Assembly (NCBI GenBank): GCA_900471815.1
Contig: UICE01000004.1
Span: 310,001 to 374,000 of the forward strand
Direction: 5' to 3'
DNA from: Hyphomicrobiales bacterium
GTDB lineage: Bacteria > Pseudomonadota > Alphaproteobacteria > Rhizobiales > Rhizobiaceae
DNA: 64,000 nt
This document shows, one piece after another, positions 1 to 64,000 of this stretch. The notes below the pieces were generated by a model. It made no database searches. It had not been told where the DNA came from and was given only the letters and a program-made list of their open reading frames with translations. A program made the translations under genes and the position numbers. Positions within the stretch are counted from its first letter, which is position 1. Every line of letters starts with the position of its first letter.

Positions 1-489
1 ATAGGCGAGTGTCAATCCGTATTCGCCAGCGAGCCTTGTGCTGAAGTCGGTAAGTCGGGCCGCATAGGCGGACATGTCGTCTTTCGGCATCAGCCTTCGT
101 GCCGACATCGGCGCATCGAGCGGAGCAACTGGCGGCATCATCGCCACCTCGCCATAGACCAGCACCTTTGCTTCCATGGCGCGTAGGAGTCCTGCGTGAG
201 CGGCAACAGCGACCATCTCCGCCTCGACTTCATTTTCGGCGAGTCGTCCTGAATGCCAACCTGAGGCGAGCGCTAGACCACGACTTGCGAGGAGAGGTGC
301 CAAGGCCTCACGGCTGCGCGGCAGCTTCCGACCCAGTTCAACACCTTGGTAACCGGCCTGGGCAGCATCATCCAGGCAGGTGTCGAGTGTTATTTCGGCG
401 CCGAGGTCCTCGAGGACGTCGTTAGCCCAGGACAGAGGGCTTACCGCAAGGCGGACGCCATCCGGCAAAACCGCTAGTTTTTCTTTCAT
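1..489 (-). CDS. iolE: Inosose dehydratase, IolE-like (3' end cut by window edge)
   Basis: Sugar-phosphate-isomerase/epimerase TIM-barrel protein. IolE removes water from 2-keto-myo-inositol in the cytosol, the second step of inositol breakdown. Only the first 163 codons are in the window. They read like IolE: SPLSWANDVLEDLGAEITLD near the start, then CLDDAAQAGYQGVELG, and SGWHSGRL around residue 75. The start is the ATG at 489, preceded by AGGCTTTATG-type purine-rich sequence. It lies 30 bases downstream of the inositol dehydrogenase-like gene on the same strand, so the two form an operon. Family recognition is by eye and the C-terminus is unseen. Confidence 0.75.
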   Translation of the reverse strand, partial: MKEKLAVLPDGVRLAVSPLSWANDVLEDLGAEITLDTCLDDAAQAGYQGVELGRKLPRSREALAPLLASRGLALASGWHSGRLAENEVEAEMVAVAAHAGLLRAMEAKVLVYGEVAMMPPVAPLDAPMSARRLMPKDDMSAYAARLTDFSTRLAGEYGLTLAY

Positions 490-519
490 CATAAAGCCTC
501 CCGAATGAAAGTGCTGATG

Positions 520-1527
520 CTAAGGACGCCAATCGATATTGATGTGGATGGGTTGGCCGTTCTGCATGGAGACGCACGCCGCCTCGGCGATCCGCTGCGC
601 CTCCAGTCCGTCCCGAATGCCAGCAAGCGGTCGATCTCCGGTTTCGATCATGCAAACAAAGGCCGCCATCTCATTGCGATAGGCGTCTGCGAAGCGCTCG
701 ATGAAGTAATTCATTGGCGGGGAGGCCCGGAAGCCATTGGCATCCGCGATGGACACGCCGCGCTGCGGCCGGTTCTCCACATAAAGAACCTCCTTGGAGC
801 ACAAAACTTCCAGCCGTTGATCATAGCCGAAAGGCGCACGGCGGCAATTAATCAGCTGCACGAAACGGCCGGAAACGGAGGTCAGGGTCACCATTGCCGT
901 ATCGATATCGCCGGCCGCGCCGATCTCGGGATCGATGAGGCAGTTGCCAACAGCGTAAACGGTTGCGATTTCCTCGCCAAGAAGGTAGCGGGCCATATCG
1001 AAATCATGAATGGCCTGATCGCGGAACATGCCGCCGGAGCGCTCAACATAGGCGCGCGGTGGCGGTGACGGATCACGCGTGTGCATGACAATATGTTCAA
1101 GGGCACCAGCGTCCCCGCTGACAATCCGCTCGCGCACGAAACGGAAATCCGGATCATAGCGACGCTGGAATGCAAGAAGACAGGCGACGCCGGAGGCCTC
1201 GACCGCATTAACGGCGGTCTCCACGGTTGCGAAATCGAGGCTTATGGGTTTCTCGCAGAAGATCGCCTTGCCCGCGGACGCAGCTCGAAGAAGCAGCTCG
1301 GCATGGGTGTCGGTCGAGCTGGCGACGATAACTCCGTCCACCGAAGTGTCGGAAAAAACAGATTCAGCGCAGGCTATGTCCGCACCGATCTGTGCCGCAA
1401 GGAAGGCAGCTTGATCGCTTGCGACCGGATCGACAAGATATTTTACCCGTACCGATCGCATGCCGGCAGCATTTAACGCGTGCACATGCCCGATGCGACC
1501 CGCGCCGAAGACAGCGAGATTTATCAT
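520..1527 (-). CDS. iolG: Gfo/Idh/MocA oxidoreductase, inositol 2-dehydrogenase-like
   Basis: NAD-dependent dehydrogenase expected to oxidise myo-inositol to 2-keto-myo-inositol. The 335-residue protein begins MINLAVFGAGRIGHVHALNA, with the Rossmann glycines at residues 8-13. The EKP motif is at 92-94 (Lys93 catalytic in the family), and Asp170/His174 in FRDQAIHDFDMA match the catalytic pair of inositol dehydrogenases. The start at 1527 is chosen because GGAAGGC sits just upstream and the Rossmann strand begins directly after it; an upstream in-frame ATG would add 13 residues of no recognisable fold. First gene of an operon with iolE and divergent from the LacI regulator. A related sugar dehydrogenase of the same family cannot be excluded. 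Confidence 0.8.
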   Translation of the reverse strand: MINLAVFGAGRIGHVHALNAAGMRSVRVKYLVDPVASDQAAFLAAQIGADIACAESVFSDTSVDGVIVASSTDTHAELLLRAASAGKAIFCEKPISLDFATVETAVNAVEASGVACLLAFQRRYDPDFRFVRERIVSGDAGALEHIVMHTRDPSPPPRAYVERSGGMFRDQAIHDFDMARYLLGEEIATVYAVGNCLIDPEIGAAGDIDTAMVTLTSVSGRFVQLINCRRAPFGYDQRLEVLCSKEVLYVENRPQRGVSIADANGFRASPPMNYFIERFADAYRNEMAAFVCMIETGDRPLAGIRDGLEAQRIAEAACVSMQNGQPIHINIDWRP

Positions 1528-1614
1528 TTTTGCCTTCCAATCCCTGTCATTGCCGTTTGTCTCCAACCCGTTGTCGTCAGGATAGCCAAGTGCTACTGAA
1601 GGAAAACGTCATTC

Positions 1615-1632
1615 TTGAAGAAATCTCTTCAA
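1615..1632. promoter_or_regulatory. LacI-family operator palindrome between iolG-like gene and lacI-type gene
   Basis: Perfect inverted repeat TTGAAGA-AATC-TCTTCAA, 16 bases before the LacI-type start and about 90 bases before the iolG-like start. Position and symmetry fit an operator for the adjacent regulator controlling both directions. Confidence 0.55.
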
Positions 1633-1647
1633 ATAGGGGTAAAACTA

Positions 1648-2661
1648 ATGGGCAAAGCTACCGCGCGGGACTTGGCATCTGCGGCAGATGTGTCGGTCTC
1701 CACAGTCGACCGTGTTCTGAACAATCGCGGCGGTGTGAGCGAGGACAAGGAACAGCGTGTGCTTGAACATGCCCGCCGGCTCAAGATCGATCGAGCGCTG
1801 AACCAACGGGCTGCACGCACCTTGCGCATTGCCGTTCTGCTGCAATCGCGGACTAACCCTTTCCACGCCACAGTGCAGGATCATTTTGAAGCCGCAAACC
1901 GGGACTTTCTCCAATATAATCTTCAGTTCCAGATCCATCACGTTGATCCGGCACGACCAGCGGCGACCGTGGATCTCGTAAATACCCTCTCGACGCATTG
2001 TGACGCGTTAATCATCGTGAGCCCCCAGAACGAAGCCATCGCTGCCGCCATGAGTGCCTTCGGTCGCGGGGAAAAGCCTGTCATCACCCTGGCCAGTGAC
2101 ATCCGTGATTCTGGAAGATATGCCTACGTTGGACCGGACAACAGAAGGGCAGGTCGCGTCGCGGGCGACTTGATGGGACGCCTGCTTGGCAAGGAAGGGG
2201 GGGAGATTGTCGTCATCTCCGGAATGCTCAGCATGATTGGGCATGAAGAGCGCGAGATGGGTTTCCGTGCAGTTTTGCGTGAGCGATATCCCCAATGCAA
2301 GATAGCAGAGGTTCTCGAAAGTATGGAGCGAGAGGAAAGGGCTGGCGACCTCGTCTTCGACGCCCTGAAAGACGATCAGCGGATCAGGGGCGTTTACAAC
2401 GTATCGGCTGGCGCGCAATCGGTGGTCAACGCCTTAAAGACGCTGGGGAAGAGTCGTGAAGTGATTTTTATTACGCACGAATTGACGGATGATCGTCGGC
2501 ATTTGATGCGTGAAGGTATGATCGACGCAATCATTGATCAGAATCCGGCAATAGAGGTCCGAACAGCGGTGGAAGCGCTTGCGGCATATTTTCGGAGAAA
2601 AGACGAACAACCGGCATCGCTCATTACACCTATCCAGATACACATGATCGAAAATTGTTGA
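1648..2661 (+). CDS. LacI-family transcriptional regulator (probable inositol regulator)
   Basis: DNA-binding repressor of 337 residues. Residues 4-24 (TARDLASAADVSVSTVDRVL) form the LacI helix-turn-helix and hinge start. From about residue 60 follows a periplasmic-binding-protein-like sensor domain, with typical segments such as ALIIVSPQNEA and YAYVGPDNRRAG. The start at 1648 follows AGGGGT by 7 bases; an in-frame upstream ATG adds 11 residues that do not belong to the HTH. It is divergent from the iolG-iolE operon with a perfect palindrome between, so the likely effector is an inositol or an early catabolite. Inositol as ligand is inferred from neighbours. Confidence 0.85.
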   Translation: MGKATARDLASAADVSVSTVDRVLNNRGGVSEDKEQRVLEHARRLKIDRALNQRAARTLRIAVLLQSRTNPFHATVQDHFEAANRDFLQYNLQFQIHHVDPARPAATVDLVNTLSTHCDALIIVSPQNEAIAAAMSAFGRGEKPVITLASDIRDSGRYAYVGPDNRRAGRVAGDLMGRLLGKEGGEIVVISGMLSMIGHEEREMGFRAVLRERYPQCKIAEVLESMEREERAGDLVFDALKDDQRIRGVYNVSAGAQSVVNALKTLGKSREVIFITHELTDDRRHLMREGMIDAIIDQNPAIEVRTAVEALAAYFRRKDEQPASLITPIQIHMIENC

Positions 2662-2693
2662 AGCAATGTCTCACCCAGGACATCAGGCATCGA

Positions 2694-2716
2694 GCATCAT
2701 ATATGATGCATGATGC
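2694..2716. promoter_or_regulatory. Regulon operator site A (upstream of split transketolase)
   Basis: Contains the perfect 16-base palindrome GCATCATATATGATGC (2694-2709), overlapping ATATGATGCATGAT (2701-2714). The second motif recurs upstream of dctP and, inverted, between idnD and the aroE-like gene. Lies about 130 bases before the transketolase start. Probable site for the GntR regulator encoded at 11693. Confidence 0.6.
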
Positions 2717-2847
2717 TTGACGCATGATATTTGTTTTACTATGGTTTGAGCGCTGATCGGCATGGGCCGCAGTGGAGGAGACCAGCCGGAATCCCGCAAC
2801 TTTTGGGAGAACGGCGTGCCTCGTAACCATAAATGTGAGATTTGTTC

Positions 2848-3702
2848 ATGCAGAACACCGAACTGGGATCGGAGCTCATTGCCCATCTCGAGGAGCGGGC
2901 CAAGTTCGTCAGACTGGAGACCATCAGGCTCATCAGCATCGCGAAAGTCGGGCACTACTCTTCTGTTTTCTCCTGCGCAGAGATTTTCTCGTCGCTTTAT
3001 TACGATGTCATGAATATCAAGCGCGGCGAGCCGAAATGGGAGGGGCGCGATCGCTTCCTAATGGGCAAAGGTCATGCAGCCGTCGGTCTGTTTCCGATTC
3101 TGGCCGATCTGGATTTTTTCCCCAAGGAATGGCTTGATGATTATACCCGCCTCGGGAGCCCGCTCGGCGATCATCCCGATATGCGAAAGGTACCAGGCGT
3201 CGATTTCAGTTCGGGGTCGATCGGTCATGCGCTGTCCAACGGCGTCGGCATGGCGCATGGCGGGCGCATCCAGAAACAAGATTTCGACGTTTTCGTCCTT
3301 CTGGGTGATGGCGAAATGCAAGAAGGTCAGGTCTGGGAAGCGGCATTGAATGCCTCCAGTCATGAGCTTTCCAACGTGATTGCGATTGTCGACCGCAACG
3401 GATATCAGCTCGACGGCAAGGTCGACGACGTGATTGCAATCGAACCGCTCGATGAAAAATGGCGGTCCTTTGGTTGGGAGGTTCATGTCGTGGATGGACA
3501 CGACATCGTCGAGCTTACCCAAAAACTGCGCGAAGTGAAGGCAAATCGACAGCGCACCAAACCGTGTTGCATCATAGCCAAGACAATAAAGGGCAAGGGT
3601 ATAGATTACATGGAAACCGAACCAGGCTGGCATCTGGGATGGCTCGCGCCTGACGACGAGGAACGCGCCCGACAGACTATTCTTGCTGATGGAGCACAAT
3701 GA
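2848..3702 (+). CDS. Transketolase, N-terminal (ThDP-binding) subunit
   Basis: First half of a two-gene transketolase, which moves a two-carbon ketol unit between sugars using thiamine diphosphate. The 284-residue protein has the expected KGHAAVGLF at about 73-81 and the ThDP/metal motif GDGEMQEGQVWEAA from about residue 153. The ATG at 2848 follows GTGAGA; a TTG two codons upstream is less likely. The start of the next gene overlaps its stop. Split transketolases often serve dedicated catabolic pathways (apiose and sulfoquinovose routes are known examples) rather than the pentose phosphate pathway. The true substrate here is not evident because no sugar kinase is nearby. Confidence 0.9.
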   Translation: MQNTELGSELIAHLEERAKFVRLETIRLISIAKVGHYSSVFSCAEIFSSLYYDVMNIKRGEPKWEGRDRFLMGKGHAAVGLFPILADLDFFPKEWLDDYTRLGSPLGDHPDMRKVPGVDFSSGSIGHALSNGVGMAHGGRIQKQDFDVFVLLGDGEMQEGQVWEAALNASSHELSNVIAIVDRNGYQLDGKVDDVIAIEPLDEKWRSFGWEVHVVDGHDIVELTQKLREVKANRQRTKPCCIIAKTIKGKGIDYMETEPGWHLGWLAPDDEERARQTILADGAQ

Positions 3703-4676
3703 TGAACGCGCCCCTTAATCCCCAGTCCTGGCAGTATCGGGATCTCAACAAGAAGGCGCCGTCATTATCGGTTCTTTCCGATACGCTGATTGAACTTGTC
3801 GAAGCCGGCCATCCGATTGCCGCCGGTACCGCCGACTTGCAGCATTCCAATGGACTGGCATCATTTGCCGAACGCTACCCTGGTCGTTTCGTGCAATTCG
3901 GTATTTCTGAACAGAATATGGTGTCCGCCGCTGCGGGTATGGCGACAACCGGACTGATTCCTTACGTGGCCACCTTCGCCTCATTCCTTGGTCTGCTGAC
4001 ATGCGAGCAGATACGCATGGATGTTGCCTATTGCGCCCAACCGGTTCGCCTGATCGGCCACCACACCGGCATATCAATGGGTTTTTACGGAACGTCGCAT
4101 CACGCGACCGAAGACATATCGACTATGCGCGCGATTGCCGATCTGACAGTGATCTCGCCATCGGACGGTCAGCAATACAAGCAATTGCTGCGAGAATCGG
4201 CCGTCTATCAGCAGCCGATCTATTTCAGGACCCATCGCGGCCACGACCCTGTGGTTTACGATGAAAGCGAGACATTCAAGATTGGCAAGGCCAAGGTGCA
4301 TGCCATTGGCAAGGATGTGACGATTATCGCGTGCGGCATGCCGGTACATGGCGCAAAGGCGGCGATGCAGGCCCTCAACGCGAAGGGTCATTCGGTCGGT
4401 CTGATCGACATGCACACCATCAAGCCACTGGATGTGGATGCCGTCCTTGAAGCCGCGAAAGCATCCAAAGTCGTGCTGACGGTCGAGGAGCACAACATTC
4501 TGGGTGGGCTTGGATCCGCGGTTGCGGAGGTATTGGCCGAAAATCCCGGCAGTGCACGGCTGGTACGCCATGGTATCATGGATGAATTTAGTCTGATCGC
4601 GCCGCCAACGCACCTCTATCGCCACTACAAGCTCGACGCTGCCGGTATCGAAGAAATCTCAGCGCGCTTCGTTTAG
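3699..4676 (+). CDS. Transketolase, C-terminal (Pyr and C domain) subunit
   Basis: Second half of the split transketolase, 325 residues. The pyrimidine-binding domain carries GISEQNMVSAAAGMA around residue 68-82, whose Glu activates ThDP. The transketolase C domain follows, ending around GSARLVRHGIMDEF. The ATG overlaps the stop of the N-subunit gene (ATGATG), implying coupled translation and a 1:1 complex. A strong bidirectional hairpin follows the stop, so these two genes form their own transcription unit beginning at operator site A. Confidence 0.9.
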   Translation: MMNAPLNPQSWQYRDLNKKAPSLSVLSDTLIELVEAGHPIAAGTADLQHSNGLASFAERYPGRFVQFGISEQNMVSAAAGMATTGLIPYVATFASFLGLLTCEQIRMDVAYCAQPVRLIGHHTGISMGFYGTSHHATEDISTMRAIADLTVISPSDGQQYKQLLRESAVYQQPIYFRTHRGHDPVVYDESETFKIGKAKVHAIGKDVTIIACGMPVHGAKAAMQALNAKGHSVGLIDMHTIKPLDVDAVLEAAKASKVVLTVEEHNILGGLGSAVAEVLAENPGSARLVRHGIMDEFSLIAPPTHLYRHYKLDAAGIEEISARFV

Positions 4677-4702
4677 CGACCGGCCTCATATGTGTGCATT
4701 TG

Positions 4703-4734
4703 AAGGAGGCGGTTTCCATCGGAACCGCCTCCTT
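4703..4734. terminator. Bidirectional terminator hairpin
   Basis: Near-perfect inverted repeat, AAGGAGGCGG...CCGCCTCCTT, extended by TTTCC/GGAA around a three-base loop, with a short T run after it. It separates the plus-strand transketolase genes from the minus-strand aldehyde dehydrogenase gene; the two units converge here. Confidence 0.75.
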
Positions 4735-4759
4735 TGTCGTGTGGGAACCGGTTGGCACA

Positions 4760-6238
4760 TCAGCTGCCGATGCCGCCCAGGCAGATGTATTTCAATTCCA
4801 TATAGTCATCCATGCCGTATTTGGAGCCTTCACGACCCGTTCCGGACTGTTTGATGCCGCCGAACGGAGCCACTTCTGTGGAGATCAGGCCAGTGTTAAC
4901 GCCGACAATACCGTATTCGAGTGCTTCAGCAACGATCATGACCTTCGACAGGTCTCGCGCGTAGAAATAGGCTGCGAGGCCAAAAATAGTATCGTTTGCC
5001 ATCTCGATTACCTCGTCCACCGTGTCGAAACGGAAGAGGGCAGCAAGCGGCCCGAAGGTCTCTTCTCCCGCGACGGTCATAGTCTGGTTAAGGTCTTTGA
5101 GAACGGTGGGTTCGAAGAAGCGCGGACCCCGGCCATGCCGGTTGCCGCCCAGCATGAGGGTGGCGCCTTTGGATAAGGCATCGGCGATATGCTCCGTCAC
5201 CTTTTCTACGGCGGCCTCGTCAATCAGCGGCCCTATCTTGACCTCGGGTTCGAAGCCATCGCCCAGACTAAGATTGGCGACAGCAGCAGCCAGCTTGTCG
5301 GCGAATGCATCGTAGACGCCAGCCTGAATATAGATCCGGTTAGTGCATACGCAGGTCTGCCCGGCATTCCGGAACTTGGAGAGAATGGCGCCTTCGACGG
5401 CGGCATCGAGATCAGCGTCATCAAAAACAATAAACGGGGCATTGCCGCCGAGTTCGAGGCTCAGTTTCTTGATCTGCTCCGCACCCTGCCGCATCAGGAT
5501 ACGGCCGACTTCGGTGGAGCCGGTAAAGCTGAGCTTGCGAACTTTTTCATTCTCGCAGAACTCCGCCCCGATCGATGAACTCGACGCGGAGGTGATGACC
5601 GAAAAAACACCCTTAGGGACGCCGGCACGTTCGGCAAGCACTGCGAGCGCGAGCGCACAGAGCGGCGTCTGCTTGGCCGGTTTGGCAACGAAAGTGCAGC
5701 CGGCGGCGAGGGCAGGGGCCACCTTTCTGGCGATCATGGCAATCGGAAAATTCCATGGTGTGATGCTGGCCACCACACCGACAGGCTGCTTGATGACCAT
5801 AATGCGCTTGTCTTCGGCATGGCCCGAAATGACATCGCCATACACACGCCGGGCTTCCTCGGCAAACCATTCGATATAGGCGGCCCCGTAGGCAACTTCG
5901 CCACGGGCCTCCTGAAACGGTTTGCCCATTTCTGTGGTGAGAATGGTGGCAAGGTCATCCTGATTTGCGATGATGAGGTCGAACCATTTTCGCAGGATTT
6001 TTCCGCGCGCAGCACCCGTAAGCTTTGCCCATGCTTTCTGGGAGGCATGAGCGGCGTCTATTGCATGCGCAGTTTCAGAACGCCCCATATCGGGAACCGT
6101 GGCGATTACGGCGCCGGTGGACGGGTTGTCGACGGGAAATGTTCTGCCGGAATCGGAGCTAGCCCAATCTCCGCCGACAAAGGCCATATTTACGAGAAGG
6201 CTGGGATCGACGAGCCTGGAGTGAAGGGACCGTGTCAT
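4760..6238 (-). CDS. NAD(P)-dependent aldehyde dehydrogenase, succinate-semialdehyde dehydrogenase (GabD) type
   Basis: Oxidises an aldehyde to its acid in the cytosol. 492 residues, full ALDH length. The nucleotide fold contains TPWNFPIAMI, the catalytic Glu lies in LELGGNAP and the catalytic Cys in GQTCVCTNR; the CVCTNR form is typical of GabD-like enzymes. The ATG at 6238 was chosen because an upstream in-frame extension of 42 residues runs into the end of idnD and lacks family similarity. It starts 16 bases after the idnD stop and is the second gene of that operon. In this setting it more likely oxidises a sugar-derived semialdehyde than GABA-derived succinate semialdehyde. Confidence 0.85.
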   Translation of the reverse strand: MTRSLHSRLVDPSLLVNMAFVGGDWASSDSGRTFPVDNPSTGAVIATVPDMGRSETAHAIDAAHASQKAWAKLTGAARGKILRKWFDLIIANQDDLATILTTEMGKPFQEARGEVAYGAAYIEWFAEEARRVYGDVISGHAEDKRIMVIKQPVGVVASITPWNFPIAMIARKVAPALAAGCTFVAKPAKQTPLCALALAVLAERAGVPKGVFSVITSASSSSIGAEFCENEKVRKLSFTGSTEVGRILMRQGAEQIKKLSLELGGNAPFIVFDDADLDAAVEGAILSKFRNAGQTCVCTNRIYIQAGVYDAFADKLAAAVANLSLGDGFEPEVKIGPLIDEAAVEKVTEHIADALSKGATLMLGGNRHGRGPRFFEPTVLKDLNQTMTVAGEETFGPLAALFRFDTVDEVIEMANDTIFGLAAYFYARDLSKVMIVAEALEYGIVGVNTGLISTEVAPFGGIKQSGTGREGSKYGMDDYMELKYICLGGIGS

Positions 6239-6254
6239 TGAGTGTGTCCTTATT

Positions 6255-7289
6255 TTATGCGAATTCCAACATAACCTTGCTGGCGTGCTGACGGTCCTGA
6301 GCAAAGGCAAACGCGGCCTCGACCTCTGAAAAATGGAAAGCGCGAGAGATGACTGGACGTACATCGATGATGCGTTCCGAGATCAGACGCACCGCCCGCT
6401 CGAACTCGGCATCAAACCGGAACGTCCCGCGATAGGTGATCTCCTTGGTGACCAGCGGATTGAACGGCAATGTAATCTCGTCCGGAAGCAGGCCAACCTG
6501 GATGATGCAGCCGCCTGGGCGAGTGACGGCAATCGCGGTGCGGATTGCGCTCGGATGCCCAGAGCATTCGAAAACCACGTCGAACTGTCCCCGATCGCGC
6601 TCTTCCTGTCCCATCGCGCCGGGGTGTGAAACATCGTAAGTTTTTTCGGCTCCAAGAGTCTGCGCAAGGCGCAGCGATCCTTGCGCTACGTCGGTGACCG
6701 AAACCGACGATGCTCCTGCATGGCGTGCGGCCAGAAGTGTGAGGGCACCGATAGGTCCAAAACCCGTTACAAGCACACGCTTACCCACGAGGTCTGGCGC
6801 TTGCGAAACCGCATGAAGGCAGACCGACAACGGTTCGGCAACGGCCGCTTCGTCCAATTCGGCTATCGTCCCGACTGGGATCGTCTGCGATTGGCTCACG
6901 ACGACATATTCGCGAAATCCGCCGTCAACATGGGGCGTCCGCATGGCGCTTCCCATAAAACGCATGTCGGAGCATTGACGTTTCATACCGGTTAGGCAGT
7001 ACCGGCATTGCCCGCAGGCAAGGCTCGGATTGATGGCAACCTTTGTGCCTGGCGCGATGCCGGATGCGCCCGGTCCCAGCTTGTCGACAACGCCGGCCAG
7101 CTCGTGGCCCAGCACCATGGGTGTATTGATGCGAACCGTGCCAAAGCCGCCGTGATGGTAGTAATGCATGTCCGAGCCGCAGATGCCTGCCCGGTGGATG
7201 CGAACCAGAACTTCACCCTCGCCAGGCCGCGGCACCTCCCTATCCTCTATGACGAGCCGGTGCGGTGCATGCAATACGACAGCCTTCAT
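6255..7289 (-). CDS. idnD: Zinc-dependent L-idonate 5-dehydrogenase
   Basis: Medium-chain zinc alcohol dehydrogenase, 344 residues, expected to oxidise L-idonate to 5-keto-gluconate with NAD(P). It resembles E. coli IdnD throughout: AGICGSDMHYYHHGGFG (catalytic-zinc Cys), GHELAG, a structural-zinc block with four Cys from CGQC to QC, then SDMRFMGSAM and PHVDGGF, and the Rossmann motif GFGPIGAL. First gene of a two-gene operon with the aldehyde dehydrogenase and divergent from the aroE-like operon across operator site B. The IdnO-like gene at 9274 would provide the next step, supporting an idonate or related aldonate pathway. Confidence 0.85.
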   Translation of the reverse strand: MKAVVLHAPHRLVIEDREVPRPGEGEVLVRIHRAGICGSDMHYYHHGGFGTVRINTPMVLGHELAGVVDKLGPGASGIAPGTKVAINPSLACGQCRYCLTGMKRQCSDMRFMGSAMRTPHVDGGFREYVVVSQSQTIPVGTIAELDEAAVAEPLSVCLHAVSQAPDLVGKRVLVTGFGPIGALTLLAARHAGASSVSVTDVAQGSLRLAQTLGAEKTYDVSHPGAMGQEERDRGQFDVVFECSGHPSAIRTAIAVTRPGGCIIQVGLLPDEITLPFNPLVTKEITYRGTFRFDAEFERAVRLISERIIDVRPVISRAFHFSEVEAAFAFAQDRQHASKVMLEFA

Positions 7290-7329
7290 TGTTCCCTCCC
7301 AAACGTCTTTTGCCGTTGACTGACATCAA

Positions 7330-7350
7330 ATATCATGCATCATATGTGAT
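7330..7350. promoter_or_regulatory. Regulon operator site B (divergent idnD / aroE-like promoter region)
   Basis: ATATCATGCATCATAT at 7330-7345 is the exact reverse complement of the 16-mer upstream of dctP (13089-13104). It overlaps the imperfect dyad ATCA-TATG-TGAT (7339-7350). Lies 41 bases before idnD and 24-44 bases before the aroE-like start, where one bound regulator could control both operons. Confidence 0.65.
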
Positions 7351-7373
7351 GACAATGCGAGGTGGAGCGGACG

Positions 7374-8165
7374 ATGGAAATTAATGGGAAAACGCAGGTG
7401 CTCGTACATCTGGCCTATCCGTCCGCCCATCTGCGGACCCCCCAACTGTTCAACGCTCGTTGCCGTGAACGGGGTGTGGACGCCGTGCTTGTACCGTGGC
7501 AGGTGCATCCTGATAATCTGCAAACAGTCATGGATGCGTTTCGGATCAGCGAAAGCGTTCCTGGCGCCATTATTACAATTCCGCACAAGGAAACTGTCGC
7601 GGCTCTATGTGATCGCCTTGAGGGAGCTGCCGCAGTCCTGAATGTCGCCAATGTCGTTCGGAAAGACGACGATGGCGCGCTGGTGGGGCGGATACTCGAT
7701 GGCGAGGGTTTTGTCGGCGGACTGACGCGTCAAGGCCTTTCGCCAGCGGGCAAGCGAGCCTTGTTGATTGGTGCAGGGGGCGTTTCTGTTGCAATAGCAG
7801 ATGCGCTCCTTGCCGCTGGCGTCGCGGCATTGACTATCGCCAATCGCACGCAGGAACGAGCCCGTTCGCTCGTGGAGCGGCTTCAGGCCATTTACCCCTC
7901 TATTCCGATCAGGGTAGGCGAGCCGGATGGCAAAGATGTCGATCTTATCGTCAATGGCACCCCGCTTGGCATGCACGAAAAAGACGGATCGCCGATCGAC
8001 ACACAGACGATCGCAGCAGGCACGGTCGTCGCCGAGGTGATTATGTCGCCTCCAGTAACGCCGCTGCTGCACGCCGCCTCTGCGCGAGGCGCTATCATTC
8101 ATGAAGGCATTCATATGCTGACAGGGCAGATAGATCCCTTCATCGATTTCGTTGTCCGGAAATAG
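7374..8165 (+). CDS. Shikimate/quinate dehydrogenase-family protein (AroE-like)
   Basis: 263-residue protein with the AroE two-domain layout. The substrate domain carries AIITIPHKE (family catalytic Lys) and an Asp in ILDGEGF that corresponds to the catalytic Asp of NTDG. The nucleotide domain has GAGGVSVAIADAL, and NRTQER suggests NADP. The N-terminal substrate loop is LAYPSAHLRTP instead of the usual SxSP, so the substrate is probably not shikimate. The start at 7374 has GGTGGAGCGGACG upstream; an in-frame ATG 12 bases earlier is possible. First gene of a five-gene catabolic operon with dehydrogenases and a dehydratase, which argues for a role in breakdown of a ring polyol or sugar acid. 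Confidence 0.75.
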   Translation: MEINGKTQVLVHLAYPSAHLRTPQLFNARCRERGVDAVLVPWQVHPDNLQTVMDAFRISESVPGAIITIPHKETVAALCDRLEGAAAVLNVANVVRKDDDGALVGRILDGEGFVGGLTRQGLSPAGKRALLIGAGGVSVAIADALLAAGVAALTIANRTQERARSLVERLQAIYPSIPIRVGEPDGKDVDLIVNGTPLGMHEKDGSPIDTQTIAAGTVVAEVIMSPPVTPLLHAASARGAIIHEGIHMLTGQIDPFIDFVVRK

Positions 8166-8200
8166 CCGGGCGATCATTTTCTTAAATTGGGAGAGAACAG

Positions 8201-9271
8201 ATGATCATATTCGGCGCACCACGCCGCTACGTCCAAGGGCCAGGTGTCCTGGCAGAAATCGGCAAGGAACTGGCAGGGCTCGGTTCCTCCGCAGTGTTGC
8301 TGGCCGACGACAGAGTCGCCGCAATAGTAGGGTCGGTGGTGGAAAAGAGCGCCAATGATGCTGGCGTCACAATCAAAAGCTTGAAGTTTGGCGGGGAAAT
8401 CACCTATGCCGAAGTTGATCGCCTTGTTCAGGCGGTTTCGGGCACCAAACATGACGTGGTAATTGCGGCTGGAGGAGGCAAAACGATCGACACCGGCAAA
8501 CTGCTCGCTCGTGCGCTCGGCTGCGCATTCGTCTCCGTGCCTACCGTCGCATCCAACGATTCTCCTACCAGTCATATCGCCGTTGTCTATGACGAGAACC
8601 ACAAGCTCGTCGGCGTGGAGGAAAATCGCGCCAATCCGGATCTGGTGCTTGTCGATACTGCCATCATTGCCAAAGCGCCTCTGGTGCTTCTGTCCGCAGG
8701 TGTAGGTGACGCGCTTGTTAAGCGCTTCGAAGTAGAACAATGCATTGGAGCGCGCGGCAAGAACGTGTTCGGTGCCACGTCACCACTTTCGGCGCTGGCG
8801 CTTGCTCGCGCTTGCTACGATACTGTCCGCGAACATACCCTGCCTGCATATGCAGCAATCGAGCGCGGAGAGATGAATGACCACGTGGAAGCCCTTGTGG
8901 AAGCTTGCGTACTGATGAGTGGCTTGGCTTTTGAAAGCGGGGGGCTCTCCGTTTCGCACGGCATGACCCGTGGTCTTTCTGCGATCCCAGGTGTTGCCAA
9001 TGCCCTGCATGGTCATCAGGTAGCCTATGGGTTGCTGGTGCAACTCATGCTCGAGGAGCGCGACGATGCTTTCATGGCAGATATGTACGGTTTCTATCGA
9101 GCCGCCAAACTACCGTTGAAGTTGAGCGATCTGGGTTTGGAGGAGGGCTCGAATTCGGCCATCGAGACCATATCAAGAATTTCTGCCGAGGCGGCGCACA
9201 TGAAGAAATTTTATCGAGACGTTTCCGCAGACGATATCGCACGCGCGATGATCCGGATTGAGGAAGCCTGA
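8201..9271 (+). CDS. Iron-containing alcohol dehydrogenase, glycerol dehydrogenase (GldA) family
   Basis: Group III metal-dependent dehydrogenase, 356 residues, oxidising a polyol hydroxyl with NAD. GGGKTIDTGK is the nucleotide loop. Metal ligands are visible as Asp in SAGVGDALVKRFE, His in SVSHGMTRGL and His in NALHGHQVAYG. GGGAGAG precedes the ATG by about 7 bases. Placed 35 bases after the aroE-like gene and 2 bases before the SDR gene, inside one operon. The family is confident; glycerol itself is not supported by context, and a C4-C6 polyol or keto acid intermediate is more likely. Confidence 0.85.
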   Translation: MIIFGAPRRYVQGPGVLAEIGKELAGLGSSAVLLADDRVAAIVGSVVEKSANDAGVTIKSLKFGGEITYAEVDRLVQAVSGTKHDVVIAAGGGKTIDTGKLLARALGCAFVSVPTVASNDSPTSHIAVVYDENHKLVGVEENRANPDLVLVDTAIIAKAPLVLLSAGVGDALVKRFEVEQCIGARGKNVFGATSPLSALALARACYDTVREHTLPAYAAIERGEMNDHVEALVEACVLMSGLAFESGGLSVSHGMTRGLSAIPGVANALHGHQVAYGLLVQLMLEERDDAFMADMYGFYRAAKLPLKLSDLGLEEGSNSAIETISRISAEAAHMKKFYRDVSADDIARAMIRIEEA

Positions 9272-9273
9272 AC

Positions 9274-10083
9274 ATGGTCATCGGCACAGAGCTATTTTCT
9301 CTCAAGGGCCGGGTCGCCCTCGTAACCGGTGCCGGTCGCGGCATCGGATTTTCCTTTGCCAAAGGTCTGGCATCGGCGGGTGCGCATGTGGTTGTCAACG
9401 ACATCAATGCTGAGAATGCAAACTCCGCCGTGACAGCGTTAAAGGCGTCGGGCTGGAGCGCTGAACCGGTTACCTTTGATGTGACCGATACATCCGCTGT
9501 CGCGGACGCCGTAGACGGTATCGTTGAACGGAACAATCGATTGGACATCTTGATGAACAATGCCGGCATTTTGATCCGAAAGCCGGTTGAAACCCACGAC
9601 ATGGACGATTGGAACAAGGTGATCGCTATCAACCTGAGTTCGCTCTACGGTGTTGCCAGAGAATGTATCCGTCACATGCGCAAGCAGAAATATGGCCGCA
9701 TTATCAACACCGCCTCGGTCATGGCCATCAGTTCCCGGCCAGGAGTCATCTCATATGTTGCCGCCAAACATGGCGTGGTCGGCATTACCCGTGGCCTTGC
9801 ATCCGAGCTTGGACCGGAGGGGATCACGGTAAATGCCATAGGACCTGGATATATTCTCACCGACATGAACAAAAAGGTGCTTGGCACCGGTACGTTCGAA
9901 CAACAGGTGATTGAGCGCACGCCGCTTGCCCGCTGGGCCGAGCCAGATGAATTGATGGGATCGGCGATTTTTCTGGCATCCGAAGCCGCGAGCTTCGTGA
10001 CTGGCCATGTGTTGATGGTCGATGGTGGAATGACGGCCAACGCGTTCCTGACGCAAAGCGTCGATCTGGGTATGTCGAGCTGA
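9274..10083 (+). CDS. Short-chain dehydrogenase, gluconate 5-dehydrogenase (IdnO)-like
   Basis: Classical SDR of 269 residues: TGAGRGIG cofactor motif at about 19-26, NNAG near residue 91, catalytic Ser in ASVMAIS and YVAAK as the catalytic Tyr-Lys pair, then the IGPGYILTDMN loop. The overall pattern matches 5-keto-gluconate reductases (IdnO), which interconvert 5-ketogluconate and gluconate. With idnD across the intergenic region this suggests an idonate-type route. Its stop overlaps the ATG of the next gene by one base. Other SDR substrates are possible. Confidence 0.8.
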   Translation: MVIGTELFSLKGRVALVTGAGRGIGFSFAKGLASAGAHVVVNDINAENANSAVTALKASGWSAEPVTFDVTDTSAVADAVDGIVERNNRLDILMNNAGILIRKPVETHDMDDWNKVIAINLSSLYGVARECIRHMRKQKYGRIINTASVMAISSRPGVISYVAAKHGVVGITRGLASELGPEGITVNAIGPGYILTDMNKKVLGTGTFEQQVIERTPLARWAEPDELMGSAIFLASEAASFVTGHVLMVDGGMTANAFLTQSVDLGMSS

Positions 10084-11180
10084 TGACGAAGATCGCGCAT
10101 ATCGAGGCCAGATCGGTTCGGATCCCGCTTGTTAGACCCGTGATGCTTGGCACGATGACGATCGCTCAGCGTGATTATGTCATCGTGCGCCTTACTCTGT
10201 CGGATGGATCACAAGGCTATGCTTATGGCTATGATCGCGGCCTTCCACTTTTTGAACTGGTCGTGAAGGCGGCACAGTCATATCTGGGCGAATCGTCGGG
10301 GGACCGGAACCGCCTACGCAAGCTCGCGCTTGGGCCGACGCCGGCCCCGCGCGCCGCCATGACACGCGGCATGAGTCTTTGCGATATCGCCCTTTGGGAT
10401 GCATGGTGCGTATCCATCGGGCAACCGCTCTGGCGCGTTCTTGGAGCGGTTCGAGACCGGGTGCCCGTCATGCCGGTCATTGGCTACGGTATGACGCCTG
10501 ATAAGGCCGCGAGCGAGGGTGCCGATCTTGCAGCGCGTGGTTTCAGAACCATCAAGTGCATGATTGATGGCCATGATTTCGCAGCCGACAAGGCGGTGAT
10601 AGAGGCGCTTGCCGGTGCTTTGCCTGCAGATACTAGGTTTGGAATTGATGCGCACTGGTCCTGGTCCAGCATCGATCAGGCTCTGCCATGGTGTCGGCTG
10701 GCCGAAAAGCTGCAAGGTGTGTTCGTCGAGGATCCGTTTGCACCGACACAGGTGCACGCAATCGCGGCGCTGTCCTCAAGGTTGGATATTCCAATAGCAG
10801 TCGGGGAGGACGTCATCGATCTTGCTGGCATCCGGGGCCTCGCAGAGGCAGGTGGTATACTCAGGATTGATGCATCGGTCAGCGGCGGCATTACCGGTGC
10901 CATCGAAGCGATCGCAGTCGCGCGGGCATTCGACCGTCCAGTTATTCCGCATGTTTTCGCCGCTCTTCACGCCCAGTTCGCCTTGGCTTTCGACAATGTC
11001 CGTTGCGTCGAGATGATCATGCCGGAACTGGGCGCTGATCCTATCGATCAGTTCTTTACCGCACCAGCCGACATTAAGGGCGGTGACCTTATCGCGCCGG
11101 AAAGTCCAGGCATCGGGCTTGCGCTCGATTGGGAACGGCTCACACCCTATATAATCCGGGAGGCAATTCTATCGCTATGA
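10083..11180 (+). CDS. Mandelate racemase/muconate lactonizing family sugar-acid dehydratase
   Basis: Enolase-superfamily enzyme of 365 residues, which removes an alpha proton from a carboxylate, usually to dehydrate a sugar acid. Metal ligands appear in order: Asp in FGIDAHWSW, Glu in VEDPF and Glu in VGEDVID. The Asp of RIDASVSGG and the His of IPHVFAALH form the His-Asp dyad of the mandelate racemase subgroup. The usual KxK pair is reduced to IKCM, leaving one Lys, so the stereochemistry may differ. It overlaps both neighbours (1 base before, 4 bases after), implying tight coupling. The substrate is unknown; an aldonate is inferred from idnD/idnO. Confidence 0.8.
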   Translation: MTKIAHIEARSVRIPLVRPVMLGTMTIAQRDYVIVRLTLSDGSQGYAYGYDRGLPLFELVVKAAQSYLGESSGDRNRLRKLALGPTPAPRAAMTRGMSLCDIALWDAWCVSIGQPLWRVLGAVRDRVPVMPVIGYGMTPDKAASEGADLAARGFRTIKCMIDGHDFAADKAVIEALAGALPADTRFGIDAHWSWSSIDQALPWCRLAEKLQGVFVEDPFAPTQVHAIAALSSRLDIPIAVGEDVIDLAGIRGLAEAGGILRIDASVSGGITGAIEAIAVARAFDRPVIPHVFAALHAQFALAFDNVRCVEMIMPELGADPIDQFFTAPADIKGGDLIAPESPGIGLALDWERLTPYIIREAILSL

Positions 11181-11644
11181 CAAATCAGGCTCACATCGAA
11201 AAATGGGGAAATTCAAGCCTCGATCACATGGGCTGGATCACGCCGAACATTGACCGCTCGGTGGCATTCTGGACGGAGGTCATGGGATTTGAGGCCAAGC
11301 CGATCGGTGAACGACGCCAGCCATGGATCGCCGATTTTATGGGCGTCCCAGGTGCGCAGGTCCGACTTGTTCATCTATATGGCCATGGCGGCCATATCGA
11401 ATTCATCCAATTAGACAAACTCGACACCCCCTCGATTCCCCGTGGCAGCCAACCAGGTGCCGCGCATGTCTGTTTGCGGGTGAAGAACGTTACGGCCCTT
11501 AGAGACGATATTCTTGCCAATGGCGGAACGTTGCAAGGGGAACTCACACAGATTACAGAAGGTATCGCCGCAGGCTTGCGTGGTCTTTATATGCGAGATC
11601 CACACGGCGTACTGATCGAACTCGTTGAGTTACCGCAAGGATAA
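11177..11644 (+). CDS. VOC-superfamily (glyoxalase/dioxygenase fold) protein
   Basis: 155-residue metalloprotein of the vicinal oxygen chelate fold with two beta-alpha-beta-beta-beta modules. LDHMGWITPNIDRSVAFW at the start supplies the first metal His, and HIEFIQL, HVCLRV and YMRDPHGVLIELVE follow, giving typical His/Glu ligand positions. The ATG at 11177 overlaps the stop of the dehydratase gene (ATGA), so it is the last gene of the operon. VOC proteins in such operons are often epimerases, lactone or isomerase-type enzymes. No specific reaction can be assigned here. Confidence 0.75.
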   Translation: MTNQAHIEKWGNSSLDHMGWITPNIDRSVAFWTEVMGFEAKPIGERRQPWIADFMGVPGAQVRLVHLYGHGGHIEFIQLDKLDTPSIPRGSQPGAAHVCLRVKNVTALRDDILANGGTLQGELTQITEGIAAGLRGLYMRDPHGVLIELVELPQG

Positions 11645-11646
11645 GC

Positions 11647-11666
11647 ATATATGATCAATCATATAT
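11647..11666. promoter_or_regulatory. Regulon operator site C (gntR autoregulation site)
   Basis: ATATATGAT-CA-ATCATATAT, a perfect 9-base inverted repeat with a two-base spacer, 26 bases before the gntR start. It is the most symmetrical of the four related sites and shares the ATGAT/ATCAT half-sites. Fits autoregulation by the GntR protein. Confidence 0.6.
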
Positions 11667-11692
11667 AATATGACTTTCAATCTGCAGGGGTG

Positions 11693-12376
11693 ATGACTTT
11701 GGCGCTAAAACCGATTTCGCGGGAAAACCTCTCGACACAGCTCTATGGAAATCTGCGCACTGCTTTGATGGATGGACAATACGCACCTGGCCAACGGTTG
11801 ACAATTTCAGGCGTGGCGGAAGAGTTCGGAACAAGCATTACGCCAGTGAGAGAGGCCGTCTTTCGGCTTGTCAGCGAACGGGCGTTGGAGATGAGAGCCG
11901 CGACTTCCATTCAGGTTCCGGCACTATCGCCCCAGAGCCTGAGGGAAGTGCAACGTATTCGTGTGGAACTCGAAGGAACTGCGGCAGGACGGGCGGCCGA
12001 ACTTGCTTCGAAAGCCGATATAAAGACACTGAAATCTATCAACGCCGATTTCATCAAGGCTGCGGCAAACAACCCTGCCAAGGCAAGCTTACTTAACCGC
12101 GATTTTCACTTCGCAATCTTGCGTTTGGCACAGATGCCGATTGTCGAAAGTATTTGCGAAAACATGTGGGTGCTGATGGGACCGTTCTTGCGGACCTTTC
12201 ATGACAGGATGCCTGCGCGACAGATCTCGGGGGACAACCACAAGCATTACGAACTGATCTCTGCCCTCGAAGCCGGCGATCCTGTCCGCAGCCGCAGTGC
12301 CATGCAGGAAGATATTCTGTGGGGTGAGGAAATGCTGCAAACACTGGAAGCCGAAATCAAGGCAAAAGCAGGCTGA
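11693..12376 (+). CDS. GntR-family (FadR/FCD) transcriptional regulator
   Basis: 227-residue ligand-responsive DNA-binding protein. The N-terminal winged helix spans about residues 8-75, with LYGNLRTALMDGQYAPGQRLT and VAEEFGTSITPVREAVFRLVSE. The C-terminal all-helical FCD sensor follows, with the expected metal-binding pattern around FHFAILRLAQ and HKHYELISALEAGD. The ATG at 11693 follows AGGGG closely; a GTG one codon upstream is an alternative. The gene sits in the middle of the sugar-acid regulon with a perfect palindrome before it, and three related palindromes lie before the other transcription units, so it is the probable regulon repressor. Confidence 0.85.
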   Translation: MTLALKPISRENLSTQLYGNLRTALMDGQYAPGQRLTISGVAEEFGTSITPVREAVFRLVSERALEMRAATSIQVPALSPQSLREVQRIRVELEGTAAGRAAELASKADIKTLKSINADFIKAAANNPAKASLLNRDFHFAILRLAQMPIVESICENMWVLMGPFLRTFHDRMPARQISGDNHKHYELISALEAGDPVRSRSAMQEDILWGEEMLQTLEAEIKAKAG

Positions 12377-12448
12377 TTCTCGTTTTTCCGATCTTTAACC
12401 GACTGCAAATGCTGCAGGCGGGTGTTTTGTCACGTCTGGAGGATCCCG

Positions 12449-13036
12449 ATGAAACTGTTTTATGCAGCACCGTCACCTTACTCACGAAAAGTCAGGGTCG
12501 TCGCCTACGAACTCGGAGTAGAGGTTGAACTCGTTCCAACCAATGCCATGGCGCTCGACAGTGGATTTGGTCTGGTTAATCCCGTCAATCGCGTGCCCGC
12601 CCTTCAGCTGGATTCAGGCAAGGTGCTCTTCGACAGCCCGTTGATATGCGAATATCTCGATGTGACCTATGGTCCGAAACTTCTTCCGCTGTCAGTCCAG
12701 GCGCGTTGGGATACACTTGTGAACCAAGCTCTCGGTGATGGCCTGATGGATGCTGCCGTTCCACGTCGTCACGAGACACTCCGACCTGTTGAGCAGCAAT
12801 CGGCAGAGCGGCTGGAACTTTACAAGCGCTCCAGCAATCAAATTCTCGCACATCTCGATAGCAGGACCGCACAGCTTTCGGAGATTGATGTCGGCACGAT
12901 TTCCATCGCTTGCGGTTTGAGCTATCTCGATTTCCGGTTTTCGCAGGATGGATGGCGCAGCCTTCATGCCCGTCTTGCAACATGGTTGGACGCTTTTTCC
13001 GCAATGGAATCAATGCGAAGAACTCAGTTTTCGTGA
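12449..13036 (+). CDS. Glutathione S-transferase-family protein
   Basis: 195 residues with an N-terminal thioredoxin-fold domain (MKLFYAAPSPYSRKVRVVAYELG, where Ser/Tyr near residue 9-12 sits at the glutathione-activating position; NPVNRVPALQL; DSPLICEYL) and an all-helical C-terminal domain. GGAGGATCCCG precedes the ATG. It follows gntR by 72 bases on the same strand. GST-like proteins in catabolic operons often isomerise or cleave reactive intermediates or detoxify aldehydes; the role here is unassigned. Confidence 0.8.
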   Translation: MKLFYAAPSPYSRKVRVVAYELGVEVELVPTNAMALDSGFGLVNPVNRVPALQLDSGKVLFDSPLICEYLDVTYGPKLLPLSVQARWDTLVNQALGDGLMDAAVPRRHETLRPVEQQSAERLELYKRSSNQILAHLDSRTAQLSEIDVGTISIACGLSYLDFRFSQDGWRSLHARLATWLDAFSAMESMRRTQFS

Positions 13037-13088
13037 TCTTGCGGCGCGAAGTCCATCACCTCCACAGAGAGGGCTTGACGAGCAAAGA

Positions 13089-13104
13089 ATATGATGCATG
13101 ATAT
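13089..13104. promoter_or_regulatory. Regulon operator site D (upstream of TRAP transporter)
   Basis: ATATGATGCATGATAT, identical (inverted) to site B and sharing 14 bases with site A. Lies 109 bases upstream of dctP, consistent with control of the importer by the same GntR regulator. Confidence 0.65.
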
Positions 13105-13212
13105 ATGACATTGATCGAGGAGTTTGGTTTGCCGAAGGCGAGCTGAAGATCAGGGTCGGGAAAACAGCGCCTAAGCGCGTCGGCTGCATCAAGTTGTTTG
13201 GGAGGAAAACAT

Positions 13213-14199
13213 ATGAGAAAATTCACACGTCGAGTCGTCGCAGCTAGCCTCGTAGCTGGCCTCGCGCTGTCTTGCGCAATTCCGGCGAACGCACAGTCGC
13301 CAACATTGCTTCGCATGAACATGGTGGTGTCGAACCAGGACAAGACTTTCCCGCTTTGGCAGGAATTCGCAAAAGAGCTTGAAGCCGCATCCAAGGGAAC
13401 GCTCAAGGTCGAAATTTTCCCCTCGGAATCGCTGGGAAAGACAGTCGACATGATCGACGCTATCTCGCGCGGGGCACCGGTTCTTCAGGATTCCGACCCG
13501 AGCCATTTGTCCAACTACGTCCCGGATTTCTCCACCTTCATGGCTCCGTACCTGGTCAAGAAGCCTGAGGATATCGGCAAGCTCTGGGCCTCCGACACAG
13601 TCAAGGACATGGAAACGAAGCTGGCCGAAAAAGGCTTACGTGTTGTCACTCTCGTATATTTCGGAACGCGTCATCTTCTTTCGAACCGGGTGGTGAGAAG
13701 CCGCGCTGATACTTCGGGCATGAAGATTCGCAACGCACCGACCAAGATGTGGAACGAAGTTTCCAAAGTGCTGGGTGGCAACCCTACCAACACAGCCTGG
13801 TCGGAAGCTTATAGTGCCCTTGAGCAGGGTGTCGCAGACGGAGTCGAAGCGCCACTGTCACTGTTGTACTCATCCAAGCTTTATGAAACGCGCCCGAACA
13901 TCTCGTTGACTGGACATCTGGTTGCGACGACTTCGATCCTGATGAGCCAGAAGGTCTATGACAGCCTCCCTGCCGATGCCAAGAATGCAATCGACACCGT
14001 AGGTCGTTCGGAATCCGCAAAACGCATTCCCAAGATCCAGGCATTGGAAACCGAATTCCGCAAGACGCTTGAAGACAAGGGAATCAAATTCAACGAGGTC
14101 GACAAATCGTCCTTCCTTGAAGCGGCAGCATCGGTTCCGAAGAGTTTTCCTGAGTGGACGCCCGGCATCTACGAAAAGATGCTTGAGATCGAAAAGTAA
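13213..14199 (+). CDS. dctP: TRAP transporter solute-binding protein, DctP family
   Basis: Periplasmic receptor of a tripartite ATP-independent importer for a carboxylate-containing solute. 328 residues with a classical signal peptide (MRKFTRR, a hydrophobic stretch, then NAQ|SP at about residue 28). The DctP pattern is clear, including FPSESLGKTVDMIDAISRGA and the segment KIRNAPTKMW around residue 175, which supplies the Arg that binds the substrate carboxylate. GGGAGG lies 7 bases before the ATG. Dedicated permease genes follow, and operator site D lies upstream, so the ligand is probably the sugar acid degraded by the preceding operons. Confidence 0.9.
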   Translation: MRKFTRRVVAASLVAGLALSCAIPANAQSPTLLRMNMVVSNQDKTFPLWQEFAKELEAASKGTLKVEIFPSESLGKTVDMIDAISRGAPVLQDSDPSHLSNYVPDFSTFMAPYLVKKPEDIGKLWASDTVKDMETKLAEKGLRVVTLVYFGTRHLLSNRVVRSRADTSGMKIRNAPTKMWNEVSKVLGGNPTNTAWSEAYSALEQGVADGVEAPLSLLYSSKLYETRPNISLTGHLVATTSILMSQKVYDSLPADAKNAIDTVGRSESAKRIPKIQALETEFRKTLEDKGIKFNEVDKSSFLEAAASVPKSFPEWTPGIYEKMLEIEK

Positions 14200-14222
14200 A
14201 TCCAGCCGCGTCAAACGATTCA

Positions 14223-14251
14223 GGTGTCCGGCTCCGGCATTGCCGGGCACC
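14223..14251 (+). promoter_or_regulatory. Intercistronic stem-loop after dctP
   Basis: GGTGTCCGGC and GCCGGGCACC form a 10-pair stem with a 9-base loop, 24 bases after the dctP stop and 24 bases before dctQ. No T run follows, so it probably stabilises the binding-protein message or attenuates the permease genes rather than ending transcription. Confidence 0.5.
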
Positions 14252-14275
14252 GTTTCTCTATCAAGGTAGAACATT

Positions 14276-14782
14276 ATGAATGTGGTCAACCGGTTAACTG
14301 GCATTTTCGCTGCACTGGAAACTTATGTTTCCATGGGCGCATTCGCGATCATGGTGCTTGTCATCTCCGCCAATGTCGTCATTCGTTTTACGACCGGCAA
14401 TTCCCTGGTATTTACCGAAGAAATTGCCTACCTCGCCTTTGGCTACTCGGTATTTTTTGGTTTGTCGCTGCTGTTCAGAACACGTGCCATGATCGCAGTT
14501 GATCTTGTCGTCGACATGCTGCCGACCGGCGTCAAGCATCTTGCGCACATCGTCAGCTACGTGATCATGATGCTCATCTGCGGATATTTCTTTTACCTAA
14601 GCTCGACGCTGGCGCTGTCAGGATGGGTCCGTCGCACAGCTTTTCTGGACATCCCCTATTTCTGGGTCAATCTTGCACCGGCAATGTCCTTCGGTCTGAT
14701 GGCGTTCTATAGCGCCGTCTATCTCGGCGTGTTGTTCAGGGGCGAAGAGCTTCCCTACGTCGAACTTGAGGAACAGATGTAG
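14276..14782 (+). CDS. dctQ: TRAP transporter small permease, DctQ family
   Basis: 168-residue inner-membrane protein with four predicted membrane helices, including FAIMVLVISANVVIRFTTG, AYLAFGYSVFFGLSLLF, IVSYVIMMLICGYFFYL and AMSFGLMAFYSAVYLGV. It is the small membrane subunit that partners DctM. Located between dctP and dctM in the usual P-Q-M order. Its sequence is weakly conserved across the family, so identity rests on topology and gene order. Confidence 0.85.
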   Translation: MNVVNRLTGIFAALETYVSMGAFAIMVLVISANVVIRFTTGNSLVFTEEIAYLAFGYSVFFGLSLLFRTRAMIAVDLVVDMLPTGVKHLAHIVSYVIMMLICGYFFYLSSTLALSGWVRRTAFLDIPYFWVNLAPAMSFGLMAFYSAVYLGVLFRGEELPYVELEEQM

Positions 14783-14851
14783 TCTGATCGCTTCCTCGTC
14801 AATATTCGTTCAGTTTTGTTTGATCCCTTCGGGGAACTCATGGGGGCTCAA

Positions 14852-16144
14852 ATGAGCTTGACTTCCTATTTACCGCTTTTCCTGCTTTTCGCGCTGTTCA
14901 TTCTGCGTGTGCCGGTCGCCCTTTCGCTGATGGGTGCGGCAGCCTTCTACTTCGTCTTCATAAACAGCCTGCTTCCGACAGACACCATGGTCACAAACCT
15001 GATGGCAAACACGGAATCCTTCTCGTACTTGGCCATCCCTCTGTTCACCTGCGCCGGCGTGATCTTCAATTATTCGGGCATCACCGAGAAAATCTTGAAG
15101 CTCTCCGACGTGTTGGTAGGACATTATACCGGCGGCATGGCCCAAGTGAACGTACTGGTGAACATGCTTCTTGGCGGCCCTTCGGGTTCCGCAAACGCTG
15201 ATGCGGCCATGACCACGAAGATGATCGTGCCGGAAATGACGCGTCTTGGTTACGACAAGGGCTTTTCGACGGTCGTGACTGCGGCGTCCTCTTGTATCGC
15301 TCCAATCATTCCGCCGGGCATCATTCTGATCCTCTATGCGTTGGTGGCCGACGTTTCGATCACCCGCATCTTCTTCGCCGGCTATCTGCCCGGTCTCCTG
15401 ATTTACGTTGCGATTGCCATCACGGTCGCTATTATTTCTAAGAAACGCAACTACAAGCCGAGCCGCGACAAACGCGCGACCTGGCGCGAGATCGGCATCC
15501 AGTCACTCGATTCCAGCTGGGCACTCTTTCTGCCCATCGTTATTCTGGGCGGTCTTCGTTACGGACTTTTTACCCCCACCGAAGCTGGCGCGGTATGCGT
15601 GATCTATGCAGTTCTTGTCGGGGCCTTCGTTTACCGCCGTCTGCGCTGGGCCGATCTTCCGGCTATCCTTCTAGAATCGGCTCTGGCGACCGCAGGTGTG
15701 ATGTTTCTCATCTGTGCAGCCACTGTGTTTTCCGCCTATCTTACCTGGGAAGGTATTCCGGGCATGGTGGCGACGGCACTGACGAGCAATATTTCCAACC
15801 CGCTGGTCATGCTTCTCGTGATCAATCTAATTCTGCTTGCTGTCGGAGCATTCTTCGAAGGCGGGTCCGCCATGATCCTGATGGCGCCCCTTTTTGTGCC
15901 GGTCATTATGGGAATGGGCATCGACCCGGTACACTTCGGCATCATCATGTCAATCAATCTTACGATTGCCGGTTTTACTCCGCCGGTTGGCACAATGATG
16001 TTCATCACGATCTCGATCGCCAAGGTGAAAATTGGTCACTACGTCCGCGAGAGCTGGCCATTCCTGCTTGCATTGCTGGCCGTACTTTTCCTGGTCACGT
16101 ATGTGCCGTGGATTTCGTTGATCGTGCCGCGCCTCTTTCTGTGA
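14852..16144 (+). CDS. dctM: TRAP transporter large permease, DctM family
   Basis: 430-residue inner-membrane protein with about 12 hydrophobic segments that catalyses sodium-coupled solute import together with DctQ. Typical DctM stretches include FLLFALFILRVPVALSLMG at the start, GGPSGSANADAAM, AASSCIAPIIPPGIILILY and NLTIAGFTPPVGTMMF near the end. The ATG at 14852 follows GGGGG by about 6 bases; in-frame upstream starts at 14816 and 14840 exist. Ends the plus-strand regulon. Confidence 0.9.
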   Translation: MSLTSYLPLFLLFALFILRVPVALSLMGAAAFYFVFINSLLPTDTMVTNLMANTESFSYLAIPLFTCAGVIFNYSGITEKILKLSDVLVGHYTGGMAQVNVLVNMLLGGPSGSANADAAMTTKMIVPEMTRLGYDKGFSTVVTAASSCIAPIIPPGIILILYALVADVSITRIFFAGYLPGLLIYVAIAITVAIISKKRNYKPSRDKRATWREIGIQSLDSSWALFLPIVILGGLRYGLFTPTEAGAVCVIYAVLVGAFVYRRLRWADLPAILLESALATAGVMFLICAATVFSAYLTWEGIPGMVATALTSNISNPLVMLLVINLILLAVGAFFEGGSAMILMAPLFVPVIMGMGIDPVHFGIIMSINLTIAGFTPPVGTMMFITISIAKVKIGHYVRESWPFLLALLAVLFLVTYVPWISLIVPRLFL

Positions 16145-16515
16145 AAGCCGTAGGACGGGTCGCTAACCAGGTGGCCCAGCAAGTCGAGGTAGATGGCGCA
16201 TAGGGCTCGCTGGAAGCTTTCGAGAACTGCAAGCTGATCTTCAGCGGGCGAAGAACCGCAGGATAGCACGTGACACGATGTGACGCTTGTCCGCCTCCTT
16301 CGGCGAGTACTCGTCACGTAAATCCGGTGGGGGAAACAATATATGATACAGCATGTAGGCAACCTAGCGGTTCATCGACCGCTGGCTTACGGGATTCGAT
16401 GTACGATATTCCCTCATCGCACACCGCTTTACTGGACGGGGCTATGATCTTTCCTGAGTCGGTCCGGTTATCCGTTGTCGAATAACCGGAACTGTGAGGA
16501 TCGCAACCTCTTCAG
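16145..16515. other. Intergenic region with possible gene remnant
   Basis: 371 bases between convergent dctM and the QorB-like gene. It holds the hairpin at 16463-16490 and an AT-rich stretch at 16338-16352 (ATATATGATACAGCATG) that loosely resembles the regulon operators. Minus-strand frames contain short protein-like stretches interrupted by stops, which might be a decayed gene, but nothing is recognisable. Confidence 0.4.
16463..16490. terminator. Terminator-like hairpin
   Basis: TCCGGTTAT and ATAACCGGA form a perfect 9-pair stem with a 10-base loop, 25 bases after the QorB-like stop on the minus strand. No long T run. Confidence 0.5.
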
Positions 16516-17403
16516 TTAGAGCGCTGCCTGAGGCTTCGAGGCCTTTTCAAGCTCCAGAAAGGTTGCAAGGGAGCGCGGTTTCTCACCTATGATCTGTTCG
16601 ACCACGGAGGTCGCCGGAGCGAGGCCATGCAGTCTTGTGTTCTTATCTACTGATACTTGCAGTTTGGCAACGTAGGGGGGAACGCCTGCGTTGATGATGC
16701 CTGCCAGGAGAGCGTCGTCGTCCACCTGCACGACCTTGATCGATGTTTCATAAACCGAGCTGATCAGGGCAGCCACTTCATCAGTGTTCCAGTTGTAATC
16801 GCCGGTGACGTCGAGCGTGGCGTTCAACGGCTTGCCGGACGCCAGCACGGCAGCGGCCACCTTGCCGGCATCTTCCCTGCTCACATAGGGAGCGCGGCCA
16901 GCTCTTGCGGAGGTAAACCATTTCCCCGAAGCGAGAATGCTTGGCAACGAGAACAGCAGGTTCTCCTGATACCAGCTGATCCGCAAGATAGTGTGAGGCA
17001 GGCCGCTCTCCTTGATCACTTTTTCGGTTGCGACATGATCGGGCGCAAATATCACCGACGAACCTTCGGGATTTGGCATTGAGGTATAGACCAGATGTGC
17101 CACCCCGGCGTTGGCGGCGGCAGTTATCATCGCGCGATGCTGTTCCGCGCGGCCGCCCTCGCGATCATGCGCGTCGGTCGAGATTAGCAGCACCCTGTCG
17201 ACGCCTGCGAGGGCAGGGGCGAGAGTCGCGACGTTGTCGAAGTCGACGCTACGGACCTCAACGCCGCGATCGCGCAGGTCGGCCAGCTTGGCCGGATCAC
17301 GCGAGCCGGCAATGACTCTACCGTTGAAGTGGTTGATGAGGTGCTCAATCGCGAAGCGCCCCAAATGGCCGCTGGCGCCGGTAACGAGTAGAGTATCGGG
17401 CAT
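16516..17403 (-). CDS. NAD(P)H:quinone oxidoreductase / NmrA-like protein (QorB type)
   Basis: 295-residue atypical SDR of the NmrA-like group. The nucleotide motif is TGASGHLGRFAIEHL at residues 8-22, then VLLISTDAHDREGGRAEQHR and LVYTSMPNPE, which match E. coli QorB (YtfG), a quinone reductase. It is divergent from an HxlR regulator exactly as ytfG/ytfH are in enterobacteria, which supports a quinone- or electrophile-responsive pair. Substrate not proven. Confidence 0.85.
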   Translation of the reverse strand: MPDTLLVTGASGHLGRFAIEHLINHFNGRVIAGSRDPAKLADLRDRGVEVRSVDFDNVATLAPALAGVDRVLLISTDAHDREGGRAEQHRAMITAAANAGVAHLVYTSMPNPEGSSVIFAPDHVATEKVIKESGLPHTILRISWYQENLLFSLPSILASGKWFTSARAGRAPYVSREDAGKVAAAVLASGKPLNATLDVTGDYNWNTDEVAALISSVYETSIKVVQVDDDALLAGIINAGVPPYVAKLQVSVDKNTRLHGLAPATSVVEQIIGEKPRSLATFLELEKASKPQAAL

Positions 17404-17533
17404 AATACTGATCCTTGCTGCTAATTTTGAGTTAGCTGGTAATAAAAAAGAAGCTGGTCTATAAGATATAGCTAGCGGTCGACGTCACTGTAAAGACGGC
17501 ACATTTCAGACCAATAGGCACATAGAGGTAACC

Positions 17534-17935
17534 ATGGATGGGATTTCGGGTACTGTGATTACGCTTGCGGACATACGGGCATCCGGGTGGAGCCTGGACA
17601 CGTGCCCCGTCCGCAGCGTCCTCGCGCAGGTCGCAGGGAAATGGCCGCTCCTGATTCTTTGCGCGCTTCACGAGCGGCCGCACCGCTTTGGGTCTTTGCG
17701 TCGGGAAATAAGCGATATTTCGCAGAGAATGCTGACGATGACACTGCGCGAGCTTCAGCGGCAGGGCCTTGTCACGCGCACCGTCTTCCCCACCGTGCCC
17801 CCAAGTGTGGAATATGCGGCCACGGATCTGGGGCGCTCGCTATACGCCTCGGCTTTGCCACTTATCCATTGGGCCGTGAGCAATCACGTCGCTCGGCAGG
17901 CGGCTTGCGAAAGGTTTGACAAGCAGGCTTCATGA
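17534..17935 (+). CDS. HxlR-family transcriptional regulator (QorR/YtfH-like)
   Basis: 133-residue winged-helix protein of the HxlR group. A Cys lies directly before the first helix (LDTCPVRSVLAQVAGKWPLLIL), as in redox-sensing QorR-type regulators, followed by RFGSLRREISDISQRMLTMTLRELQRQGLV (HTH and wing). GAGGTAACC precedes the ATG. It is divergent from the quinone reductase-like gene, so it most likely represses it and releases it when the Cys is modified by quinones or oxidants. Confidence 0.85.
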   Translation: MDGISGTVITLADIRASGWSLDTCPVRSVLAQVAGKWPLLILCALHERPHRFGSLRREISDISQRMLTMTLRELQRQGLVTRTVFPTVPPSVEYAATDLGRSLYASALPLIHWAVSNHVARQAACERFDKQAS

Positions 17936-18040
17936 GATATTGCTGTCGAATAAGTGAAAGTAGCACTACTTTGGAGCGTTCAGTTGGTCTGGTCACGTGG
18001 CTTTTAGCCAACGGACGATCTTCCGAAGCAGTGAAAACAG

Positions 18041-18065
18041 GGGGCCAGAACTAAGTTCCGGCCCC
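18041..18065. terminator. Bidirectional terminator hairpin
   Basis: GGGGCCAGAAC and GTTCCGGCCCC form an 11-base stem with one mismatch around a TAA loop, between the convergent HxlR and DoxX genes. Confidence 0.65.
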
Positions 18066-18071
18066 GTGAGG

Positions 18072-18491
18072 TCATCTCACAGAACTAGAGGAAGTGACGG
18101 ACGGTGCGACAGCGTGCGCTCCATCGCCGAGAAGTGCAATCGACCCCAGTGCTAACGTCCAGAACAGCGGGTATTCCCAGCCGCCGCCTGTACCGCTAAA
18201 CAGCCATCCGTTGCCGGAATGCGCCCAAGTGGCCCCGATTAACACAGGTATAGCTCCTAGCGCTGCGATGCGTGCTTTAATTCCGAAGATGAGCATTACT
18301 CCTGTCCCAATCTCAATCAGAAGTACGATCCATGCCAGCGGCCCGGGAAGCCCAATGGACCTGAAGAAGTCCGCAGTTCCGGCCATCGTGAATACAAAGA
18401 CCTTCAGATAAAGTGAATGCGCAAGCAGCGCGAGCCCGGTGGTTACTCTCAGTAACAAAAGTCCGTAGGGACCAGTTTTTTGATCTATCAT
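18072..18491 (-). CDS. DoxX-family membrane protein
   Basis: 139-residue inner-membrane protein with four hydrophobic segments (GLLLLRVTTGLALLAHSLYL, GPLAWIVLLIEIGTGVMLIFG, IAALGAIPVLIGATWAH, PLFWTLALGSIALLG). DoxX-like proteins are linked to quinone or thiosulfate redox and oxidative-stress complexes. The start at 18491 follows GGGGAGA; an 18-codon upstream extension lacks support. It is divergent from a LysR regulator that probably controls it. Confidence 0.75.
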   Translation of the reverse strand: MIDQKTGPYGLLLLRVTTGLALLAHSLYLKVFVFTMAGTADFFRSIGLPGPLAWIVLLIEIGTGVMLIFGIKARIAALGAIPVLIGATWAHSGNGWLFSGTGGGWEYPLFWTLALGSIALLGDGAHAVAPSVTSSSSVR

Positions 18492-18600
18492 CAGTTCTCC
18501 CCAAATAGCGCCATGCCCTTCGCATAAGGCGTTGAAACGCGACATTAGATTGTGATAATTTGCAGCGCTACCTTAATATTTGGCAATTGGAACTGCAAAA

Positions 18601-19509
18601 ATGCACAGATGGAATTGGGATGATTTAAAATACGCGCTTGCGGTTGCAGAACATAAATCTCTCGCAGGCGCAGCCCGCGCGCTGCAGGTCAATCACACGA
18701 CCGTCCTGCGTCGGATAAACGCGTTCGAAGAGAGTTATGGGCTACGTCTTTTCGAGCGTCTTGTAACCGGTTATGCAATGACCGAACCGGGGGAAGAACT
18801 CATCAGATCTGCTCAGGAGATGCAGGGCATTGTCCACAAGCTCGAGCGAAAGTTGACTGGTAACGACCTCCGCCTGGAAGGCGTACTCCGCGTCACCACT
18901 TGCGACACCTTAATGGGATCAGTGCTGCCAAACATATTGACCGGTTTCAATAAACTTCATCCGGGCATTACCTTGGAAGTGACAACCGGCAGTTTTGTGA
19001 CGGATCTTGCACAACGAGATGCACACGTCGCCGTTCGGACGGGAGACGACGTGCCCGAGAGTTTGATCGGGCGCCGGGCCACAGATGTTTGCTTCGCAAT
19101 CTACGCGGCACCCGCACTTGTCGAGAAAAGCACGATGGACGGCCGTCCTGAGTTTATTAATTGGCTTGTTCCGGACATCACGCTGGCTGGCATGGCAATA
19201 TCACGGTGGTTGCGCACAAACGTGCCAACAGAATCGATCGCTCTGAGAGCAGATTCTTTGGTATCTTTGCAAAGGGCAGCGCTGGCTGGATTGGGTTTCG
19301 CCATCCTGCCCTGCTATTTGGGGGATTCAACACCTGGTTTGGAAAAAATCGAACATCCGGAAATAAGCGCCCTGAAGACTGGCGTATGGGTGTTGTCCCA
19401 CGAAGACCTCCGTCGAACCGCGCGCGTCAATGCCTTTACAGCGTTTGCGTCTAAAGAATTGCAGCGGTTAGGCATATTTTTTCAAGGAAAGGGGCATAGT
19501 TTGACTTGA
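18601..19509 (+). CDS. LysR-family transcriptional regulator
   Basis: 302 residues. The N-terminal HTH begins WNWDDLKYALAVAEHKSLAGAARAL and continues NHTTVLRRINAFEESYGLRLFER, then a periplasmic-binding-like effector domain with weak LysR features. The replacement of the usual VSqpavS by VNHTTVLRR is typical of a LysR subgroup seen beside DoxX, pirin or quinone genes. Divergent from doxX with about 110 bases between starts, so doxX is its likely target. Effector unknown. Confidence 0.8.
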   Translation: MHRWNWDDLKYALAVAEHKSLAGAARALQVNHTTVLRRINAFEESYGLRLFERLVTGYAMTEPGEELIRSAQEMQGIVHKLERKLTGNDLRLEGVLRVTTCDTLMGSVLPNILTGFNKLHPGITLEVTTGSFVTDLAQRDAHVAVRTGDDVPESLIGRRATDVCFAIYAAPALVEKSTMDGRPEFINWLVPDITLAGMAISRWLRTNVPTESIALRADSLVSLQRAALAGLGFAILPCYLGDSTPGLEKIEHPEISALKTGVWVLSHEDLRRTARVNAFTAFASKELQRLGIFFQGKGHSLT

Positions 19510-19645
19510 AAAACCACGGTAAGGCTTTCTGCTTCCGAAGCCCTAAGCTCCCATGGGCTCCTGAAGCGATCTGAAGTGTCATGGCTTCGGTGGAATTGGT
19601 TGCCGTAAGAAATCCCTTGAGTTACCCGTAACCTTCATACAACCA

Positions 19646-20341
19646 TCAAACAGCAGGTTTTTCCCGAGACAGGAGCTTGTCAGCGAGCGCGGCTGCGACA
19701 CCGCCAAGGATCGGAGCGACACAATATAGCCAGAGCTGGGCCAGAGCTTCGCCACCCCCGAGCAGTGCAGGCCCGAAGCTTCGTGCCGGGTTCATCGACG
19801 CGCCGCTCACTTTCATGAAGGTGATGAGCAAAACGGTCGCTGTCAGACCGACCGCTGCGCCTCCAAGCGGCGTGCCGGTGCGTTCAGAAGTCACGGCTAG
19901 CACGACAAGAGACAGAACGAACGTTGCAAACATCTCCGCGACGAATGCGGCGGTCACAGAGTAGCTCACGCCCCATGCAGTCTGCGCCAGAGAAAGCGGT
20001 GTGAGGTCAACTCCTCCAGACCTGCCAGAGAGAATCCCTAGTATAATGGCTGCCCCGGCCAGGCCGCCGAGAAACTGTGCCACCAAATAGTATGGGACAT
20101 CTCTTGCGGGGAACCTTCCCGCCGTCCAGAGGCAAATGGTAATCGCCGGGTTAATATGGCACCCGGAAACTGGACTCAGTGCATATACTAGGGCCGCAAC
20201 AGCGAAGCCGGATGCGATTGCGATTGTCAGAATTGCGATACCTTGGGAAGATCCATAGTCTGGAATGATGATGACGCCGCATATTATAGCGACCAGTATC
20301 GCAGTACCGACTAACTCAGCGGCAAATTCCTGATGTTTCAT
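19646..20341 (-). CDS. Aquaporin / MIP-family channel with unusual selectivity filter
   Basis: 231-residue six-helix channel. Both half-helix motifs are intact: SGCHINPAI in the first half and SMNPARSFGP in the second. Aligning by eye with E. coli AqpZ, the filter positions Phe43, His174 and Thr183 become Ser, Leu and Ala, with the Arg kept. This would be wider and less polar than in a water channel and different from GlpF, suggesting passage of a small neutral solute such as urea. The ATG at 20341 follows GAGGAACAAGAA; upstream in-frame codons overlap the 80-codon gene. Last gene of the operon holding the ABC importer, ureohydrolase and gamma-lyase. Confidence 0.85.
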   Translation of the reverse strand: MKHQEFAAELVGTAILVAIICGVIIIPDYGSSQGIAILTIAIASGFAVAALVYALSPVSGCHINPAITICLWTAGRFPARDVPYYLVAQFLGGLAGAAIILGILSGRSGGVDLTPLSLAQTAWGVSYSVTAAFVAEMFATFVLSLVVLAVTSERTGTPLGGAAVGLTATVLLITFMKVSGASMNPARSFGPALLGGGEALAQLWLYCVAPILGGVAAALADKLLSREKPAV

Positions 20342-20468
20342 TTCTTGTTCCTCCCCGCAGGGCGCATCGCAGGCTCCAGAACGATCATAGCTTCCGGCCC
20401 GCAATACCTGACAGTCTGGCCGCTCAAACTTTTGAACGGCACTTCCCACCCCGGCTGCAAAAGCACGG

Positions 20469-20711
20469 TCAGATGGCGTAGAAAATACCGGCAGCAAATG
20501 CGAGGGATACAGCGAAACCGAATATAAGCCACGAACGTACCCCTCCTTCGCTACCAATTGCCGGATCTTGGCGTCCTTGAACGGCCCGTTCAGCAACGAC
20601 ATAGCCAATCCCACGCTCCAACATAGGCTCTCCTTTCACTGTTTCAGCACCGACCAACTTGGCCATTCGGTAATCGAGATAATTCAGATGCATGGTCGGA
20701 TGTCGAATCAT
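20469..20711 (-). CDS. Small membrane-anchored protein of unknown function
   Basis: 80 codons between the gamma-lyase stop (31 bases upstream) and the aquaporin. AGGAGAGG lies 5 bases before the ATG, a strong ribosome site. The N-terminal 55 residues are soluble and charged (MAKLVGAETVKGEPMLERG region). The last 20 residues, WLIFGFAVSLAFAAGIFYAI, are a clean transmembrane helix ending at the stop codon, as in tail-anchored proteins. No family recognised. Position suggests a partner of the lyase or the channel. Confidence 0.65.
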   Translation of the reverse strand: MIRHPTMHLNYLDYRMAKLVGAETVKGEPMLERGIGYVVAERAVQGRQDPAIGSEGGVRSWLIFGFAVSLAFAAGIFYAI

Positions 20712-20741
20712 TATCCTCTCCTGAAGACGAGCCTCGGCTGT

Positions 20742-21956
20742 TCAACATTCCTGACCGCAGGTTTCGTTGAGAGCATTTCTGATGTCAGCAATGAGGTCAT
20801 CGGGATCTTCGAGGCCGATCGAGAGTCGCAGATGGCCATACTTCTGGAAGTTCAGCGGGTAGCGCTCTGCACCACCGCGGCCGCTGCCGCCGACATGTAC
20901 AATCAGAGTTTCATCATGACCGAGTGAGACAGCCGATGTGACAACTTTCAGGTTTGCAACAAAACGGTTTTGCGTGTCGGGATCGCCTTCGACAGCGAAG
21001 GCCATGACGGCTCCATAACCTTTGCCGCCAAACTGAGCTTTCGCCAGCGCATGCTGGTCATGGCTTTCGAGGCCGGGATAGGTGACATAGGCAACACGCT
21101 TGTCAGTTGCGAGATATTCCGCGATCAGCTGCGCGGTTGAGAACTGCTGCTTCAGGCGCAGGGGAAGGGTGACCGAGCCGCGCATGATCAGCCAGGCGTT
21201 GAAGGGAGAGATCGTCCCGCCGAGGTCAACAAGGGCATCGGCCTTGACGTGGTGGACAAGATCCTTGGAGCCGATTACCACGCCACCCATGGCATCACCA
21301 TGGCCATTGATGTATTTCGTCAGTGAATGGATGACGAGGTCTGCCCCGAGCGTGAGTGGACGGAAGAATGGAGGAGGGGTGAAGGTTGAATCGACCGTCA
21401 GGAGCGCGCCTGCCTGCTTTGCGATCAAGGAAAGTCCAGCAATGTCGGCGACCTTTGTGGTCGGATTGGCAATGGTCTCGGTGTGAATGAGCTTGGTGTT
21501 TGGACGCACGGCGGCTTTGACGGCATCCATATCGCCCATGTCGACGAAGGTGGCTTCGATGTTGTAGCGCTCGGGCAGCAGCTCAGCAAAGAGGCGCCAG
21601 ACAGCCTCATAGGTGACGTCGCCAACGATCACATGGTCGCCGGACTTGAGGAAAGTGAAGAACACAGCATGCAGGGCGGCAACACCGGTCGCAAACACCG
21701 CGCTGTCTTCACCGCCCTCCATGGCAGACAGCTTACGCTGAAGGCAAATCTGGTTGTGACCCGAATTGCGGGTATAGGAGGAGTTCGAAGTATCAGACCA
21801 ATCCTTCAACGAAGGGTCGAATGGTAGGGCGTACGAATTCGCCATGACGATCGGGGTGCGGATAGCCCCCGACGTTTTGTCGATCTCGTTGCCGCCATGC
21901 ACCGAAAGCGTGTTGAAGGACAGCGTTGATAGTTCGTGTTTGTCAGGTCTCGACAT
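20742..21956 (-). CDS. PLP-dependent gamma-lyase, candidate canavanine gamma-lyase (copy 1)
   Basis: Cys/Met-metabolism PLP enzyme (fold type I), 404 residues. Lys214 in VIHSLTKYINGHGDAMGG is the PLP lysine, Asp189 lies in TVDSTF, and Tyr61/Arg63 in SYTRNSGHNQ sit where the family has YxRxxNPT. The GHN replacement of NPT departs from ordinary cystathionine and methionine lyases. The start at 21956 matches the start of the second copy (47711-48925), to which it is about 94% identical. Context (basic-amino-acid importer, ureohydrolase, and elsewhere homoserine breakdown and a CtdA-like gene) points to elimination of hydroxyguanidine from canavanine, giving homoserine. Alternatives are other O- or S-substituted homoserines. 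Confidence 0.7.
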   Translation of the reverse strand: MSRPDKHELSTLSFNTLSVHGGNEIDKTSGAIRTPIVMANSYALPFDPSLKDWSDTSNSSYTRNSGHNQICLQRKLSAMEGGEDSAVFATGVAALHAVFFTFLKSGDHVIVGDVTYEAVWRLFAELLPERYNIEATFVDMGDMDAVKAAVRPNTKLIHTETIANPTTKVADIAGLSLIAKQAGALLTVDSTFTPPPFFRPLTLGADLVIHSLTKYINGHGDAMGGVVIGSKDLVHHVKADALVDLGGTISPFNAWLIMRGSVTLPLRLKQQFSTAQLIAEYLATDKRVAYVTYPGLESHDQHALAKAQFGGKGYGAVMAFAVEGDPDTQNRFVANLKVVTSAVSLGHDETLIVHVGGSGRGGAERYPLNFQKYGHLRLSIGLEDPDDLIADIRNALNETCGQEC

Positions 21957-22019
21957 AAAGATGACCTTCTCGTGTAAGTAATCTGAGTGCTGCAAGTTTG
22001 CTGCAACGCCAAAAAGGGT

Positions 22020-22982
22020 TCATTGTGCCTGACGTGCGAGGACACCGAGCGAGGTGGTAATCAGGCGGGCGACAGTAAGTGCGCCGATGTCATCAACGTC
22101 CCGTTCAGGCATGAATTCAACGAAATCCATGGCCGCAATTTTACCCTTCGACGCAGCACCTTTGATCAGGTCAACCATTTGATAATAGCTGAGCCCGCCG
22201 GGCGAGCGGCCGATGACGCCGGGGACAACCGATGGATCGAGCGCATCAGCGTCGATGCAGATGACGATGTTGCTCGCCTCCGGGATGAGATCGATGACAG
22301 CAGCGACACCATGGTTGTGGAGATCATGGGCGGGGACGAATTTTACACCCCAAGCAATGGCATCTTCGTAGTCGGATGTGGCCGCCGAACCAATGCCTCT
22401 CGCGCCCACCTGGATAATGCGCTCGATGTGCGGCATTTCCGATGCCCGGCGCATGGTGGATGAAAGGCCATAGCGTTCTCCCATGTGGACGTCGCGCCAG
22501 TCGATGTGAGCGTCAATCTGAAGAACCGTGTATTTGCGGCTTTCGTCAGCCTTGCCCAGTGCATCAAGCATGGGGATTGGAACGGAGTCGTCCCCACCCA
22601 GAAGAACCGGGATTGCACCTCTCGCGAGAATTTTCTCGATCGCCTTTGCGATTTCATCCCTATTTGCAGCGGAATCGTTTTCATCGTATGGCAGGTCGCC
22701 GCAATCTACCGGGCGTGCCTGCCCAACTGGGAAAACGGGGCCGCCATGGTCAAAATCGTGACGATCGACGTTCGCCGTCAGGGAACTGGTTGCGCGCCGG
22801 AGTGCATCCGGGCCATTCCGGCAATAGGCTCCGACGGAGGCATAAGGCGTTGCACAAGGCGCGCCAATCAACGCGATAGGGGCGATAAGCTCATCAAGAT
22901 TGGAACAGGTTTCCAGTCCAAGAAAGGTCTTTGTGTCCGAAGTAGCCCCGTAAAGGGCTCCGAGATCTGGTTTGGTGTTCAT
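22020..22982 (-). CDS. Ureohydrolase family protein (agmatinase/arginase fold) with altered metal ligand
   Basis: 320-residue manganese (or nickel) hydrolase that splits a guanidino group to urea. Motifs: GGDDS at 129-133, DAHID at 157-161, and CIDADALDPS (Asp244, Asp246). The first motif is normally GGDHS, so a metal-ligand His is replaced by Asp132, which could change metal or substrate. AGGGAG lies 7 bases before the chosen ATG; 31 upstream in-frame codons overlap the permease gene. Between ABC permease and gamma-lyase genes. Possible substrates are hydroxyguanidine, guanidine, canavanine or agmatine-type compounds; context favours a product of the lyase or canavanine itself. Confidence 0.8.
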   Translation of the reverse strand: MNTKPDLGALYGATSDTKTFLGLETCSNLDELIAPIALIGAPCATPYASVGAYCRNGPDALRRATSSLTANVDRHDFDHGGPVFPVGQARPVDCGDLPYDENDSAANRDEIAKAIEKILARGAIPVLLGGDDSVPIPMLDALGKADESRKYTVLQIDAHIDWRDVHMGERYGLSSTMRRASEMPHIERIIQVGARGIGSAATSDYEDAIAWGVKFVPAHDLHNHGVAAVIDLIPEASNIVICIDADALDPSVVPGVIGRSPGGLSYYQMVDLIKGAASKGKIAAMDFVEFMPERDVDDIGALTVARLITTSLGVLARQAQ

Positions 22983-23043
22983 GGGTAAGTCTCCCTGAGT
23001 GTGAATGGTATGGACCTTGGTCATGATTGGGCTGGTTTTATCG

Positions 23044-23736
23044 CTAACCGGTGCGAGTATTGAGGTATCCGGCAAAGCGGTGCTGTATGATTTGGAAGGT
23101 TGAGACGATGACGAATGTGATCGTCAGATAAATACCTGCTGCTGTGACATAAGGCTCGAACTGGATGTAATTATCGAGGGTTATTCTGCGAGCAACGCCG
23201 GTCGTTTCCAGCAATGTTACGGTGCTGGCAAGGGAAGTGGCATGCAGCATCATGATCATTTCGTTGCCGTAAAGCGGTAGTGATCGCGTGAGCATCGCCG
23301 GGATGAAAATGCGGGTACCTAGCTTCCACCGGGACAGGCCAAAGGCGCGGGCGGCTTCGACTTCTCCGATCGGGATATTTCTTAGGGCGCCCGCGAAAAT
23401 CTCCGTCGTATACGCTGTTGTGTTCAGCACGAACGCAATCATGACGCAGACCAGTGGGCTTGAAAGCCACGGCCATAGAAAACTAGCACGGATGCCGCCA
23501 AATTGTGCAAGGCCAAAATAGATGAGAAAGAGTTGGACTAAAAGCGGCGTACCGCGGAACAACAGCGTGTAAGCCGACACAGCGTAACGAACAGCGTTGA
23601 CCCTGCTGTTGCGGAGGAATGCAAGTGGTATCGCAATCACACAGGATATGGCCAGCGAGCCGAATGCGAGAATCAAAGTGAGTTTGGCACCCTGCACATA
23701 TTGGGGGGCGTTCTCTGCAATTACGTCCCAGTTCAT
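23044..23736 (-). CDS. Amino-acid ABC transporter permease (HisM/ArtM type)
   Basis: 230-residue inner-membrane permease of the polar amino acid transporter family. Five hydrophobic segments, starting LTLILAFGSLAISCVIAIPLAFL. The EAA loop EVEAARAFGLSRWKLGTRIFIP (about 128-149) contacts the ATPase. It overlaps the preceding permease gene by 4 bases (ATGA) and is followed after 61 bases by the ureohydrolase gene. Forms a heterodimer with the next permease upstream. Confidence 0.9.
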   Translation of the reverse strand: MNWDVIAENAPQYVQGAKLTLILAFGSLAISCVIAIPLAFLRNSRVNAVRYAVSAYTLLFRGTPLLVQLFLIYFGLAQFGGIRASFLWPWLSSPLVCVMIAFVLNTTAYTTEIFAGALRNIPIGEVEAARAFGLSRWKLGTRIFIPAMLTRSLPLYGNEMIMMLHATSLASTVTLLETTGVARRITLDNYIQFEPYVTAAGIYLTITFVIVSTFQIIQHRFAGYLNTRTG

Positions 23737-24431
23737 GACGCTATTTCCCGGATGCCGGCTGCGGTCCGTCGTGCAACAATAGACAAAAGGACGATCGAGA
23801 ATAATGTGACCGAAAAATAAAAACCCGCGGCGACGAGGTAGAACGTGAACGGCATGCTTGTCGCCTCGGCCGCTCCTTTCGCATGAAACATCACGTCATG
23901 CAGCCCAATCAATGAAGTTAGCGCTGTTGCCTTGGCGAGAACCAGCCAATTGTTCGTAAAACCGGGAAGGGCCAGACGGGCGAGCTGCGGCAGAATGATC
24001 GCGACAAAAATCCGAAATCTCGTCAGTCCATAGGCTACAGCGGCTTCGATCTGCCCCTTTGGAATATTCAATAGCGCCGTCCTGAAAGTTTCTGTCATGT
24101 AAGCGCCGAAGATTAGTCCGAGCGTCGCGATGCCGGCGGCAATGGGTGAAAAATCAACATGGACGTTCCATCCCAGTGCCTCCACGCCTTGGTTCAAGAC
24201 TGCGGGGAGGCTGTAGAAAATAAGAAGCATAACGACCAGATCAGGAATGCCGCGAACAACGAAGGTGTACACGCCCGCAAGCCCACGCCAGAACCTGTTC
24301 CCAGAAACTTTGGCGAATGCGCCCGCGAGTCCGATCGCCGTCGCCAATATCAGCGACGTCACGGCCAGCAGCAGGGTCATCGACCCTGCTGCCAGAATGC
24401 TCAATACAAAGTCGCCGACCATTCCGCTCAC
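23733..24431 (-). CDS. Amino-acid ABC transporter permease (HisQ/ArtQ type)
   Basis: 232-residue permease with five membrane segments and the EAA loop QIEAAVAYGLTRFRIFVAIILP. The start is GTG at 24431 overlapping the binding-protein stop (GTGA); an ATG three codons downstream is an alternative. Gene order ATPase, binding protein, permease, permease is the standard HisJQMP-type set for basic amino acids. Confidence 0.9.
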   Translation of the reverse strand: MSGMVGDFVLSILAAGSMTLLLAVTSLILATAIGLAGAFAKVSGNRFWRGLAGVYTFVVRGIPDLVVMLLIFYSLPAVLNQGVEALGWNVHVDFSPIAAGIATLGLIFGAYMTETFRTALLNIPKGQIEAAVAYGLTRFRIFVAIILPQLARLALPGFTNNWLVLAKATALTSLIGLHDVMFHAKGAAEATSMPFTFYLVAAGFYFSVTLFSIVLLSIVARRTAAGIREIAS

Positions 24432-25195
24432 TTACCGAAATACTTGGACATGAGAGCCTTAAGAGTGCCGTCTTCACGCACTTTGGCCAAGCCTCTGTTG
24501 ATGTCTTCAAGAAGTTTGGTGTTTTTCTTGTTGATCGCGATGGCGACGCCCTCGCCGAACTCCTTGGCATCTTTTCCGGTCATTTCCGGTCCGGTCAGCT
24601 CGAAATTCTTGCCCTCTTCTTTTTTCAGGAAGCTCTCAACGATCTGGGCTTGGTATCCGAGCACCAGGTCAGCACGGCCATTAGCAAGATCAAGAAACGG
24701 CGCGCTGCCAGAATCGTAGCGCTTGATAGTCGCTTTGGGCATATGCGCCGTAACATAGGCATCCATCGGTGTTCCGGTCTGGACGGCAATGATCTTGCCG
24801 GCGACGCCATCGGGTGTAATTTCTAAGTTTGCATTCTTCTTTGCAGCGAACCGAAAGATTGGATGGTCGTAGATGTCGCTGAAGGCGAACGTTTTGCGGC
24901 GTTTCTCAGTCACCGTAAGCTGTGAAATGAGAGCATCATATTTGCCTTCGACGAGACTCGGGAACATTCCCTCCCAGGCAGCAGCGATGATATTGCAGTC
25001 CAGCTCGGCTGCTTTACAGATAGCCTCCATCAGTTCGATATCGAAGCCAACGAGCTTTCCATTTGCATCGATGGATTCAAAAGGCGGGAAAGTTGCATCG
25101 GTCGCAACATCGACCGTCTCCGCTGCCGCGTAGCCAGCTGACAAAAAGGTCGATGCCAAGGCGATGGCGCATGCAGTTTGAAAGAATGTTCTCAT
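24428..25195 (-). CDS. Periplasmic amino-acid-binding protein (lysine/arginine/ornithine type)
   Basis: 255-residue binding protein with a signal peptide cleaved near YAAA|ET (about residue 25). The solute-binding family 3 pattern is clear: ATFPPFESIDANGKLVGFDI, LMEAICKAAE, FPSLVEGKYDAL, ANGRADLVLG. LVGFDIELM plus the acidic pocket are typical of basic-amino-acid binders. GAGAGGAACGAGA precedes the ATG at 25195. In front of a ureohydrolase and a gamma-lyase the ligand is probably a guanidino amino acid such as canavanine or arginine. Confidence 0.9.
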   Translation of the reverse strand: MRTFFQTACAIALASTFLSAGYAAAETVDVATDATFPPFESIDANGKLVGFDIELMEAICKAAELDCNIIAAAWEGMFPSLVEGKYDALISQLTVTEKRRKTFAFSDIYDHPIFRFAAKKNANLEITPDGVAGKIIAVQTGTPMDAYVTAHMPKATIKRYDSGSAPFLDLANGRADLVLGYQAQIVESFLKKEEGKNFELTGPEMTGKDAKEFGEGVAIAINKKNTKLLEDINRGLAKVREDGTLKALMSKYFGK

Positions 25196-25266
25196 TCTCG
25201 TTCCTCTCAAGTTGATTCTGTTTTTCTTTATTGGGCAGTGTGCTGACCGCTTCCCTCAGGAAGTGT

Positions 25267-26037
25267 TCAGTGTTTGAGGCGTCCGGCCAGAAATTGTTGA
25301 AGGCGCGGGCTGGACGCCGAATTGAAAACCGTATCTGGATCGTCTTCCTCTTCGACCCGTCCTTGATGCAGAAACATGACACGGCTGGAGGCATGGCGGG
25401 CAAAACCCATTTCATGGGTGACGACCACCATGGTACGACCTTCTTCTGCCAGAGACTGCATGACGCGTAAGACTTCTCCCACCAGTTCGGGATCAAGCGC
25501 GGACGTGGGTTCATCGAATAGCATCACATCAGGGTCGACGCTCAGAGCTCTCGCGATCGCAACACGCTGCTGTTGTCCACCGGAAAGATGGGCGGGGTAT
25601 TTTTCGAGGACTTCGTACCCGAGGCCCACCTTTGAAAGATTGGCTTTCGCTCTGTCGCAAGCCTCCTTTCGCGAAAGTCCGAGGACGCTGATCGGCGCCT
25701 CAATCACGTTGCTCAGGACGGACATATGTGACCACAGGCAGAAATTCTGAAACACCATGGCAAGTTTGGCCCGGACGTGCCGCAACTGGTCTCGATTGGT
25801 TGCCCTTAAAAGACCGTCGCGATCCATTTTCGTCTCAAGCGTGACGTCATCAACGGTAATCTGGCCGGAGTTTGGCCGTTCGAGAAAGTTGATACAACGA
25901 AGAAACGTGCTCTTACCTGAACCGCTGGCACCGATGATGCTGATGACGTCGCCTGCGACAGCACTGAGTGAAACGCCCTTTAATACTTCAATAGCCCCGT
26001 ACGACTTATGAACGTCTTTGACAGCAAGCTTTATCAC
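25267..26037 (-). CDS. Amino-acid ABC transporter ATPase (HisP/GlnQ type)
   Basis: 256-residue ATP-hydrolysing subunit. Walker [10 protein letters not shown] at 36-44, Q-loop in VFQNFCLW, signature [16 protein letters not shown], Walker [13 protein letters not shown] and the switch His in [10 protein letters not shown]. First gene of the importer-ureohydrolase-lyase-aquaporin operon; 219 bases of promoter region with a tandem repeat lie upstream. Confidence 0.92.
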
Positions 26038-26151
26038 TTGCGCCTCCTATTTTGCTGTGAAGTTCCCGAGTGTTCTCTCTTGGTTATTATGGTTATTCAA
26101 AAGCAGAATTTCCCAATGCGCAAATGACCATTCATCAGCCCATTCATGATT

Positions 26152-26177
26152 GTGCGTCATGTATCGGTGCGTCATGT
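26152..26177. repeat. Tandem GTGCGTCATGT repeats, candidate activator site
   Basis: GTGCGTCATGT occurs at 26152-26162 and again at 26167-26177, 15 bases apart start to start, 115-140 bases upstream of the ABC ATPase start. The rest of the 219-base gap to the LysR gene shows no gene. Plausible regulator-binding site for the lyase operon. Confidence 0.4.
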
Positions 26178-26256
26178 CTATGCCGCACCGCATCGTTTTT
26201 TGAGTGACGAATGACATGAGTTCAGCGTTCGGGATTTTTGGATGGAGTTGGACTGG

Positions 26257-27183
26257 TTACGTTGTCAGCAGATTTTCAAGGGAGGAACGTCGGCCGAAAC
26301 ATGTAAGAAGCCAGCGTAGGAACAGCCTTGCCGCCGACCTCTTCAAGCTTCGATCGAAGGATATGACGTGCCATCCGCCAAATATATCAATGGCAAGCGG
26401 GAATGCTTTGACGAGAGTATTGCGCTTCAGATCGTGCGCTGCGAGGGTATCGCTTACCAGGGCAACGCCCGCACCGTGGACGGCAAGGTCGATTGCAATA
26501 CCGAGGTCATTGCAATAGAGATGGCGGGCCTGCCGGTCGGCCTCCGGCAAACCGGCGTCCGAAAACCACCGTCGCCATTCTGCGCCATCATCCCAATGCA
26601 AAAGTAGCGTTTTACAAAGATCGAGTGGTATCGCCGCTTGCCCCCCAATTCTCTGTAACAGCTGTGGTGTACAGACGGGTGCAACACTAACCTGCGCCAG
26701 CAATGCCGACCAGCGATCGGGCCACCCTCCATTGCCGAATGCTATCCCAATGTCGATATCTTTCGTCTCATGCACACGGTGGTTGTCCACGAGCCTGATG
26801 TGACATTCGATACTTGGGTGGTCTTGGCAGAATTGGCCAAGGTTCTTTGCAAGCCACGTGTTGGCAAACATCGGTGGACAGGCGATTTCAAGTTTGCCCC
26901 CGCCATCTTCCAGATCCGCCAGTCTGAGTGCGGTATTGGAAATATCGTGCAATGCACCACCAACAGTCCTCGCTAGGATCCTGCCCGCTTCACTCAGCAC
27001 CAATCCTCTGCCAGACTTCACAAATAGGACGTATCCCAATGCGTCTTCGAGCCGTCTGATCTGGTGGCTGACCGCGCTGTCTGTCAAATTCAATTCTTCC
27101 GCAGCCTTCGTAAGGCTTTCATGGCGTGCCGCAGCCTCAAACGTCCGCAGGGTTGGAAGGGGCAGATTTCGAAGATTTTTCAT
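26257..27183 (-). CDS. LysR-family regulator, GcvA-like
   Basis: 308 residues. HTH at about residues 8-60 (PLPTLRTFEAAARHESLTKAAEELNLTDSAVSHQIRRLE) has the GcvA-type variant with FEAAARH and SAVSHQI. The effector domain contains FANTWLAKNL and DIDIGIAFGNGGWP. It lies directly upstream of, and on the same strand as, the lyase/importer operon, whose promoter region follows it. It probably activates that operon in response to its amino-acid substrate. Lrp lies 114 bases upstream. Confidence 0.85.
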   Translation of the reverse strand: MKNLRNLPLPTLRTFEAAARHESLTKAAEELNLTDSAVSHQIRRLEDALGYVLFVKSGRGLVLSEAGRILARTVGGALHDISNTALRLADLEDGGGKLEIACPPMFANTWLAKNLGQFCQDHPSIECHIRLVDNHRVHETKDIDIGIAFGNGGWPDRWSALLAQVSVAPVCTPQLLQRIGGQAAIPLDLCKTLLLHWDDGAEWRRWFSDAGLPEADRQARHLYCNDLGIAIDLAVHGAGVALVSDTLAAHDLKRNTLVKAFPLAIDIFGGWHVISFDRSLKRSAARLFLRWLLTCFGRRSSLENLLTT

Positions 27184-27297
27184 GCTCGCAATTTCCCCCC
27201 GGTTTTCGAACTAAGATACCATAAAAGATCACGGCATAACGGGTAGGAATCACACTATGAGCGGCCTGGTCGGGCGGTGTTCATGCTCCGTATCCGA

Positions 27298-27741
27298 TCA
27301 CTTCCGAATGACGGAAGAGAGCGCGAAAGCGGTGAGCGTGTCTCTCACCCCCGGCATCTCGGCAATTTGTTGCCAGATCTGGCGGATCCGGTCAGCCTCC
27401 GCCGATTCCACACGCACCAGAAGATCAAAATCGCCCGTCATCACGTCGCATGCGACGACCTCTGGAATTTTGCGCAGCGCTTGCAGAACGTCACCGCCTC
27501 TCATTCGATCATGGCGATAAACGAACATCAACGCGGTTGTAAGGTGTTCTTTGCTCCTGCCGTCTCCGGTAACAATCGTGTAGCCCTTGATGAAGCCTTC
27601 CCGTTCAAGCCGCTCGATCCGAACCCGAACGGCATTGCGCGACAGGTTCACTTTCGCGGACAGGTCCGCATGCGATATTCGCGCGTTTGCCTTTAGCTCG
27701 GCAAGAATCTGTTCGTCGATACGGTCAAGAAGATATTTCAT
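27298..27741 (-). CDS. Lrp/AsnC-family transcriptional regulator
   Basis: 147 residues. The N-terminal HTH LDRIDEQILAELKANARISHADLSAKVNLSRNAVRVRIERLEREGFI is followed by a RAM (ACT-like) effector domain, with GDFDLLVRVE near residue 108. Such proteins sense amino acids. It lies 22 bases after the kinase-like gene as the last member of the homoserine operon, so it may sense an intermediate such as homoserine, aspartate or lysine. Confidence 0.85.
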   Translation of the reverse strand: MKYLLDRIDEQILAELKANARISHADLSAKVNLSRNAVRVRIERLEREGFIKGYTIVTGDGRSKEHLTTALMFVYRHDRMRGGDVLQALRKIPEVVACDVMTGDFDLLVRVESAEADRIRQIWQQIAEMPGVRDTLTAFALSSVIRK

Positions 27742-27763
27742 ATTGTTGAAGAAGCAGCCCCGT

Positions 27764-28549
27764 TTAACTTAGAAGGTCAGGTGTTATCGACTCATACGCT
27801 ATCACAGCAATTTCCGGGAGAAGGGATCTATCTTTCTTGCTTGCATGAAGGCGGGAAGCAGAAGCCATAACAAAACCTGGAAGTGCCTTCGTCTCGTCTT
27901 GGGTTAGCTCTCTAACATCGTTGTAGCCTCGTAGAATTGCGCTCGCCCGATCTTTGTCTAGCTTTCCGGTGGCATCGCTTGTCCAATTTACAAGCACTTC
28001 TGCAACCTCCGATATCAGTATATCGTCATGTCGGAGCCTGAAATTGATGATCCCGCTGACGTTGTCCCCGAGATAAAAAACGTTCTCAGGGATCAGAGCC
28101 CCGTGAACGGAGCCGGTGGGGAGATCACTGGAGATACGTCTTGATTTGCGTATCAAAACGCTGTGGATCTTTGCCATGTTGCGGCCGAGGCTATCGCACT
28201 TGGCGGTATTTGCATTCATGGAAGATGAGCCGGGCAAAAAACCGACTGTCGCAACGAGCCGGCCCGCAGCCCTCAATGTCGCATGACCATCAGTGGTACG
28301 CAGGGGTTTGGGACAAGGGACATTACTCCGGTGCAGTGTGTCCATGGTCTCAAAAGCCCTCTCCAGGTCCAATGGCTCTGCGCCGTTTTCGAACAGCGTC
28401 ACGATAAACTCGCCTTCTTTGGTGCAGAAGAGATAGGTTGTCTCGGTATCACCATCGGCGATGCCGACAACCGACGACAGTGACGTCATGCCATAGGCCT
28501 TCGCAATCGCCTGGTAATCATCATCAGAAAGCTCAGTAAAAACAGCCAT
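27764..28549 (-). CDS. Degenerate homoserine kinase-like protein (probable pseudokinase)
   Basis: 261 residues resembling type II homoserine kinases (ThrB, aminoglycoside-phosphotransferase fold): MAVFTELSDDDYQAI at the start, PEN-VFYLGD near 154-162, then SGIINF. Key residues are lost. The catalytic loop HADLFPDN reads HGALIPEN (149-156, Asp to Ala151), the metal-binding Asp of LIDF is Asn169, and the nucleotide-loop GVENSNY reads GDTETTY. It is about 55 residues shorter than usual, missing a central segment. The ATG at 28549 follows GAGGAAATGGGAT, 12 bases after the aspA stop. The frame is intact, so the protein is probably made, perhaps as a homoserine-binding sensor or regulator. Confidence 0.7.
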   Translation of the reverse strand: MAVFTELSDDDYQAIAKAYGMTSLSSVVGIADGDTETTYLFCTKEGEFIVTLFENGAEPLDLERAFETMDTLHRSNVPCPKPLRTTDGHATLRAAGRLVATVGFLPGSSSMNANTAKCDSLGRNMAKIHSVLIRKSRRISSDLPTGSVHGALIPENVFYLGDNVSGIINFRLRHDDILISEVAEVLVNWTSDATGKLDKDRASAILRGYNDVRELTQDETKALPGFVMASASRLHASKKDRSLLPEIAVIAYESITPDLLS

Positions 28550-28560
28550 ATCCCATTTCC

Positions 28561-29979
28561 TCAACAGGCTGTTATGCCCGGTGTCACATTTGCAAACCCG
28601 GCGCTGTGCTCAAAAAGTGCTTCTACCTGACTTGGCGTCAGAACGCCCTCCTCTTCGACAACCTGACGAAGCTCTCGCCCTTCGGCCAGTGCTTTCTTTG
28701 ACAAGGTTGCGGCCTTTCCGTAGCCGACGAGTTTTGCCAAAGGCGTTGCAAGCACGAGCGATTGATCGAGGAGCGCCTTGCAACGATCGACGTCGACTTC
28801 AATTCCCTCAACACAACGGCGTGTAAGAATCTCCATCCCTCGCGTCAACATGCGCATGGATTGAAGGATATTAAGAACGATAACAGGCTCCATGGCATTC
28901 AGCTGTAATTGGCCCGCACTTGCTGCGAGCGTTACGGTCAGATCGTTGCCAATGACCTGAAACCCAATTTGGTTCATCATTTCCGGAATAACAGGATTAA
29001 CTTTGCCCGGCATGATTGACGAGCCAGCCTGCATTGGCGGGAGCCTTATTTCACCAAAGCCCCCACGGGGCCCGCTGCTGAGGAGGCGCAAATCATTGCA
29101 GATTTTCGTCAGCTTCACGGCAACCCGCTTTAACGCGCTGGAGAATGAAACGAATCCCCCCGTGTCAGACGTTGCCTCAATCAGGTTCCGAGCCGACAAG
29201 AATTGATAGCCAGAAATTTTGCAAAGATTTTTAGACGTTATTCGCGAAAAACCATCGGGCACGTTTATAGCGGTGCCTATGGCTGATCCGCCAATATTAA
29301 TCTCTGTCAACAGCCTCGAAGTGGCTTGAATATGGGTGATATCTTCATCGACAAGCTCTGCAAACGCTTCGAACTCCTGGCCCACTGTCATTGGAACAGC
29401 GTCCTGAAGCTGGGTGCGGCCAACTTTCAGGGCTGCGGTGAACTGCGTAGCCTTCTCACGAAAAGCGTCACGCAAAGACACTTGCGACGCAATCAGTGCT
29501 TCACATGCTCGCAAAATGGTCAGGCGCAACGCTGTCGGGTAAACATCATTGGTGGATTGAGACAGGTTCACGTCATCGTTCGGATGAAGTGTTGCATAAT
29601 CGCCGACATTGGCTCCCAATTTTAACAGAGCGAGGTTTGTGACGACTTCGTTGACATTCATGTTGGTGGACGTACCTGCGCCCCCCTGCATCATGTCAAC
29701 GGGAAAGTTCTCTTGAATATCTTTCAGTTCGATGAGATCGTCACACGCCTCCGAGATGGCTGCGGCCTTTTCCTGAGTTAGGTGGCCGAGTTCAGCATTC
29801 GCCTGCGCCGCGGCTTTCTTGACCATGGCCATCGACTGAATAAGTTCAGGAAAGTCCTTTAAACGTAGCCCAGAGACGTTAAAATTCAGCTCCGCGCGGC
29901 GTGTGTGAACGCCATAAAGAACGTTTCCCGGAATCGCCAAGGGACCGATCAAATCAGCTTCAATACGTTCGATGTTCAT
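28561..29979 (-). CDS. aspA: Aspartate ammonia-lyase
   Basis: 472 residues; converts aspartate to fumarate and ammonia. Aspartase/fumarase features: GGAGTSTNMNVNEV at about 99-112, VGRTQLQDAVPMTVGQEF (186-203) and the catalytic flexible loop GSSIMPGKVNP at 319-329. The N-terminus IEADLIGPLAIPGNVLYGVHT matches aspartases rather than fumarases. It lies between dapA (9-base gap) and the kinase-like gene. In this operon it would complete breakdown of homoserine-derived aspartate to the TCA cycle. Confidence 0.85.
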   Translation of the reverse strand: MNIERIEADLIGPLAIPGNVLYGVHTRRAELNFNVSGLRLKDFPELIQSMAMVKKAAAQANAELGHLTQEKAAAISEACDDLIELKDIQENFPVDMMQGGAGTSTNMNVNEVVTNLALLKLGANVGDYATLHPNDDVNLSQSTNDVYPTALRLTILRACEALIASQVSLRDAFREKATQFTAALKVGRTQLQDAVPMTVGQEFEAFAELVDEDITHIQATSRLLTEINIGGSAIGTAINVPDGFSRITSKNLCKISGYQFLSARNLIEATSDTGGFVSFSSALKRVAVKLTKICNDLRLLSSGPRGGFGEIRLPPMQAGSSIMPGKVNPVIPEMMNQIGFQVIGNDLTVTLAASAGQLQLNAMEPVIVLNILQSMRMLTRGMEILTRRCVEGIEVDVDRCKALLDQSLVLATPLAKLVGYGKAATLSKKALAEGRELRQVVEEEGVLTPSQVEALFEHSAGFANVTPGITAC

Positions 29980-29988
29980 ACTGTTCCC

Positions 29989-30867
29989 TTAGACCATAAT
30001 GCCAGCATGCAGCATGGCTTCATCGATCGCTTGTTGAACTGGTGCAGTTACTTCCACCATGGGCAGTCGCAGATCGCCGCGAATGATACCAAGACGGGCT
30101 AATGCATATTTCGGACCCGCTGGATTGGTCTCGAGGAAAAGCGCTCTGTGGAGTGGCATCAGCCGATCTTGAAGCATCAGGGCCGTCGCGTAATCTCCGT
30201 TCAGGCAAGCACTTTGAAACTCGGCGCAAAGGCGAGGGGCGACATTCGCAGTGACAGATATGCACCCATGGCCGCCATGGGCCATGTAGCCCAGTGCAGT
30301 CCCGTCTTCACCGGTCAGCAGATTAAACTCTTTGCCACAGGCCATCCGCTCGAGCGACGGACGCAATAAATTTCCCGTCGCGTCCTTGACGCCAATGACA
30401 TGTTCGCAATCGTTGAAGATCCGGGCGAGTGTTTCAACCTGGATATCAATGACACTTCGGCCAGGAATGTTGTAGACGATGATGGGGATCGAAGCCTTTG
30501 CATTGATAGCCTTGAAGTGCTGGTAGACCCCTTCTTGTGTCGGCTTATTATAGTAAGGTGAGACAATCAGCAGGCCATCGGCCCCTGCCTTTTGCGCGTG
30601 CTCGACGAAGTCAATGGCCTCTGCTGTGCTATTTGAGCCTGCTCCAGCAATGATTGGCACCCGACCATTGGCTGCCTCGATCGTGACTTCGATAACCTGT
30701 TTATGCTCAGCATGGCTGAGTGTGGGACTTTCTCCGGTCGTCCCACAGGGAACGAGACCGGACGACCCTTCAGCAATCTGCCAGTCGATGAGACTGCGAA
30801 GGGCTGCCTCATCGACTTTGCCATCAGCGAACGGCGTGACGAGCGCGGTGATGGAACCTTTAAACAT
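29989..30867 (-). CDS. dapA: 4-hydroxy-tetrahydrodipicolinate synthase
   Basis: 292-residue class I aldolase of the DapA type, beginning [13 protein letters not shown] like true DapA. GTTGE at 42-46, Tyr132 in YNIPGRS with Arg137, and the Schiff-base Lys161 in VIGVKDATG are all present. DapA condenses pyruvate with aspartate semialdehyde, which is the product of the homoserine dehydrogenase encoded two genes upstream. It may drain excess reactive semialdehyde towards lysine, or act in the reverse direction on a related compound. Probably a second copy beside a housekeeping gene elsewhere. Confidence 0.85.
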
Positions 30868-30918
30868 GTTGAAACTCCGAAAAGTACTGTTGATTTGAAC
30901 AACATGAAGCCGTGACGT

Positions 30919-32337
30919 CTATCGCTTCAGCCGGTTGATGCAGACCACCTTCGGCTGTGTCATGTCTTCGTAAGCAAACCGCACGCCTTCCCGTCCCATA
31001 CTGCCATATTTAAAGCCGCCGAACGGCATGGCGTCGAAGCGATAGTCCGAGGAGTCATTGATCATGATGCCGCCTGCATCGATTTGGCTGGCAGCATCCA
31101 GGGCAGCATCCAGATCGTTGGTGAAGATACCAGCATGGAGACTATATTCGGGAGTGTTCGCAAGTTTGATTGCATCGCTGAGTTCGTCAAAAGGCTGCAA
31201 AATCACAATCGGTGCGAAAATCTCTTCGTTCCACGCATCGCATGCCGCTGGGACATTCTCCAGGATTGTAGGGGGATACAGATTGCCGACAGGAGTATGA
31301 CCGAAAAGCAGTTTGGCCCCGGCTTCGATCGCCTGATCGACCATGGCGGCAGCTCTAACAACAGCCTTTTCCGAAATCATCGGCCCAACGTCGGTGTTTG
31401 CCTCAAGCGGATTTCCAGTCTTCAATCTCTTCGTCTGAGACACGAACTCAGCCTTGAACTTCTCGTAGATCGGTCGTTGAACAAGGATCCGCTGTGTGCC
31501 GATGCAATTTTGGCCTGCGGCCCAGTAAGCACCAGAAATGCAACCCTCCACCGCAGCGTCGAAATTGCTGTTTTCCATAACAATCACTGGGGCATTGCCG
31601 CCGAGATCCATGGCAAGCTTCTTGATGCCAGCGTTCCTGGCAATTGCTTCGCCGGTCGCAAAACCGCCGGTAAACGAAACCATCCGCACATCCTTGGCCG
31701 AAACCAATGCCTTGCCCAGTTCAGCACCACCAATAGCTACCGTAATTACTTCCTCCGGTAAGCCGCTCTCAATCAGCGCATCGACAAGCTTAATTGCTGA
31801 AAGGGGGGTGAGCTCCGATGGCTTTAGCAACACCGCATTGCCACCAGCGATCGCCGGCCCGAGTTTGTGAGCGACGAGATTGAGCGGATCGTTGTAAGGT
31901 GTGATGGCTGTGATGAGGCCCAATGGCTCGCGTGTATACCAACCTTGACGAGCCTCCGAACCGGCGTAAGAATCGAACGGGACAATTTCGCCTGCGTTGC
32001 GCTTGGCTTCTTCGGCGGAGAGTTTGAGCGTGTTGACGCAGCGCGTGGCTTCCTTGCGGGCCTGCGTGATGGTCTTGCCGGCTTCCCGAACTATGAGGAG
32101 CGCAAACTCTTCTTTGTAAGCTTCGACAGCAGCAGCGGCCCTTTCGAGGATTGCAGAGCGCTCGTGCCGGGGAAGGGACCTTGCGATTTGGGCTCCGCGT
32201 TTGGCGCGGTCCAGCAACGCATTGAGACTGTCGGCCTTGGTCTCGGGCACGATTCCGACGATGCTGGCATCGAATGGATTGCTGACGACGATCTCGTCCA
32301 CGGATAGCGTCTCTTTGAGGGCAGAGATCTGCATCAT
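30919..32337 (-). CDS. Aldehyde dehydrogenase, proposed aspartate-semialdehyde to aspartate
   Basis: 472-residue NAD(P)-dependent [32 protein letters not shown] is the cofactor region, and the catalytic Cys278 lies in GQNCIGTQR. The general-base Glu of ELGG is Asp244 here (MDLGGNAP). It overlaps the homoserine dehydrogenase stop by 4 bases (ATGA), so the two products are made together. This suggests oxidation of aspartate semialdehyde straight to aspartate, feeding aspartase encoded downstream. It is a catabolic, non-phosphorylating counterpart of Asd; substrate is inferred from context. Confidence 0.8.
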
Positions 32338-33395
32338 GCAGCCTCCTTTGTGGCAGCCGCATTCTGAGCTGTGTGGATGGCAACGATATCCGACAGCAAG
32401 GCGTAAGCGGTCTCGATGCGGCCAGCTCCTGGCCCGGTGACGGTTACGGAGCCGAGGAGCCCGGTGTTAAATGAGATAGCGTTAGTGGCACCACTCACGG
32501 CAGCGAGGGAGTGCTCAAGAGGCAGCTGTTGGGGGGAAACTGTTCCCGTCACACTTCCGTCAGCATTGCGGACAGCTGATCCAATCAATTTCCAGCGGCT
32601 GTTGGCCTTTGCCGCGTTCTCAATATCGGTTGCGGATAGGTTCGAAATGCCCTGGCAAGAGACATCTTCGGGCTTCAGCTTGGCACCAAGCAGTTCGTTT
32701 GCGAGGATAACAACCTTCAAACGAACATCGAAGCCTTCGACATCGGCGGTCGGATCTGCCTCTGCATACCCAAGCTCCTGGGCTTGCCTGACGGCCGAGT
32801 TAAAATCCAGTCCGTCTTCCATCCGTCCGAGAACGAAGTTGGAGGTGCCGTTCAGGATGCCTTCGAAACCCTCCAGTTCTGCACCTGCAAGTGTTTTTTC
32901 CGCCATGCGGATAACCGGTGTACCGCTCATGACTGAGCCTTCGTATTCGAACCGGACACCGTTTGCCTGTGCGAGAGCTTTCAGTTCCTGACCCGCTATC
33001 GCGACCGGACCCTTGTTGGTAGTGACGACATGCTTGCCAGAGGAAAGGGCCCATCGGCAATGCGACACGGCAGGCTCGCCGTCTTTGGGATTCGTGAACG
33101 TGGCTTCGACGATAATGTCGGCAGGCGCTGTCTTGATGATCGTCTCATTGTTGGCTTCGGCACTGCCGCCGGAAAGCTGTCCAAAACCACCTTTGGCAAA
33201 ATTTGCTTCCACAAGCGTCCTTGCATCGAGACCATTGGGCGAAATGACCGAACCAAGATAGAGGTCGCTGACAGCGACAATGTTCAGACGGAATCCGAGG
33301 TCGCGCTCCCAGAGCTGGTTCTTCGCGGCAATCAGTTCTGCCAGGGCGCGGTTGACACCGCCAAATCCAATAAGAGCGATATTGTAGACTGTCAT
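32334..33395 (-). CDS. Homoserine dehydrogenase (catabolic, no ACT domain)
   Basis: 353 residues; oxidises homoserine to aspartate semialdehyde. Rossmann GFGGVNRAL at about 10-18, NKGP at 127-130, then the family signature [26 protein letters not shown] (209-223) and Lys227. The usual C-terminal ACT domain for threonine feedback is absent, which fits a degradative rather than biosynthetic role. It heads a run aldehyde dehydrogenase, dapA, aspA, kinase-like, lrp. Probably coupled to a preceding 67-codon frame. Homoserine would come from pea-type exudates or from canavanine via the gamma-lyases. Confidence 0.88.
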
Positions 33396-33595
33396 GGGAG
33401 TTCTCCGGTGAAGATTTGGTCTACCGGGATCTTGTGATATCGATCGCTCTGCCGGAACGGTGCAAACAGACCAAACAACCGTGCGTTTTGCTCATATAGT
33501 GACGTTCCTGCTCCTTCATGTTCACAAAAGGGGTACAGGCAGCGGATGTATTGCCCTGACGCTTGATTGCCTATCACATGAAGGGGATGGATCAA
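33392..33595 (-). CDS. Possible small coupled reading frame, 67 codons
   Basis: Fills the gap between the ABC ATPase and homoserine dehydrogenase genes exactly. It starts at a TTG overlapping the ATPase stop and ends with a TGA overlapping the next ATG (ATGA). The peptide contains two Cys in [11 protein letters not shown] and ends QIFTGELP. No recognised family, a weak start and no clear ribosome site. Overlap at both ends suggests real translation or a coupling leader. Otherwise the 196-base gap would hold a promoter. Confidence 0.35.
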
Positions 33596-34365
33596 TGTAT
33601 GATCTGGCTAAGAAACGCTTTGGCGCGCTCGTGCTGTGGATTGGCGAAAAACTCACTCGGCGTGTTTTCTTCGATGATCTGCCCACCGTCCATGAAGATC
33701 ACCCGATCGGCAACCTGACGGGCAAAACCCATCTCGTGGGTGACACAGAGCATAGTCATCCCGTCTTTTGCCAAACTGACCATGGTATCGAGAACTTCGC
33801 GCACCATTTCCGGATCGAGTGCTGACGTGGGCTCATCGAACAAGAGAACTTTGGGTTTCATACAAAGAGCACGGGCGATCGCGACCCGTTGCTGCTGTCC
33901 ACCGGAAAGCTGTCCCGGATATTTATGAGCCTGGTCGGCTATGCGGACCTTCTCGAGAAAATAGGCGGCGATGCCCTCCGCTTGTCGGCGATCTGCGTTC
34001 TTGACCCACATCGGGGCGAGCGTACAGTTCTCCAAGATCGTCAAATGCGGAAAGAGATTGAAGTGTTGAAACACCATGCCAACTTCTTTTCGCACGGTGT
34101 CAATTTTCTTTCGATTTTCGCTCAGTTCGGTACCATTGACAAGGATTTTACCCTTTTGATGCCGCTCAAGGCCATTCAGGCAACGGATCATCGTCGACTT
34201 GCCGGAACCTGAAGGTCCAGCGATGACGATACGTTCGCCTACGCGCACCTCAAGGTTGATGTTTTCGAGAACCTGAAAAGCGCCGAACCATTTGGAAACA
34301 TCGCGTATGGACACTGCGACGTTTGTGTCAACCGGCGACGGACTTTGTGCGACTAACGATAGCAT
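33592..34365 (-). CDS. Amino-acid ABC transporter ATPase
   Basis: 257 residues. Walker [11 protein letters not shown]-loop [11 protein letters not shown], signature [15 protein letters not shown], Walker [13 protein letters not shown] and switch [11 protein letters not shown] GlnQ/HisP-type subunit energising the permeases at 35669-36987 with the binding protein at 37009. It is separated from its permeases by the M20 hydrolase gene, showing that importer and hydrolase act together. Confidence 0.92.
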
Positions 34366-34431
34366 GTCGTTCCTCCTTCTATAATCTCTTCATGACCTAT
34401 GCTCAGGGCGCCGGTTGGCGGCTTGCGCCCA

Positions 34432-35643
34432 TTAGGCTGTCAAAATGTTAATCGCCCGAGCCATAGTTTCCGCGCCAAGCAACAAATCCTCCAAGGCAGT
34501 GTCTTCTTCGAAGTTGTGACTGATGCCCTTGATGGATGGCACGAATAGCATTCCCATTGGCATCAAGAATGAAACGTTTGCGGCATCGTGCAACGCCCCC
34601 GAGTTGAGCAGACGCCATTTGCCGGGGGCTTCAAGTTCCGCAGCCTTCTTGAATGCTTTGACAATATGGTCATCACAACGAGTAGCCGGGATCGAACTGT
34701 AATCGGAAGAGGTCCACTCGAGACCCAGCTGACCCGCAACATGCCTGGCCGTTTCGTGGATGATGGCCCTCATCTTGTCGAGACGACCATCATCGAGATC
34801 CCGCCACTGTATGGTGAAGTCTGCCTTGCCCGGCACCACTGACGTTGCGTTTGGATGCAGCGCGACATGGCCAATGGTCCACACTGTCTTGTCTGTGACG
34901 ACGTCTGCAAATCGGGCATTAATTTCAGAGTTAAATCGTGCCAGCCCCTGTAACGCATCCTTGCGCAAGTCCATTGGTGTGGTGCCTGCATGATTCTGCT
35001 GGCCAATGAAGGTCTGCTTCTCTGTCCGGATGCCCACGATGCCCTCGACTACGCCGATCCGGTCACCGAAGATATCGAGAACCGGCCCTTGTTCGATATG
35101 AACTTCAAGATAAGCCCGGAATCGTTCAGGCGAGACCTTGCCGACGGTTCCGATCTCGGCAGCCCTCCGGCGTGCCTGCGCAAAACCAAGACCATCCGTG
35201 TCTGTTCGTATGTCAGCCTCGCCCAACGAAAGCTGACCTGTCCAGACGCGGCTACCGGTTAAGGTGGAGAAACGACCTTCCTCATCCTGAAACGACACAC
35301 ATGCAATCGGGGAACTACCGCATTCAAGGCTAGCGCGAGCGACCTCCAAACCCACAGCAACGCCATAAGCGCCATCTAACCATCCGCCTTCCGGCTGAGT
35401 ATCCGAATGAGACCCAACAAGGATGCAGTCGTTAGTATCTCCTGGTAACCCGAATACGTTCCCGACATCGTCAACGTGCGGCACAAGGCCGGCCTCAGAC
35501 ATGCGGTTGGCGAGCCATTTGCGCGATGCGATGTCCGGTTCGGAAAAAGCGCGGCGCTTGACACCGGTGCCGCATGCGCCGAAGCTTCTCAAGCTATTGA
35601 GGTCGGCAAGCATACGCTCGCCGTTGATTTGAAGTTTGTTCAT
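34432..35643 (-). CDS. M20-family amidohydrolase, N-carbamoyl-L-amino-acid hydrolase/allantoate amidohydrolase type
   Basis: 403-residue di-metal amidase. Ligand motifs in order: GSHSDTQ (His79), LDGAYG (Asp90), FQDEEGRF (Glu121/Glu122), HIEQGP (His182) and the C-terminal SGALHDAA plus GISHN. This subgroup cleaves ureido groups (N-carbamoyl amino acids, ureidoglycolate, beta-ureidopropionate). It sits inside the ABC importer set of the homoserine operon. A ureido compound such as O-ureidohomoserine (deimination product of canavanine) would fit, but this is inference. Confidence 0.82.
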   Translation of the reverse strand: MNKLQINGERMLADLNSLRSFGACGTGVKRRAFSEPDIASRKWLANRMSEAGLVPHVDDVGNVFGLPGDTNDCILVGSHSDTQPEGGWLDGAYGVAVGLEVARASLECGSSPIACVSFQDEEGRFSTLTGSRVWTGQLSLGEADIRTDTDGLGFAQARRRAAEIGTVGKVSPERFRAYLEVHIEQGPVLDIFGDRIGVVEGIVGIRTEKQTFIGQQNHAGTTPMDLRKDALQGLARFNSEINARFADVVTDKTVWTIGHVALHPNATSVVPGKADFTIQWRDLDDGRLDKMRAIIHETARHVAGQLGLEWTSSDYSSIPATRCDDHIVKAFKKAAELEAPGKWRLLNSGALHDAANVSFLMPMGMLFVPSIKGISHNFEEDTALEDLLLGAETMARAINILTA

Positions 35644-35668
35644 CAGGTTACTCTTTTTTGCTTGACGT

Positions 35669-36325
35669 TTACCGACCTGGGATTAGCCAAGTCATTTTCT
35701 TTTCCAGCCTCTTGGCGGCCGCCATAACGGAAAGGACGAGTACGAGATAGAGTGCTCCAATGACGGCCCAAACCTCGAAGACCAGGAACGTCTGGGTAAT
35801 CACGACCTGTCCCGAGAAGGTCAGCTCTGCGACTGAAACACCGGCCAGAAACGCTGATTCCTTGCAGAGTGTCGCGAGCAAGTTGACGCTCGCCGGCAGG
35901 ACAAACGGGAGCAACTGAGGCAGGATGATCAAGCGAAACTCGAGGAAGGGACCGATCGCGAGTGCTCGCGCTCCCTCACGCTGTCCATCAGAAACAGAGG
36001 CAAGTCCTCCTCGAATGATTTCCGCCATATAGGCAGCGCTGTAAATGGCAATTGCAATGAGCCCAACGAGCAGAGGCTCGAGACGCATCCGCATTATTCC
36101 GAACAGAGCGAATAGCAACATTGCCTGGATCAAAAATGGGGTGTTGCGGATCAGTTCGACATAACTTCTTGCAAGCCAGTTCAGAAGCTTTTGCTTGGAA
36201 ACCAGGAGTATCGCCAGCACTGCGCCAAAGACACTCCCGATGGCAAAGCCCCCGGTGACGAGTATGATTGTCCAAAGAAAGCCACGCAGTATGATGACGC
36301 CATAATTGGAAAGAAGATCTATCAT
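35669..36325 (-). CDS. Amino-acid ABC transporter permease
   Basis: 218-residue HisM-type permease with five hydrophobic segments. EAA loop REGARALAIGPFLEFRLIILPQ and ALCKESAFLAGVSVAEL. It overlaps the next permease gene by 4 bases. Works as a heterodimer with the 36322-36987 product. Confidence 0.9.
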   Translation of the reverse strand: MIDLLSNYGVIILRGFLWTIILVTGGFAIGSVFGAVLAILLVSKQKLLNWLARSYVELIRNTPFLIQAMLLFALFGIMRMRLEPLLVGLIAIAIYSAAYMAEIIRGGLASVSDGQREGARALAIGPFLEFRLIILPQLLPFVLPASVNLLATLCKESAFLAGVSVAELTFSGQVVITQTFLVFEVWAVIGALYLVLVLSVMAAAKRLEKKMTWLIPGR

Positions 36326-36987
36326 CTGGATTTTCCTACCGTAAGACGCGCTTCAAGCATGCGGGACATCCAGCCAATCGTACCGATGAGCAAGAAGTAA
36401 AGTGCTCCGGCTGCAAGCAGTGGCCCGAGGGGATCGAACGTTTGCATCGTCACCTGCTGAGAACGGCGGGTAAGATCAACGACCGTGATGAGCGAAAGAA
36501 CAGGCGAGGCCTTGATGAGGAAGCCAATTTCACCCGCCAAAGCGGGAAGTGCAACGGGCAGGACCTGTGGCACCAGAACGAGCCGCCACATCTGAAACCT
36601 GTTCAGGCCAAGGGCGTGAGATCCTTCCATTTGTCCTTTTGGCAGACTTGCAATCGCGCCGCGTAAGACTTCCGACTGGAAAGCGGCGCCGTTCATGGCG
36701 AGAGCGAGAATACCAACCCAGAACGCTGAGATCCGCCCCAGATCAAGGAGTGCGGGAATGCCAAAATACAAAAGAAAGACCAGAATAACGATTGGAAGGC
36801 CCCGCATAAGCGTTACATAGAGCATGGCAACCGCAGTAATCCAACGTTGGTGAGATCGCCGAGCGGCCACGATCACAACCGCACCTGCAATCGCAAGGAT
36901 TGATGCCAGTCCGCATATTGCAAGCGTAGTCAACAGACCGTCCAGTAGAAGCGGGACGGTCTCGATGCCTGAAAGAATGTATTTCAT
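36322..36987 (-). CDS. Amino-acid ABC transporter permease
   Basis: 221-residue HisQ-type permease. TM start LLLDGLLTTLAICGLASILA, EAA loop QMEGSHALGLNRFQMWRLVLVPQ, and KASPVLSLITVVDL. Lies 21 bases after the binding-protein gene. Substrate likely homoserine or a related plant amino acid from operon content. Confidence 0.9.
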   Translation of the reverse strand: MKYILSGIETVPLLLDGLLTTLAICGLASILAIAGAVVIVAARRSHQRWITAVAMLYVTLMRGLPIVILVFLLYFGIPALLDLGRISAFWVGILALAMNGAAFQSEVLRGAIASLPKGQMEGSHALGLNRFQMWRLVLVPQVLPVALPALAGEIGFLIKASPVLSLITVVDLTRRSQQVTMQTFDPLGPLLAAGALYFLLIGTIGWMSRMLEARLTVGKSR

Positions 36988-37008
36988 CAGGTGCCTCTCG
37001 GGCTCTGT

Positions 37009-37845
37009 TTACTGGCGAAGCTGAACGGCGTTGTCTGGAAGATATCCGTTCTCCGGCGTGGCCGAATTTACGCCGACCCATTTTTTCTGCATTTCAGCGA
37101 TTTTGCCGGACGCGATCAACCGGTTGATCGTGCTGTTGAGCGCCTCAAGCAGGGTCTTGTCTTCGGGCCGCGTTACCCATGAGAGATATGCCGGTTTGCC
37201 ATAGGTGAATTTGATCTTGAATGCGTCGGGTGACGTTCGCATGAATTCAGCTGCCGTTATCGACGGTACGATGATTGCGTCAACCTGACCTGATTGCAGG
37301 TTGAAAGCTGTATCTGGATAACTCTGGAAAAGGCGAAGATCGGAGAATCCGGACCCGCCTTGTGCCTTCAGCTCATCATTCATCTGACGAGCTACGGCAT
37401 CCGTTGAACTGCCAAGTTGCGTGCCGACAAGCACGCCATTGAGGTCGCTCAGCTGTTTGATGGTATCGTCGTCCGACGGCACGACAATGGTGTTTTCAAT
37501 AGCGGCAAAGGGTCGAGAAAAGGCATAGTTCTTGGCCCGCTCAGCGTTTGGCGTCACAGACGTTGCGACGAGATCGTATTGCTTTGCGGCCAAACCTGTG
37601 AGAATTCCTTGAAACGGGAGATCGAGCTGCTCAACCTGCACACCAAGATCCTTCGAGAATTCTGAAAGAAGATCAGACCCGAATCCGATAATTTTTCCGT
37701 CTTCAACATACTCGAACGGCTTGAAGGCTGCTTCCGTTGCTACCGTAATTTTACCGGACGCCTTGATCTTGGCAAGTGTGTCTTCAGCGTGAGCAGCGCC
37801 GACGAGCGCTGCAAATAACGCGAGCGTCAATAGAATATTTTTCAT
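37009..37845 (-). CDS. Periplasmic amino-acid-binding protein
   Basis: 278 residues with a signal peptide ending near AAHA|ED (residue 21). Family 3 solute-binding pattern: ATEAAFKPFEYVEDGKIIGFGSDLL, GILTGLAAKQYDLV and LQSGQVDAIIVP. First gene of the long minus-strand homoserine operon and divergent from a LysR regulator. The GFGSDLL in place of GFDID suggests a ligand other than the common polar amino acids. Confidence 0.9.
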   Translation of the reverse strand: MKNILLTLALFAALVGAAHAEDTLAKIKASGKITVATEAAFKPFEYVEDGKIIGFGSDLLSEFSKDLGVQVEQLDLPFQGILTGLAAKQYDLVATSVTPNAERAKNYAFSRPFAAIENTIVVPSDDDTIKQLSDLNGVLVGTQLGSSTDAVARQMNDELKAQGGSGFSDLRLFQSYPDTAFNLQSGQVDAIIVPSITAAEFMRTSPDAFKIKFTYGKPAYLSWVTRPEDKTLLEALNSTINRLIASGKIAEMQKKWVGVNSATPENGYLPDNAVQLRQ

Positions 37846-37954
37846 GGTTCCCTCTCGGTTAATCGAGTTTTTGTTTGCTCAGCCTTGCATTCAAGGCTGG
37901 CTGGTTTGCACGTTATCGTGAATAAAATTGCAGAAGAATGGTGAAGATGGTTAG

Positions 37955-37980
37955 CTTACTTGCGAGAATCCGCAAGTGAG
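37955..37980. promoter_or_regulatory. LysR-type dyad operator overlapping the lysR start region
   Basis: ACTTGCG-AGAATC-CGCAAGT is a perfect 7-base inverted repeat, extended outward by CT/AG. It ends 5 bases before the LysR start and about 110 bases before the divergent binding-protein start. Typical of LysR regulators that repress themselves and activate the opposite operon. Confidence 0.6.
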
Positions 37981-37985
37981 TGAGA

Positions 37986-38891
37986 ATGATGATCCGTTTT
38001 GCACTGTCGAGCTATGATATTAAGCATTTGCGAACTTTTTTGGCAGTCGTCGAGCACGGCGGTATATCAGCCGCGGCCTATCGGGCGGACGCCAGTATCT
38101 CAAGCATTAGCCGCGATCTCTCCGCGCTTGAGGCGCGCCTGGGCCTGCGATTGTGCAGACGTGGACGTTCGGGGTTTGCGCTGACGGCTCATGGCGACGA
38201 AGTCTACAGGGCTGCCACTCAGCTGCTTGCCAACATTCATTCGTTCGAACTCACCGTTCAAAGCACGCGTCAGTCTCTCGCAGGCACATTCACGCTGGCG
38301 GTGATCGACAACGTCGTGACCAACCCCAGTGCTGGTGTCATCGCTGCTTTGGCTGAAATGCACCTGCGGTTTCCTGGTATGCTGATCAACGTCAGCGTGC
38401 ACACGGTTTCGGTAATCGACATTTTGGTCCGGGACAACAAAGTGGATTTTGCCATCACCAGTCAGCCCGAAGGCCTGGAACAGTTGCAATACGAGCCGGC
38501 TTTCATCGAAGAACATCGTCTCTATATTTCGCGCTATTCGCCCTACTACGAACAAACACTCTCGATCATAACTGGCGGGTCGATCGGACCAGATTCCGTA
38601 GTTCCGTATATCTCGCGTGATTTTCGAACCGATGAATTTCAGGCTTTTGAACGCAAGTATCCGCTGCAGGTTGCAGCCAAAGGAAGTACGCTGGAATCGG
38701 TAGTTGCGTCCGTGCTGGCAGGTGTGGGATGTGCGCTTCTCCCCTCCCATTTTGTCAAGCAGGTCGGCGAGGGGAGCCTGGTGGAAATCGAAACGCCCGA
38801 TACGCCCGTCCAAATCCAGTTTCATTTCGTCTATCGGCGAGACAATGCCAATAGAAGAGCGGTTCGCGCACTACTTGACCGGTTCTCCTGA
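37986..38891 (+). CDS. LysR-family transcriptional regulator
   Basis: 301 residues. HTH in IKHLRTFLAVVEHGGISAAAYRADASISSISRDLSALEARLGLRLCRRGRSGFALT. The C-terminal effector domain ends with LAGVGCALLPSHFV. Starts at 37986, 37989 or a GTG at 37980 are all possible because the operator dyad takes the place of a clear ribosome site. Divergent from the homoserine operon and followed after 105 bases by the guanidino-modifying enzyme, so it may control both. Confidence 0.82.
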   Translation: MMIRFALSSYDIKHLRTFLAVVEHGGISAAAYRADASISSISRDLSALEARLGLRLCRRGRSGFALTAHGDEVYRAATQLLANIHSFELTVQSTRQSLAGTFTLAVIDNVVTNPSAGVIAALAEMHLRFPGMLINVSVHTVSVIDILVRDNKVDFAITSQPEGLEQLQYEPAFIEEHRLYISRYSPYYEQTLSIITGGSIGPDSVVPYISRDFRTDEFQAFERKYPLQVAAKGSTLESVVASVLAGVGCALLPSHFVKQVGEGSLVEIETPDTPVQIQFHFVYRRDNANRRAVRALLDRFS

Positions 38892-38996
38892 CGATAGTTG
38901 CTGCTTCCTGCAAATGTGATTGCGCGATTTGAGCCTTACTCGTTGCCTGTAGCAAAGTAGGGTAGAGCCGAAACAAACATCGCAAAGGAAGCTCAT

Positions 38997-40007
38997 ATGC
39001 AGGATACAAAAGCGGCGCCGCGTTCAGAACCGGACGCTTCCATCTATGTCGAATCGGAATGGGCAACGTTGAAAGAATGCATCTACGGCTCGCCTGATAG
39101 CTGGGTATTGCCCAAATTCTTAAGCGACTCGAAACTGCGCGCCCAGGGCGAGTTCGGCCAATTCTGGGAAAGAAACCAGGGCCGGGATGTCAAGGAAGCT
39201 AATCCGGAACTCTTTGCTGAATTCAGTAGCCAAATTAGTGGTGCGATCAGATTCCTGGAAAGTCTCGGCGTTCGCGTTCACGTTGCCGGCGAGATAAGCG
39301 AGCAGAATCGCAAATTTCCCCGCGGGGAGGATCATGGCGTCCAAACCGCTTGGATGCGTGATCCGTTTGTAACAATCGGCAACAATGTTATCGAATTGGC
39401 GCCCCGCAGTTACTTTCACCGGCGCCAGCGTTTCGCGATACGTGAATTCCTGGGGGCCACGATGGAGCGAGGCGCGCGCTACTTTGCTCAGCCCGATGGT
39501 GGTGCTGACGAATATGTCGATGGCACTGGGTGGGGCTATCTTGAAGGTGGCGACATCTTCGTCGTCGGTCGGAATATACTTGTCGGAAATTCCGGCGGTT
39601 GCAGCAATCCGGAAGGAGCCAAGTGGCTCCAGCACATGCTAGGCTCCGACTACAAAGTGCAGACAGTCAAGATAGACCCAATGTTCCCGCATCTTGATTG
39701 TGTGCTGATGACGCCTCGCGAAGGGGTAGCTATTGCAAGTCTGGAAGCGTTGCCTGATGGCCTCCCGGACTTCATGAAGGATTGGGATGTTCATGCCGTG
39801 CCGAAGGCCATGGCAAAGGCCCATATGGCCTGCAACAATCTTGTTCTGGATGACAAAACAGTTGTGGTCCCTTCAGAAGATGCCCTTAATCCGATCGCGG
39901 ACGCATTAAAAGTCCGCAAATTTGAAGTCATCCGCATTCCCTACCGTGTCCCGTGCATGGCAGGTGGCTCTTTCCGCTGCGCCCACCAGCCGCTCATCAG
40001 GAACTGA
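38997..40007 (+). CDS. Guanidino-group-modifying enzyme, amidinotransferase-like
   Basis: 336 residues with the arginine deiminase/amidinotransferase propeller fold. Catalytic residues are visible: Asp122 in MRDPF, EGGDI at 183-187, His232 in FPHLDCVL and the nucleophile Cys328 in GGSFRCAHQPL. The GGSFxC ending is the amidinotransferase form (StrB, glycine amidinotransferase). Such enzymes transfer or hydrolyse an amidino group from arginine or canavanine. AAAGGAAGCTC precedes the ATG. It stands between the homoserine and diaminopropionate operons behind a LysR gene. Could be a deiminase giving O-ureidohomoserine, or an amidino transferase; not decided by sequence alone. Confidence 0.78.
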   Translation: MQDTKAAPRSEPDASIYVESEWATLKECIYGSPDSWVLPKFLSDSKLRAQGEFGQFWERNQGRDVKEANPELFAEFSSQISGAIRFLESLGVRVHVAGEISEQNRKFPRGEDHGVQTAWMRDPFVTIGNNVIELAPRSYFHRRQRFAIREFLGATMERGARYFAQPDGGADEYVDGTGWGYLEGGDIFVVGRNILVGNSGGCSNPEGAKWLQHMLGSDYKVQTVKIDPMFPHLDCVLMTPREGVAIASLEALPDGLPDFMKDWDVHAVPKAMAKAHMACNNLVLDDKTVVVPSEDALNPIADALKVRKFEVIRIPYRVPCMAGGSFRCAHQPLIRN

Positions 40008-40012
40008 TGAAA

Positions 40013-40047
40013 GAGCCGTCCCGTCAATTAATATTGGCGGGCGGCTC
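40013..40047. terminator. Bidirectional terminator hairpin
   Basis: GAGCCG-T-CCCG-TCAA pairs with TTGGCGGG-CGGCTC around an AT-rich loop, 5 bases after the amidinotransferase-like stop. The M20 gene converges from the other side; the remaining 170 bases to its stop show nothing. Confidence 0.65.
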
Positions 40048-40218
40048 AAGATCATCCCTACCGACATGCACGGCCTCATACGCGAACGCCACACGTAAGA
40101 TGGTGGATCACAAAAACAGTCGCCTGAGCCATTCGTGCTTGGGAAGCGTGCAAGCCGTGAATTTAATATTTGAAGCAGGAGGACGGTCTGGCCCGTCGTG
40201 AACTGGCAGCTTCATTAT

Positions 40219-41451
40219 TTAACCGAGAAGCTTTTGGACGACATCCAACAAAACGTTGGCTCCTGCAATAATGTCGTCATTCGTAGTATGCTCTTTGGGG
40301 TTGTGGCTGATGCCGCCAACGCTTGGAACGAAGATCATGGCGGTCGGGGTGTTTCTCGCCATCATCTGGGCATCGTGCCCAGCACCAGATGTCATCCGCC
40401 TGCAGGGAAGGCCTCGCATCTCGGCCGCTCTTTCGATGAGACCCACTATGTTTTGATCGAACGTCACTGGTGCAGTCCGTGCCAAACGCTCCACTGATAT
40501 CGTCACCTGCTCCTCGGCCGCGACTAACTGGAGAAAATCTTCAAGTGCGACTTCTTCTTCATGAAGGCGGGTTTCATAGGGGTCGCGAAGATCGATTGTC
40601 ATAGTGGCGCGGGAGGGAATGACATTGATCGCATTCGGTTCGAGAGTGAGACAACCTACAGTCGCGACAGTGGGAGTGTCTGATGCGCGGGCCCGGTCGC
40701 GCAAATAAGTAACGATACGAGCTGCCACGTAGCAGGCGTCCTTGCGCATTTCAATGGGAGTCGTGCCAGCGTGGTTGGAGTCTCCTTCGACGAGAATCCG
40801 CTGCCATGAGATCCCCTGCAAATTTTCTACGGCTCCGATGCGAAGATGTTCTCGTTCAAGCACGGGGCCTTGCTCGATGTGCAGCTCGACATAGGCACTT
40901 GGGCTCAGAAAACCAGGCGGTTCTTGCCCCGCATAACCAATGCGGTTCAACTCCTCGCCGAGGACCGTGCCATCGGTGCCGATCGTAGACAGCGCAGTTT
41001 TGGCGTCCAAACCACCCGCATAGACTAATGATCCCATCATGTCAGGCGCGTATCGAACTCCCTCTTCATTTGTAAATGCGGCGACGACGACTGGGCGGGC
41101 CAAAGTGAATGCGTTTTCGCGAAGTGTCTCGATAACTTCAAGTCCTGCAAGGACGCCGTAACAGCCGTCATAGATTCCAGCATTGATGACAGTGTCGATA
41201 TGGGAGCCAATCATCACCGGTTCACGCTGGGTTACCGCATCAGGCGCCCATATACCGAAGATGTTGCCAACGCGATCCACGACAACCTCCAACCCAGCGC
41301 CGTGGAGCCAGGAAACGAACTGATCCCGCCCAAGCTTTTCGGCATCGGACGCTGCAAGCCTCGTCAGCTTGCCATCGGTGTCGCGACCGATAGACCCCAG
41401 TTCCCGCAGCCGGCGCATTAGCCGCTGTTGATCAATAGAGATATTACTCAT
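40219..41451 (-). CDS. M20-family amidohydrolase, N-carbamoyl-L-amino-acid hydrolase type (second)
   Basis: 410 residues. Metal motifs GSHIDTVINAG (His), YDGCYG (Asp), TNEEGVRY (Glu-Glu), HIEQGP (His), then GAGHDAQMM and GGISHNPKEHT at the C-terminus. Start at 41451 (MSNISIDQQRL) rather than 10 codons upstream. Last gene of the operon with diaminopropionate ammonia-lyase, an M24 hydrolase and an importer. Removing a carbamoyl group from a ureido-alanine such as albizziine would release 2,3-diaminopropionate, the lyase substrate; this link is inference. Confidence 0.82.
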   Translation of the reverse strand: MSNISIDQQRLMRRLRELGSIGRDTDGKLTRLAASDAEKLGRDQFVSWLHGAGLEVVVDRVGNIFGIWAPDAVTQREPVMIGSHIDTVINAGIYDGCYGVLAGLEVIETLRENAFTLARPVVVAAFTNEEGVRYAPDMMGSLVYAGGLDAKTALSTIGTDGTVLGEELNRIGYAGQEPPGFLSPSAYVELHIEQGPVLEREHLRIGAVENLQGISWQRILVEGDSNHAGTTPIEMRKDACYVAARIVTYLRDRARASDTPTVATVGCLTLEPNAINVIPSRATMTIDLRDPYETRLHEEEVALEDFLQLVAAEEQVTISVERLARTAPVTFDQNIVGLIERAAEMRGLPCRRMTSGAGHDAQMMARNTPTAMIFVPSVGGISHNPKEHTTNDDIIAGANVLLDVVQKLLG

Positions 41452-41501
41452 TCTCTTACAAACCTTGCTGTCTAGGATCACGAATACGATCAGGATGGTG
41501 C

Positions 41502-43004
41502 CTAAATACGAACGAAATCCGCGAGCCTCTCGTCCTGCTTTCTTTTCTCAACCAGAAGTTCCGGAGAGCCGTCAAAGACCACCTTTCCGCCCTCCATGAA
41601 AATGATTCTATCAGACACCTCGATCGCGAATTTCATCTCATGGGTAACGATGATCATCGTTCGCCCGGACTTCGCCAGACCTGCCATAATCCTCAAGACT
41701 TCTCCGACCGTCTCCGGATCTAGAGCGGACGTTGGCTCGTCAAACAACATAATGGAGGGATGCATCGCAAGCGCACGAGCGATCGCCACTCGTTGCTGTT
41801 GGCCGCCCGACAATTGATGGGGATACTTGTTTTCATGAACAAGCATTCCGACCTGCTGCAGTTGTTGCCTTGCTTCCTTTCGAACGTTATGTCGGGTTCC
41901 CCGCTTGTGATAAATCGGCCCCATCATCACGTTCTCCAAAGCCGTCTTGTGTGGAAAAAGATTGAAGTTCTGGAACACCATGCCTATCCGTAACGCATCG
42001 CGGCTGTCCGGTCGTATGGACCGGCTTTCCTCTGCTCCGGCCAGGAAGGGCTTTTCCTCAAGATAGACAATCCCTTGGTCGAGTGCTTCAAGACCGTTCA
42101 GCGAACGGATCAGGGTCGTTTTCCCAGATCCTGATGGACCAATGATCGAAATGACCTCTCCTTGTTTGACTGAAAGGTTGAGGTCGCTGAACACCTCATG
42201 AGTTCCATATGACTTTCTGCCGCGTTCAAGCCTAATGGCTGGCGGACCAACCACAGTGAATGCATCACCTTCGGTATCAATCGCAATCGCGCCATTTGGT
42301 TCGGCTTTTTCGGTTGTCAGAGAAGCAAGGCGACGGGAAAAGTCGAGATGCCTTTCGAGAGCCTTGAGACCGGTGTCGAAAACGGTCACGATCAGAACAT
42401 AGTAGAAAGCGACAGCCACCATCGTTTCGATGACGAGAAAATTTTGCGTGTAGTAGCGCTGACCGACAAGAAGAATTTCGGCAAGCGAAATAACCGAAAC
42501 GAGCGACGTAAGCTTAACTATGGAGATGAACTCGTTGGCAAGCGAGGGAAGTGCTATTCGCAATGATTGAGGAACCACAATTTTTCGTTGGATGCCAGTG
42601 CTGGCAAGCCCCAAAACCTTCCCGGCTTCATATTGTCCCTTGCCCACCGCCAGAAGTGCTCCGCGATGAATTTCCGCGATATATGCCGTTTCGCTGAGAA
42701 CCAAAGCGATGAGACCAGAAATGAACGGGATCGAAAGCAGTCCTGACGTGGAGGGAAACGCCTGCGGCAGATTGTAGACAAATATCAACAGCACCAGCAG
42801 CGGCAAACTGCGAAAAAACCATACATAAAGTGCGGCAACCTTGCGCACAATCCGCAAGTTGGACCGGTCCGCCAGAGCGACAAAGAATCCCAGTATAACG
42901 GCCAGCACCCAAGTCAGCACGCTGAGTTCAACCACTGTCAGGGCGGCGTTCCAGAAATCGGCGCTCCACAGGAGCCCGATAGTATAAGACCAATCGAAAG
43001 CCAT
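41502..43004 (-). CDS. Fused amino-acid ABC permease-ATPase
   Basis: 500 residues joining two usual subunits. Residues 1-225 are a HisM-type permease (about five membrane helices, EAA loop [23 protein letters not shown]). After a hydrophilic linker of about 35 residues, residues 262-500 are the ATPase: Walker [53 protein letters not shown]. Only this permease is encoded, so the transporter is probably a homodimer of the fusion with the binding protein at 43061. The importer of the diaminopropionate-type operon. Confidence 0.9.
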
Positions 43005-43060
43005 TGTCCTGTCCCGAAATAGGGAGCCCTGGCTGTAAGCTAGACCAGGGCTCGATAAGT

Positions 43061-43900
43061 TTAGCGCTCTATAAGAGCTGCCGTGAACTCAGCATCTGTC
43101 GGAAGTGCAAGATTGTACTTCGTCAGGATCGCACGATACTCATCAGTCGACTTGAGCAATTCGAACTCTGTCTTGAGATGATTTAATAGCTCATCGTTGC
43201 CTTTTTTGACCGCCATACCGATAACGACGGGAAAAAGGATGTCTGTCGAGGTGATTTTCAGACGGTTGTTTGATGCAACTACCGCAGCCTTCGACACACC
43301 AGCGTCATCAAAGACGACATCCGCTCCTCGGGCCAAAAGTGCTTGCGCGGCCTCTGCCGAGGTCCCAAATTCCTTAACCTCCATTGGATTCGACGTGCAC
43401 TTCGTCTGCGAAACCTTCAGGAGTTCGGGTACCCAAGCTGCCCCTTTGAGGTTTGCCACCTTTTTCCCGCAAAGGTCTTCTGGCTTTTTCGGGGCGAAAC
43501 TGTCGTCAGCGCGCACCATAAGAGAGCCACCAGTTTTTGCATAAGGCACGTAGTCGACAACCTTTGCACGGGCAGGGGTGACGTAGAGTGCAGATGCGAT
43601 CAGATCGAAGCGGTTGGCCTGAAGGCCGGGAATGAGGCTTGCGAAGCGGACGTCCAGAAATTTCAATTTGACGCCGAGTTTTGGCGCGAGGATCGTCATA
43701 ACCTCCGCGTCTAGACCTTTCGTGACCCCGTTCTCCTGGTAATCATAAGGTGGATAAACTTGGTCCGAGCCGATCGTAAGGGTCCCGGGTGTGATTGTTT
43801 TGAAGTTCTGAGCGTAGGTCCCATTGATACCCAATGCGCATGTTGTAACGGCGGCCAGAAGCGCGACACCTGCGGATGTAAATTTAATCTTCATATTCAT
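43061..43900 (-). CDS. Periplasmic amino-acid-binding protein
   Basis: 279 residues (277 if the second ATG is used), signal peptide to about GTYA|QN (residue 31). Family 3 features: [44 protein letters not shown] and [12 protein letters not shown]. It is 56 bases upstream of the fused permease-ATPase gene and supplies its ligand. Substrate probably the diaminopropionate derivative degraded by the operon. Confidence 0.9.
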
Positions 43901-43971
43901 AATTTTCCCCTTTTGTTGTGGACTGCATGCCCGGTCGGTTTGGAGTTGTCTCCTTTTCCTCCCGTCTCCGC

Positions 43972-45144
43972 CTATCTGATGACAGGCATTTCCCGCGGCG
44001 CGCGGTTCGTCAAGAGGCGTGAACCGTCGCGGGTGATCGCGATATTTTCTTCGTGAACGATCATTTTCCCCGGCGCGTATTCCATGCCGGGTTCAATTGT
44101 TAGCACCATGTTTTCGACAATAATCGTGCCATCGCCAAGGCGGTGGGACGGCGGCTCCGTCAATTGCAGGCCAAGTCCATGTCCGAGGCGTCCGACGTTG
44201 TTACCGATGGCGCCCGCCTCCTCGATGATTTTCGACATAGCTCGAAACACATCGTCGGTGGTCGCGCCGGGAACCGCGGCCGCAATACCTGCCTCCGTTG
44301 CCAGCCACAATGCCTCATGCACACGCCGCGCTTCGTCACAAATGTTGCCGATCGCATAGTTGCGATCGAAGTCGCAGAAATAGCCGTCGAACGTTGATCC
44401 GGTGTCAATGAAGAGAACATCACCTTCTTGGACAATGCGGTCGTGCGGTCCGCAAACAATCTGCGGTACGCCACCGGGTCCAGAGATCACCGGCAGAAAA
44501 GGCGTGGCATCTGCCCCTCTACGCGCAATGTCGATGCGGAGCTTTCGAGCGATTTCGCGCTCACTCTCTCCAATCGAAATTTGCGAGGGGAGAGCTTCAT
44601 AGGCGTCGCTAGCAATTTGGCAGATATGGTGGATGTGATTGATCTCTGCAGCCGTTTTCACCATACGGATTTCCCATAGGCAAGGCGTGCCGTCGGCTAT
44701 TTCGGAAGAAAGGCTGTCGCGAAGGCGCAACAGGTCGGAGACCGGCATACGAACAACCATCTCGCGGCCCATCTCTGCGCCGATGCGACCGTATCGCTTG
44801 GCAACGCTCTCGATTGTCGATTTCAGCAGAGAGATGCCGTCGTCTTCGGGAACCGGAGCAGGCCAGGTCCGGATGTCCTTCATCCAAGTGAGTGCCATCT
44901 CGGGAGCGCCAATTTCCGGGATCACCGCGACTGGATCGCCTTCCAACGGAACCACGACAAACCATGGGCGTGTAGGGCTTTCCCAAAATTGAGAATCAAA
45001 ACCGGTGAAATAACGGACGTTTGGAGGAGAAGAGACAAGAAGAGCATCAAGTCGGTGTTTATGCATGATTTTCCGCGCACGTTCGACGCGCGTCTCAAAC
45101 TCTTTGGACGAAAAACCGCGGTGCGGGATTTTGAGATTATTCAA
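43972..45144 (-). CDS. M24-family metallohydrolase (Xaa-Pro dipeptidase/creatinase/ectoine hydrolase fold)
   Basis: 390 residues with the pita-bread fold: a creatinase N-like domain (RARKIMHKHRLDALLVSSPPNVRYFTGF) and a C-terminal metal domain. The five ligands are visible: Asp in FIDTGSTFDGYFCD (two Asp), His in LGHGLGLQLTEPP, Glu in TIEPGMEY and Glu in VHEENIAIT. Members include prolidases, creatinase and the ring-opening ectoine hydrolase DoeA. It overlaps the diaminopropionate lyase gene by 4 bases and shares an operon with an M20 enzyme, as DoeA does with DoeB. It may open or deblock a modified diaminopropionate. Confidence 0.8.
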   Translation of the reverse strand: MNNLKIPHRGFSSKEFETRVERARKIMHKHRLDALLVSSPPNVRYFTGFDSQFWESPTRPWFVVVPLEGDPVAVIPEIGAPEMALTWMKDIRTWPAPVPEDDGISLLKSTIESVAKRYGRIGAEMGREMVVRMPVSDLLRLRDSLSSEIADGTPCLWEIRMVKTAAEINHIHHICQIASDAYEALPSQISIGESEREIARKLRIDIARRGADATPFLPVISGPGGVPQIVCGPHDRIVQEGDVLFIDTGSTFDGYFCDFDRNYAIGNICDEARRVHEALWLATEAGIAAAVPGATTDDVFRAMSKIIEEAGAIGNNVGRLGHGLGLQLTEPPSHRLGDGTIIVENMVLTIEPGMEYAPGKMIVHEENIAITRDGSRLLTNRAPREMPVIR

Positions 45145-46388
45145 GGTCGGTCCCCTTTTCGATTGAATTTGAACTCAGCTGTTTTTTCAATTCGGCCAGC
45201 TGGCATCACACCTTGAAGCACCCTTTCGGGTGAAAGGCCGACGATGTTTTCGTACGAGGCCGGATCGGTCGCTCCTTCAGTGTTGATTAGGAGGATTGAG
45301 CTTGTTTCGTTGAGCCCAAGTCTAGCTCGGACATTTTCATCGCCTGTAGCGGCTAGAAGGCCGGCAAGCCCGGCTGCCCCACTCTCGCCAGCGATGATCG
45401 GTTCGTCTCGAAACGCAAGCTTGCGCATCGCATGCCGCGCGTCCTCCTCCGAGACGGTTATGAAAGCGCTGACAACTGCATCGAGTATGCGCCAAGCCAC
45501 CAACGAAGGCGTGTAGCATTCCAGCATAGCCATGATCGTCGGCTCCGCCGGCGGGAAGGCAGTGAGCCGGCCTGCCTTGGCAGAGACGTATAGGCATGCT
45601 GCTCTTTCAGGTTCGACAACAATTGTCTTAATGTTGTCGTGGCCGAGATTCTCGCCAAGATTGACGGCGATACTACTCGCAAAACCACCGACACCCGCTT
45701 GGAGAAAGACGTGAGTCGGCGGCTGAAGGGACCGTTCTGCGATCTGCGACAGAGCTTCTGTGGAAAGAACAGTATATCCTTGGGCAACAAGGGACGGGAT
45801 ATCTTCGTAACCATCCCATGACGTGTCGGAAACAAGAACCCAGCCGCGCTCGGCACTGACACGCTGAGCCTCTGCGACCGATACGTCATAGTTTCCTTTG
45901 ACGCGAAGGACCCTGTCCGCCCCGATTGCTTCTGCACGTGCCTGCGTCACACCTTCGTGGACGAAGATCACAGAACGACAACCAAGGATCCGCGCACCCA
46001 TTGCAACGGACTTTCCGTGATTGCCGTCCGTTGCGCAGCAGAACGTCATTCCCGCTGCAAATTTCCGAGCAGTTGGTGTGATGAGCTGAGCAACGGAAAC
46101 GGTATCGGCAAGATGATCCTCAAGACGTTTCCTGAAGATCGTCATTACCGCATAGGCACCGCCAAGAGCCTTAAAGCTGCCTAAGCCAAGTCGAGAACCC
46201 TCGTCTTTGATCAGAACCTGTCTTACACCAACCGCGTCGGCGACCTCGGGCATGCTGAGAAGAGGGGTCGGCCGGGTGTCCGGCCATAGTCCAAGATAGG
46301 GTCGTACTAACTCCGGCCCTTCTGTTCCAAGCAGGTCCCTATCTGCCTTGCGGAGTGTCGGGTAGTGAGGTGTGTGAAACTGGATCAT
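45141..46388 (-). CDS. dpaL: Diaminopropionate ammonia-lyase
   Basis: 415-residue fold type II PLP enzyme that splits 2,3-diaminopropionate to pyruvate and two ammonia. RPTPLLSMPEVA, then GSRLGLGSFKALGG with Lys73 as PLP lysine, correspond to the DpaL/YgeX motif; ATDGNHGKSVA and the C-terminal GESGAAGLAGL are also typical. Threonine-dehydratase relatives have a different length and loop. It heads a five-gene operon and is divergent from an Lrp regulator. The free substrate is rare, so upstream hydrolases probably release it from a plant or antibiotic compound. Confidence 0.85.
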   Translation of the reverse strand: MIQFHTPHYPTLRKADRDLLGTEGPELVRPYLGLWPDTRPTPLLSMPEVADAVGVRQVLIKDEGSRLGLGSFKALGGAYAVMTIFRKRLEDHLADTVSVAQLITPTARKFAAGMTFCCATDGNHGKSVAMGARILGCRSVIFVHEGVTQARAEAIGADRVLRVKGNYDVSVAEAQRVSAERGWVLVSDTSWDGYEDIPSLVAQGYTVLSTEALSQIAERSLQPPTHVFLQAGVGGFASSIAVNLGENLGHDNIKTIVVEPERAACLYVSAKAGRLTAFPPAEPTIMAMLECYTPSLVAWRILDAVVSAFITVSEEDARHAMRKLAFRDEPIIAGESGAAGLAGLLAATGDENVRARLGLNETSSILLINTEGATDPASYENIVGLSPERVLQGVMPAGRIEKTAEFKFNRKGDRP

Positions 46389-46421
46389 CGTTGCCCCGTT
46401 TTGTCTAATAGAGATAAATTA

Positions 46422-46480
46422 TTGCAAAACATGCTTTATTTGTGCTCGAATTTCAGTCAATGTTTGCATGAAAGTTGCAA
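46422..46480. promoter_or_regulatory. Lrp-type intergenic control region with paired TTGCAA sites
   Basis: TTGCAA palindromes at 46422-46427 and 46475-46480 lie 53 bases (five helical turns) apart within the 105-base AT-rich gap between divergent dpaL and lrp-type starts, with the partly matching TTTGCATG between. Spacing suits a multimeric Lrp regulator. Confidence 0.4.
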
Positions 46481-46493
46481 GGAGAGCCTCAGT

Positions 46494-46970
46494 ATGGAGC
46501 AAAAGCTGACAGTTGCCATCGACGAGTTTGATCGCAAAATCCTGAGGATTGTCCAAGTGGACAATCAAACCCCGCAGCGAATTATTGGCGATCAGGTTGG
46601 ATTGTCATCACCGGCGGTCGCGCGTCGGCTCCAGCATCTAAGGAAAGTTGGAGTCATTCGCCGAGATATATCTGTCGTAGACGAGAACGGGGTTGGTCGG
46701 CCCTTGACTATCATAGTGCACGTAACAACAGAGAATGAGAGGCTGGATCTGCTGGATGGAATGAAGGATCGCTTCCTTAACTGCCCGCAGGTGCAGCAAT
46801 GCTACTATGTCACTGGGGAGATGGACTTCATACTTATTTTGAACGTGAAGGACATGGCGGAGTACAACGACATCACGCGTACGCTGTTCTTCGAAGGAGG
46901 CAATGTTAAGAGCTTTCGAACATGTGTATCAATGCAAAATGTGAAGGCAAATGGGATCGTGCCGATTTGA
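46494..46970 (+). CDS. Lrp/AsnC-family transcriptional regulator
   Basis: 158 residues. HTH in DEFDRKILRIVQVDNQTPQRIIGDQVGLSSPAVARRLQHLRKVGVI, then the RAM effector domain with CYYVTGEMDFILILNVKDM. AAGGAGAG lies 9 bases before the ATG; an in-frame ATG 43 codons upstream would overlap dpaL and is unlikely. Divergent from the diaminopropionate operon, so it is its probable regulator, with an amino acid as effector. Confidence 0.85.
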   Translation: MEQKLTVAIDEFDRKILRIVQVDNQTPQRIIGDQVGLSSPAVARRLQHLRKVGVIRRDISVVDENGVGRPLTIIVHVTTENERLDLLDGMKDRFLNCPQVQQCYYVTGEMDFILILNVKDMAEYNDITRTLFFEGGNVKSFRTCVSMQNVKANGIVPI

Positions 46971-47288
46971 TTGATGACCAAGGCACCCAGAAAAAATTTA
47001 GATTGTGTGGAAAAGATTGTTGGGTCGCATTTCCTGATGCCCGAGCAATGGCGGCGGCAGCAGCGGTCTATGTCGTCACTGTTCAGCAAGTGCACCGCCT
47101 TCCCCAAGATGACGGCAGTAACGGTCTCTGCGGATCGGTAGTCGATTATCAGCTCTTTCCGATGGTGTTCACGTCAATCCTTTAGGTACTAGCGCGTTGA
47201 TGCCAAGTCCCTTCGGGACCCTTTGAGTGGATGCCGTGTAACTAGGCAGCATGACACCACTGCCTGGCCAAATGCGAGGTATGTCAGG
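46971..47288. other. Convergent intergenic region
   Basis: 318 bases between the Lrp-type gene and the Gdx exporter gene, which converge. It holds a small hairpin AGGCAG...CTGCCT (47244-47265), which could end the exporter operon, and GTCCC-TTC-GGGAC near 47207-47219. No convincing gene. Confidence 0.45.
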
Positions 47289-47606
47289 TCAGGAACTGGA
47301 CAGCTTCATCATTAGTATTCCGACCACAATCAGACCACCAGCCAGCAAACGCATCGGTGATGCAGGTTCTCCAAGGATTGCTACTCCCAGAACAAACGAG
47401 CCGACTGCACCGATACCCGTCCAGACGGTATACGCGGTACCGAGCGGCAAAACCCTCATGGAAAAAGATAGCAGCACACCGCTGGCAATCATTGCAACGA
47501 CGGTAATTGTGGAGGGAATTAGCAACGTGAATCCTTCGGACCTTTTCATATAAAATGCCCAAACGACTTCGAGCAGACCAGCAATGAAAAGAATTGTCCA
47601 ATACAT
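47289..47606 (-). CDS. Small multidrug resistance protein, guanidinium exporter (Gdx/SugE) type
   Basis: 105-residue, four-helix dual-topology exporter. Begins [21 protein letters not shown] with the essential Glu13, then [37 protein letters not shown] and [21 protein letters not shown]. This pattern matches SugE/Gdx, shown to export guanidinium by proton antiport, rather than EmrE. The ATG at 47606 follows AGGAAATTGCT. It lies 104 bases after the second gamma-lyase in the same operon. Export of guanidine or hydroxyguanidine released from canavanine is the obvious inferred job. Confidence 0.85.
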
Positions 47607-47658
47607 AGCAATTTCCTGATGGATCCGCAGATCGGTCACGCGTGGAGAATAAGGGGAA

Positions 47659-47691
47659 GCCGTGAATTGCCCGATGAGGGTAATCCACGGC
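47659..47691 (-). promoter_or_regulatory. Strong stem-loop between gamma-lyase and gdx
   Basis: As minus-strand RNA, 14 positions pair (GCCGUG...CACGGC outer arm, CCC/GGG inner arm) with one mismatch, one G-U pair and the loop UCAUC. It starts 20 bases after the lyase stop and ends 52 bases before the gdx ATG. No U tract follows, so it may be an attenuator, processing site or unrecognised RNA switch. It does not carry the ACGR loops of guanidine-II switches. Confidence 0.55.
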
Positions 47692-47710
47692 ACATCTCAG
47701 GTTCTGATCT

Positions 47711-48925
47711 TTACTTGGAATGGCCGAGTGTAACATCGAGAGCATTTCTGATGTCAGCAATGAGGTCATCGGGATCTTCGAGACCGATCGAGAGTCGCAG
47801 ATGGCCATACTTCTGGAAGTTCAGCGGGTAGCGCTCTGCACCACCGCGGCCGCTGCCGCCGACATGTACAATCAGAGTTTCATCATGACCGAGTGAGACG
47901 GCCGATGTAATAACTCTCAGGTTTGCAACAAAACGGTTTTGCGTGTCCGGATCACCATCGACGGCAAACGCCATCACGCCACCGTATCCCGTGCCGCCAA
48001 ACTGGGCCTTCGCCAGCGCATGCTGGTCATGGCTTTCGAGGCCGGGATAGGTGATATAGGCGACACGCTTGTCAGTTGCGAGATATTCCGCGATCACCTG
48101 CGCGGTTGAGAATTGCTGCTTCAGGCGCAGGGGAAGGGTGACCGAGCCGCGCATGATCAGCCAGGCGTTGAAGGGAGAGATCGTCCCGCCGAGGTCAACA
48201 AGGGCGTCGGCCTTGACGTGGTGGACAAGATCCTTGGAGCCAATCACCACGCCACCCATGGCATCACCATGGCCATTGATGTATTTCGTTAGTGAATGGA
48301 TGACGAGGTCCGCCCCGAGCGTGAGTGGCCGGAAGAATGGGGGAGGGGTGAAGGTTGAATCGACCGTCAGGAGCGCGCCTGCCTGCTTTGCGATCAAGGA
48401 AAGTCCAGCAATATCGGCAACCTTTGTGGTCGGGTTGGCGATGGTCTCGGTGTGGATGAGCTTGGTGTTCGGACGCACGGCGGCTTTGACGGCATCCATA
48501 TCGCCCATGTCGACGAAGGTGGCTTCGATGTTGTAGCGCTCGGGCAGCAGCTCAGCAAAGAGGCGCCAGACAGCCTCATAGGTGACGTCGCCAACGATCA
48601 CATGGTCGCCGGACTTGAGAAAAGTGAAGAACACAGCATGAAGAGCGGCGACGCCGGTGGCAAATACGGCTGCATCCTCACCACCCTCCATCGCGGCAAG
48701 CTTACGCTGCAGGCAAATCTGGTTGTGACCAGAATTGCGGGTATAGGAGGGGGCTTCGGTGTCTGACCAGTCCATCGTGGAAGGGTCATAGGGAAGGAGA
48801 TAGGAATTCGCCATGACGATCGGGGTGCGAATGGCCCCCGACGTTTTGTCGATTTCGTTGCCGCCATGTACTGACAGCGTGTTGAATGAGAGCGTCGAGA
48901 GTTCGTGTTTATCTGGTTTGGACAT
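47711..48925 (-). CDS. PLP-dependent gamma-lyase, candidate canavanine gamma-lyase (copy 2)
   Basis: 404 residues, about 94% identical to the 20742-21956 product; I count 23 differences, all in residues 1-85 and from about 297 on, with roughly 210 central residues identical. Same PLP Lys214 and the same unusual SYTRNSGHNQ loop. The matching DNA stops at the gene ends, so only the gene is repeated. Here the lyase lies between an ABC importer and a Gdx exporter in an operon headed by a CtdA-like tRNA-editing gene, the strongest context evidence that canavanine is the substrate. Confidence 0.75.
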   Translation of the reverse strand: MSKPDKHELSTLSFNTLSVHGGNEIDKTSGAIRTPIVMANSYLLPYDPSTMDWSDTEAPSYTRNSGHNQICLQRKLAAMEGGEDAAVFATGVAALHAVFFTFLKSGDHVIVGDVTYEAVWRLFAELLPERYNIEATFVDMGDMDAVKAAVRPNTKLIHTETIANPTTKVADIAGLSLIAKQAGALLTVDSTFTPPPFFRPLTLGADLVIHSLTKYINGHGDAMGGVVIGSKDLVHHVKADALVDLGGTISPFNAWLIMRGSVTLPLRLKQQFSTAQVIAEYLATDKRVAYITYPGLESHDQHALAKAQFGGTGYGGVMAFAVDGDPDTQNRFVANLRVITSAVSLGHDETLIVHVGGSGRGGAERYPLNFQKYGHLRLSIGLEDPDDLIADIRNALDVTLGHSK

Positions 48926-48962
48926 TAGTTGGCCTCGAGTTGAATTTAATCGTTGGACGGTG

Positions 48963-49652
48963 TTACCGGCGAACCGGCACGGCGTTTTCGAGTTTTTGAA
49001 AGACCTGGGTAATCACGAAGGTCAGGGTGACATAGAACACGGTGACGAGGAGGAGGGGTTCGTAAACTAGGAGCGTATCCTGGCGGATCTTGTAAGCCGC
49101 GCCGTAGAGATCCATGACTGTCACGGAGAAAACGATCGGTGTAGCCTTGAGCTGCAGGACGACTTCGCCGGCAAAGGTCGGCAGCCCAATACGGATCGCT
49201 CTGGGCAGCCAGATGCGACGCAGGATCATTCCAGGGGACATGCCGACTGCGCGCGCTGCTTCAAGTTCTCCTTTCGGCACTGCCAGCATAGCACCCCGCA
49301 AAATTTCCCCTTGGTAGGCGGCGAAGTTCAATGTGAGAGCCAGCGTGGCGAAGAATAACCCCTCGCGCAGGACAGGCCAGAGAAAACTTGCCCTCAAGCC
49401 TGGGATGTAAGGCAGATAGGAGCCCAGGCCGTAGTAGATGAGCCAGAGCTGGATGAGCAATGGCGTGCCGCGGAAGAAGGTGCAATATCCCTTTGATATC
49501 CAACGAGCGATGGGGTTATCACCCACTTGAGCAATCGCCAGAAAGATGGCGAGTCCAAATCCCAAGGGAACCGATATTGCCAGCAGCAAAAAGGTGAGGA
49601 AGACGCCGTGTAGCAGCAAATTCTGGTATTCTGGAATCCAAGTGAAATCCAT
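48963..49652 (-). CDS. Amino-acid ABC transporter permease (HisM type)
   Basis: 229 residues with five membrane segments (LLLHGVFLTFLLLAISVPLGFGLAIFLAI at the start) and the EAA loop ELEAARAVGMSPGMILRRIWLP. Lies 37 bases upstream of the second gamma-lyase gene. Pairs with the 49663-50385 permease. Confidence 0.9.
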   Translation of the reverse strand: MDFTWIPEYQNLLLHGVFLTFLLLAISVPLGFGLAIFLAIAQVGDNPIARWISKGYCTFFRGTPLLIQLWLIYYGLGSYLPYIPGLRASFLWPVLREGLFFATLALTLNFAAYQGEILRGAMLAVPKGELEAARAVGMSPGMILRRIWLPRAIRIGLPTFAGEVVLQLKATPIVFSVTVMDLYGAAYKIRQDTLLVYEPLLLVTVFYVTLTFVITQVFQKLENAVPVRR

Positions 49653-49662
49653 GTCCGCCTCC

Positions 49663-50385
49663 CTAAGCTACCGGTCTTTGCCCGCGGCGAAAATATCCTT
49701 CGAGCGCGGAGAACAGCATGTTTGAAACAATCGTGATGACCAGATAAAGCGCGGCGGCAGCCAGGAAGAAGACCATATATTGTTTGGTATTGCTTGCAGC
49801 CACCCGTGCCGCGAGAGCCAGTTCCTGGTAACCGACCACGGCGATCAGCGCGCTGTCCTTGATCACCGACATCCAAAGGTTTGCGAAACCCGGCAGCGCA
49901 TTGGGGATGAGTGCCGGCAGGACGATCCTGCGGAAGCGCAATCCCGGCCGCATTCCGAATGCCTTGGCGGCTTCGACTTGCCCGACCGGAATTGCAAGGA
50001 TCGCCCCCCGCAAAACTTCAGTCATATAGGCACCCTGGACGAAGCCCAGAACCGCGATTGCCGCGACCAGCCCATTGACCTCGATTGGACCAAAGTCTGC
50101 CAATGCAAGAATACGGTTCAAGCCATCAGTTCCCGCATAGTAGAGCGAAACGATGAGAATGAGTTCCGGCACGGCACGAACGATCGTCGTGTAAAGATTC
50201 AAAGCGTATTGAAGAGGCCGGATACCGCTCAACTTGCCAAGCGCGCCGAACAGGCCGAGCGTCATGCCGAACAGATAAGCGCCAAACGAGATGAACAGGG
50301 TCGCGAACGCTCCGGTGATCAGTACACCGCCCCAGCCGGGAGGTGTGATCGACAGCATGTCCAGAACAGATGTTGAGGGACTCAT
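49663..50385 (-). CDS. Amino-acid ABC transporter permease (HisQ type)
   Basis: 240 residues. GWGGVLITGAFATLFISFGAYLFGMTLGLFG opens the membrane domain; EAA loop QVEAAKAFGMRPGLRFRRIVLP. The start at 50385 follows GGAAGGC; in-frame upstream codons reach into the binding-protein gene and are unlikely. The sequence is closest in style to arginine/ornithine/octopine-type permeases, in keeping with a guanidino amino acid substrate. Confidence 0.9.
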   Translation of the reverse strand: MSPSTSVLDMLSITPPGWGGVLITGAFATLFISFGAYLFGMTLGLFGALGKLSGIRPLQYALNLYTTIVRAVPELILIVSLYYAGTDGLNRILALADFGPIEVNGLVAAIAVLGFVQGAYMTEVLRGAILAIPVGQVEAAKAFGMRPGLRFRRIVLPALIPNALPGFANLWMSVIKDSALIAVVGYQELALAARVAASNTKQYMVFFLAAAALYLVITIVSNMLFSALEGYFRRGQRPVA

Positions 50386-50459
50386 TGGAAAGCCTTCCAG
50401 AACAGGACTGGCAGATTTGCCATCAAATACATGACAACAAATCTGCCATGCCCGTGGAC

Positions 50460-51221
50460 TCAATAGGGGTCGTAGTCGAAGTACTTTTTGCTGAACTCGG
50501 CGTAGATGCCGTTGGCCCTGACAGCCTTGATTGCGCCATTCAACTTATCGCGTAGCTCATTGTCGCCCTTGCGGATACCGCCGCCGACGCCAGCGCCAAG
50601 AATGGCATCGTCTGCCTCGACACTACCCTTATATTCGCAGCATTCTTTGCCGAGGTCAGTTTTCAGAAGTTCCTTGAGCGGTCCTGTATCGGCAAAGATA
50701 TAGTCGACGCGCCCAGACGCTAGATCCTGAAAGGACTCATCGACAGTCGCGTAGCTTTTCTCCGTTGCGATGTCGGCGAAGTGCTTCTTGAAATAGGCGG
50801 ACTGGGTCGTCGAAACGGCAATCCCAACCATCTTCCCATTCAATTGCTCGGTTGTCAGGCCCATGACTCCATCCTTGGCACCGATCATGCCGGCGAGAGC
50901 CGAATAATATTTGTCGGTAAAGTCGATGCGCTTCCTGCGCTCGTCGGTGATCGACATGGAAGACCAGATCACGTCGATCTTCTTGCTTTCCAGCGCCGGA
51001 ATCAGCCCGTCCCAGGCGACGTCGACGATCGTGCACTGCTCCTTCAACTCTTTGCAGATCGCATCCATCAGATCGATCTCCCAACCAATTGCTTTCCCAG
51101 TCGCGTCCTTCGTCGTGTAGGGCGCATAAGCCTCGTTAACTACTCCAAAGCGAATTTCCGCCTGAGCGCTCGTCGCCAGCATTGTTGCTGCGACCACCAG
51201 AGCTTTTCCCAAATGCATCAT
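50460..51221 (-). CDS. Periplasmic basic-amino-acid-binding protein
   Basis: 253 residues with a signal peptide ending SAQA|EI (residue 21). Family 3 pattern: VNEAYAPYTTKDATGKAIGWEIDLMDAIC, WDGLIPALESKKIDVIWSSMSITDERRKRIDFTDKYY. The GWEIDLM and SSMSITDERR segments are typical of LAO/arginine binders. A pair of adjacent Cys (ECCEY) lies near residue 195. GGGGATCTACA precedes the ATG at 51221. Candidate canavanine receptor. Confidence 0.9.
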   Translation of the reverse strand: MMHLGKALVVAATMLATSAQAEIRFGVVNEAYAPYTTKDATGKAIGWEIDLMDAICKELKEQCTIVDVAWDGLIPALESKKIDVIWSSMSITDERRKRIDFTDKYYSALAGMIGAKDGVMGLTTEQLNGKMVGIAVSTTQSAYFKKHFADIATEKSYATVDESFQDLASGRVDYIFADTGPLKELLKTDLGKECCEYKGSVEADDAILGAGVGGGIRKGDNELRDKLNGAIKAVRANGIYAEFSKKYFDYDPY

Positions 51222-51255
51222 TGTAGATCCCCTTTTTTGTTGGGCGTTAGTGGTT

Positions 51256-52038
51256 TTAGTGCGAACCGGCTGCAACAAACTCCTTGCAGCGTGCGCTAGT
51301 GGGTGCACCAAAGACCTGGGCCGGAGAACCGGCTTCCTCGACTTGACCTTCGTGCAAAAACATGACGCGGGTGGAAACGTCGCGTGCAAACTTCATCTCG
51401 TGGGTAACCATCACCATGGTGCGGCCTTCCTCGGCCAGTCCACGGATTACCTTAAGCACTTCGCCAACCAATTCCGGATCGAGCGCCGAGGTCGGCTCGT
51501 CGAACAGCATTACTGCCGGATCGACGCAGAGAGCACGGGCAATCGAAGCGCGCTGTTGTTGGCCGCCGGAAAGAAAAGCGGGGTAGGTGTCCTTCTTGTC
51601 GTAGAGACCAACCTTGGCCAGCAGCGCCTCCGCCTTTTCGATCGCGACTTTGCGCTCGATATGGAGGACATGGATCGGGGCCTCGATGACGTTCTGGAGA
51701 ATGGTCATGTGCGGCCAGAGATTAAAGCTTTGGAAGACCATGCCGAGACCACTTCTCAGCCTCTCTATCTGCCGCCAGTTGGCGGGATGGCATTTGCCGT
51801 CTCGGCCCTTGCGGAAAATCACGTCTTCGCCGTTAATTTGGAAGCTCCCTTGGTCGGGAATTTCGAGGAAATTGATGCAGCGCAGGAATGTGCTTTTTCC
51901 CGAACCCGACGATCCGATAATTGAGACCACGTCGCCCTTCTCAGCTGAAAGAGAAATCCCCTTCAGCACCTTGTGTGCGCCGTAGCTCTTGTGGACGTCG
52001 CTCACCATCAAAGCTGACTTGACTGTTTCGATGTGCAT
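51256..52038 (-). CDS. Amino-acid ABC transporter ATPase (HisP/OccP type)
   Basis: 260 residues. Walker [21 protein letters not shown], signature [15 protein letters not shown], Walker [23 protein letters not shown]. The signature has ALA-to-SER variation (QRASIAR). GGAGGG lies 5 bases before the ATG at 52038. First transporter gene after the CtdA-like gene, from which it is separated by 184 bases containing two hairpins. Confidence 0.92.
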   Translation of the reverse strand: MHIETVKSALMVSDVHKSYGAHKVLKGISLSAEKGDVVSIIGSSGSGKSTFLRCINFLEIPDQGSFQINGEDVIFRKGRDGKCHPANWRQIERLRSGLGMVFQSFNLWPHMTILQNVIEAPIHVLHIERKVAIEKAEALLAKVGLYDKKDTYPAFLSGGQQQRASIARALCVDPAVMLFDEPTSALDPELVGEVLKVIRGLAEEGRTMVMVTHEMKFARDVSTRVMFLHEGQVEEAGSPAQVFGAPTSARCKEFVAAGSH

Positions 52039-52062
52039 TTTCCCTCCATTGCTTTGCGATAG

Positions 52063-52084
52063 TTTGCCCACTCCTCTGGGCAAA
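52063..52084 (-). promoter_or_regulatory. Hairpin just upstream of the ABC ATPase ribosome site
   Basis: TTTGCCC and GGGCAAA form a perfect 7-pair stem with an 8-base loop that carries AGAGGAGU on the RNA strand. Flanking GCGAT/ATCGC can extend the structure. It ends 24 bases before the ATG. Confidence 0.45.
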
Positions 52085-52212
52085 GCGTCGCGATCGCCGT
52101 ATCACACGGCGGCATTATTCGTAGTTGCGGGCGAAAAATATGAACGCGACCACCCGGTCACGCGCCGTCACGACGGTGCATGTTCCTCACCTTGCTCTTC
52201 TTTCGGAATTGC

Positions 52213-52232
52213 CGTCGGCGCGCTAGCCGACG
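52213..52232 (-). terminator. Hairpin overlapping the ctdA-like stop codon
   Basis: CGTCGGC and GCCGACG form a perfect 7-pair stem with a GCGCTA loop that contains the stop codon of the CtdA-like gene. No T run; could reduce read-through into the importer genes or protect the message end. Confidence 0.4.
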
Positions 52233-52909
52233 ATGATCTTGTGCCTGTAGACCTCACACCCTGGTGCCAGCTGTCTTAAGCCGTTAATCAGCATGTTGGC
52301 CGCCTCCTCAAGCGCCTCCTCAGGCATTGTTCCCAAGCTCTCCAATATGAACCACATCCGGCCGCCCAAGGTCTCAAGTCGGGTCCGATTGCCCTGGCGC
52401 CAATTCCAGCGGCGGCATGTGACGCCTGCGTCATCGCGCCAGATGACTTCACCTTTGGACGGATTTTCGACGGTGACCTCGCCATTCATCACGGTGTCAA
52501 ACGCTTCCATTCCATCGGCAATGGACAGCCGTGGATTGCCGATATAGGCATCGAAGTTTTCTCCACCCACCGGTACCGCGAAACGCAGGCTCACCGCATT
52601 GTAAAGGTCGACGACCGGATTGATTGATGGGAGATAACCATCCTTCTCTACCCGCTTCTTCAGCGCTTGTGCGGAACACGGCGTACGGCTTGGTTTTGCT
52701 CCGAACCGGCTGTATGCCTCGCCCCAACTCACGAGATGGGCTTCACTCCAGGCTGGACCTCCAGCTCGGACAAAGTCACATGCTTCTTCCAGTACGTTAC
52801 GAGCCATGGTACCGCGCGCTTTATCCGTAACGTCAACGAAGACGCTGATCGCCCGAAAGTCTGGAGCGATGCTTGCGATTTCTTTGTCGATAACTGGAAA
52901 ATTCCACAT
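52223..52909 (-). CDS. ctdA: B3/4-domain tRNA-editing protein, candidate canavanyl-tRNA(Arg) deacylase
   Basis: 228-residue stand-alone B3/4 protein, the domain that edits mischarged tRNA in phenylalanyl-tRNA synthetase. Core motifs span about 68-190: RFGAKPSRTPCSAQALKKRV, LPSINPVVDLYNAVSL (93-108), VPVGGENFDAY, then the GEVIWRDDAGVTCRRWNWRQ strand. CtdA, a stand-alone deacylase for canavanine mischarged on tRNA(Arg), belongs to this family. Here the gene heads the importer, gamma-lyase and guanidinium-exporter operon, which strongly favours CtdA over other B3/4 proteins. GGGAGCTAGAGGGC precedes the ATG. It is divergent from an XRE-cupin regulator with only 43 bases between starts. Confidence 0.75.
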   Translation of the reverse strand: MWNFPVIDKEIASIAPDFRAISVFVDVTDKARGTMARNVLEEACDFVRAGGPAWSEAHLVSWGEAYSRFGAKPSRTPCSAQALKKRVEKDGYLPSINPVVDLYNAVSLRFAVPVGGENFDAYIGNPRLSIADGMEAFDTVMNGEVTVENPSKGEVIWRDDAGVTCRRWNWRQGNRTRLETLGGRMWFILESLGTMPEEALEEAANMLINGLRQLAPGCEVYRHKIIVG

Positions 52910-52936
52910 GCCCTCTAGCTCCCATTGACCAATTTA

Positions 52937-52951
52937 GTCTATAATATCGAC
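52937..52951. promoter_or_regulatory. Near-palindromic operator between ctdA-like gene and xre-cupin gene
   Basis: GTCTATA-A-TATCGAC is a 15-base dyad with one mismatch covering TATAAT (52940-52945). ATATCGACC recurs 27 bases downstream at 52971-52979 inside the regulator gene. Probable binding site of the XRE-cupin protein controlling both genes. Confidence 0.5.
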
Positions 52952-52952
52952 C

Positions 52953-53576
52953 ATGGAAAAGAAAGTCAATATATCGACCGAAGCGGTCGCTGATGTCGAA
53001 CGCGTAAGTGCAACCGTGTCCCAGAACCTCAAATTGTTCAGGAAGCAGAACGGTTTGACCCTCGACGAACTGTCCCGAAAGTCAGGCGTCAGTAAAGGCA
53101 TGCTAGTCGAAATTGAAAAGGGAAGCGCTAACCCAAGCATCGCGACACTCTGCAGGGCCGCGACCGCATTGGGAGTTTCAGTCGCGGATTTTGTCGGCGT
53201 CGCGGTCAGCGTGCCAGTTCGCATCGTTCCCCCTGAGGACGCCTCTGTCCTTTGGCGAGGTCCGAAGGGCGGAAGTGCGACGCTACTGGTTGGTACTCAC
53301 GGGCCGGATGAAATCGAGCTTTGGCGCTGGACATTGTTCCCCGATGAAATCTTTGAATCGCCCGGACATTCGCCAGGAACCCTCGAACTGTTGAATGTGG
53401 AAGTCGGCGTGCTTACCCTAAAACTGGCCGAGAGCGAGCACGTCGTTTCAGCAGGATCATCGGTGTTAGCGCGGACGGAAGAGAAGCATGCCTATATGAA
53501 TTGCGGGAAAGAAGAACTTCGGTTCGTGATGACTGTCGCGGAACTGCAGCGACCACGGGTGAGAACGGGCGTGTAA
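52953..53576 (+). CDS. XRE-family regulator with cupin sensor domain
   Basis: 207 residues. HTH at about 26-80 (LKLFRKQNGLTLDELSRKSGVSKGMLVEIEKGSANPSIATLCRAATALGVSVADFV). The cupin barrel is in the C-terminal half, about 120-195, ending with ELRFVMTVAELQ. No ribosome site precedes the ATG, and TATAAT ends 7 bases before it, so the transcript may be leaderless. Divergent from the CtdA-led operon, so it most likely senses canavanine or a product and controls that operon and itself. Confidence 0.85.
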   Translation: MEKKVNISTEAVADVERVSATVSQNLKLFRKQNGLTLDELSRKSGVSKGMLVEIEKGSANPSIATLCRAATALGVSVADFVGVAVSVPVRIVPPEDASVLWRGPKGGSATLLVGTHGPDEIELWRWTLFPDEIFESPGHSPGTLELLNVEVGVLTLKLAESEHVVSAGSSVLARTEEKHAYMNCGKEELRFVMTVAELQRPRVRTGV

Positions 53577-53629
53577 GCACTTCGCCTCGCCGGCGGTGAC
53601 ACGCGCCAGCTTCAAAGCTACGCAACCAG

Positions 53630-54982
53630 TTATTTGGCGTTCTGCTCCTTTAGGAGTCGATAGAAGTGTGCACGACTGATGCCGAGCAGTTCGGCTGCAC
53701 GGCTCTTGTTACCTTGCGTTTGTTTCAAGGCAGCCTGAATTTCGGCATTCGTTTGGTATTGTATTGTGCGTTTGAGAGAAGTGGTTGTGTCCGGCGGAGC
53801 TGAACTTAAAGAGGGCGTCACAGCAGAGATGGAAAGCGTGTCGGTGATAATCATCCGCGTCAGTACGTTTTCCAGTTCGCGTACGTTGCCTGGCCATGTG
53901 TGACCGAGCAGCAGTTTTCGATCTTGGGCCGTTAACTTCGGCATGGGCTTTCCGAGCCGTTCTGCGATGTGTGCGAGCAAGCGCTCGGCAAGGTATAGTA
54001 AGTCGTCTCTTGCTCGCAAGGGAGGAACGTTTATCGGCAACACGTTCAGCCGGTGATAAAGGTCTTCGCGAAATCGCCCCGTTCTGACGAGATCAAGAAG
54101 GGGTTTGTTGGTTGCGCAGACGATGCGCAAGTCGATGCTAACCGGATTGGTGCCTCCTACGCGCACGATTTCGTTCACCTGGAGAACGCGAAGCAAGCTG
54201 CCCTGAAGTGCGAGCGCCATGTCACCGATCTCGTCCAAGAAAAGTACGCCGCCGGCGGCAAGCTCGAATTTGCCCGGTTTGCCGTGGCTACGAGCGCCGG
54301 TGAAAGCGCCACCCTCGTAGCCGAAAAGTTCCGCTTCAATAAGCTCGCCGGGGATAGACGCGCAATTGACCCAAACAAATGGTCCGGCATGCTTGTCCGA
54401 CAGGGAATGAATCGCATGCGCGGCCAGCTCCTTGCCTGCGCCGGTTTCGCCACAAATCATCACAGGCAGCTCATAGGCAGCAGCCACCTGAATGGCATTA
54501 CGATAGGAAGCCATCAGTTCGCCAGTGCCGACGATGTCGTCCAAGCTAAACTTCGATTGCCAAGGGCTAGGTCGTCGCGGGATGGCGAGCTCTGCCTTTG
54601 AAATTCGACTGTAGGTCTTCTTCAGGGCATCGTAGTCGGAAAAAAGGGCAAGGCCGACGGCACCGATGATCTGGCCATCCCGATGAACCGGAACTTGCTT
54701 TGTCACCAGTTTGTGGCCACGCACCTCGAGTGGATATCCGACATGGGTTCCGATCCCTCGTGCAACGAAATGAAGTTTGGTTTGTGGTCCAACCACATCG
54801 GTTATATGGCGTCCAAGAAAGTCATCGGCTTCTCCACCGAGCAGCCGACAGTAGGGTTCATTGATCAGGACTATCGTCCCGGCTGTATCGACAGCGACTA
54901 GGCAGTCCGAGACATGATCGAGCACAAGCCGAAGAAACTCGGCTTCTTCCGACGAACCTGCGAACCATTCTGGAAGTGTCAT
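53630..54982 (-). CDS. Sigma54-dependent activator with PAS domain (Fis-type)
   Basis: About 450 residues: an N-terminal PAS sensor (LDHVSDCLVAVDTAGTIVLINEPYCRLLGGEADDFLG), a central AAA+ domain with Walker A GETGAGKELAAHAIHS, the sigma54-contact loop GGAFTGARS, Walker B GGVLFLDEIGDM and NVLPINVPPLRARDDLLYL, and a C-terminal Fis HTH (AALKQTQGNKSRAAELLGISRAHFYRLLKE). The start at 54982 is one choice; in-frame upstream ATGs exist. A perfect -24/-12 promoter and two dyad sites follow across the divergent gap, so it activates the hydrolase/transporter/nitrile hydratase genes, perhaps through a small ligand bound by PAS. Confidence 0.88.
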   Translation of the reverse strand: MTLPEWFAGSSEEAEFLRLVLDHVSDCLVAVDTAGTIVLINEPYCRLLGGEADDFLGRHITDVVGPQTKLHFVARGIGTHVGYPLEVRGHKLVTKQVPVHRDGQIIGAVGLALFSDYDALKKTYSRISKAELAIPRRPSPWQSKFSLDDIVGTGELMASYRNAIQVAAAYELPVMICGETGAGKELAAHAIHSLSDKHAGPFVWVNCASIPGELIEAELFGYEGGAFTGARSHGKPGKFELAAGGVLFLDEIGDMALALQGSLLRVLQVNEIVRVGGTNPVSIDLRIVCATNKPLLDLVRTGRFREDLYHRLNVLPINVPPLRARDDLLYLAERLLAHIAERLGKPMPKLTAQDRKLLLGHTWPGNVRELENVLTRMIITDTLSISAVTPSLSSAPPDTTTSLKRTIQYQTNAEIQAALKQTQGNKSRAAELLGISRAHFYRLLKEQNAK

Positions 54983-55040
54983 CTCACCTTGGCTTGGTTG
55001 GAACCCCGAGGGACTGTGTACCAGTATTGTATAGATCATT

Positions 55041-55080
55041 TGTCTCAAAAGCGAGACATAATATGTCTCCTAAAGTGACA
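55041..55080. promoter_or_regulatory. Paired upstream activator sites for the sigma54 activator
   Basis: TGTCTC-AAAAGC-GAGACA (55041-55058) is a perfect dyad. TGTCTC-CTAAA-GTGACA (55064-55080) is a second copy with one mismatch and slightly closer spacing. They lie 110-150 bases before the -24/-12 promoter, the usual place for enhancer sites of Fis-type activators. Confidence 0.7.
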
Positions 55081-55188
55081 ATATGTGCAAGGTTTGTTGC
55101 GCGCCAACGCTTCGGGAAGCTCCACATTATACAAAATATACCAATATTTTCAACGTATTATGCAATGGTTCTCTCAAAATCTCCAAAC

Positions 55189-55203
55189 TGGCCCGACCTT
55201 TGC
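55189..55203 (+). promoter_or_regulatory. Sigma54 (-24/-12) promoter
   Basis: TGGCCCG-ACCT-TTGC matches the TGGCACG-N4-TTGC consensus with correct spacing; one base differs. It ends 35 bases before the alpha/beta hydrolase start, leaving room for a ribosome site (GGGGAG). Confidence 0.8.
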
Positions 55204-55237
55204 GTAGCTAGTGGTGTAAAACCAAAAGGGGAGCATA

Positions 55238-56068
55238 ATGATGCAAATCGAAAGCATGGTAATCGGCGATACGGTTGTCCAAATGTCTGGTGCCGGTTCG
55301 CCACTGGTGTTCGTGCACGGATTCACGACCACTGCCGAATTCTGGCGTGAGCAAGTCGAAGCGTTCTCGTCTCGTTACAGGGTCATCCGCATCAATCTTC
55401 CAGGACACGGTGGGTCGCCGCGGCCAGACGGACGTAGCTACACCATCGCGGCATTCGCGAATGACATTCTAGCAGTCTATCGTACGCTCAAAATTGACGA
55501 TGCCATTCTCGTGGGTCTCTCGATGGGCGGGACCGTGGCACAAAGTTTTACCCTTTCGCACCCCGAATGTGTCCGCGCGCTCGTCCTTGTTGGCGCGACG
55601 CCCCACGGACTTGGAGAAGATGTGAATGTCGACAATGTGCTTAGAGCCATTGATGACCTCGGCGTTGTTCGGGCGAGCCAGAATGTCATCGAGCGGTCCT
55701 TCGGCGGGTCTGCAAGCCGTGAGCTCATCGAATTCGCCAAACAAGAGGTCACTCAGACGCCGGATTTCGTGGCGCGAGAGGCGATTGTCTCACTCAACGC
55801 CTCGGACAGCCGCACCCGCCTTCACGACATCAACGTGCCTACGCTGGTCGTGGTCGGGAAGGAGGACATCATCACGCCACCCGGCGAATCCGTTGTCCTT
55901 TCGAAGGGAATTCCGGAGAGCCACCTGGAAATCATCCCGGATGCTGGTCATTTTCCAATGCTTGAGCAGCCCCAGATGTTCAATCGCATCCTGAAGGATT
56001 TTCTCGATGGCTGTGACGGACGGTTATCTCATGAGGGAGGCGAAGGCCTCTTGCGGCAAGCTGTTTAA
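55238..56068 (+). CDS. Alpha/beta hydrolase
   Basis: 276 residues. FVHGFTTTAEFW is the oxyanion-hole region, GLSMGG near residues 92-97 holds the nucleophile Ser, KEDIITPP the acid Asp region and DAGHFPMLEQP the catalytic His. Resembles 3-oxoadipate enol-lactonase/esterase types. AAAAGGGGAGC precedes the ATG. First gene after the sigma54 promoter, 11 bases before the transporter gene. Could hydrolyse an ester or lactone precursor of a nitrile; substrate unknown. Confidence 0.82.
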   Translation: MMQIESMVIGDTVVQMSGAGSPLVFVHGFTTTAEFWREQVEAFSSRYRVIRINLPGHGGSPRPDGRSYTIAAFANDILAVYRTLKIDDAILVGLSMGGTVAQSFTLSHPECVRALVLVGATPHGLGEDVNVDNVLRAIDDLGVVRASQNVIERSFGGSASRELIEFAKQEVTQTPDFVAREAIVSLNASDSRTRLHDINVPTLVVVGKEDIITPPGESVVLSKGIPESHLEIIPDAGHFPMLEQPQMFNRILKDFLDGCDGRLSHEGGEGLLRQAV

Positions 56069-56079
56069 GGGAGGCTCCC

Positions 56080-57702
56080 ATGTCTGTTCAAGAACTGATT
56101 TCAAAGGCCGCCCCACAAGCGGATAGTCTGGACCGCAATACCAAACGAACCGTCTTTGCGGCCGCGCTCGGAACCGTATTCGAATGGTACGACTTCTTTA
56201 TTTATGGCTCCCTTGCAGCCTTCTTCAGTACTTTGTTCTTCCCAAAGGGCAACGAAACGGCGGCTTTGCTTGCGGCCTTAGCAACTTTTGGGGCAGGATT
56301 TGTTCTGCGCCCCTTTGGTGCAATCGTCTTTGGCCGACTCGGCGACCTTGTCGGCAGGAAGAAAACCTTTCTTGTGACAATGCTGGTCATGGGTCTTGCA
56401 ACCGCCGCCATCGGCCTATTGCCAACCTACGAATCCATCGGATGGGCAGCGCCGGCATTGCTCGTGGGACTGCGCTTGCTGCAGGGCTTGGCTGTTGGCG
56501 GCGAGTTCGGTGGTGCGGTCACTTACGTCGCCGAGCACTCTGACCCCGGTCGTCGGGGCCTCACGACAAGCTGGATCCAGATCACGGCAACACTTGGCCT
56601 GTTCCTGTCGCTTATTGTAATCGTTCTATGCCGGTCCTTGCTGTCGGCAGAGGATTTTGCGAGCTGGGGCTGGCGCATACCCTTCATCGGGTCGATCCTG
56701 CTTTTAATCCTGTCGCTCTACATCCGCCTCAAGCTGCATGAATCGCCGGTCTTTCAGGAAATGAAGGCGCAGGGAAAAGGCTCGAAAAATCCGATCGCCG
56801 AGACCTTAGGCAACGGCAAAAACCTGCGGCTCGTGCTGGTTGCGATCTTTGGCGTCGTCGCAGGGCAGGCGGTCATCTGGTACACCGGCCATTTCTATAG
56901 CCTGTATTTTATGACGACCGTCCTCAAAATGACTCACGATCAAGCGAACTTCTATCTTCTCGTGGCGCTTACACTTGGCACGCCGTTCTTCCTGTTCTTC
57001 GGCTGGCTTTCCGACGGGATCGGACGGAAGTGGATTGTTGTGACGGGATGCGCCTTGTCGGCTTTACTGATCATGCCGCTTTTTCAAGCGTTGGCGACCT
57101 ATGGCAATCCTGCACTGACAGAGTTTCGCGCCAAAACGTCCGTCGTGCTGACAGGCAGTGACTGCAACCACGATCAATCCTTTATAGGACAACTTTTCCG
57201 TCCGCAGGCAACAACGGAGTGCCAAAAAGCAAAGGCATTGCTGACTGCACGTGCTGTTCCATATACTGTGAAGATGGACAACGCGCCTCTCCGCGTTCAG
57301 GTCAACAACGGCGAGGTAAAATCCATGAATGAGGGCGAACTCATTGCTGCTCTGACGGAAGTGGGGATGCCGGCGGCAAATGCGCCGGTTCAACCGAATG
57401 GTCCAATGGTTGTTCTGGTCCTCTTTACCTTGGTTTTCCTGGCGACAATGGTCTACGGACCGCTCGGAGCTCTTCTGGTCGAACTCTTTCCTGTTCGCAT
57501 CCGCTACAGCGGTGTTTCGGTCGCTCTGCAACTCGGCAATGGATGGATCGGGGGATTTGCGCCTTTCGTGGCAACGGCAGTTGTGCTTACGACAGGAAAT
57601 ATCTTCGGCGGTCTCTGGTATACCGTCGCCTTCGCAGGGTTGACGGCGGTGATCGGCGCACTTCTTCTGCCGGAGACGCGCGGCCGCGATCTGAATACGT
57701 AA
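56080..57702 (+). CDS. MFS transporter, metabolite:H+ symporter (MHS) family
   Basis: 540-residue inner-membrane importer with 12 predicted helices. Family motifs: FEWYDFFIYGSLAAFFS in helix 1, FGAIVFGRLGDLVGRKKTFL in the 2-3 loop, and GEFGGAVTYVAEHSD. A hydrophilic insertion of about 80 residues at roughly 345-440, with two Cys (GSDCNHD, TECQKAK), precedes the last helices; this is seen in some long MHS members. Follows the hydrolase gene under the sigma54 promoter and probably imports the carboxylate or nitrile substrate of the region. Confidence 0.88.
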   Translation: MSVQELISKAAPQADSLDRNTKRTVFAAALGTVFEWYDFFIYGSLAAFFSTLFFPKGNETAALLAALATFGAGFVLRPFGAIVFGRLGDLVGRKKTFLVTMLVMGLATAAIGLLPTYESIGWAAPALLVGLRLLQGLAVGGEFGGAVTYVAEHSDPGRRGLTTSWIQITATLGLFLSLIVIVLCRSLLSAEDFASWGWRIPFIGSILLLILSLYIRLKLHESPVFQEMKAQGKGSKNPIAETLGNGKNLRLVLVAIFGVVAGQAVIWYTGHFYSLYFMTTVLKMTHDQANFYLLVALTLGTPFFLFFGWLSDGIGRKWIVVTGCALSALLIMPLFQALATYGNPALTEFRAKTSVVLTGSDCNHDQSFIGQLFRPQATTECQKAKALLTARAVPYTVKMDNAPLRVQVNNGEVKSMNEGELIAALTEVGMPAANAPVQPNGPMVVLVLFTLVFLATMVYGPLGALLVELFPVRIRYSGVSVALQLGNGWIGGFAPFVATAVVLTTGNIFGGLWYTVAFAGLTAVIGALLLPETRGRDLNT

Positions 57703-58105
57703 CGTTCGTAGTCGTTCGGTACATGAGAATGTGCTGTGGATACTCTCGAGTATTTAGCTGAGTTAAGAACTGTATCGAGGGTCCGGGCGCTTTTTGCCCG
57801 GACCCTCTTGCCTCGGCACTGGGCGATGGCCTTGAGGCATGAGTTGATTGCCCCTCATGACAATGTCAGATTAAGCTTGGCGTGCTTATTTTGTATGCAT
57901 GCCTATATCTTAATCGGGAATTGGCGCGTTTTGCATGTTATTTGGCCGAGAGTGGACTGGTGGGCCCGTTGTAAACAGGTCGAACTCGTACTGTACTCTC
58001 GTTGGTTAACGCATCGGGCGGCGAAGTTCGATTGCTGCATCAGGTAATGTTTCCAGATTCTGATGGATCGGGCAGATCAGATAATGCCTTTACTTGGAGA
58101 AAACG
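57703..58105. other. Intergenic region between transporter and nitrile hydratase operon
   Basis: 403 bases without a supported gene. Contains the hairpin at 57777-57807 and then AT-rich sequence that must hold the promoter for the cobW-nitrile hydratase genes unless read-through occurs. No sigma54 promoter with correct spacing is present. Confidence 0.5.
57777..57807 (+). terminator. Terminator hairpin after MFS gene
   Basis: GAGGGTCCGGGC and GCCCGGACCCTC form a perfect 12-pair stem with loop GCTTTTT, 75 bases after the MFS stop. A long T run is absent after the stem. Confidence 0.7.
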
Positions 58106-59077
58106 ATGAAGAAGCTCAAAGCAACTATTCTGACCGGGTTTTTAGGCGCCGGCAAAACGACGCTTTTGAATCGCTTGTTGTCCGAGCGACCTGGCGAGCG
58201 CATAGCCGTCATAGTCAATGAGTACGGTGAGATCGGCATAGACGGAAAATTGATTGTCGAGACGGCAGATAATGTCGTCGAATTGAACAACGGCTGTATC
58301 TGCTGCACTGTGCGCGACGACCTCATCGGTGCGCTTCGCGGCCTGCTCGCATCCGATCGCTCGTTCGACCGCGTCGTGATCGAGACCTCCGGTCTGGCCG
58401 ATCCCGCCCCGGTCATCCAATCTTTCATGCTCGACGATGTTTTGTCTGAGTGCGTTCAGCTTGATGCAATCGTTACCGTGGTAGATGCACGCCATGTCGA
58501 GCAGCAACTGAGCCGGGACGAGGCCGTCGAGCAGATCAGTTTCGCCGATCTCATCCTACTCAACAAGACGGATCTCGTAGAAGACGCCGATGTGCGCCGG
58601 ACGCAAAGTAGAGTTCAGAAGCTGAATCCGATGGCGCGGATCGTCAAGACTCAATCTTGCGCAATTTCAATGGACGAGGTTCTTGATCTTGGCGCATTCG
58701 ACTTGAAAAACATCCTCTCGATCGACCCCTCCATCCTTGAGAACCATGAGCACGAACACGATCAGGCGATCGCCTGCGTCGCCATTCGGGAAACAAAGCC
58801 GCTCGATCTGGCCGACTTCAACACCTGGCTGAACCGCCTCATCCAGGCGCGAGGCGCTGACATCCTGCGCATGAAGGGCATTGTCAACTTTGCCGGTGAA
58901 GCGCGTCGTTATGTTTTCCATGGCATCCATATGACGCTTGAGAGCCGCCCTGGAAAACCTTGGATGAGCCATCCCCGCCTGACCGAAATTGTCTTCATCG
59001 GCCGGGATCTGGATGAAGCCGAGCTTCGCCGCGGCCTCGAATATTGCGCCGTGCCTACAGTTGCTCTCGCCACCTAA
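58106..59077 (+). CDS. CobW/P47K-family GTPase metallochaperone (nitrile hydratase activator)
   Basis: 323-residue G3E GTPase. Walker [10 protein letters not shown] at 11-19, metal motif CICC at 64-67 in [16 protein letters not shown] specificity motif, and the CobW C-terminal domain ([22 protein letters not shown], ending [14 protein letters not shown]). Members deliver metals such as cobalt or zinc. Its place directly upstream of the nitrile hydratase subunits indicates insertion of the active-site metal. GGAG precedes the ATG at 58106. Confidence 0.88.
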
Positions 59078-59108
59078 GACATTCTTTACTGCAAAAGGAG
59101 AAGCCTTC

Positions 59109-59384
59109 ATGCCACCCCTTCTGGCCGCAACGATTAGCCTTGGCTTCCTTGGCGCGATCGCTACCTACATCACGGCAACAATCTTTCCAGTCCCGTTATG
59201 GGTAGCCTTCATTGTCTGCGCGTCGTTCGTCGGAACATCGGCAGCAACAAACACGATCGGGATGTCGGGTCTGTCTCACCTCACTCTGATTGTATTGGGG
59301 GCAGTGCTGCTCAAAGGCGGGTTCGGGGTAGTTTCGGAAATGGTCCCCAGCCCGCTCGTCGGATCAATGCCGAAGACCGTGTGA
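59109..59384 (+). CDS. Small integral membrane protein of the nitrile hydratase operon
   Basis: 91 residues, almost entirely hydrophobic: LLAATISLGFLGAIATYITATIF, PLWVAFIVCASFVG and LTLIVLGAVLLKGGFGVVS give two to three membrane helices. AAAGGAG lies 9 bases before the ATG. Between cobW and the beta-subunit gene. It is not a known nitrile hydratase part. It may help cobalt or substrate uptake, but no family is recognised. Confidence 0.7.
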   Translation: MPPLLAATISLGFLGAIATYITATIFPVPLWVAFIVCASFVGTSAATNTIGMSGLSHLTLIVLGAVLLKGGFGVVSEMVPSPLVGSMPKTV

Positions 59385-59415
59385 TCGCACAAATGTTTTA
59401 AAAAGGGAAAACCTT

Positions 59416-60159
59416 ATGAAGCTCCAGCATTTTCTCGGCGGACTGGAAGGGCTCGGTTCTGTGAGCACGGAAACGCGTGTCTTCGTGGAACCGTGGGAAA
59501 AGCGTATCTTCGGGATCCACACGGCGATGATGGCACTATCCGCGCAACTGCCGCTGCCGACAACGCCGTCTGTATTCAATACCATTTGGACATGGGCGGA
59601 CCTTCGCAAGGGAGCGGAGAGCCTGAACCCGTTCGACTACTTCAAGTTTCGATATTACGAAAAGTGGCTCGGCGGTATTTCCGGATACTTCATCGAACGC
59701 GGCTATATCACAGCCGAGGAACTCAACGCCCTGACGGACGAATACTACCAGGATCCGTCTAAACCGCTGCCCGTTGCAGGTGACGCCGCGATTGATGAGC
59801 GGGTGGTTCAGTATCTAGTGGAAGGCGATAGTCCAAGGCGCGACGTGACGATCACGGTGGACTTTTCTGTTGGCGATATGGTCAGGATCAAAAACGTGCC
59901 GAGCGTGGAGCACACCCGGTTGCCCGGCTTCCTGCGCAACAAGACCGGTACTGTCGAGACTGTCTATCCCGGCGCATACACCTATCTCTGCGACACCGGC
60001 CCTGACGGTATCGGCCCTGCTATGGCCGTCTACTGTGTCCACTTCGATCCCGCCGAGCTCTGGCCGGACAATGCGGAGCCAAACTTCAGCCTCTATGCCG
60101 ACCTCTACGCTCACTACGTCGCAGCCATGGACAATGGGACCACGGTCAAGGCTACCTGA
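59416..60159 (+). CDS. nthB: Nitrile hydratase beta subunit
   Basis: 247 residues. The N-terminus LQHFLGGLEGLGSV matches the DLGGMQGFG start of beta subunits. Residues about 20-110 form the helical domain. The C-terminal SH3-like barrel carries VGDMVRIKNV, HTRLPGFLRNKTGTVETVYP and VYCVHFDPAELW. Pairs with the alpha subunit to form the active site. Beta before alpha is the order usual in cobalt-type operons. Confidence 0.92.
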   Translation: MKLQHFLGGLEGLGSVSTETRVFVEPWEKRIFGIHTAMMALSAQLPLPTTPSVFNTIWTWADLRKGAESLNPFDYFKFRYYEKWLGGISGYFIERGYITAEELNALTDEYYQDPSKPLPVAGDAAIDERVVQYLVEGDSPRRDVTITVDFSVGDMVRIKNVPSVEHTRLPGFLRNKTGTVETVYPGAYTYLCDTGPDGIGPAMAVYCVHFDPAELWPDNAEPNFSLYADLYAHYVAAMDNGTTVKAT

Positions 60160-60182
60160 ATACAATTACTAAGGAGACTGAC

Positions 60183-60800
60183 ATGTCCGAACGTTTCATA
60201 TATTGCGAAGACCGCGAGGCCTACAGCACCGCTCGCGTGCGAGCACTTGAAGCCTTGTTGATCAAGAAGGGGGTTATCACCGAGCGGACAGTAGATACGG
60301 TGCTTGAGTTTTTCGAGACCAAGATGGGGCCATTCAACGGCGCCAAAATCGTCGCTCGCGCCTGGGTCGATCCAGCCTTCAGGGAGAGGCTTCTTGCAGA
60401 CACGCCCAAGGCGATTGCCGAACTCGACCTACCGGACGGAATGGCGGGTGCTGAAGGCGAGCATATGCGCGCCGTCGCCAACACACCGGGCGTCCACAAT
60501 TTGATCATTTGCACGCTGTGTTCGTGCTATCCTTGGCCTGTTCTCGGCTTGCCGCCCTATTGGTACAAAGATCCGACCTTCCGCAGTCGCGCGGCAAGGG
60601 AACCTCGCGCGGTTCTCGATGAGTTCGGCTTGCCCCTCGCAAAAAACATCAAAATCAAGGTTTGGGATTCCAGCGCTCAAATTCGTTGGTTTGTCGTTCC
60701 GGAACGGCCGGAAGGCACGGATGCGATGTGGGAAGGCGAGCTGGAGGCGCTCGTCACGCCTGAGGCAATGATGGGTGTTGCTGTCTCCAAGGCGACGTGA
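60183..60800 (+). CDS. nthA: Nitrile hydratase alpha subunit, cobalt type
   Basis: 205 residues; hydrates nitriles to amides. The metal site is ICTLCSCYPWPVLGLPPYWYK, with Cys110, Cys113, Ser114 and Cys115. Thr after the first Cys (CTLCSC) is the cobalt-type signature, versus Ser in the iron type. Two of the Cys are oxidised in the mature enzyme. No amidase gene is in the window, so the amide product must be hydrolysed elsewhere or by the alpha/beta hydrolase. Confidence 0.93.
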   Translation: MSERFIYCEDREAYSTARVRALEALLIKKGVITERTVDTVLEFFETKMGPFNGAKIVARAWVDPAFRERLLADTPKAIAELDLPDGMAGAEGEHMRAVANTPGVHNLIICTLCSCYPWPVLGLPPYWYKDPTFRSRAAREPRAVLDEFGLPLAKNIKIKVWDSSAQIRWFVVPERPEGTDAMWEGELEALVTPEAMMGVAVSKAT

Positions 60801-60810
60801 GGAATAGACC

Positions 60811-61146
60811 ATGCTGACGCAGTTCGAGCATTTTGCTGTTACCGAAATGATGGGCAAATCGGATAGTCCTCCAAGAGCGAATGGGACATTCTGCTTCAGC
60901 TCGGAATGGGAAAGGAAATCATTTGGCATGGCGCTTGCGCTTGCCAAGAACGGCTATTTCGAATGGGACGATTTTCGCGACGAGTTGATCGCCGCAATTG
61001 GTAACTGGGAAGCAGATCATTCCGTAGACCGATCATCGTGGAACTACTACGACCACTTTCTATCGGCTCTCGAAATGGCTGTCATTAAAGCAGGCATCGT
61101 TGATTCTGAAGAGATCATGGCCGCGTTCGCGACATGTTCCACCTAA
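60811..61146 (+). CDS. Nitrile hydratase accessory protein (beta-N-domain-like, P14K/NhlE type)
   Basis: 111 residues resembling the N-terminal helical part of the beta subunit: PRANGTFCFSSEWERKSFGMALALAKNGYFEWDDFRDELIAAI, then WNYYDHFLSALEMAVIKAGI. Such proteins bind the alpha subunit and deliver cobalt by self-subunit swapping. Ten bases after nthA. Confidence 0.88.
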   Translation: MLTQFEHFAVTEMMGKSDSPPRANGTFCFSSEWERKSFGMALALAKNGYFEWDDFRDELIAAIGNWEADHSVDRSSWNYYDHFLSALEMAVIKAGIVDSEEIMAAFATCST

Positions 61147-61236
61147 ACGGCGTGCAGATCGAGCAAGCAACCGGTATTGTCGAAATCCGATTAAAGCTGT
61201 GCTGAGAACGTTGGCATTACTAGGCAAGAGGTCTCC

Positions 61237-62247
61237 ATGCGGATTGGCATCCTATCCCCTCCTGGCGTTCAATCGCTCGACATTGTCGGGCCTGCTGAAG
61301 TGTTCGGAGAAGCTGCGCGGCGGCTTGGTGATCCGTCGAAATACGATGTTCAGGTCATTTCCACGGGCGCACCATCTATCGGCGGAACAGGCCATCTGCG
61401 ATTTATAGCAGACCGGACGATTTTCGATCGAGACGAAGTAATCGACACATTGTTGGTAGCCGGAGATCCTTCGTTTCAAGCGATCGATCCCCACGTGATT
61501 GCTTGGTTGCGACGTCGGGTGCCTACGGTTAGGCGTTACGGTTCGATATGTACCGGTGTATTCCTGTTGGCTGCTGCGGAGTTGCTCAAAGAAAGAAAGG
61601 TTACGACGCACTGGGAATGCGCGCCGAAGTTCAAGAAGGAGTACCCGGACATCGATTTGGAGCCCGATGCGATTTTTGTGCGTGACGGCAACTTGATAAC
61701 GGCGGCGGGTGTGACAGCGGGAATAGATCTTGCGCTGTCTCTGGTCGAGGAAGATTATGGCCGGGATGTGGCGTTGATTGTTGCACGCTATATGGTGATG
61801 TTTATGAAGAGACCGGGTGGCCAGTCGCAATTCAGTACTCACCTGGCAGGCCAAATGTCGGAGACGACGCTGATAGAAAAGGCTCAGTCCTACATACTTG
61901 AAAACCTTGCGAAGCCATTGCCAATTGAATTTATCGCAAGCAACGTGGGGATGAGCGTAAGAAATTTTGGACGCGTATTCCGCCACGAATTAGGAATTAC
62001 GCCGGTTGAGTTCATTGCTGCCGCGAGAACAGATGCTGCGCGGCTGTTGCTGGAGGATACACAGCAACCTCTGCAGAGGATTGCTCGTCAATGCGGCTTC
62101 GGTGACGTCAACGCTATGCGTAGAGCCTTCATGAAGACCATCGCCGTTAGCCCGAACGAATATCGTTTGCGTTTTCAAACCACGAAGCCAGCTGCTGCAC
62201 GTCGCCAAATCTCCAAATTTCCAGAAAGTTTAGATGTTGGTGAGTGA
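61237..62247 (+). CDS. AraC-family regulator with DJ-1/PfpI sensor domain (GlxA type)
   Basis: 336 residues. N-terminal amidotransferase-like domain (LSPPGVQSLDIVGPAEVFGEA; nucleophile-elbow Cys in YGSICTGVFLLAAAELL; TTHWECAPKF) and C-terminal AraC double HTH from about residue 225 (IEFIASNVGMSVRNFGRVFRHELGITPVEFI and LQRIARQCGFGDVNAMRRAFM). Same strand, 90 bases after the nitrile hydratase accessory gene. May control these genes or the divergent-side neighbours. Confidence 0.88.
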   Translation: MRIGILSPPGVQSLDIVGPAEVFGEAARRLGDPSKYDVQVISTGAPSIGGTGHLRFIADRTIFDRDEVIDTLLVAGDPSFQAIDPHVIAWLRRRVPTVRRYGSICTGVFLLAAAELLKERKVTTHWECAPKFKKEYPDIDLEPDAIFVRDGNLITAAGVTAGIDLALSLVEEDYGRDVALIVARYMVMFMKRPGGQSQFSTHLAGQMSETTLIEKAQSYILENLAKPLPIEFIASNVGMSVRNFGRVFRHELGITPVEFIAAARTDAARLLLEDTQQPLQRIARQCGFGDVNAMRRAFMKTIAVSPNEYRLRFQTTKPAAARRQISKFPESLDVGE

Positions 62248-62290
62248 CGTCTAAGTAGGAAGGGAAATGCCCAAAACCCTGTCCGGCATG

Positions 62291-63205
62291 CTAAATGTTC
62301 TGCTGGCCCAACATTTCGAGCGCCGACAACGCCAGCCTGACGTCATCTCGAGCGTCATTCGGCAATGGTAAAACCGGACGCGGCGGCTGGGCGTTGGCGA
62401 GCCCAAGGAATTCAGCGATAACGAACATAACGCGGAAGCTACCGTAGCGTTTGAACAAGGTCCAGAGCGGTTCAAAAGCTCTATCCAATCGCACCGCCTC
62501 GACGCTGTCGCCAACCTGCGCAGCACGCGTCAGCGTCAGCGCTGGGCCTGCCAACAGACCTGCTGCAACGCTGTACCAAGTGTCACATCCTGCAAGCAAG
62601 GCATTGGCGGCGCCCCAATCGCCGCTGTATCCGACTGTGAACGTGTCGGGAGTAATCTGACGCAGACGTGCGAGTTCCCGGGCATAATCTTCGTTTGCTG
62701 CCAGAGGCATTTTCACGGCGACGATGTTAGGCACCACTGACAGCCGGGCGATCAATGCATTGCTGAAAGTGAAGCGTGTAGTGCTTGGATTGTTGTAGAT
62801 GCATAAGGGCAGTTCCCCCGCCTCGGCCACAGCTACGAAATGCTGAAATACCTCGTCGTCGTTTAAGGGAACGTATGACATGGGTGCTAGTAGCAAACCG
62901 TTGGCACCAGCGGACTTGGCATCGCGGGCTAACGCCTGAGCTTCGTCGGTTCGCAATGCTCCTATACCCGCCACAAGGGGAGTCTTGCCGCCAATACATT
63001 CAACGGCAATCTGCACGGCACGCTTTCGCTCTTCCCTTGTCAGATATGCATAGCCACCCGTGCTACCGAGCAGCCCAATGGAATCTGCTCCCGCGTGATG
63101 AATGCGCTCAAGAATGCGAGCCAGCGCCTCAGCATCGATGCGTCCGTTAGCGTCGGTTGGGGTAACGGGGAAAGCTGAAAGGCCACGGAATAAAGTCATC
63201 ATCAA
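62291..63205 (-). CDS. DapA-family aldolase/dehydratase
   Basis: 304-residue class I aldolase-fold protein: SAFPVTPTDANGRID start, GLLGSTGGYAYL in place of GTTGE, Tyr in IYNNPSTT, and the Schiff-base Lys in NIVAVKMPL. The replacement of GTTGE shows it is not a true dipicolinate synthase; a keto-sugar acid or hydroxyproline-type substrate is likely. Starts at one of three consecutive ATGs. Downstream of the LysE-type exporter gene by 11 bases. Confidence 0.8.
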   Translation of the reverse strand: MMMTLFRGLSAFPVTPTDANGRIDAEALARILERIHHAGADSIGLLGSTGGYAYLTREERKRAVQIAVECIGGKTPLVAGIGALRTDEAQALARDAKSAGANGLLLAPMSYVPLNDDEVFQHFVAVAEAGELPLCIYNNPSTTRFTFSNALIARLSVVPNIVAVKMPLAANEDYARELARLRQITPDTFTVGYSGDWGAANALLAGCDTWYSVAAGLLAGPALTLTRAAQVGDSVEAVRLDRAFEPLWTLFKRYGSFRVMFVIAEFLGLANAQPPRPVLPLPNDARDDVRLALSALEMLGQQNI

Positions 63206-63216
63206 TCCTTTCGAAA

Positions 63217-63855
63217 CTAGATGCGGGAGAGCAGCAGGCGCAGTCCGGCGAACGCAAAAAACAGCGACAGCAGACCTTCAATCCAACGGCGGCAGCGTCT
63301 GTACAACGTCACCATGGGCAGTGTTGAGAAGACAATGGCGTAGCCACAGAAAATGACGACGCTCAAGGCTGCGCAGCCACATAATATAACGGCGATGCTT
63401 TGCCATGATGAATTCGGGCCGATGCCCAAAGTGACCAATGCGATCCAAGCCAAGACGGATTTTGGATTCGCCAAATGCATCAAAAGGCCCCTTCGATAGA
63501 GCGCCCTCCAGGAAAGAGCGACATCGTCACCCGACGCGCGCGCCGCGAGCTTCTCGTTCGATGTGAGAGCCGACCGTCCCGCCCTGAAGGCAAGAAACAG
63601 CAGGTAGAGGCCCCCGAAAACTTGGAGAACGAGGAGTGCCTGGGCGTACTTGGCCAATAACGCGGAGACGCCCGTCGAGGCCATCAGACCCCAGAAAATT
63701 GAGCCGCTGACGACGCCTGAGGCGAGCACCAGCGCAGCACCTCTGCCGCGAGCCATCGCCACGCCCATGATACGCATATTGCTCGGGCCAGGGCTTCCCG
63801 CGGCGATGACATATGTTGCGTAGACCGTGAGTAACTGATGGGGATCGACATTCAT
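63217..63855 (-). CDS. LysE/RhtB-family amino-acid exporter
   Basis: 212-residue inner-membrane protein with six hydrophobic segments. ATYVIAAGSPGPSNMRIMGVAMARGRGAAL is the family start with the GPSN motif, and LLMHLANPKSVLAWIALVTLG carries the conserved NPK. RhtB members export homoserine, threonine or similar amino acids. First gene of a two-gene operon with the DapA-like protein. The last 145 bases of the window beyond it show no supportable gene. Confidence 0.88.
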   Translation of the reverse strand: MNVDPHQLLTVYATYVIAAGSPGPSNMRIMGVAMARGRGAALVLASGVVSGSIFWGLMASTGVSALLAKYAQALLVLQVFGGLYLLFLAFRAGRSALTSNEKLAARASGDDVALSWRALYRRGLLMHLANPKSVLAWIALVTLGIGPNSSWQSIAVILCGCAALSVVIFCGYAIVFSTLPMVTLYRRCRRWIEGLLSLFFAFAGLRLLLSRI

Positions 63856-64000
63856 TTGCTTACTCTTGAAATTTCAACTCAAATCGATGGTTCAGTCACT
63901 CGACCAAGGCATCCGACGCCTCCCGCGGGCGTTCGTCCGGCATGGTTTCCAGCGCCTCCGATATGAATCACTTTTGGCCTTTTGCCGTCTTCGGACGGGT

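Follow-up and report, generated by a model that had tools for sequence, protein, structure and literature searches.

Pfam and NCBIfam scans of the window, as we call the whole 64,000-nucleotide stretch analyzed here, detected every gene that the initial annotation had named. At the right-hand end, an HTH_3 and Cupin_2 regulator (52953–53576, plus strand) diverges from a stand-alone B3/4-domain gene (52223–52909, minus strand; PF03483). Its product, proposed earlier to be an editing protein, strongly matches the solved structure 9f7e, "CtdA Canavanyl tRNA Deacylase" (292.9 bits, E = 1.8e-86), and we refer to it as CtdA, the canavanyl-tRNA(Arg) deacylase. Behind ctdA on the minus strand follow ABC importer 2 (48963–52083; ATPase 51256–52083, binding protein 50460–51389, permeases 49663–50463 and 48963–49652), a putative canavanine γ-lyase, lyase 2 (47711–48925; PF01053), and a small multidrug resistance (SMR) exporter (47289–47606; PF00893). 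For the latter, which had been called a Gdx-type guanidinium exporter, the nearest model is indeed SugE (NF008512, 122.7 bits; next SMR model, 64.8), although it falls ∼3 bits short of the curated cut-off of 126. Unlike the known Gdx/SugE exporters, it is not accompanied by a riboswitch: no guanidine riboswitch lies upstream of ctdA, and no Rfam family reaches its gathering score within the window.

The homoserine operon, also on the minus strand, contains all four enzymes claimed for it: homoserine dehydrogenase (32334–33395; NF004912, 479.9 bits, cut-off 373), an aldehyde dehydrogenase (30919–32337; PF00171) that we infer to be an aspartate-semialdehyde oxidizer, DapA (29989–30867; TIGR00674, 336.7 bits, cut-off 206), in which the residues that we take to be catalytic are intact, and aspartate ammonia-lyase (28561–29979; NF008909, 650.4 bits, cut-off 510). 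They are followed by a homoserine-kinase (ThrB)-like protein (27764–28564) and an Lrp/AsnC regulator (27298–27741). The kinase-like protein had been read as dead, and it scores 167 bits against a homoserine kinase cut-off of 271. What we take to be the canonical HGD and IDF motifs are HGA and INF in all 18 aligned rows, so that the catalytic Asp is missing throughout the rhizobial relatives.

A second unit on the same strand comprises a LysR regulator (26257–27183; 78%–79% identical in five other CGL1 loci), ABC importer 1 (23044–26037; ATPase, Lys/Arg/Orn-type binding protein, and two permeases), an arginase-family ureohydrolase (22020–23075; PF00491, nearest PDB entry 1wog), and lyase 1 (20742–21956). 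The open reading frame of lyase 1 extends to 21995, but the ATG at 21956 aligns with the start of lyase 2 and is the probable start. A basic-amino-acid importer thus stands beside each lyase, as claimed, with binding proteins nearest to TIGR01096 (lysine/arginine/ornithine) at 216 and 215 bits for importers 1 and 2, both below the 256-bit cut-off. Because the blocks at 33592–40007 and 40219–46970 separate gdx from the homoserine operon, the stretch holds four ABC importers rather than two. Beyond lyase 1 lies an aquaporin-family (MIP) channel with a widened selectivity filter (19646–20341, minus strand; PF00230), its real start being at about 20341. When it is aligned to AqpZ, with filter residues that we presume to be 43, 174, 183, and 189, F43 becomes S, H174 becomes L, T183 becomes A, and R189 is kept. 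M. caraganae (L036) has a 76% identical relative just after its lyase 1; the remaining four CGL1 loci yielded none.

The two lyases are near-identical, as first described (Cys_Met_Meta_PP; 381 of 402 aligned residues), and lyase 2 is 89% identical to the copy in R. leguminosarum Norway. K214, presumably the PLP-lysine, lies in HSLTKYINGHGDAMGG and is invariant across eight sequences. In our tree, 88 lyase-type rows form one clade (support 100/99, stem 2.29) apart from 10 other family members; these are four members from the same genome and six neighbor genes of no established function, some on long branches whose joins may be false, and verified methionine or cystathionine lyases were not part of the tree. 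Both window lyases also miss the cut-offs of the methionine- and cystathionine-lyase models. Clade and synteny together lead us to regard them as probable canavanine γ-lyases.

The core genes, namely the HTH-cupin regulator, CtdA, ABC importer, γ-lyase, Gdx-type exporter, homoserine dehydrogenase, aldehyde dehydrogenase, DapA, aspartase, ThrB-like pseudokinase, and Lrp, recur elsewhere. On R. leguminosarum pRLN3 the same set forms a single unbroken run of 14 genes, and the core is near-complete in A. pusense, CB3060, and S. alkalisoli. Among 80 lyase loci from named genomes, 17 of which are cut to less than 21 kb by contig ends, CtdA is also present in 38 and Gdx in 30. The same-strand order lyase 2, homoserine dehydrogenase, lyase 1 is found again in N. 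alkalisoli and Pararhizobium, with spans of 25–34 kb. The island is located on an extra replicon of a root-nodule-type bacterium; a RepC-type gene (repC) lies on the same contig, ∼16 kb beyond the window.

Canavanine is a poison in legume seeds, and a γ-lyase/CtdA operon was reportedly described by Hauth and colleagues in 2022 in Pseudomonas canavaninivorans and Rhizobium leguminosarum. Like that operon, the window has the lyase, CtdA, and core genes, with CtdA at the head; unlike it, the window has an arginase operon that includes a second lyase, signs of gene conversion between the lyases, the MIP channel, and, separating gdx from homoserine dehydrogenase, an amidinotransferase/M20 module. 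The core corresponds to the known canavanine gene set, and the additions are specific here. The combination had been said to look undescribed, but canavanine lyase/CtdA operons of R. leguminosarum and Pseudomonas are already published, and Hauth et al. (2023, PMC10018355) place CtdA next to canavanine degradation genes in R. leguminosarum, where the core is contiguous.

We consider it quite probable that the stretch is an island for canavanine tolerance and utilization. An importer would take canavanine in, CtdA would clear canavanyl-tRNA(Arg), and the γ-lyase would split canavanine into homoserine and hydroxyguanidine, the latter expelled by the Gdx-type exporter; PMC11018352 cites secretion of hydroxyguanidine by P. 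canavaninivorans. Homoserine would then be converted to aspartate semialdehyde, aspartate, and finally fumarate, with the pseudokinase probably sensing homoserine. This sequence of import, protection, cleavage, carbon recovery, and export had been proposed at the outset, and the conserved R. leguminosarum cluster, the lyase clade, and the CtdA match all argue for it. The same overall reading extends to the second unit, which would be an operon for arginine-type uptake and arginase that has gained a second lyase and has no ornithine-handling partners within reach. Arginase converts canavanine to canaline, according to PMC10018355 and PMC4650597, the former also calling canaline toxic. Lyase 1 would likely destroy co-imported canavanine before arginase makes canaline, and urea or another small product may leave through the channel. 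We infer the enzyme activities, the regulation, and this guard role of lyase 1, the observations themselves being gene content, orthology, synteny, tree positions, motif states, and mosaic divergence. If so, detoxification of a legume seed poison grows by the addition of a second lyase to an arginine-type catabolic operon, which bears on which bacteria can inhabit canavanine-rich rhizospheres; the amidinotransferase, the pseudokinase, the MIP channel, and an outlying gene pair become candidate members, together with a candidate operator.

This operator occupies the 43-bp intergenic region at 52910–52952 and consists of two direct GGTC repeats 22 bp apart. The HTH-cupin protein, whose relatives (76%–94% identical) adjoin ctdA in rhizobial lyase loci, is a candidate regulator of the core operon and probably acts at this site, between its own gene and ctdA. 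GGTC-N18-GGTCA precedes ctdA in 25 of 49 ctdA-bearing loci and in 21 of the 24 rhizobial ones (two records each counted twice). A longer form of the motif has one match in the window (chance mean 0.18) and also matches in 18 of 100 shuffles; the case for the operator therefore rests on conservation.

The initial assignment of the whole 34 kb to canavanine is not supported: the ureohydrolase gives no hint of a novel substrate and is part of an arginine-type module, and the block at 40.2–47.0 kb also occurs away from the core. The first of the two blocks behind gdx carries module a: an importer within 33592–37845 on the minus strand (ATPase 33592–34365, permeases 35669–36325 and 36322–36987, binding protein 37009–37845), an M20 carbamoylase-type hydrolase (34432–35643, minus strand), and, on the plus strand, a LysR regulator (37980–38891; 81%–84% identical in L037 and L038) and an amidinotransferase-family enzyme (38997–40007; 91%–93% identical in L037, L143, and L038). 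The second block (40219–46970) contains a diaminopropionate ammonia-lyase. Both could be chance insertions that split the operon and are unrelated to canavanine, a serious possibility that we nevertheless lean against. In Pararhizobium and Shinella, the second block is complete but separate from the core, and the ammonia-lyase gene there is tens of kilobases from the lyase; this block is probably part of another pathway. As for the first block, five of nine amidinotransferase contexts at ≥60% identity have no core gene detected nearby (L156, L185, L186, L187, and L188; 60%–82%), and an obligatory tie of this enzyme to canavanine genes was accordingly rejected. However, the four copies above 90% identity, the window's included, all sit with canavanine-operon genes. 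In Shinella (L038) and N. alkalisoli (L037), module a and its amidinotransferase take the position they have in the window, between gdx and homoserine dehydrogenase, and in A. pusense (L143) the module occurs together with homoserine dehydrogenase, the ThrB-like gene, and Lrp. Parts of the diaminopropionate block are present in L046 and L085, with the ammonia-lyase gene just past those loci; its recurrence near lyases, with chance estimated roughly rather than computed, was too weak to retain it as a system member.

The arginase-family enzyme had been listed simply as a ureohydrolase, and that much is evident. It scores below the equivalog cut-offs for arginase (60 versus 227.6) and agmatinase (118 versus 174.3), and its motifs read GGDDS, DAHID, and DADALDP, with Asp replacing the His of GGDHS; an arginine substrate is therefore suggested by the neighboring genes. 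Across 39 arginase rows, DAHID and GGDDS are present in all 39 and DxDxxDP in 35. The enzyme might instead be a hydroxyguanidine hydrolase that acts on the lyase product and replaces or assists Gdx, with the channel passing urea, hydroxylamine, or hydroxyguanidine. In keeping with this, the arginase gene lies just upstream of lyase 1 on the same strand in all six CGL1 loci. A. fabrum pAt2 has the arginase and lyase, but its stretch shows no SMR gene either by annotation or by match, and in Microbacterium paraoxydans a lyase is accompanied by a distantly related arginase-family gene and a match to MIP. Ornithine-handling genes were not found in the lyase-linked modules: ornithine cyclodeaminase (OCD) or citrulline hydrolase (CtlX) is near none of the six, with no match in the window, but near 8 of the 11 lyase-free ABC-arginase modules counted (L139–L141, L144–L150, and L160, all with importer 1 binding-protein matches; LysR not detected in L149 and L150), in contexts of 12–64 kb. 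This count leaves out L151–L155, which have more distant arginases (55%–66%), no close LysR1-SBP1 module, and neither gene in any of the five; including them gives 8 of 16. The modules of Martelella, Paracoccus, and Shinella that adjoin OCD and/or CtlX share with the window the order LysR, four-gene importer, arginase, and identical catalytic motifs, differing in that the window has a lyase after the arginase and no OCD or CtlX match. These sister arginases, the coexistence of Gdx with arginase in the window, Shinella, Pararhizobium, and N. alkalisoli, and the lack of a clear residue shift (metal motifs unchanged; of the 202 columns that are conserved in 15 relatives, 8 carry changes in all six lyase-linked rows, four of them plainly conservative) together make a hydroxyguanidine hydrolase unlikely. 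We favor the arginine-type operon with an added lyase. The lyase-linked arginases form one clade (support 100/98), and the addition apparently happened a single time, in a lineage that several rhizobia carry today.

The guanidino-modifying enzyme of the initial annotation is present at 38997–40007, but as a relative of the amidinotransferases AGAT and HsvA. A DDAH or arginine deiminase identity was discarded, as the Pfam ADI match (19 bits) is below the 22.8 cut-off and PDB searches favor amidinotransferases (HsvA best, 1.9e-20, then AGAT, SxtG, and StrB). The Asp, His, and Cys that we take to be catalytic align with those of AGAT and HsvA; in 14 relatives Asp and His are invariant and Cys nearly so. 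In contrast to these solved members, from which it is distant, the enzyme has 336 residues, and what we presume to be the donor-carboxylate residues of AGAT are not kept in the alignment. AmtA, another amidinotransferase, reportedly accepts canavanine as amidine donor (PMC4887976). It is conceivable, and in our view quite improbable, that the enzyme re-amidinates canaline to canavanine, which the lyases would then split, or makes arginine by transferring the amidino group from canavanine or hydroxyguanidine onto ornithine. Canaline would in that case come from arginase acting on canavanine, or from the M20 hydrolase acting on an imported ureido precursor such as O-ureidohomoserine, and the island would handle canavanine plus its toxic breakdown product.

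That the lyases act on another γ-substituted amino acid, their likeness to a canavanine system being coincidental, is highly improbable: their scores stay below the cut-off of every NCBIfam lyase model (best ∼298 bits versus 522), but CtdA, the Gdx-type exporter, Arg-type importers, and homoserine genes lie in one conserved cluster. The wider lyase family may hold other specificities, since 37 of the 88 rows, CGL1 rows aside, come from loci, some of them short, without detected CtdA.

The window's lyase pair diverges in a mosaic pattern, with 0–4 differences per 60 nucleotides in codons 101–300 and up to 22 elsewhere. Three sibling pairs show 276–309 differences spread fairly evenly. At positions 51 and 58, lyase 1 retains residues of the CGL1 type, and the mosaic shows signs of gene conversion between the copies, lyase 1 being partly converted by lyase 2. 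In M. caraganae, lyase 1 clusters with CGL2-type sequences, so that in this species repeated duplication could be the explanation instead of conversion.

Beyond the 19646–53576 region initially delimited, a DHDPS-family enzyme (62291–63205) and a LysE/RhtB-type exporter (63217–63855), both on the minus strand, form an outlying pair of uncertain membership; their relatives occur close to the lyase in 17 and 12 of the 80 loci, respectively.

Family scans of the window bear out the gene list that the initial annotation gave for 19646-53576. A divergent HTH-cupin regulator faces a minus-strand series that begins with ctdA (a B3/4 protein, 52223-52909), ABC importer 2, lyase 2 (47711-48925) and the SMR exporter gene gdx (47289-47606). 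It continues through block b (40219-46970), with Lrp (divergent), diaminopropionate ammonia-lyase, an M24 enzyme, a binding protein, a permease-ATPase fusion and an M20 gene, and block a (33592-40007), with an amidinotransferase and LysR (divergent), a binding protein, two permeases, M20 and an ATPase. Homoserine dehydrogenase, aldehyde dehydrogenase, dapA, aspartase, a ThrB-like gene and Lrp follow, and then a second unit of LysR, ABC importer 1, an arginase-family gene, lyase 1 (20742-21956) and a MIP channel. The search for repC, the one replication gene sought, found a RepC-type gene on the same contig, ∼16 kb past the right edge of the window, so the island is probably on a repABC-type replicon.

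The core, from the HTH-cupin regulator to Lrp, is a published system. Its 14 genes also form an uninterrupted run on R. leguminosarum Norway pRLN3. Close versions of that run occur in A. pusense, Rhizobium CB3060, S. alkalisoli and M. amorphae; they differ by minor insertions, namely a LysR gene and an insertion sequence, or by a loss, that of the exporter in M. amorphae. The abstract of the original lyase paper reportedly describes co-induction of homoserine dehydrogenase, aspartate-semialdehyde dehydrogenase and aspartate ammonia-lyase. All 88 lyase-type rows of a 98-row tree separate from ten other family members (support 100/99), the outgroups having long branches, as the program warned, and including no verified methionine or cystathionine lyase. 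Residues 4-220 of the window's CtdA align with the solved structure 9f7e of CtdA. According to PMC10018355, CtdA deacylates canavanyl-tRNA(Arg), and it precedes the canavanine operon both in P. canavaninivorans and in R. leguminosarum; a passage of PMC11018352 cites hydroxyguanidine secretion by P. canavaninivorans. The main idea of the initial annotation, a real island for canavanine tolerance and utilisation, is right, but the core is not undescribed (PMC10018355); what is new is the architecture and the accessory genes. A literature search found no report of an arginase-linked second lyase, an amidinotransferase module or a hydroxyguanidine hydrolase, which is weak evidence of absence because the search covered titles, abstracts and passages and few subscription journals.

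Strict cut-offs show the lyase to be rare: among the genomes sampled, it is in 2 of 397 from the order and 5 of 294 from the family, this genome being in both counts. The best 80 of 240 relatives, all from named genomes, provided lyase loci (63 full length) in which the partners matching over more than half of the query at an identity of at least 35-60%, depending on the gene, were CtdA (38), Gdx (30), homoserine dehydrogenase (29), aldehyde dehydrogenase (45), DapA (11) and aspartase (11).

The 43-bp gap between regulator and ctdA is nearly identical across several rhizobial genera and contains two direct GGTC repeats at a spacing of 22 bp. GGTC-N18-GGTCA lies upstream of ctdA in 25 of 49 ctdA-bearing loci (21 of the 24 rhizobial, four Pseudomonas/Pantoea) and is absent there from the remaining 21, the 49 including two pairs of duplicate records (L012/L031 and L020/L028) and three loci with little upstream DNA. 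A longer form matches once in the window (chance mean 0.18), and since 18 of 100 shuffles also match, it is conservation, not the single match, that argues for a candidate operator. An Rfam scan of the window found no family, and hence no guanidine riboswitch. Both catalytic Asp residues, as defined by the canonical ThrB motifs, are lost from the ThrB-like protein in all 18 aligned homologs; as a conserved pseudokinase next to Lrp, it may sense homoserine.

The module of the second unit (LysR, ATPase, binding protein, two permeases, arginase-family) also occurs without a lyase. In stretches of 12-64 kb, ornithine cyclodeaminase and/or the citrulline hydrolase CtlX are nearby in 8 of 11 fetched lyase-free modules; neither is found in the six lyase-linked modules (the window, A. 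fabrum, M. caraganae, Pararhizobium, Shinella and N. alkalisoli). Including five more distant arginase loci, in which neither gene was detected, would turn the first count into 8 of 16. In all six, the lyase is downstream of the arginase on the same strand, and their arginases form one clade (100/98; the Shinella copy entered as L172) nested among the remaining arginases. The motifs GGDDS and DAHID are present in all 39 rows. Of the 202 positions that 15 close relatives conserve, eight differ in all six lyase-linked rows, four of them by plainly conservative changes (F/Y, I/V and R/K twice) and two, 120 and 329, by changes that are not conservative. We interpret the second unit as an operon for arginine-type import and arginase action to which a lyase would have been added once, the substrate staying the same. 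Arginase converts canavanine to canaline (PMC10018355, introduction; PMC4650597, in passing), so lyase 1 would act as a guard at the site where canaline would be made. The arginase-family enzyme of the window falls below curated arginase and agmatinase cut-offs. A urease gene elsewhere in this genome means that urea could be used. A seemingly decayed arginase/lyase pair on an S. alkalisoli plasmid (L142, about 8757-10700) may be what is left of such a unit there. Microbacterium paraoxydans (L075, 8929-15668) has in a row CtdA, lyase, DHDPS-family, MFS, LysR, Lrp and a distant arginase-family gene, a possible actinobacterial version.

Between the two lyases of the window there are 102 differences in 1206 nucleotides, and their distribution is very uneven: codons 101-300 have 0-4 per 60 nt, other parts up to 22 per 60. 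Pairs in Pararhizobium, Neorhizobium and Shinella have 276, 300 and 309 differences, fairly evenly spread, and the M. caraganae pair has fewer (148). Lyase 1 carries K and N at positions 51 and 58, as do the five other copies of its arginase-operon type and none of ten copies of the core type; its residue at position 50 is unique. Despite these residues it groups with lyase 2 (100/98). Together, these features point to gene conversion, with lyase 2 as the donor and lyase 1 as the recipient.

The block a enzyme at 38997-40007 belongs among the amidinotransferases (HsvA, AGAT, SxtG, StrB) and retains the Asp, His and Cys that these use in catalysis. It was found in 4 of 297 genomes of the family (E 1e-60) and in 9 of 385 of the class (1e-30), both counts including this one. 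All four copies with >90% identity (those of the window, N. alkalisoli, Shinella and A. pusense) accompany canavanine genes. The module lies immediately between gdx and homoserine dehydrogenase in Shinella and after gdx in N. alkalisoli, where homoserine dehydrogenase is on the same strand ∼11 kb past lyase 2, ahead of lyase 1. For five further copies, at 60-82%, the fetched contexts contain no core gene within reach; one of the five is neighbored by genes of the creatininase, arginase and DUF1989 families. Canavanine can serve as amidine donor for AmtA, which is an amidinotransferase from a different system (a passage of PMC4887976). Block a may have a role in canaline repair, although this is improbable.

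Block b, whose M20 gene encodes a carbamoylase-type hydrolase, has identical gene order in Pararhizobium and Shinella, and its M24-ammonia-lyase-Lrp part recurs in L151, another comparison locus. As a guess, it might break down a diaminopropionate that carries a ureido or amidino group, for example albizziine, an amino acid of legumes.

Beyond the coordinates of the initial annotation, a DHDPS-family enzyme (62291-63205) retains the Tyr and Lys of DapA, and family scans identify a LysE/RhtB-type exporter (63217-63855). Relatives occur in the vicinity of the lyase in 17 and 12 of the 80 loci, respectively, among them Pseudomonas loci with the DHDPS gene close behind ctdA, and both genes may belong to the canavanine system. 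MsiA is a LysE-type protein. It is a canavanine exporter known from Mesorhizobium (a passage of PMC3333776).

The stretch 53630-61146 encodes a sigma-54 regulator, an alpha/beta hydrolase, an MFS transporter, a CobW-type GTPase and nitrile hydratase; in R. leguminosarum (L012), close relatives of most of them adjoin the canavanine operon, as does a nitrile hydratase relative in A. pusense (L143). Since Vicia plants make cyanamide from canavanine (PMC4650597, in passing), the proximity of nitrile hydratase to canavanine genes hints at a connection. At the left end, a DoxX protein and a divergent LysR (18072-19509) have relatives ∼2-3 kb behind lyase 1 in M. caraganae, Pararhizobium, Shinella and N. 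alkalisoli (L036, L039, L040, L041), and both also occur in Pseudomonas (L049, L055); the 80 loci contain DoxX eight times and the divergent LysR seven times, one of them weak.
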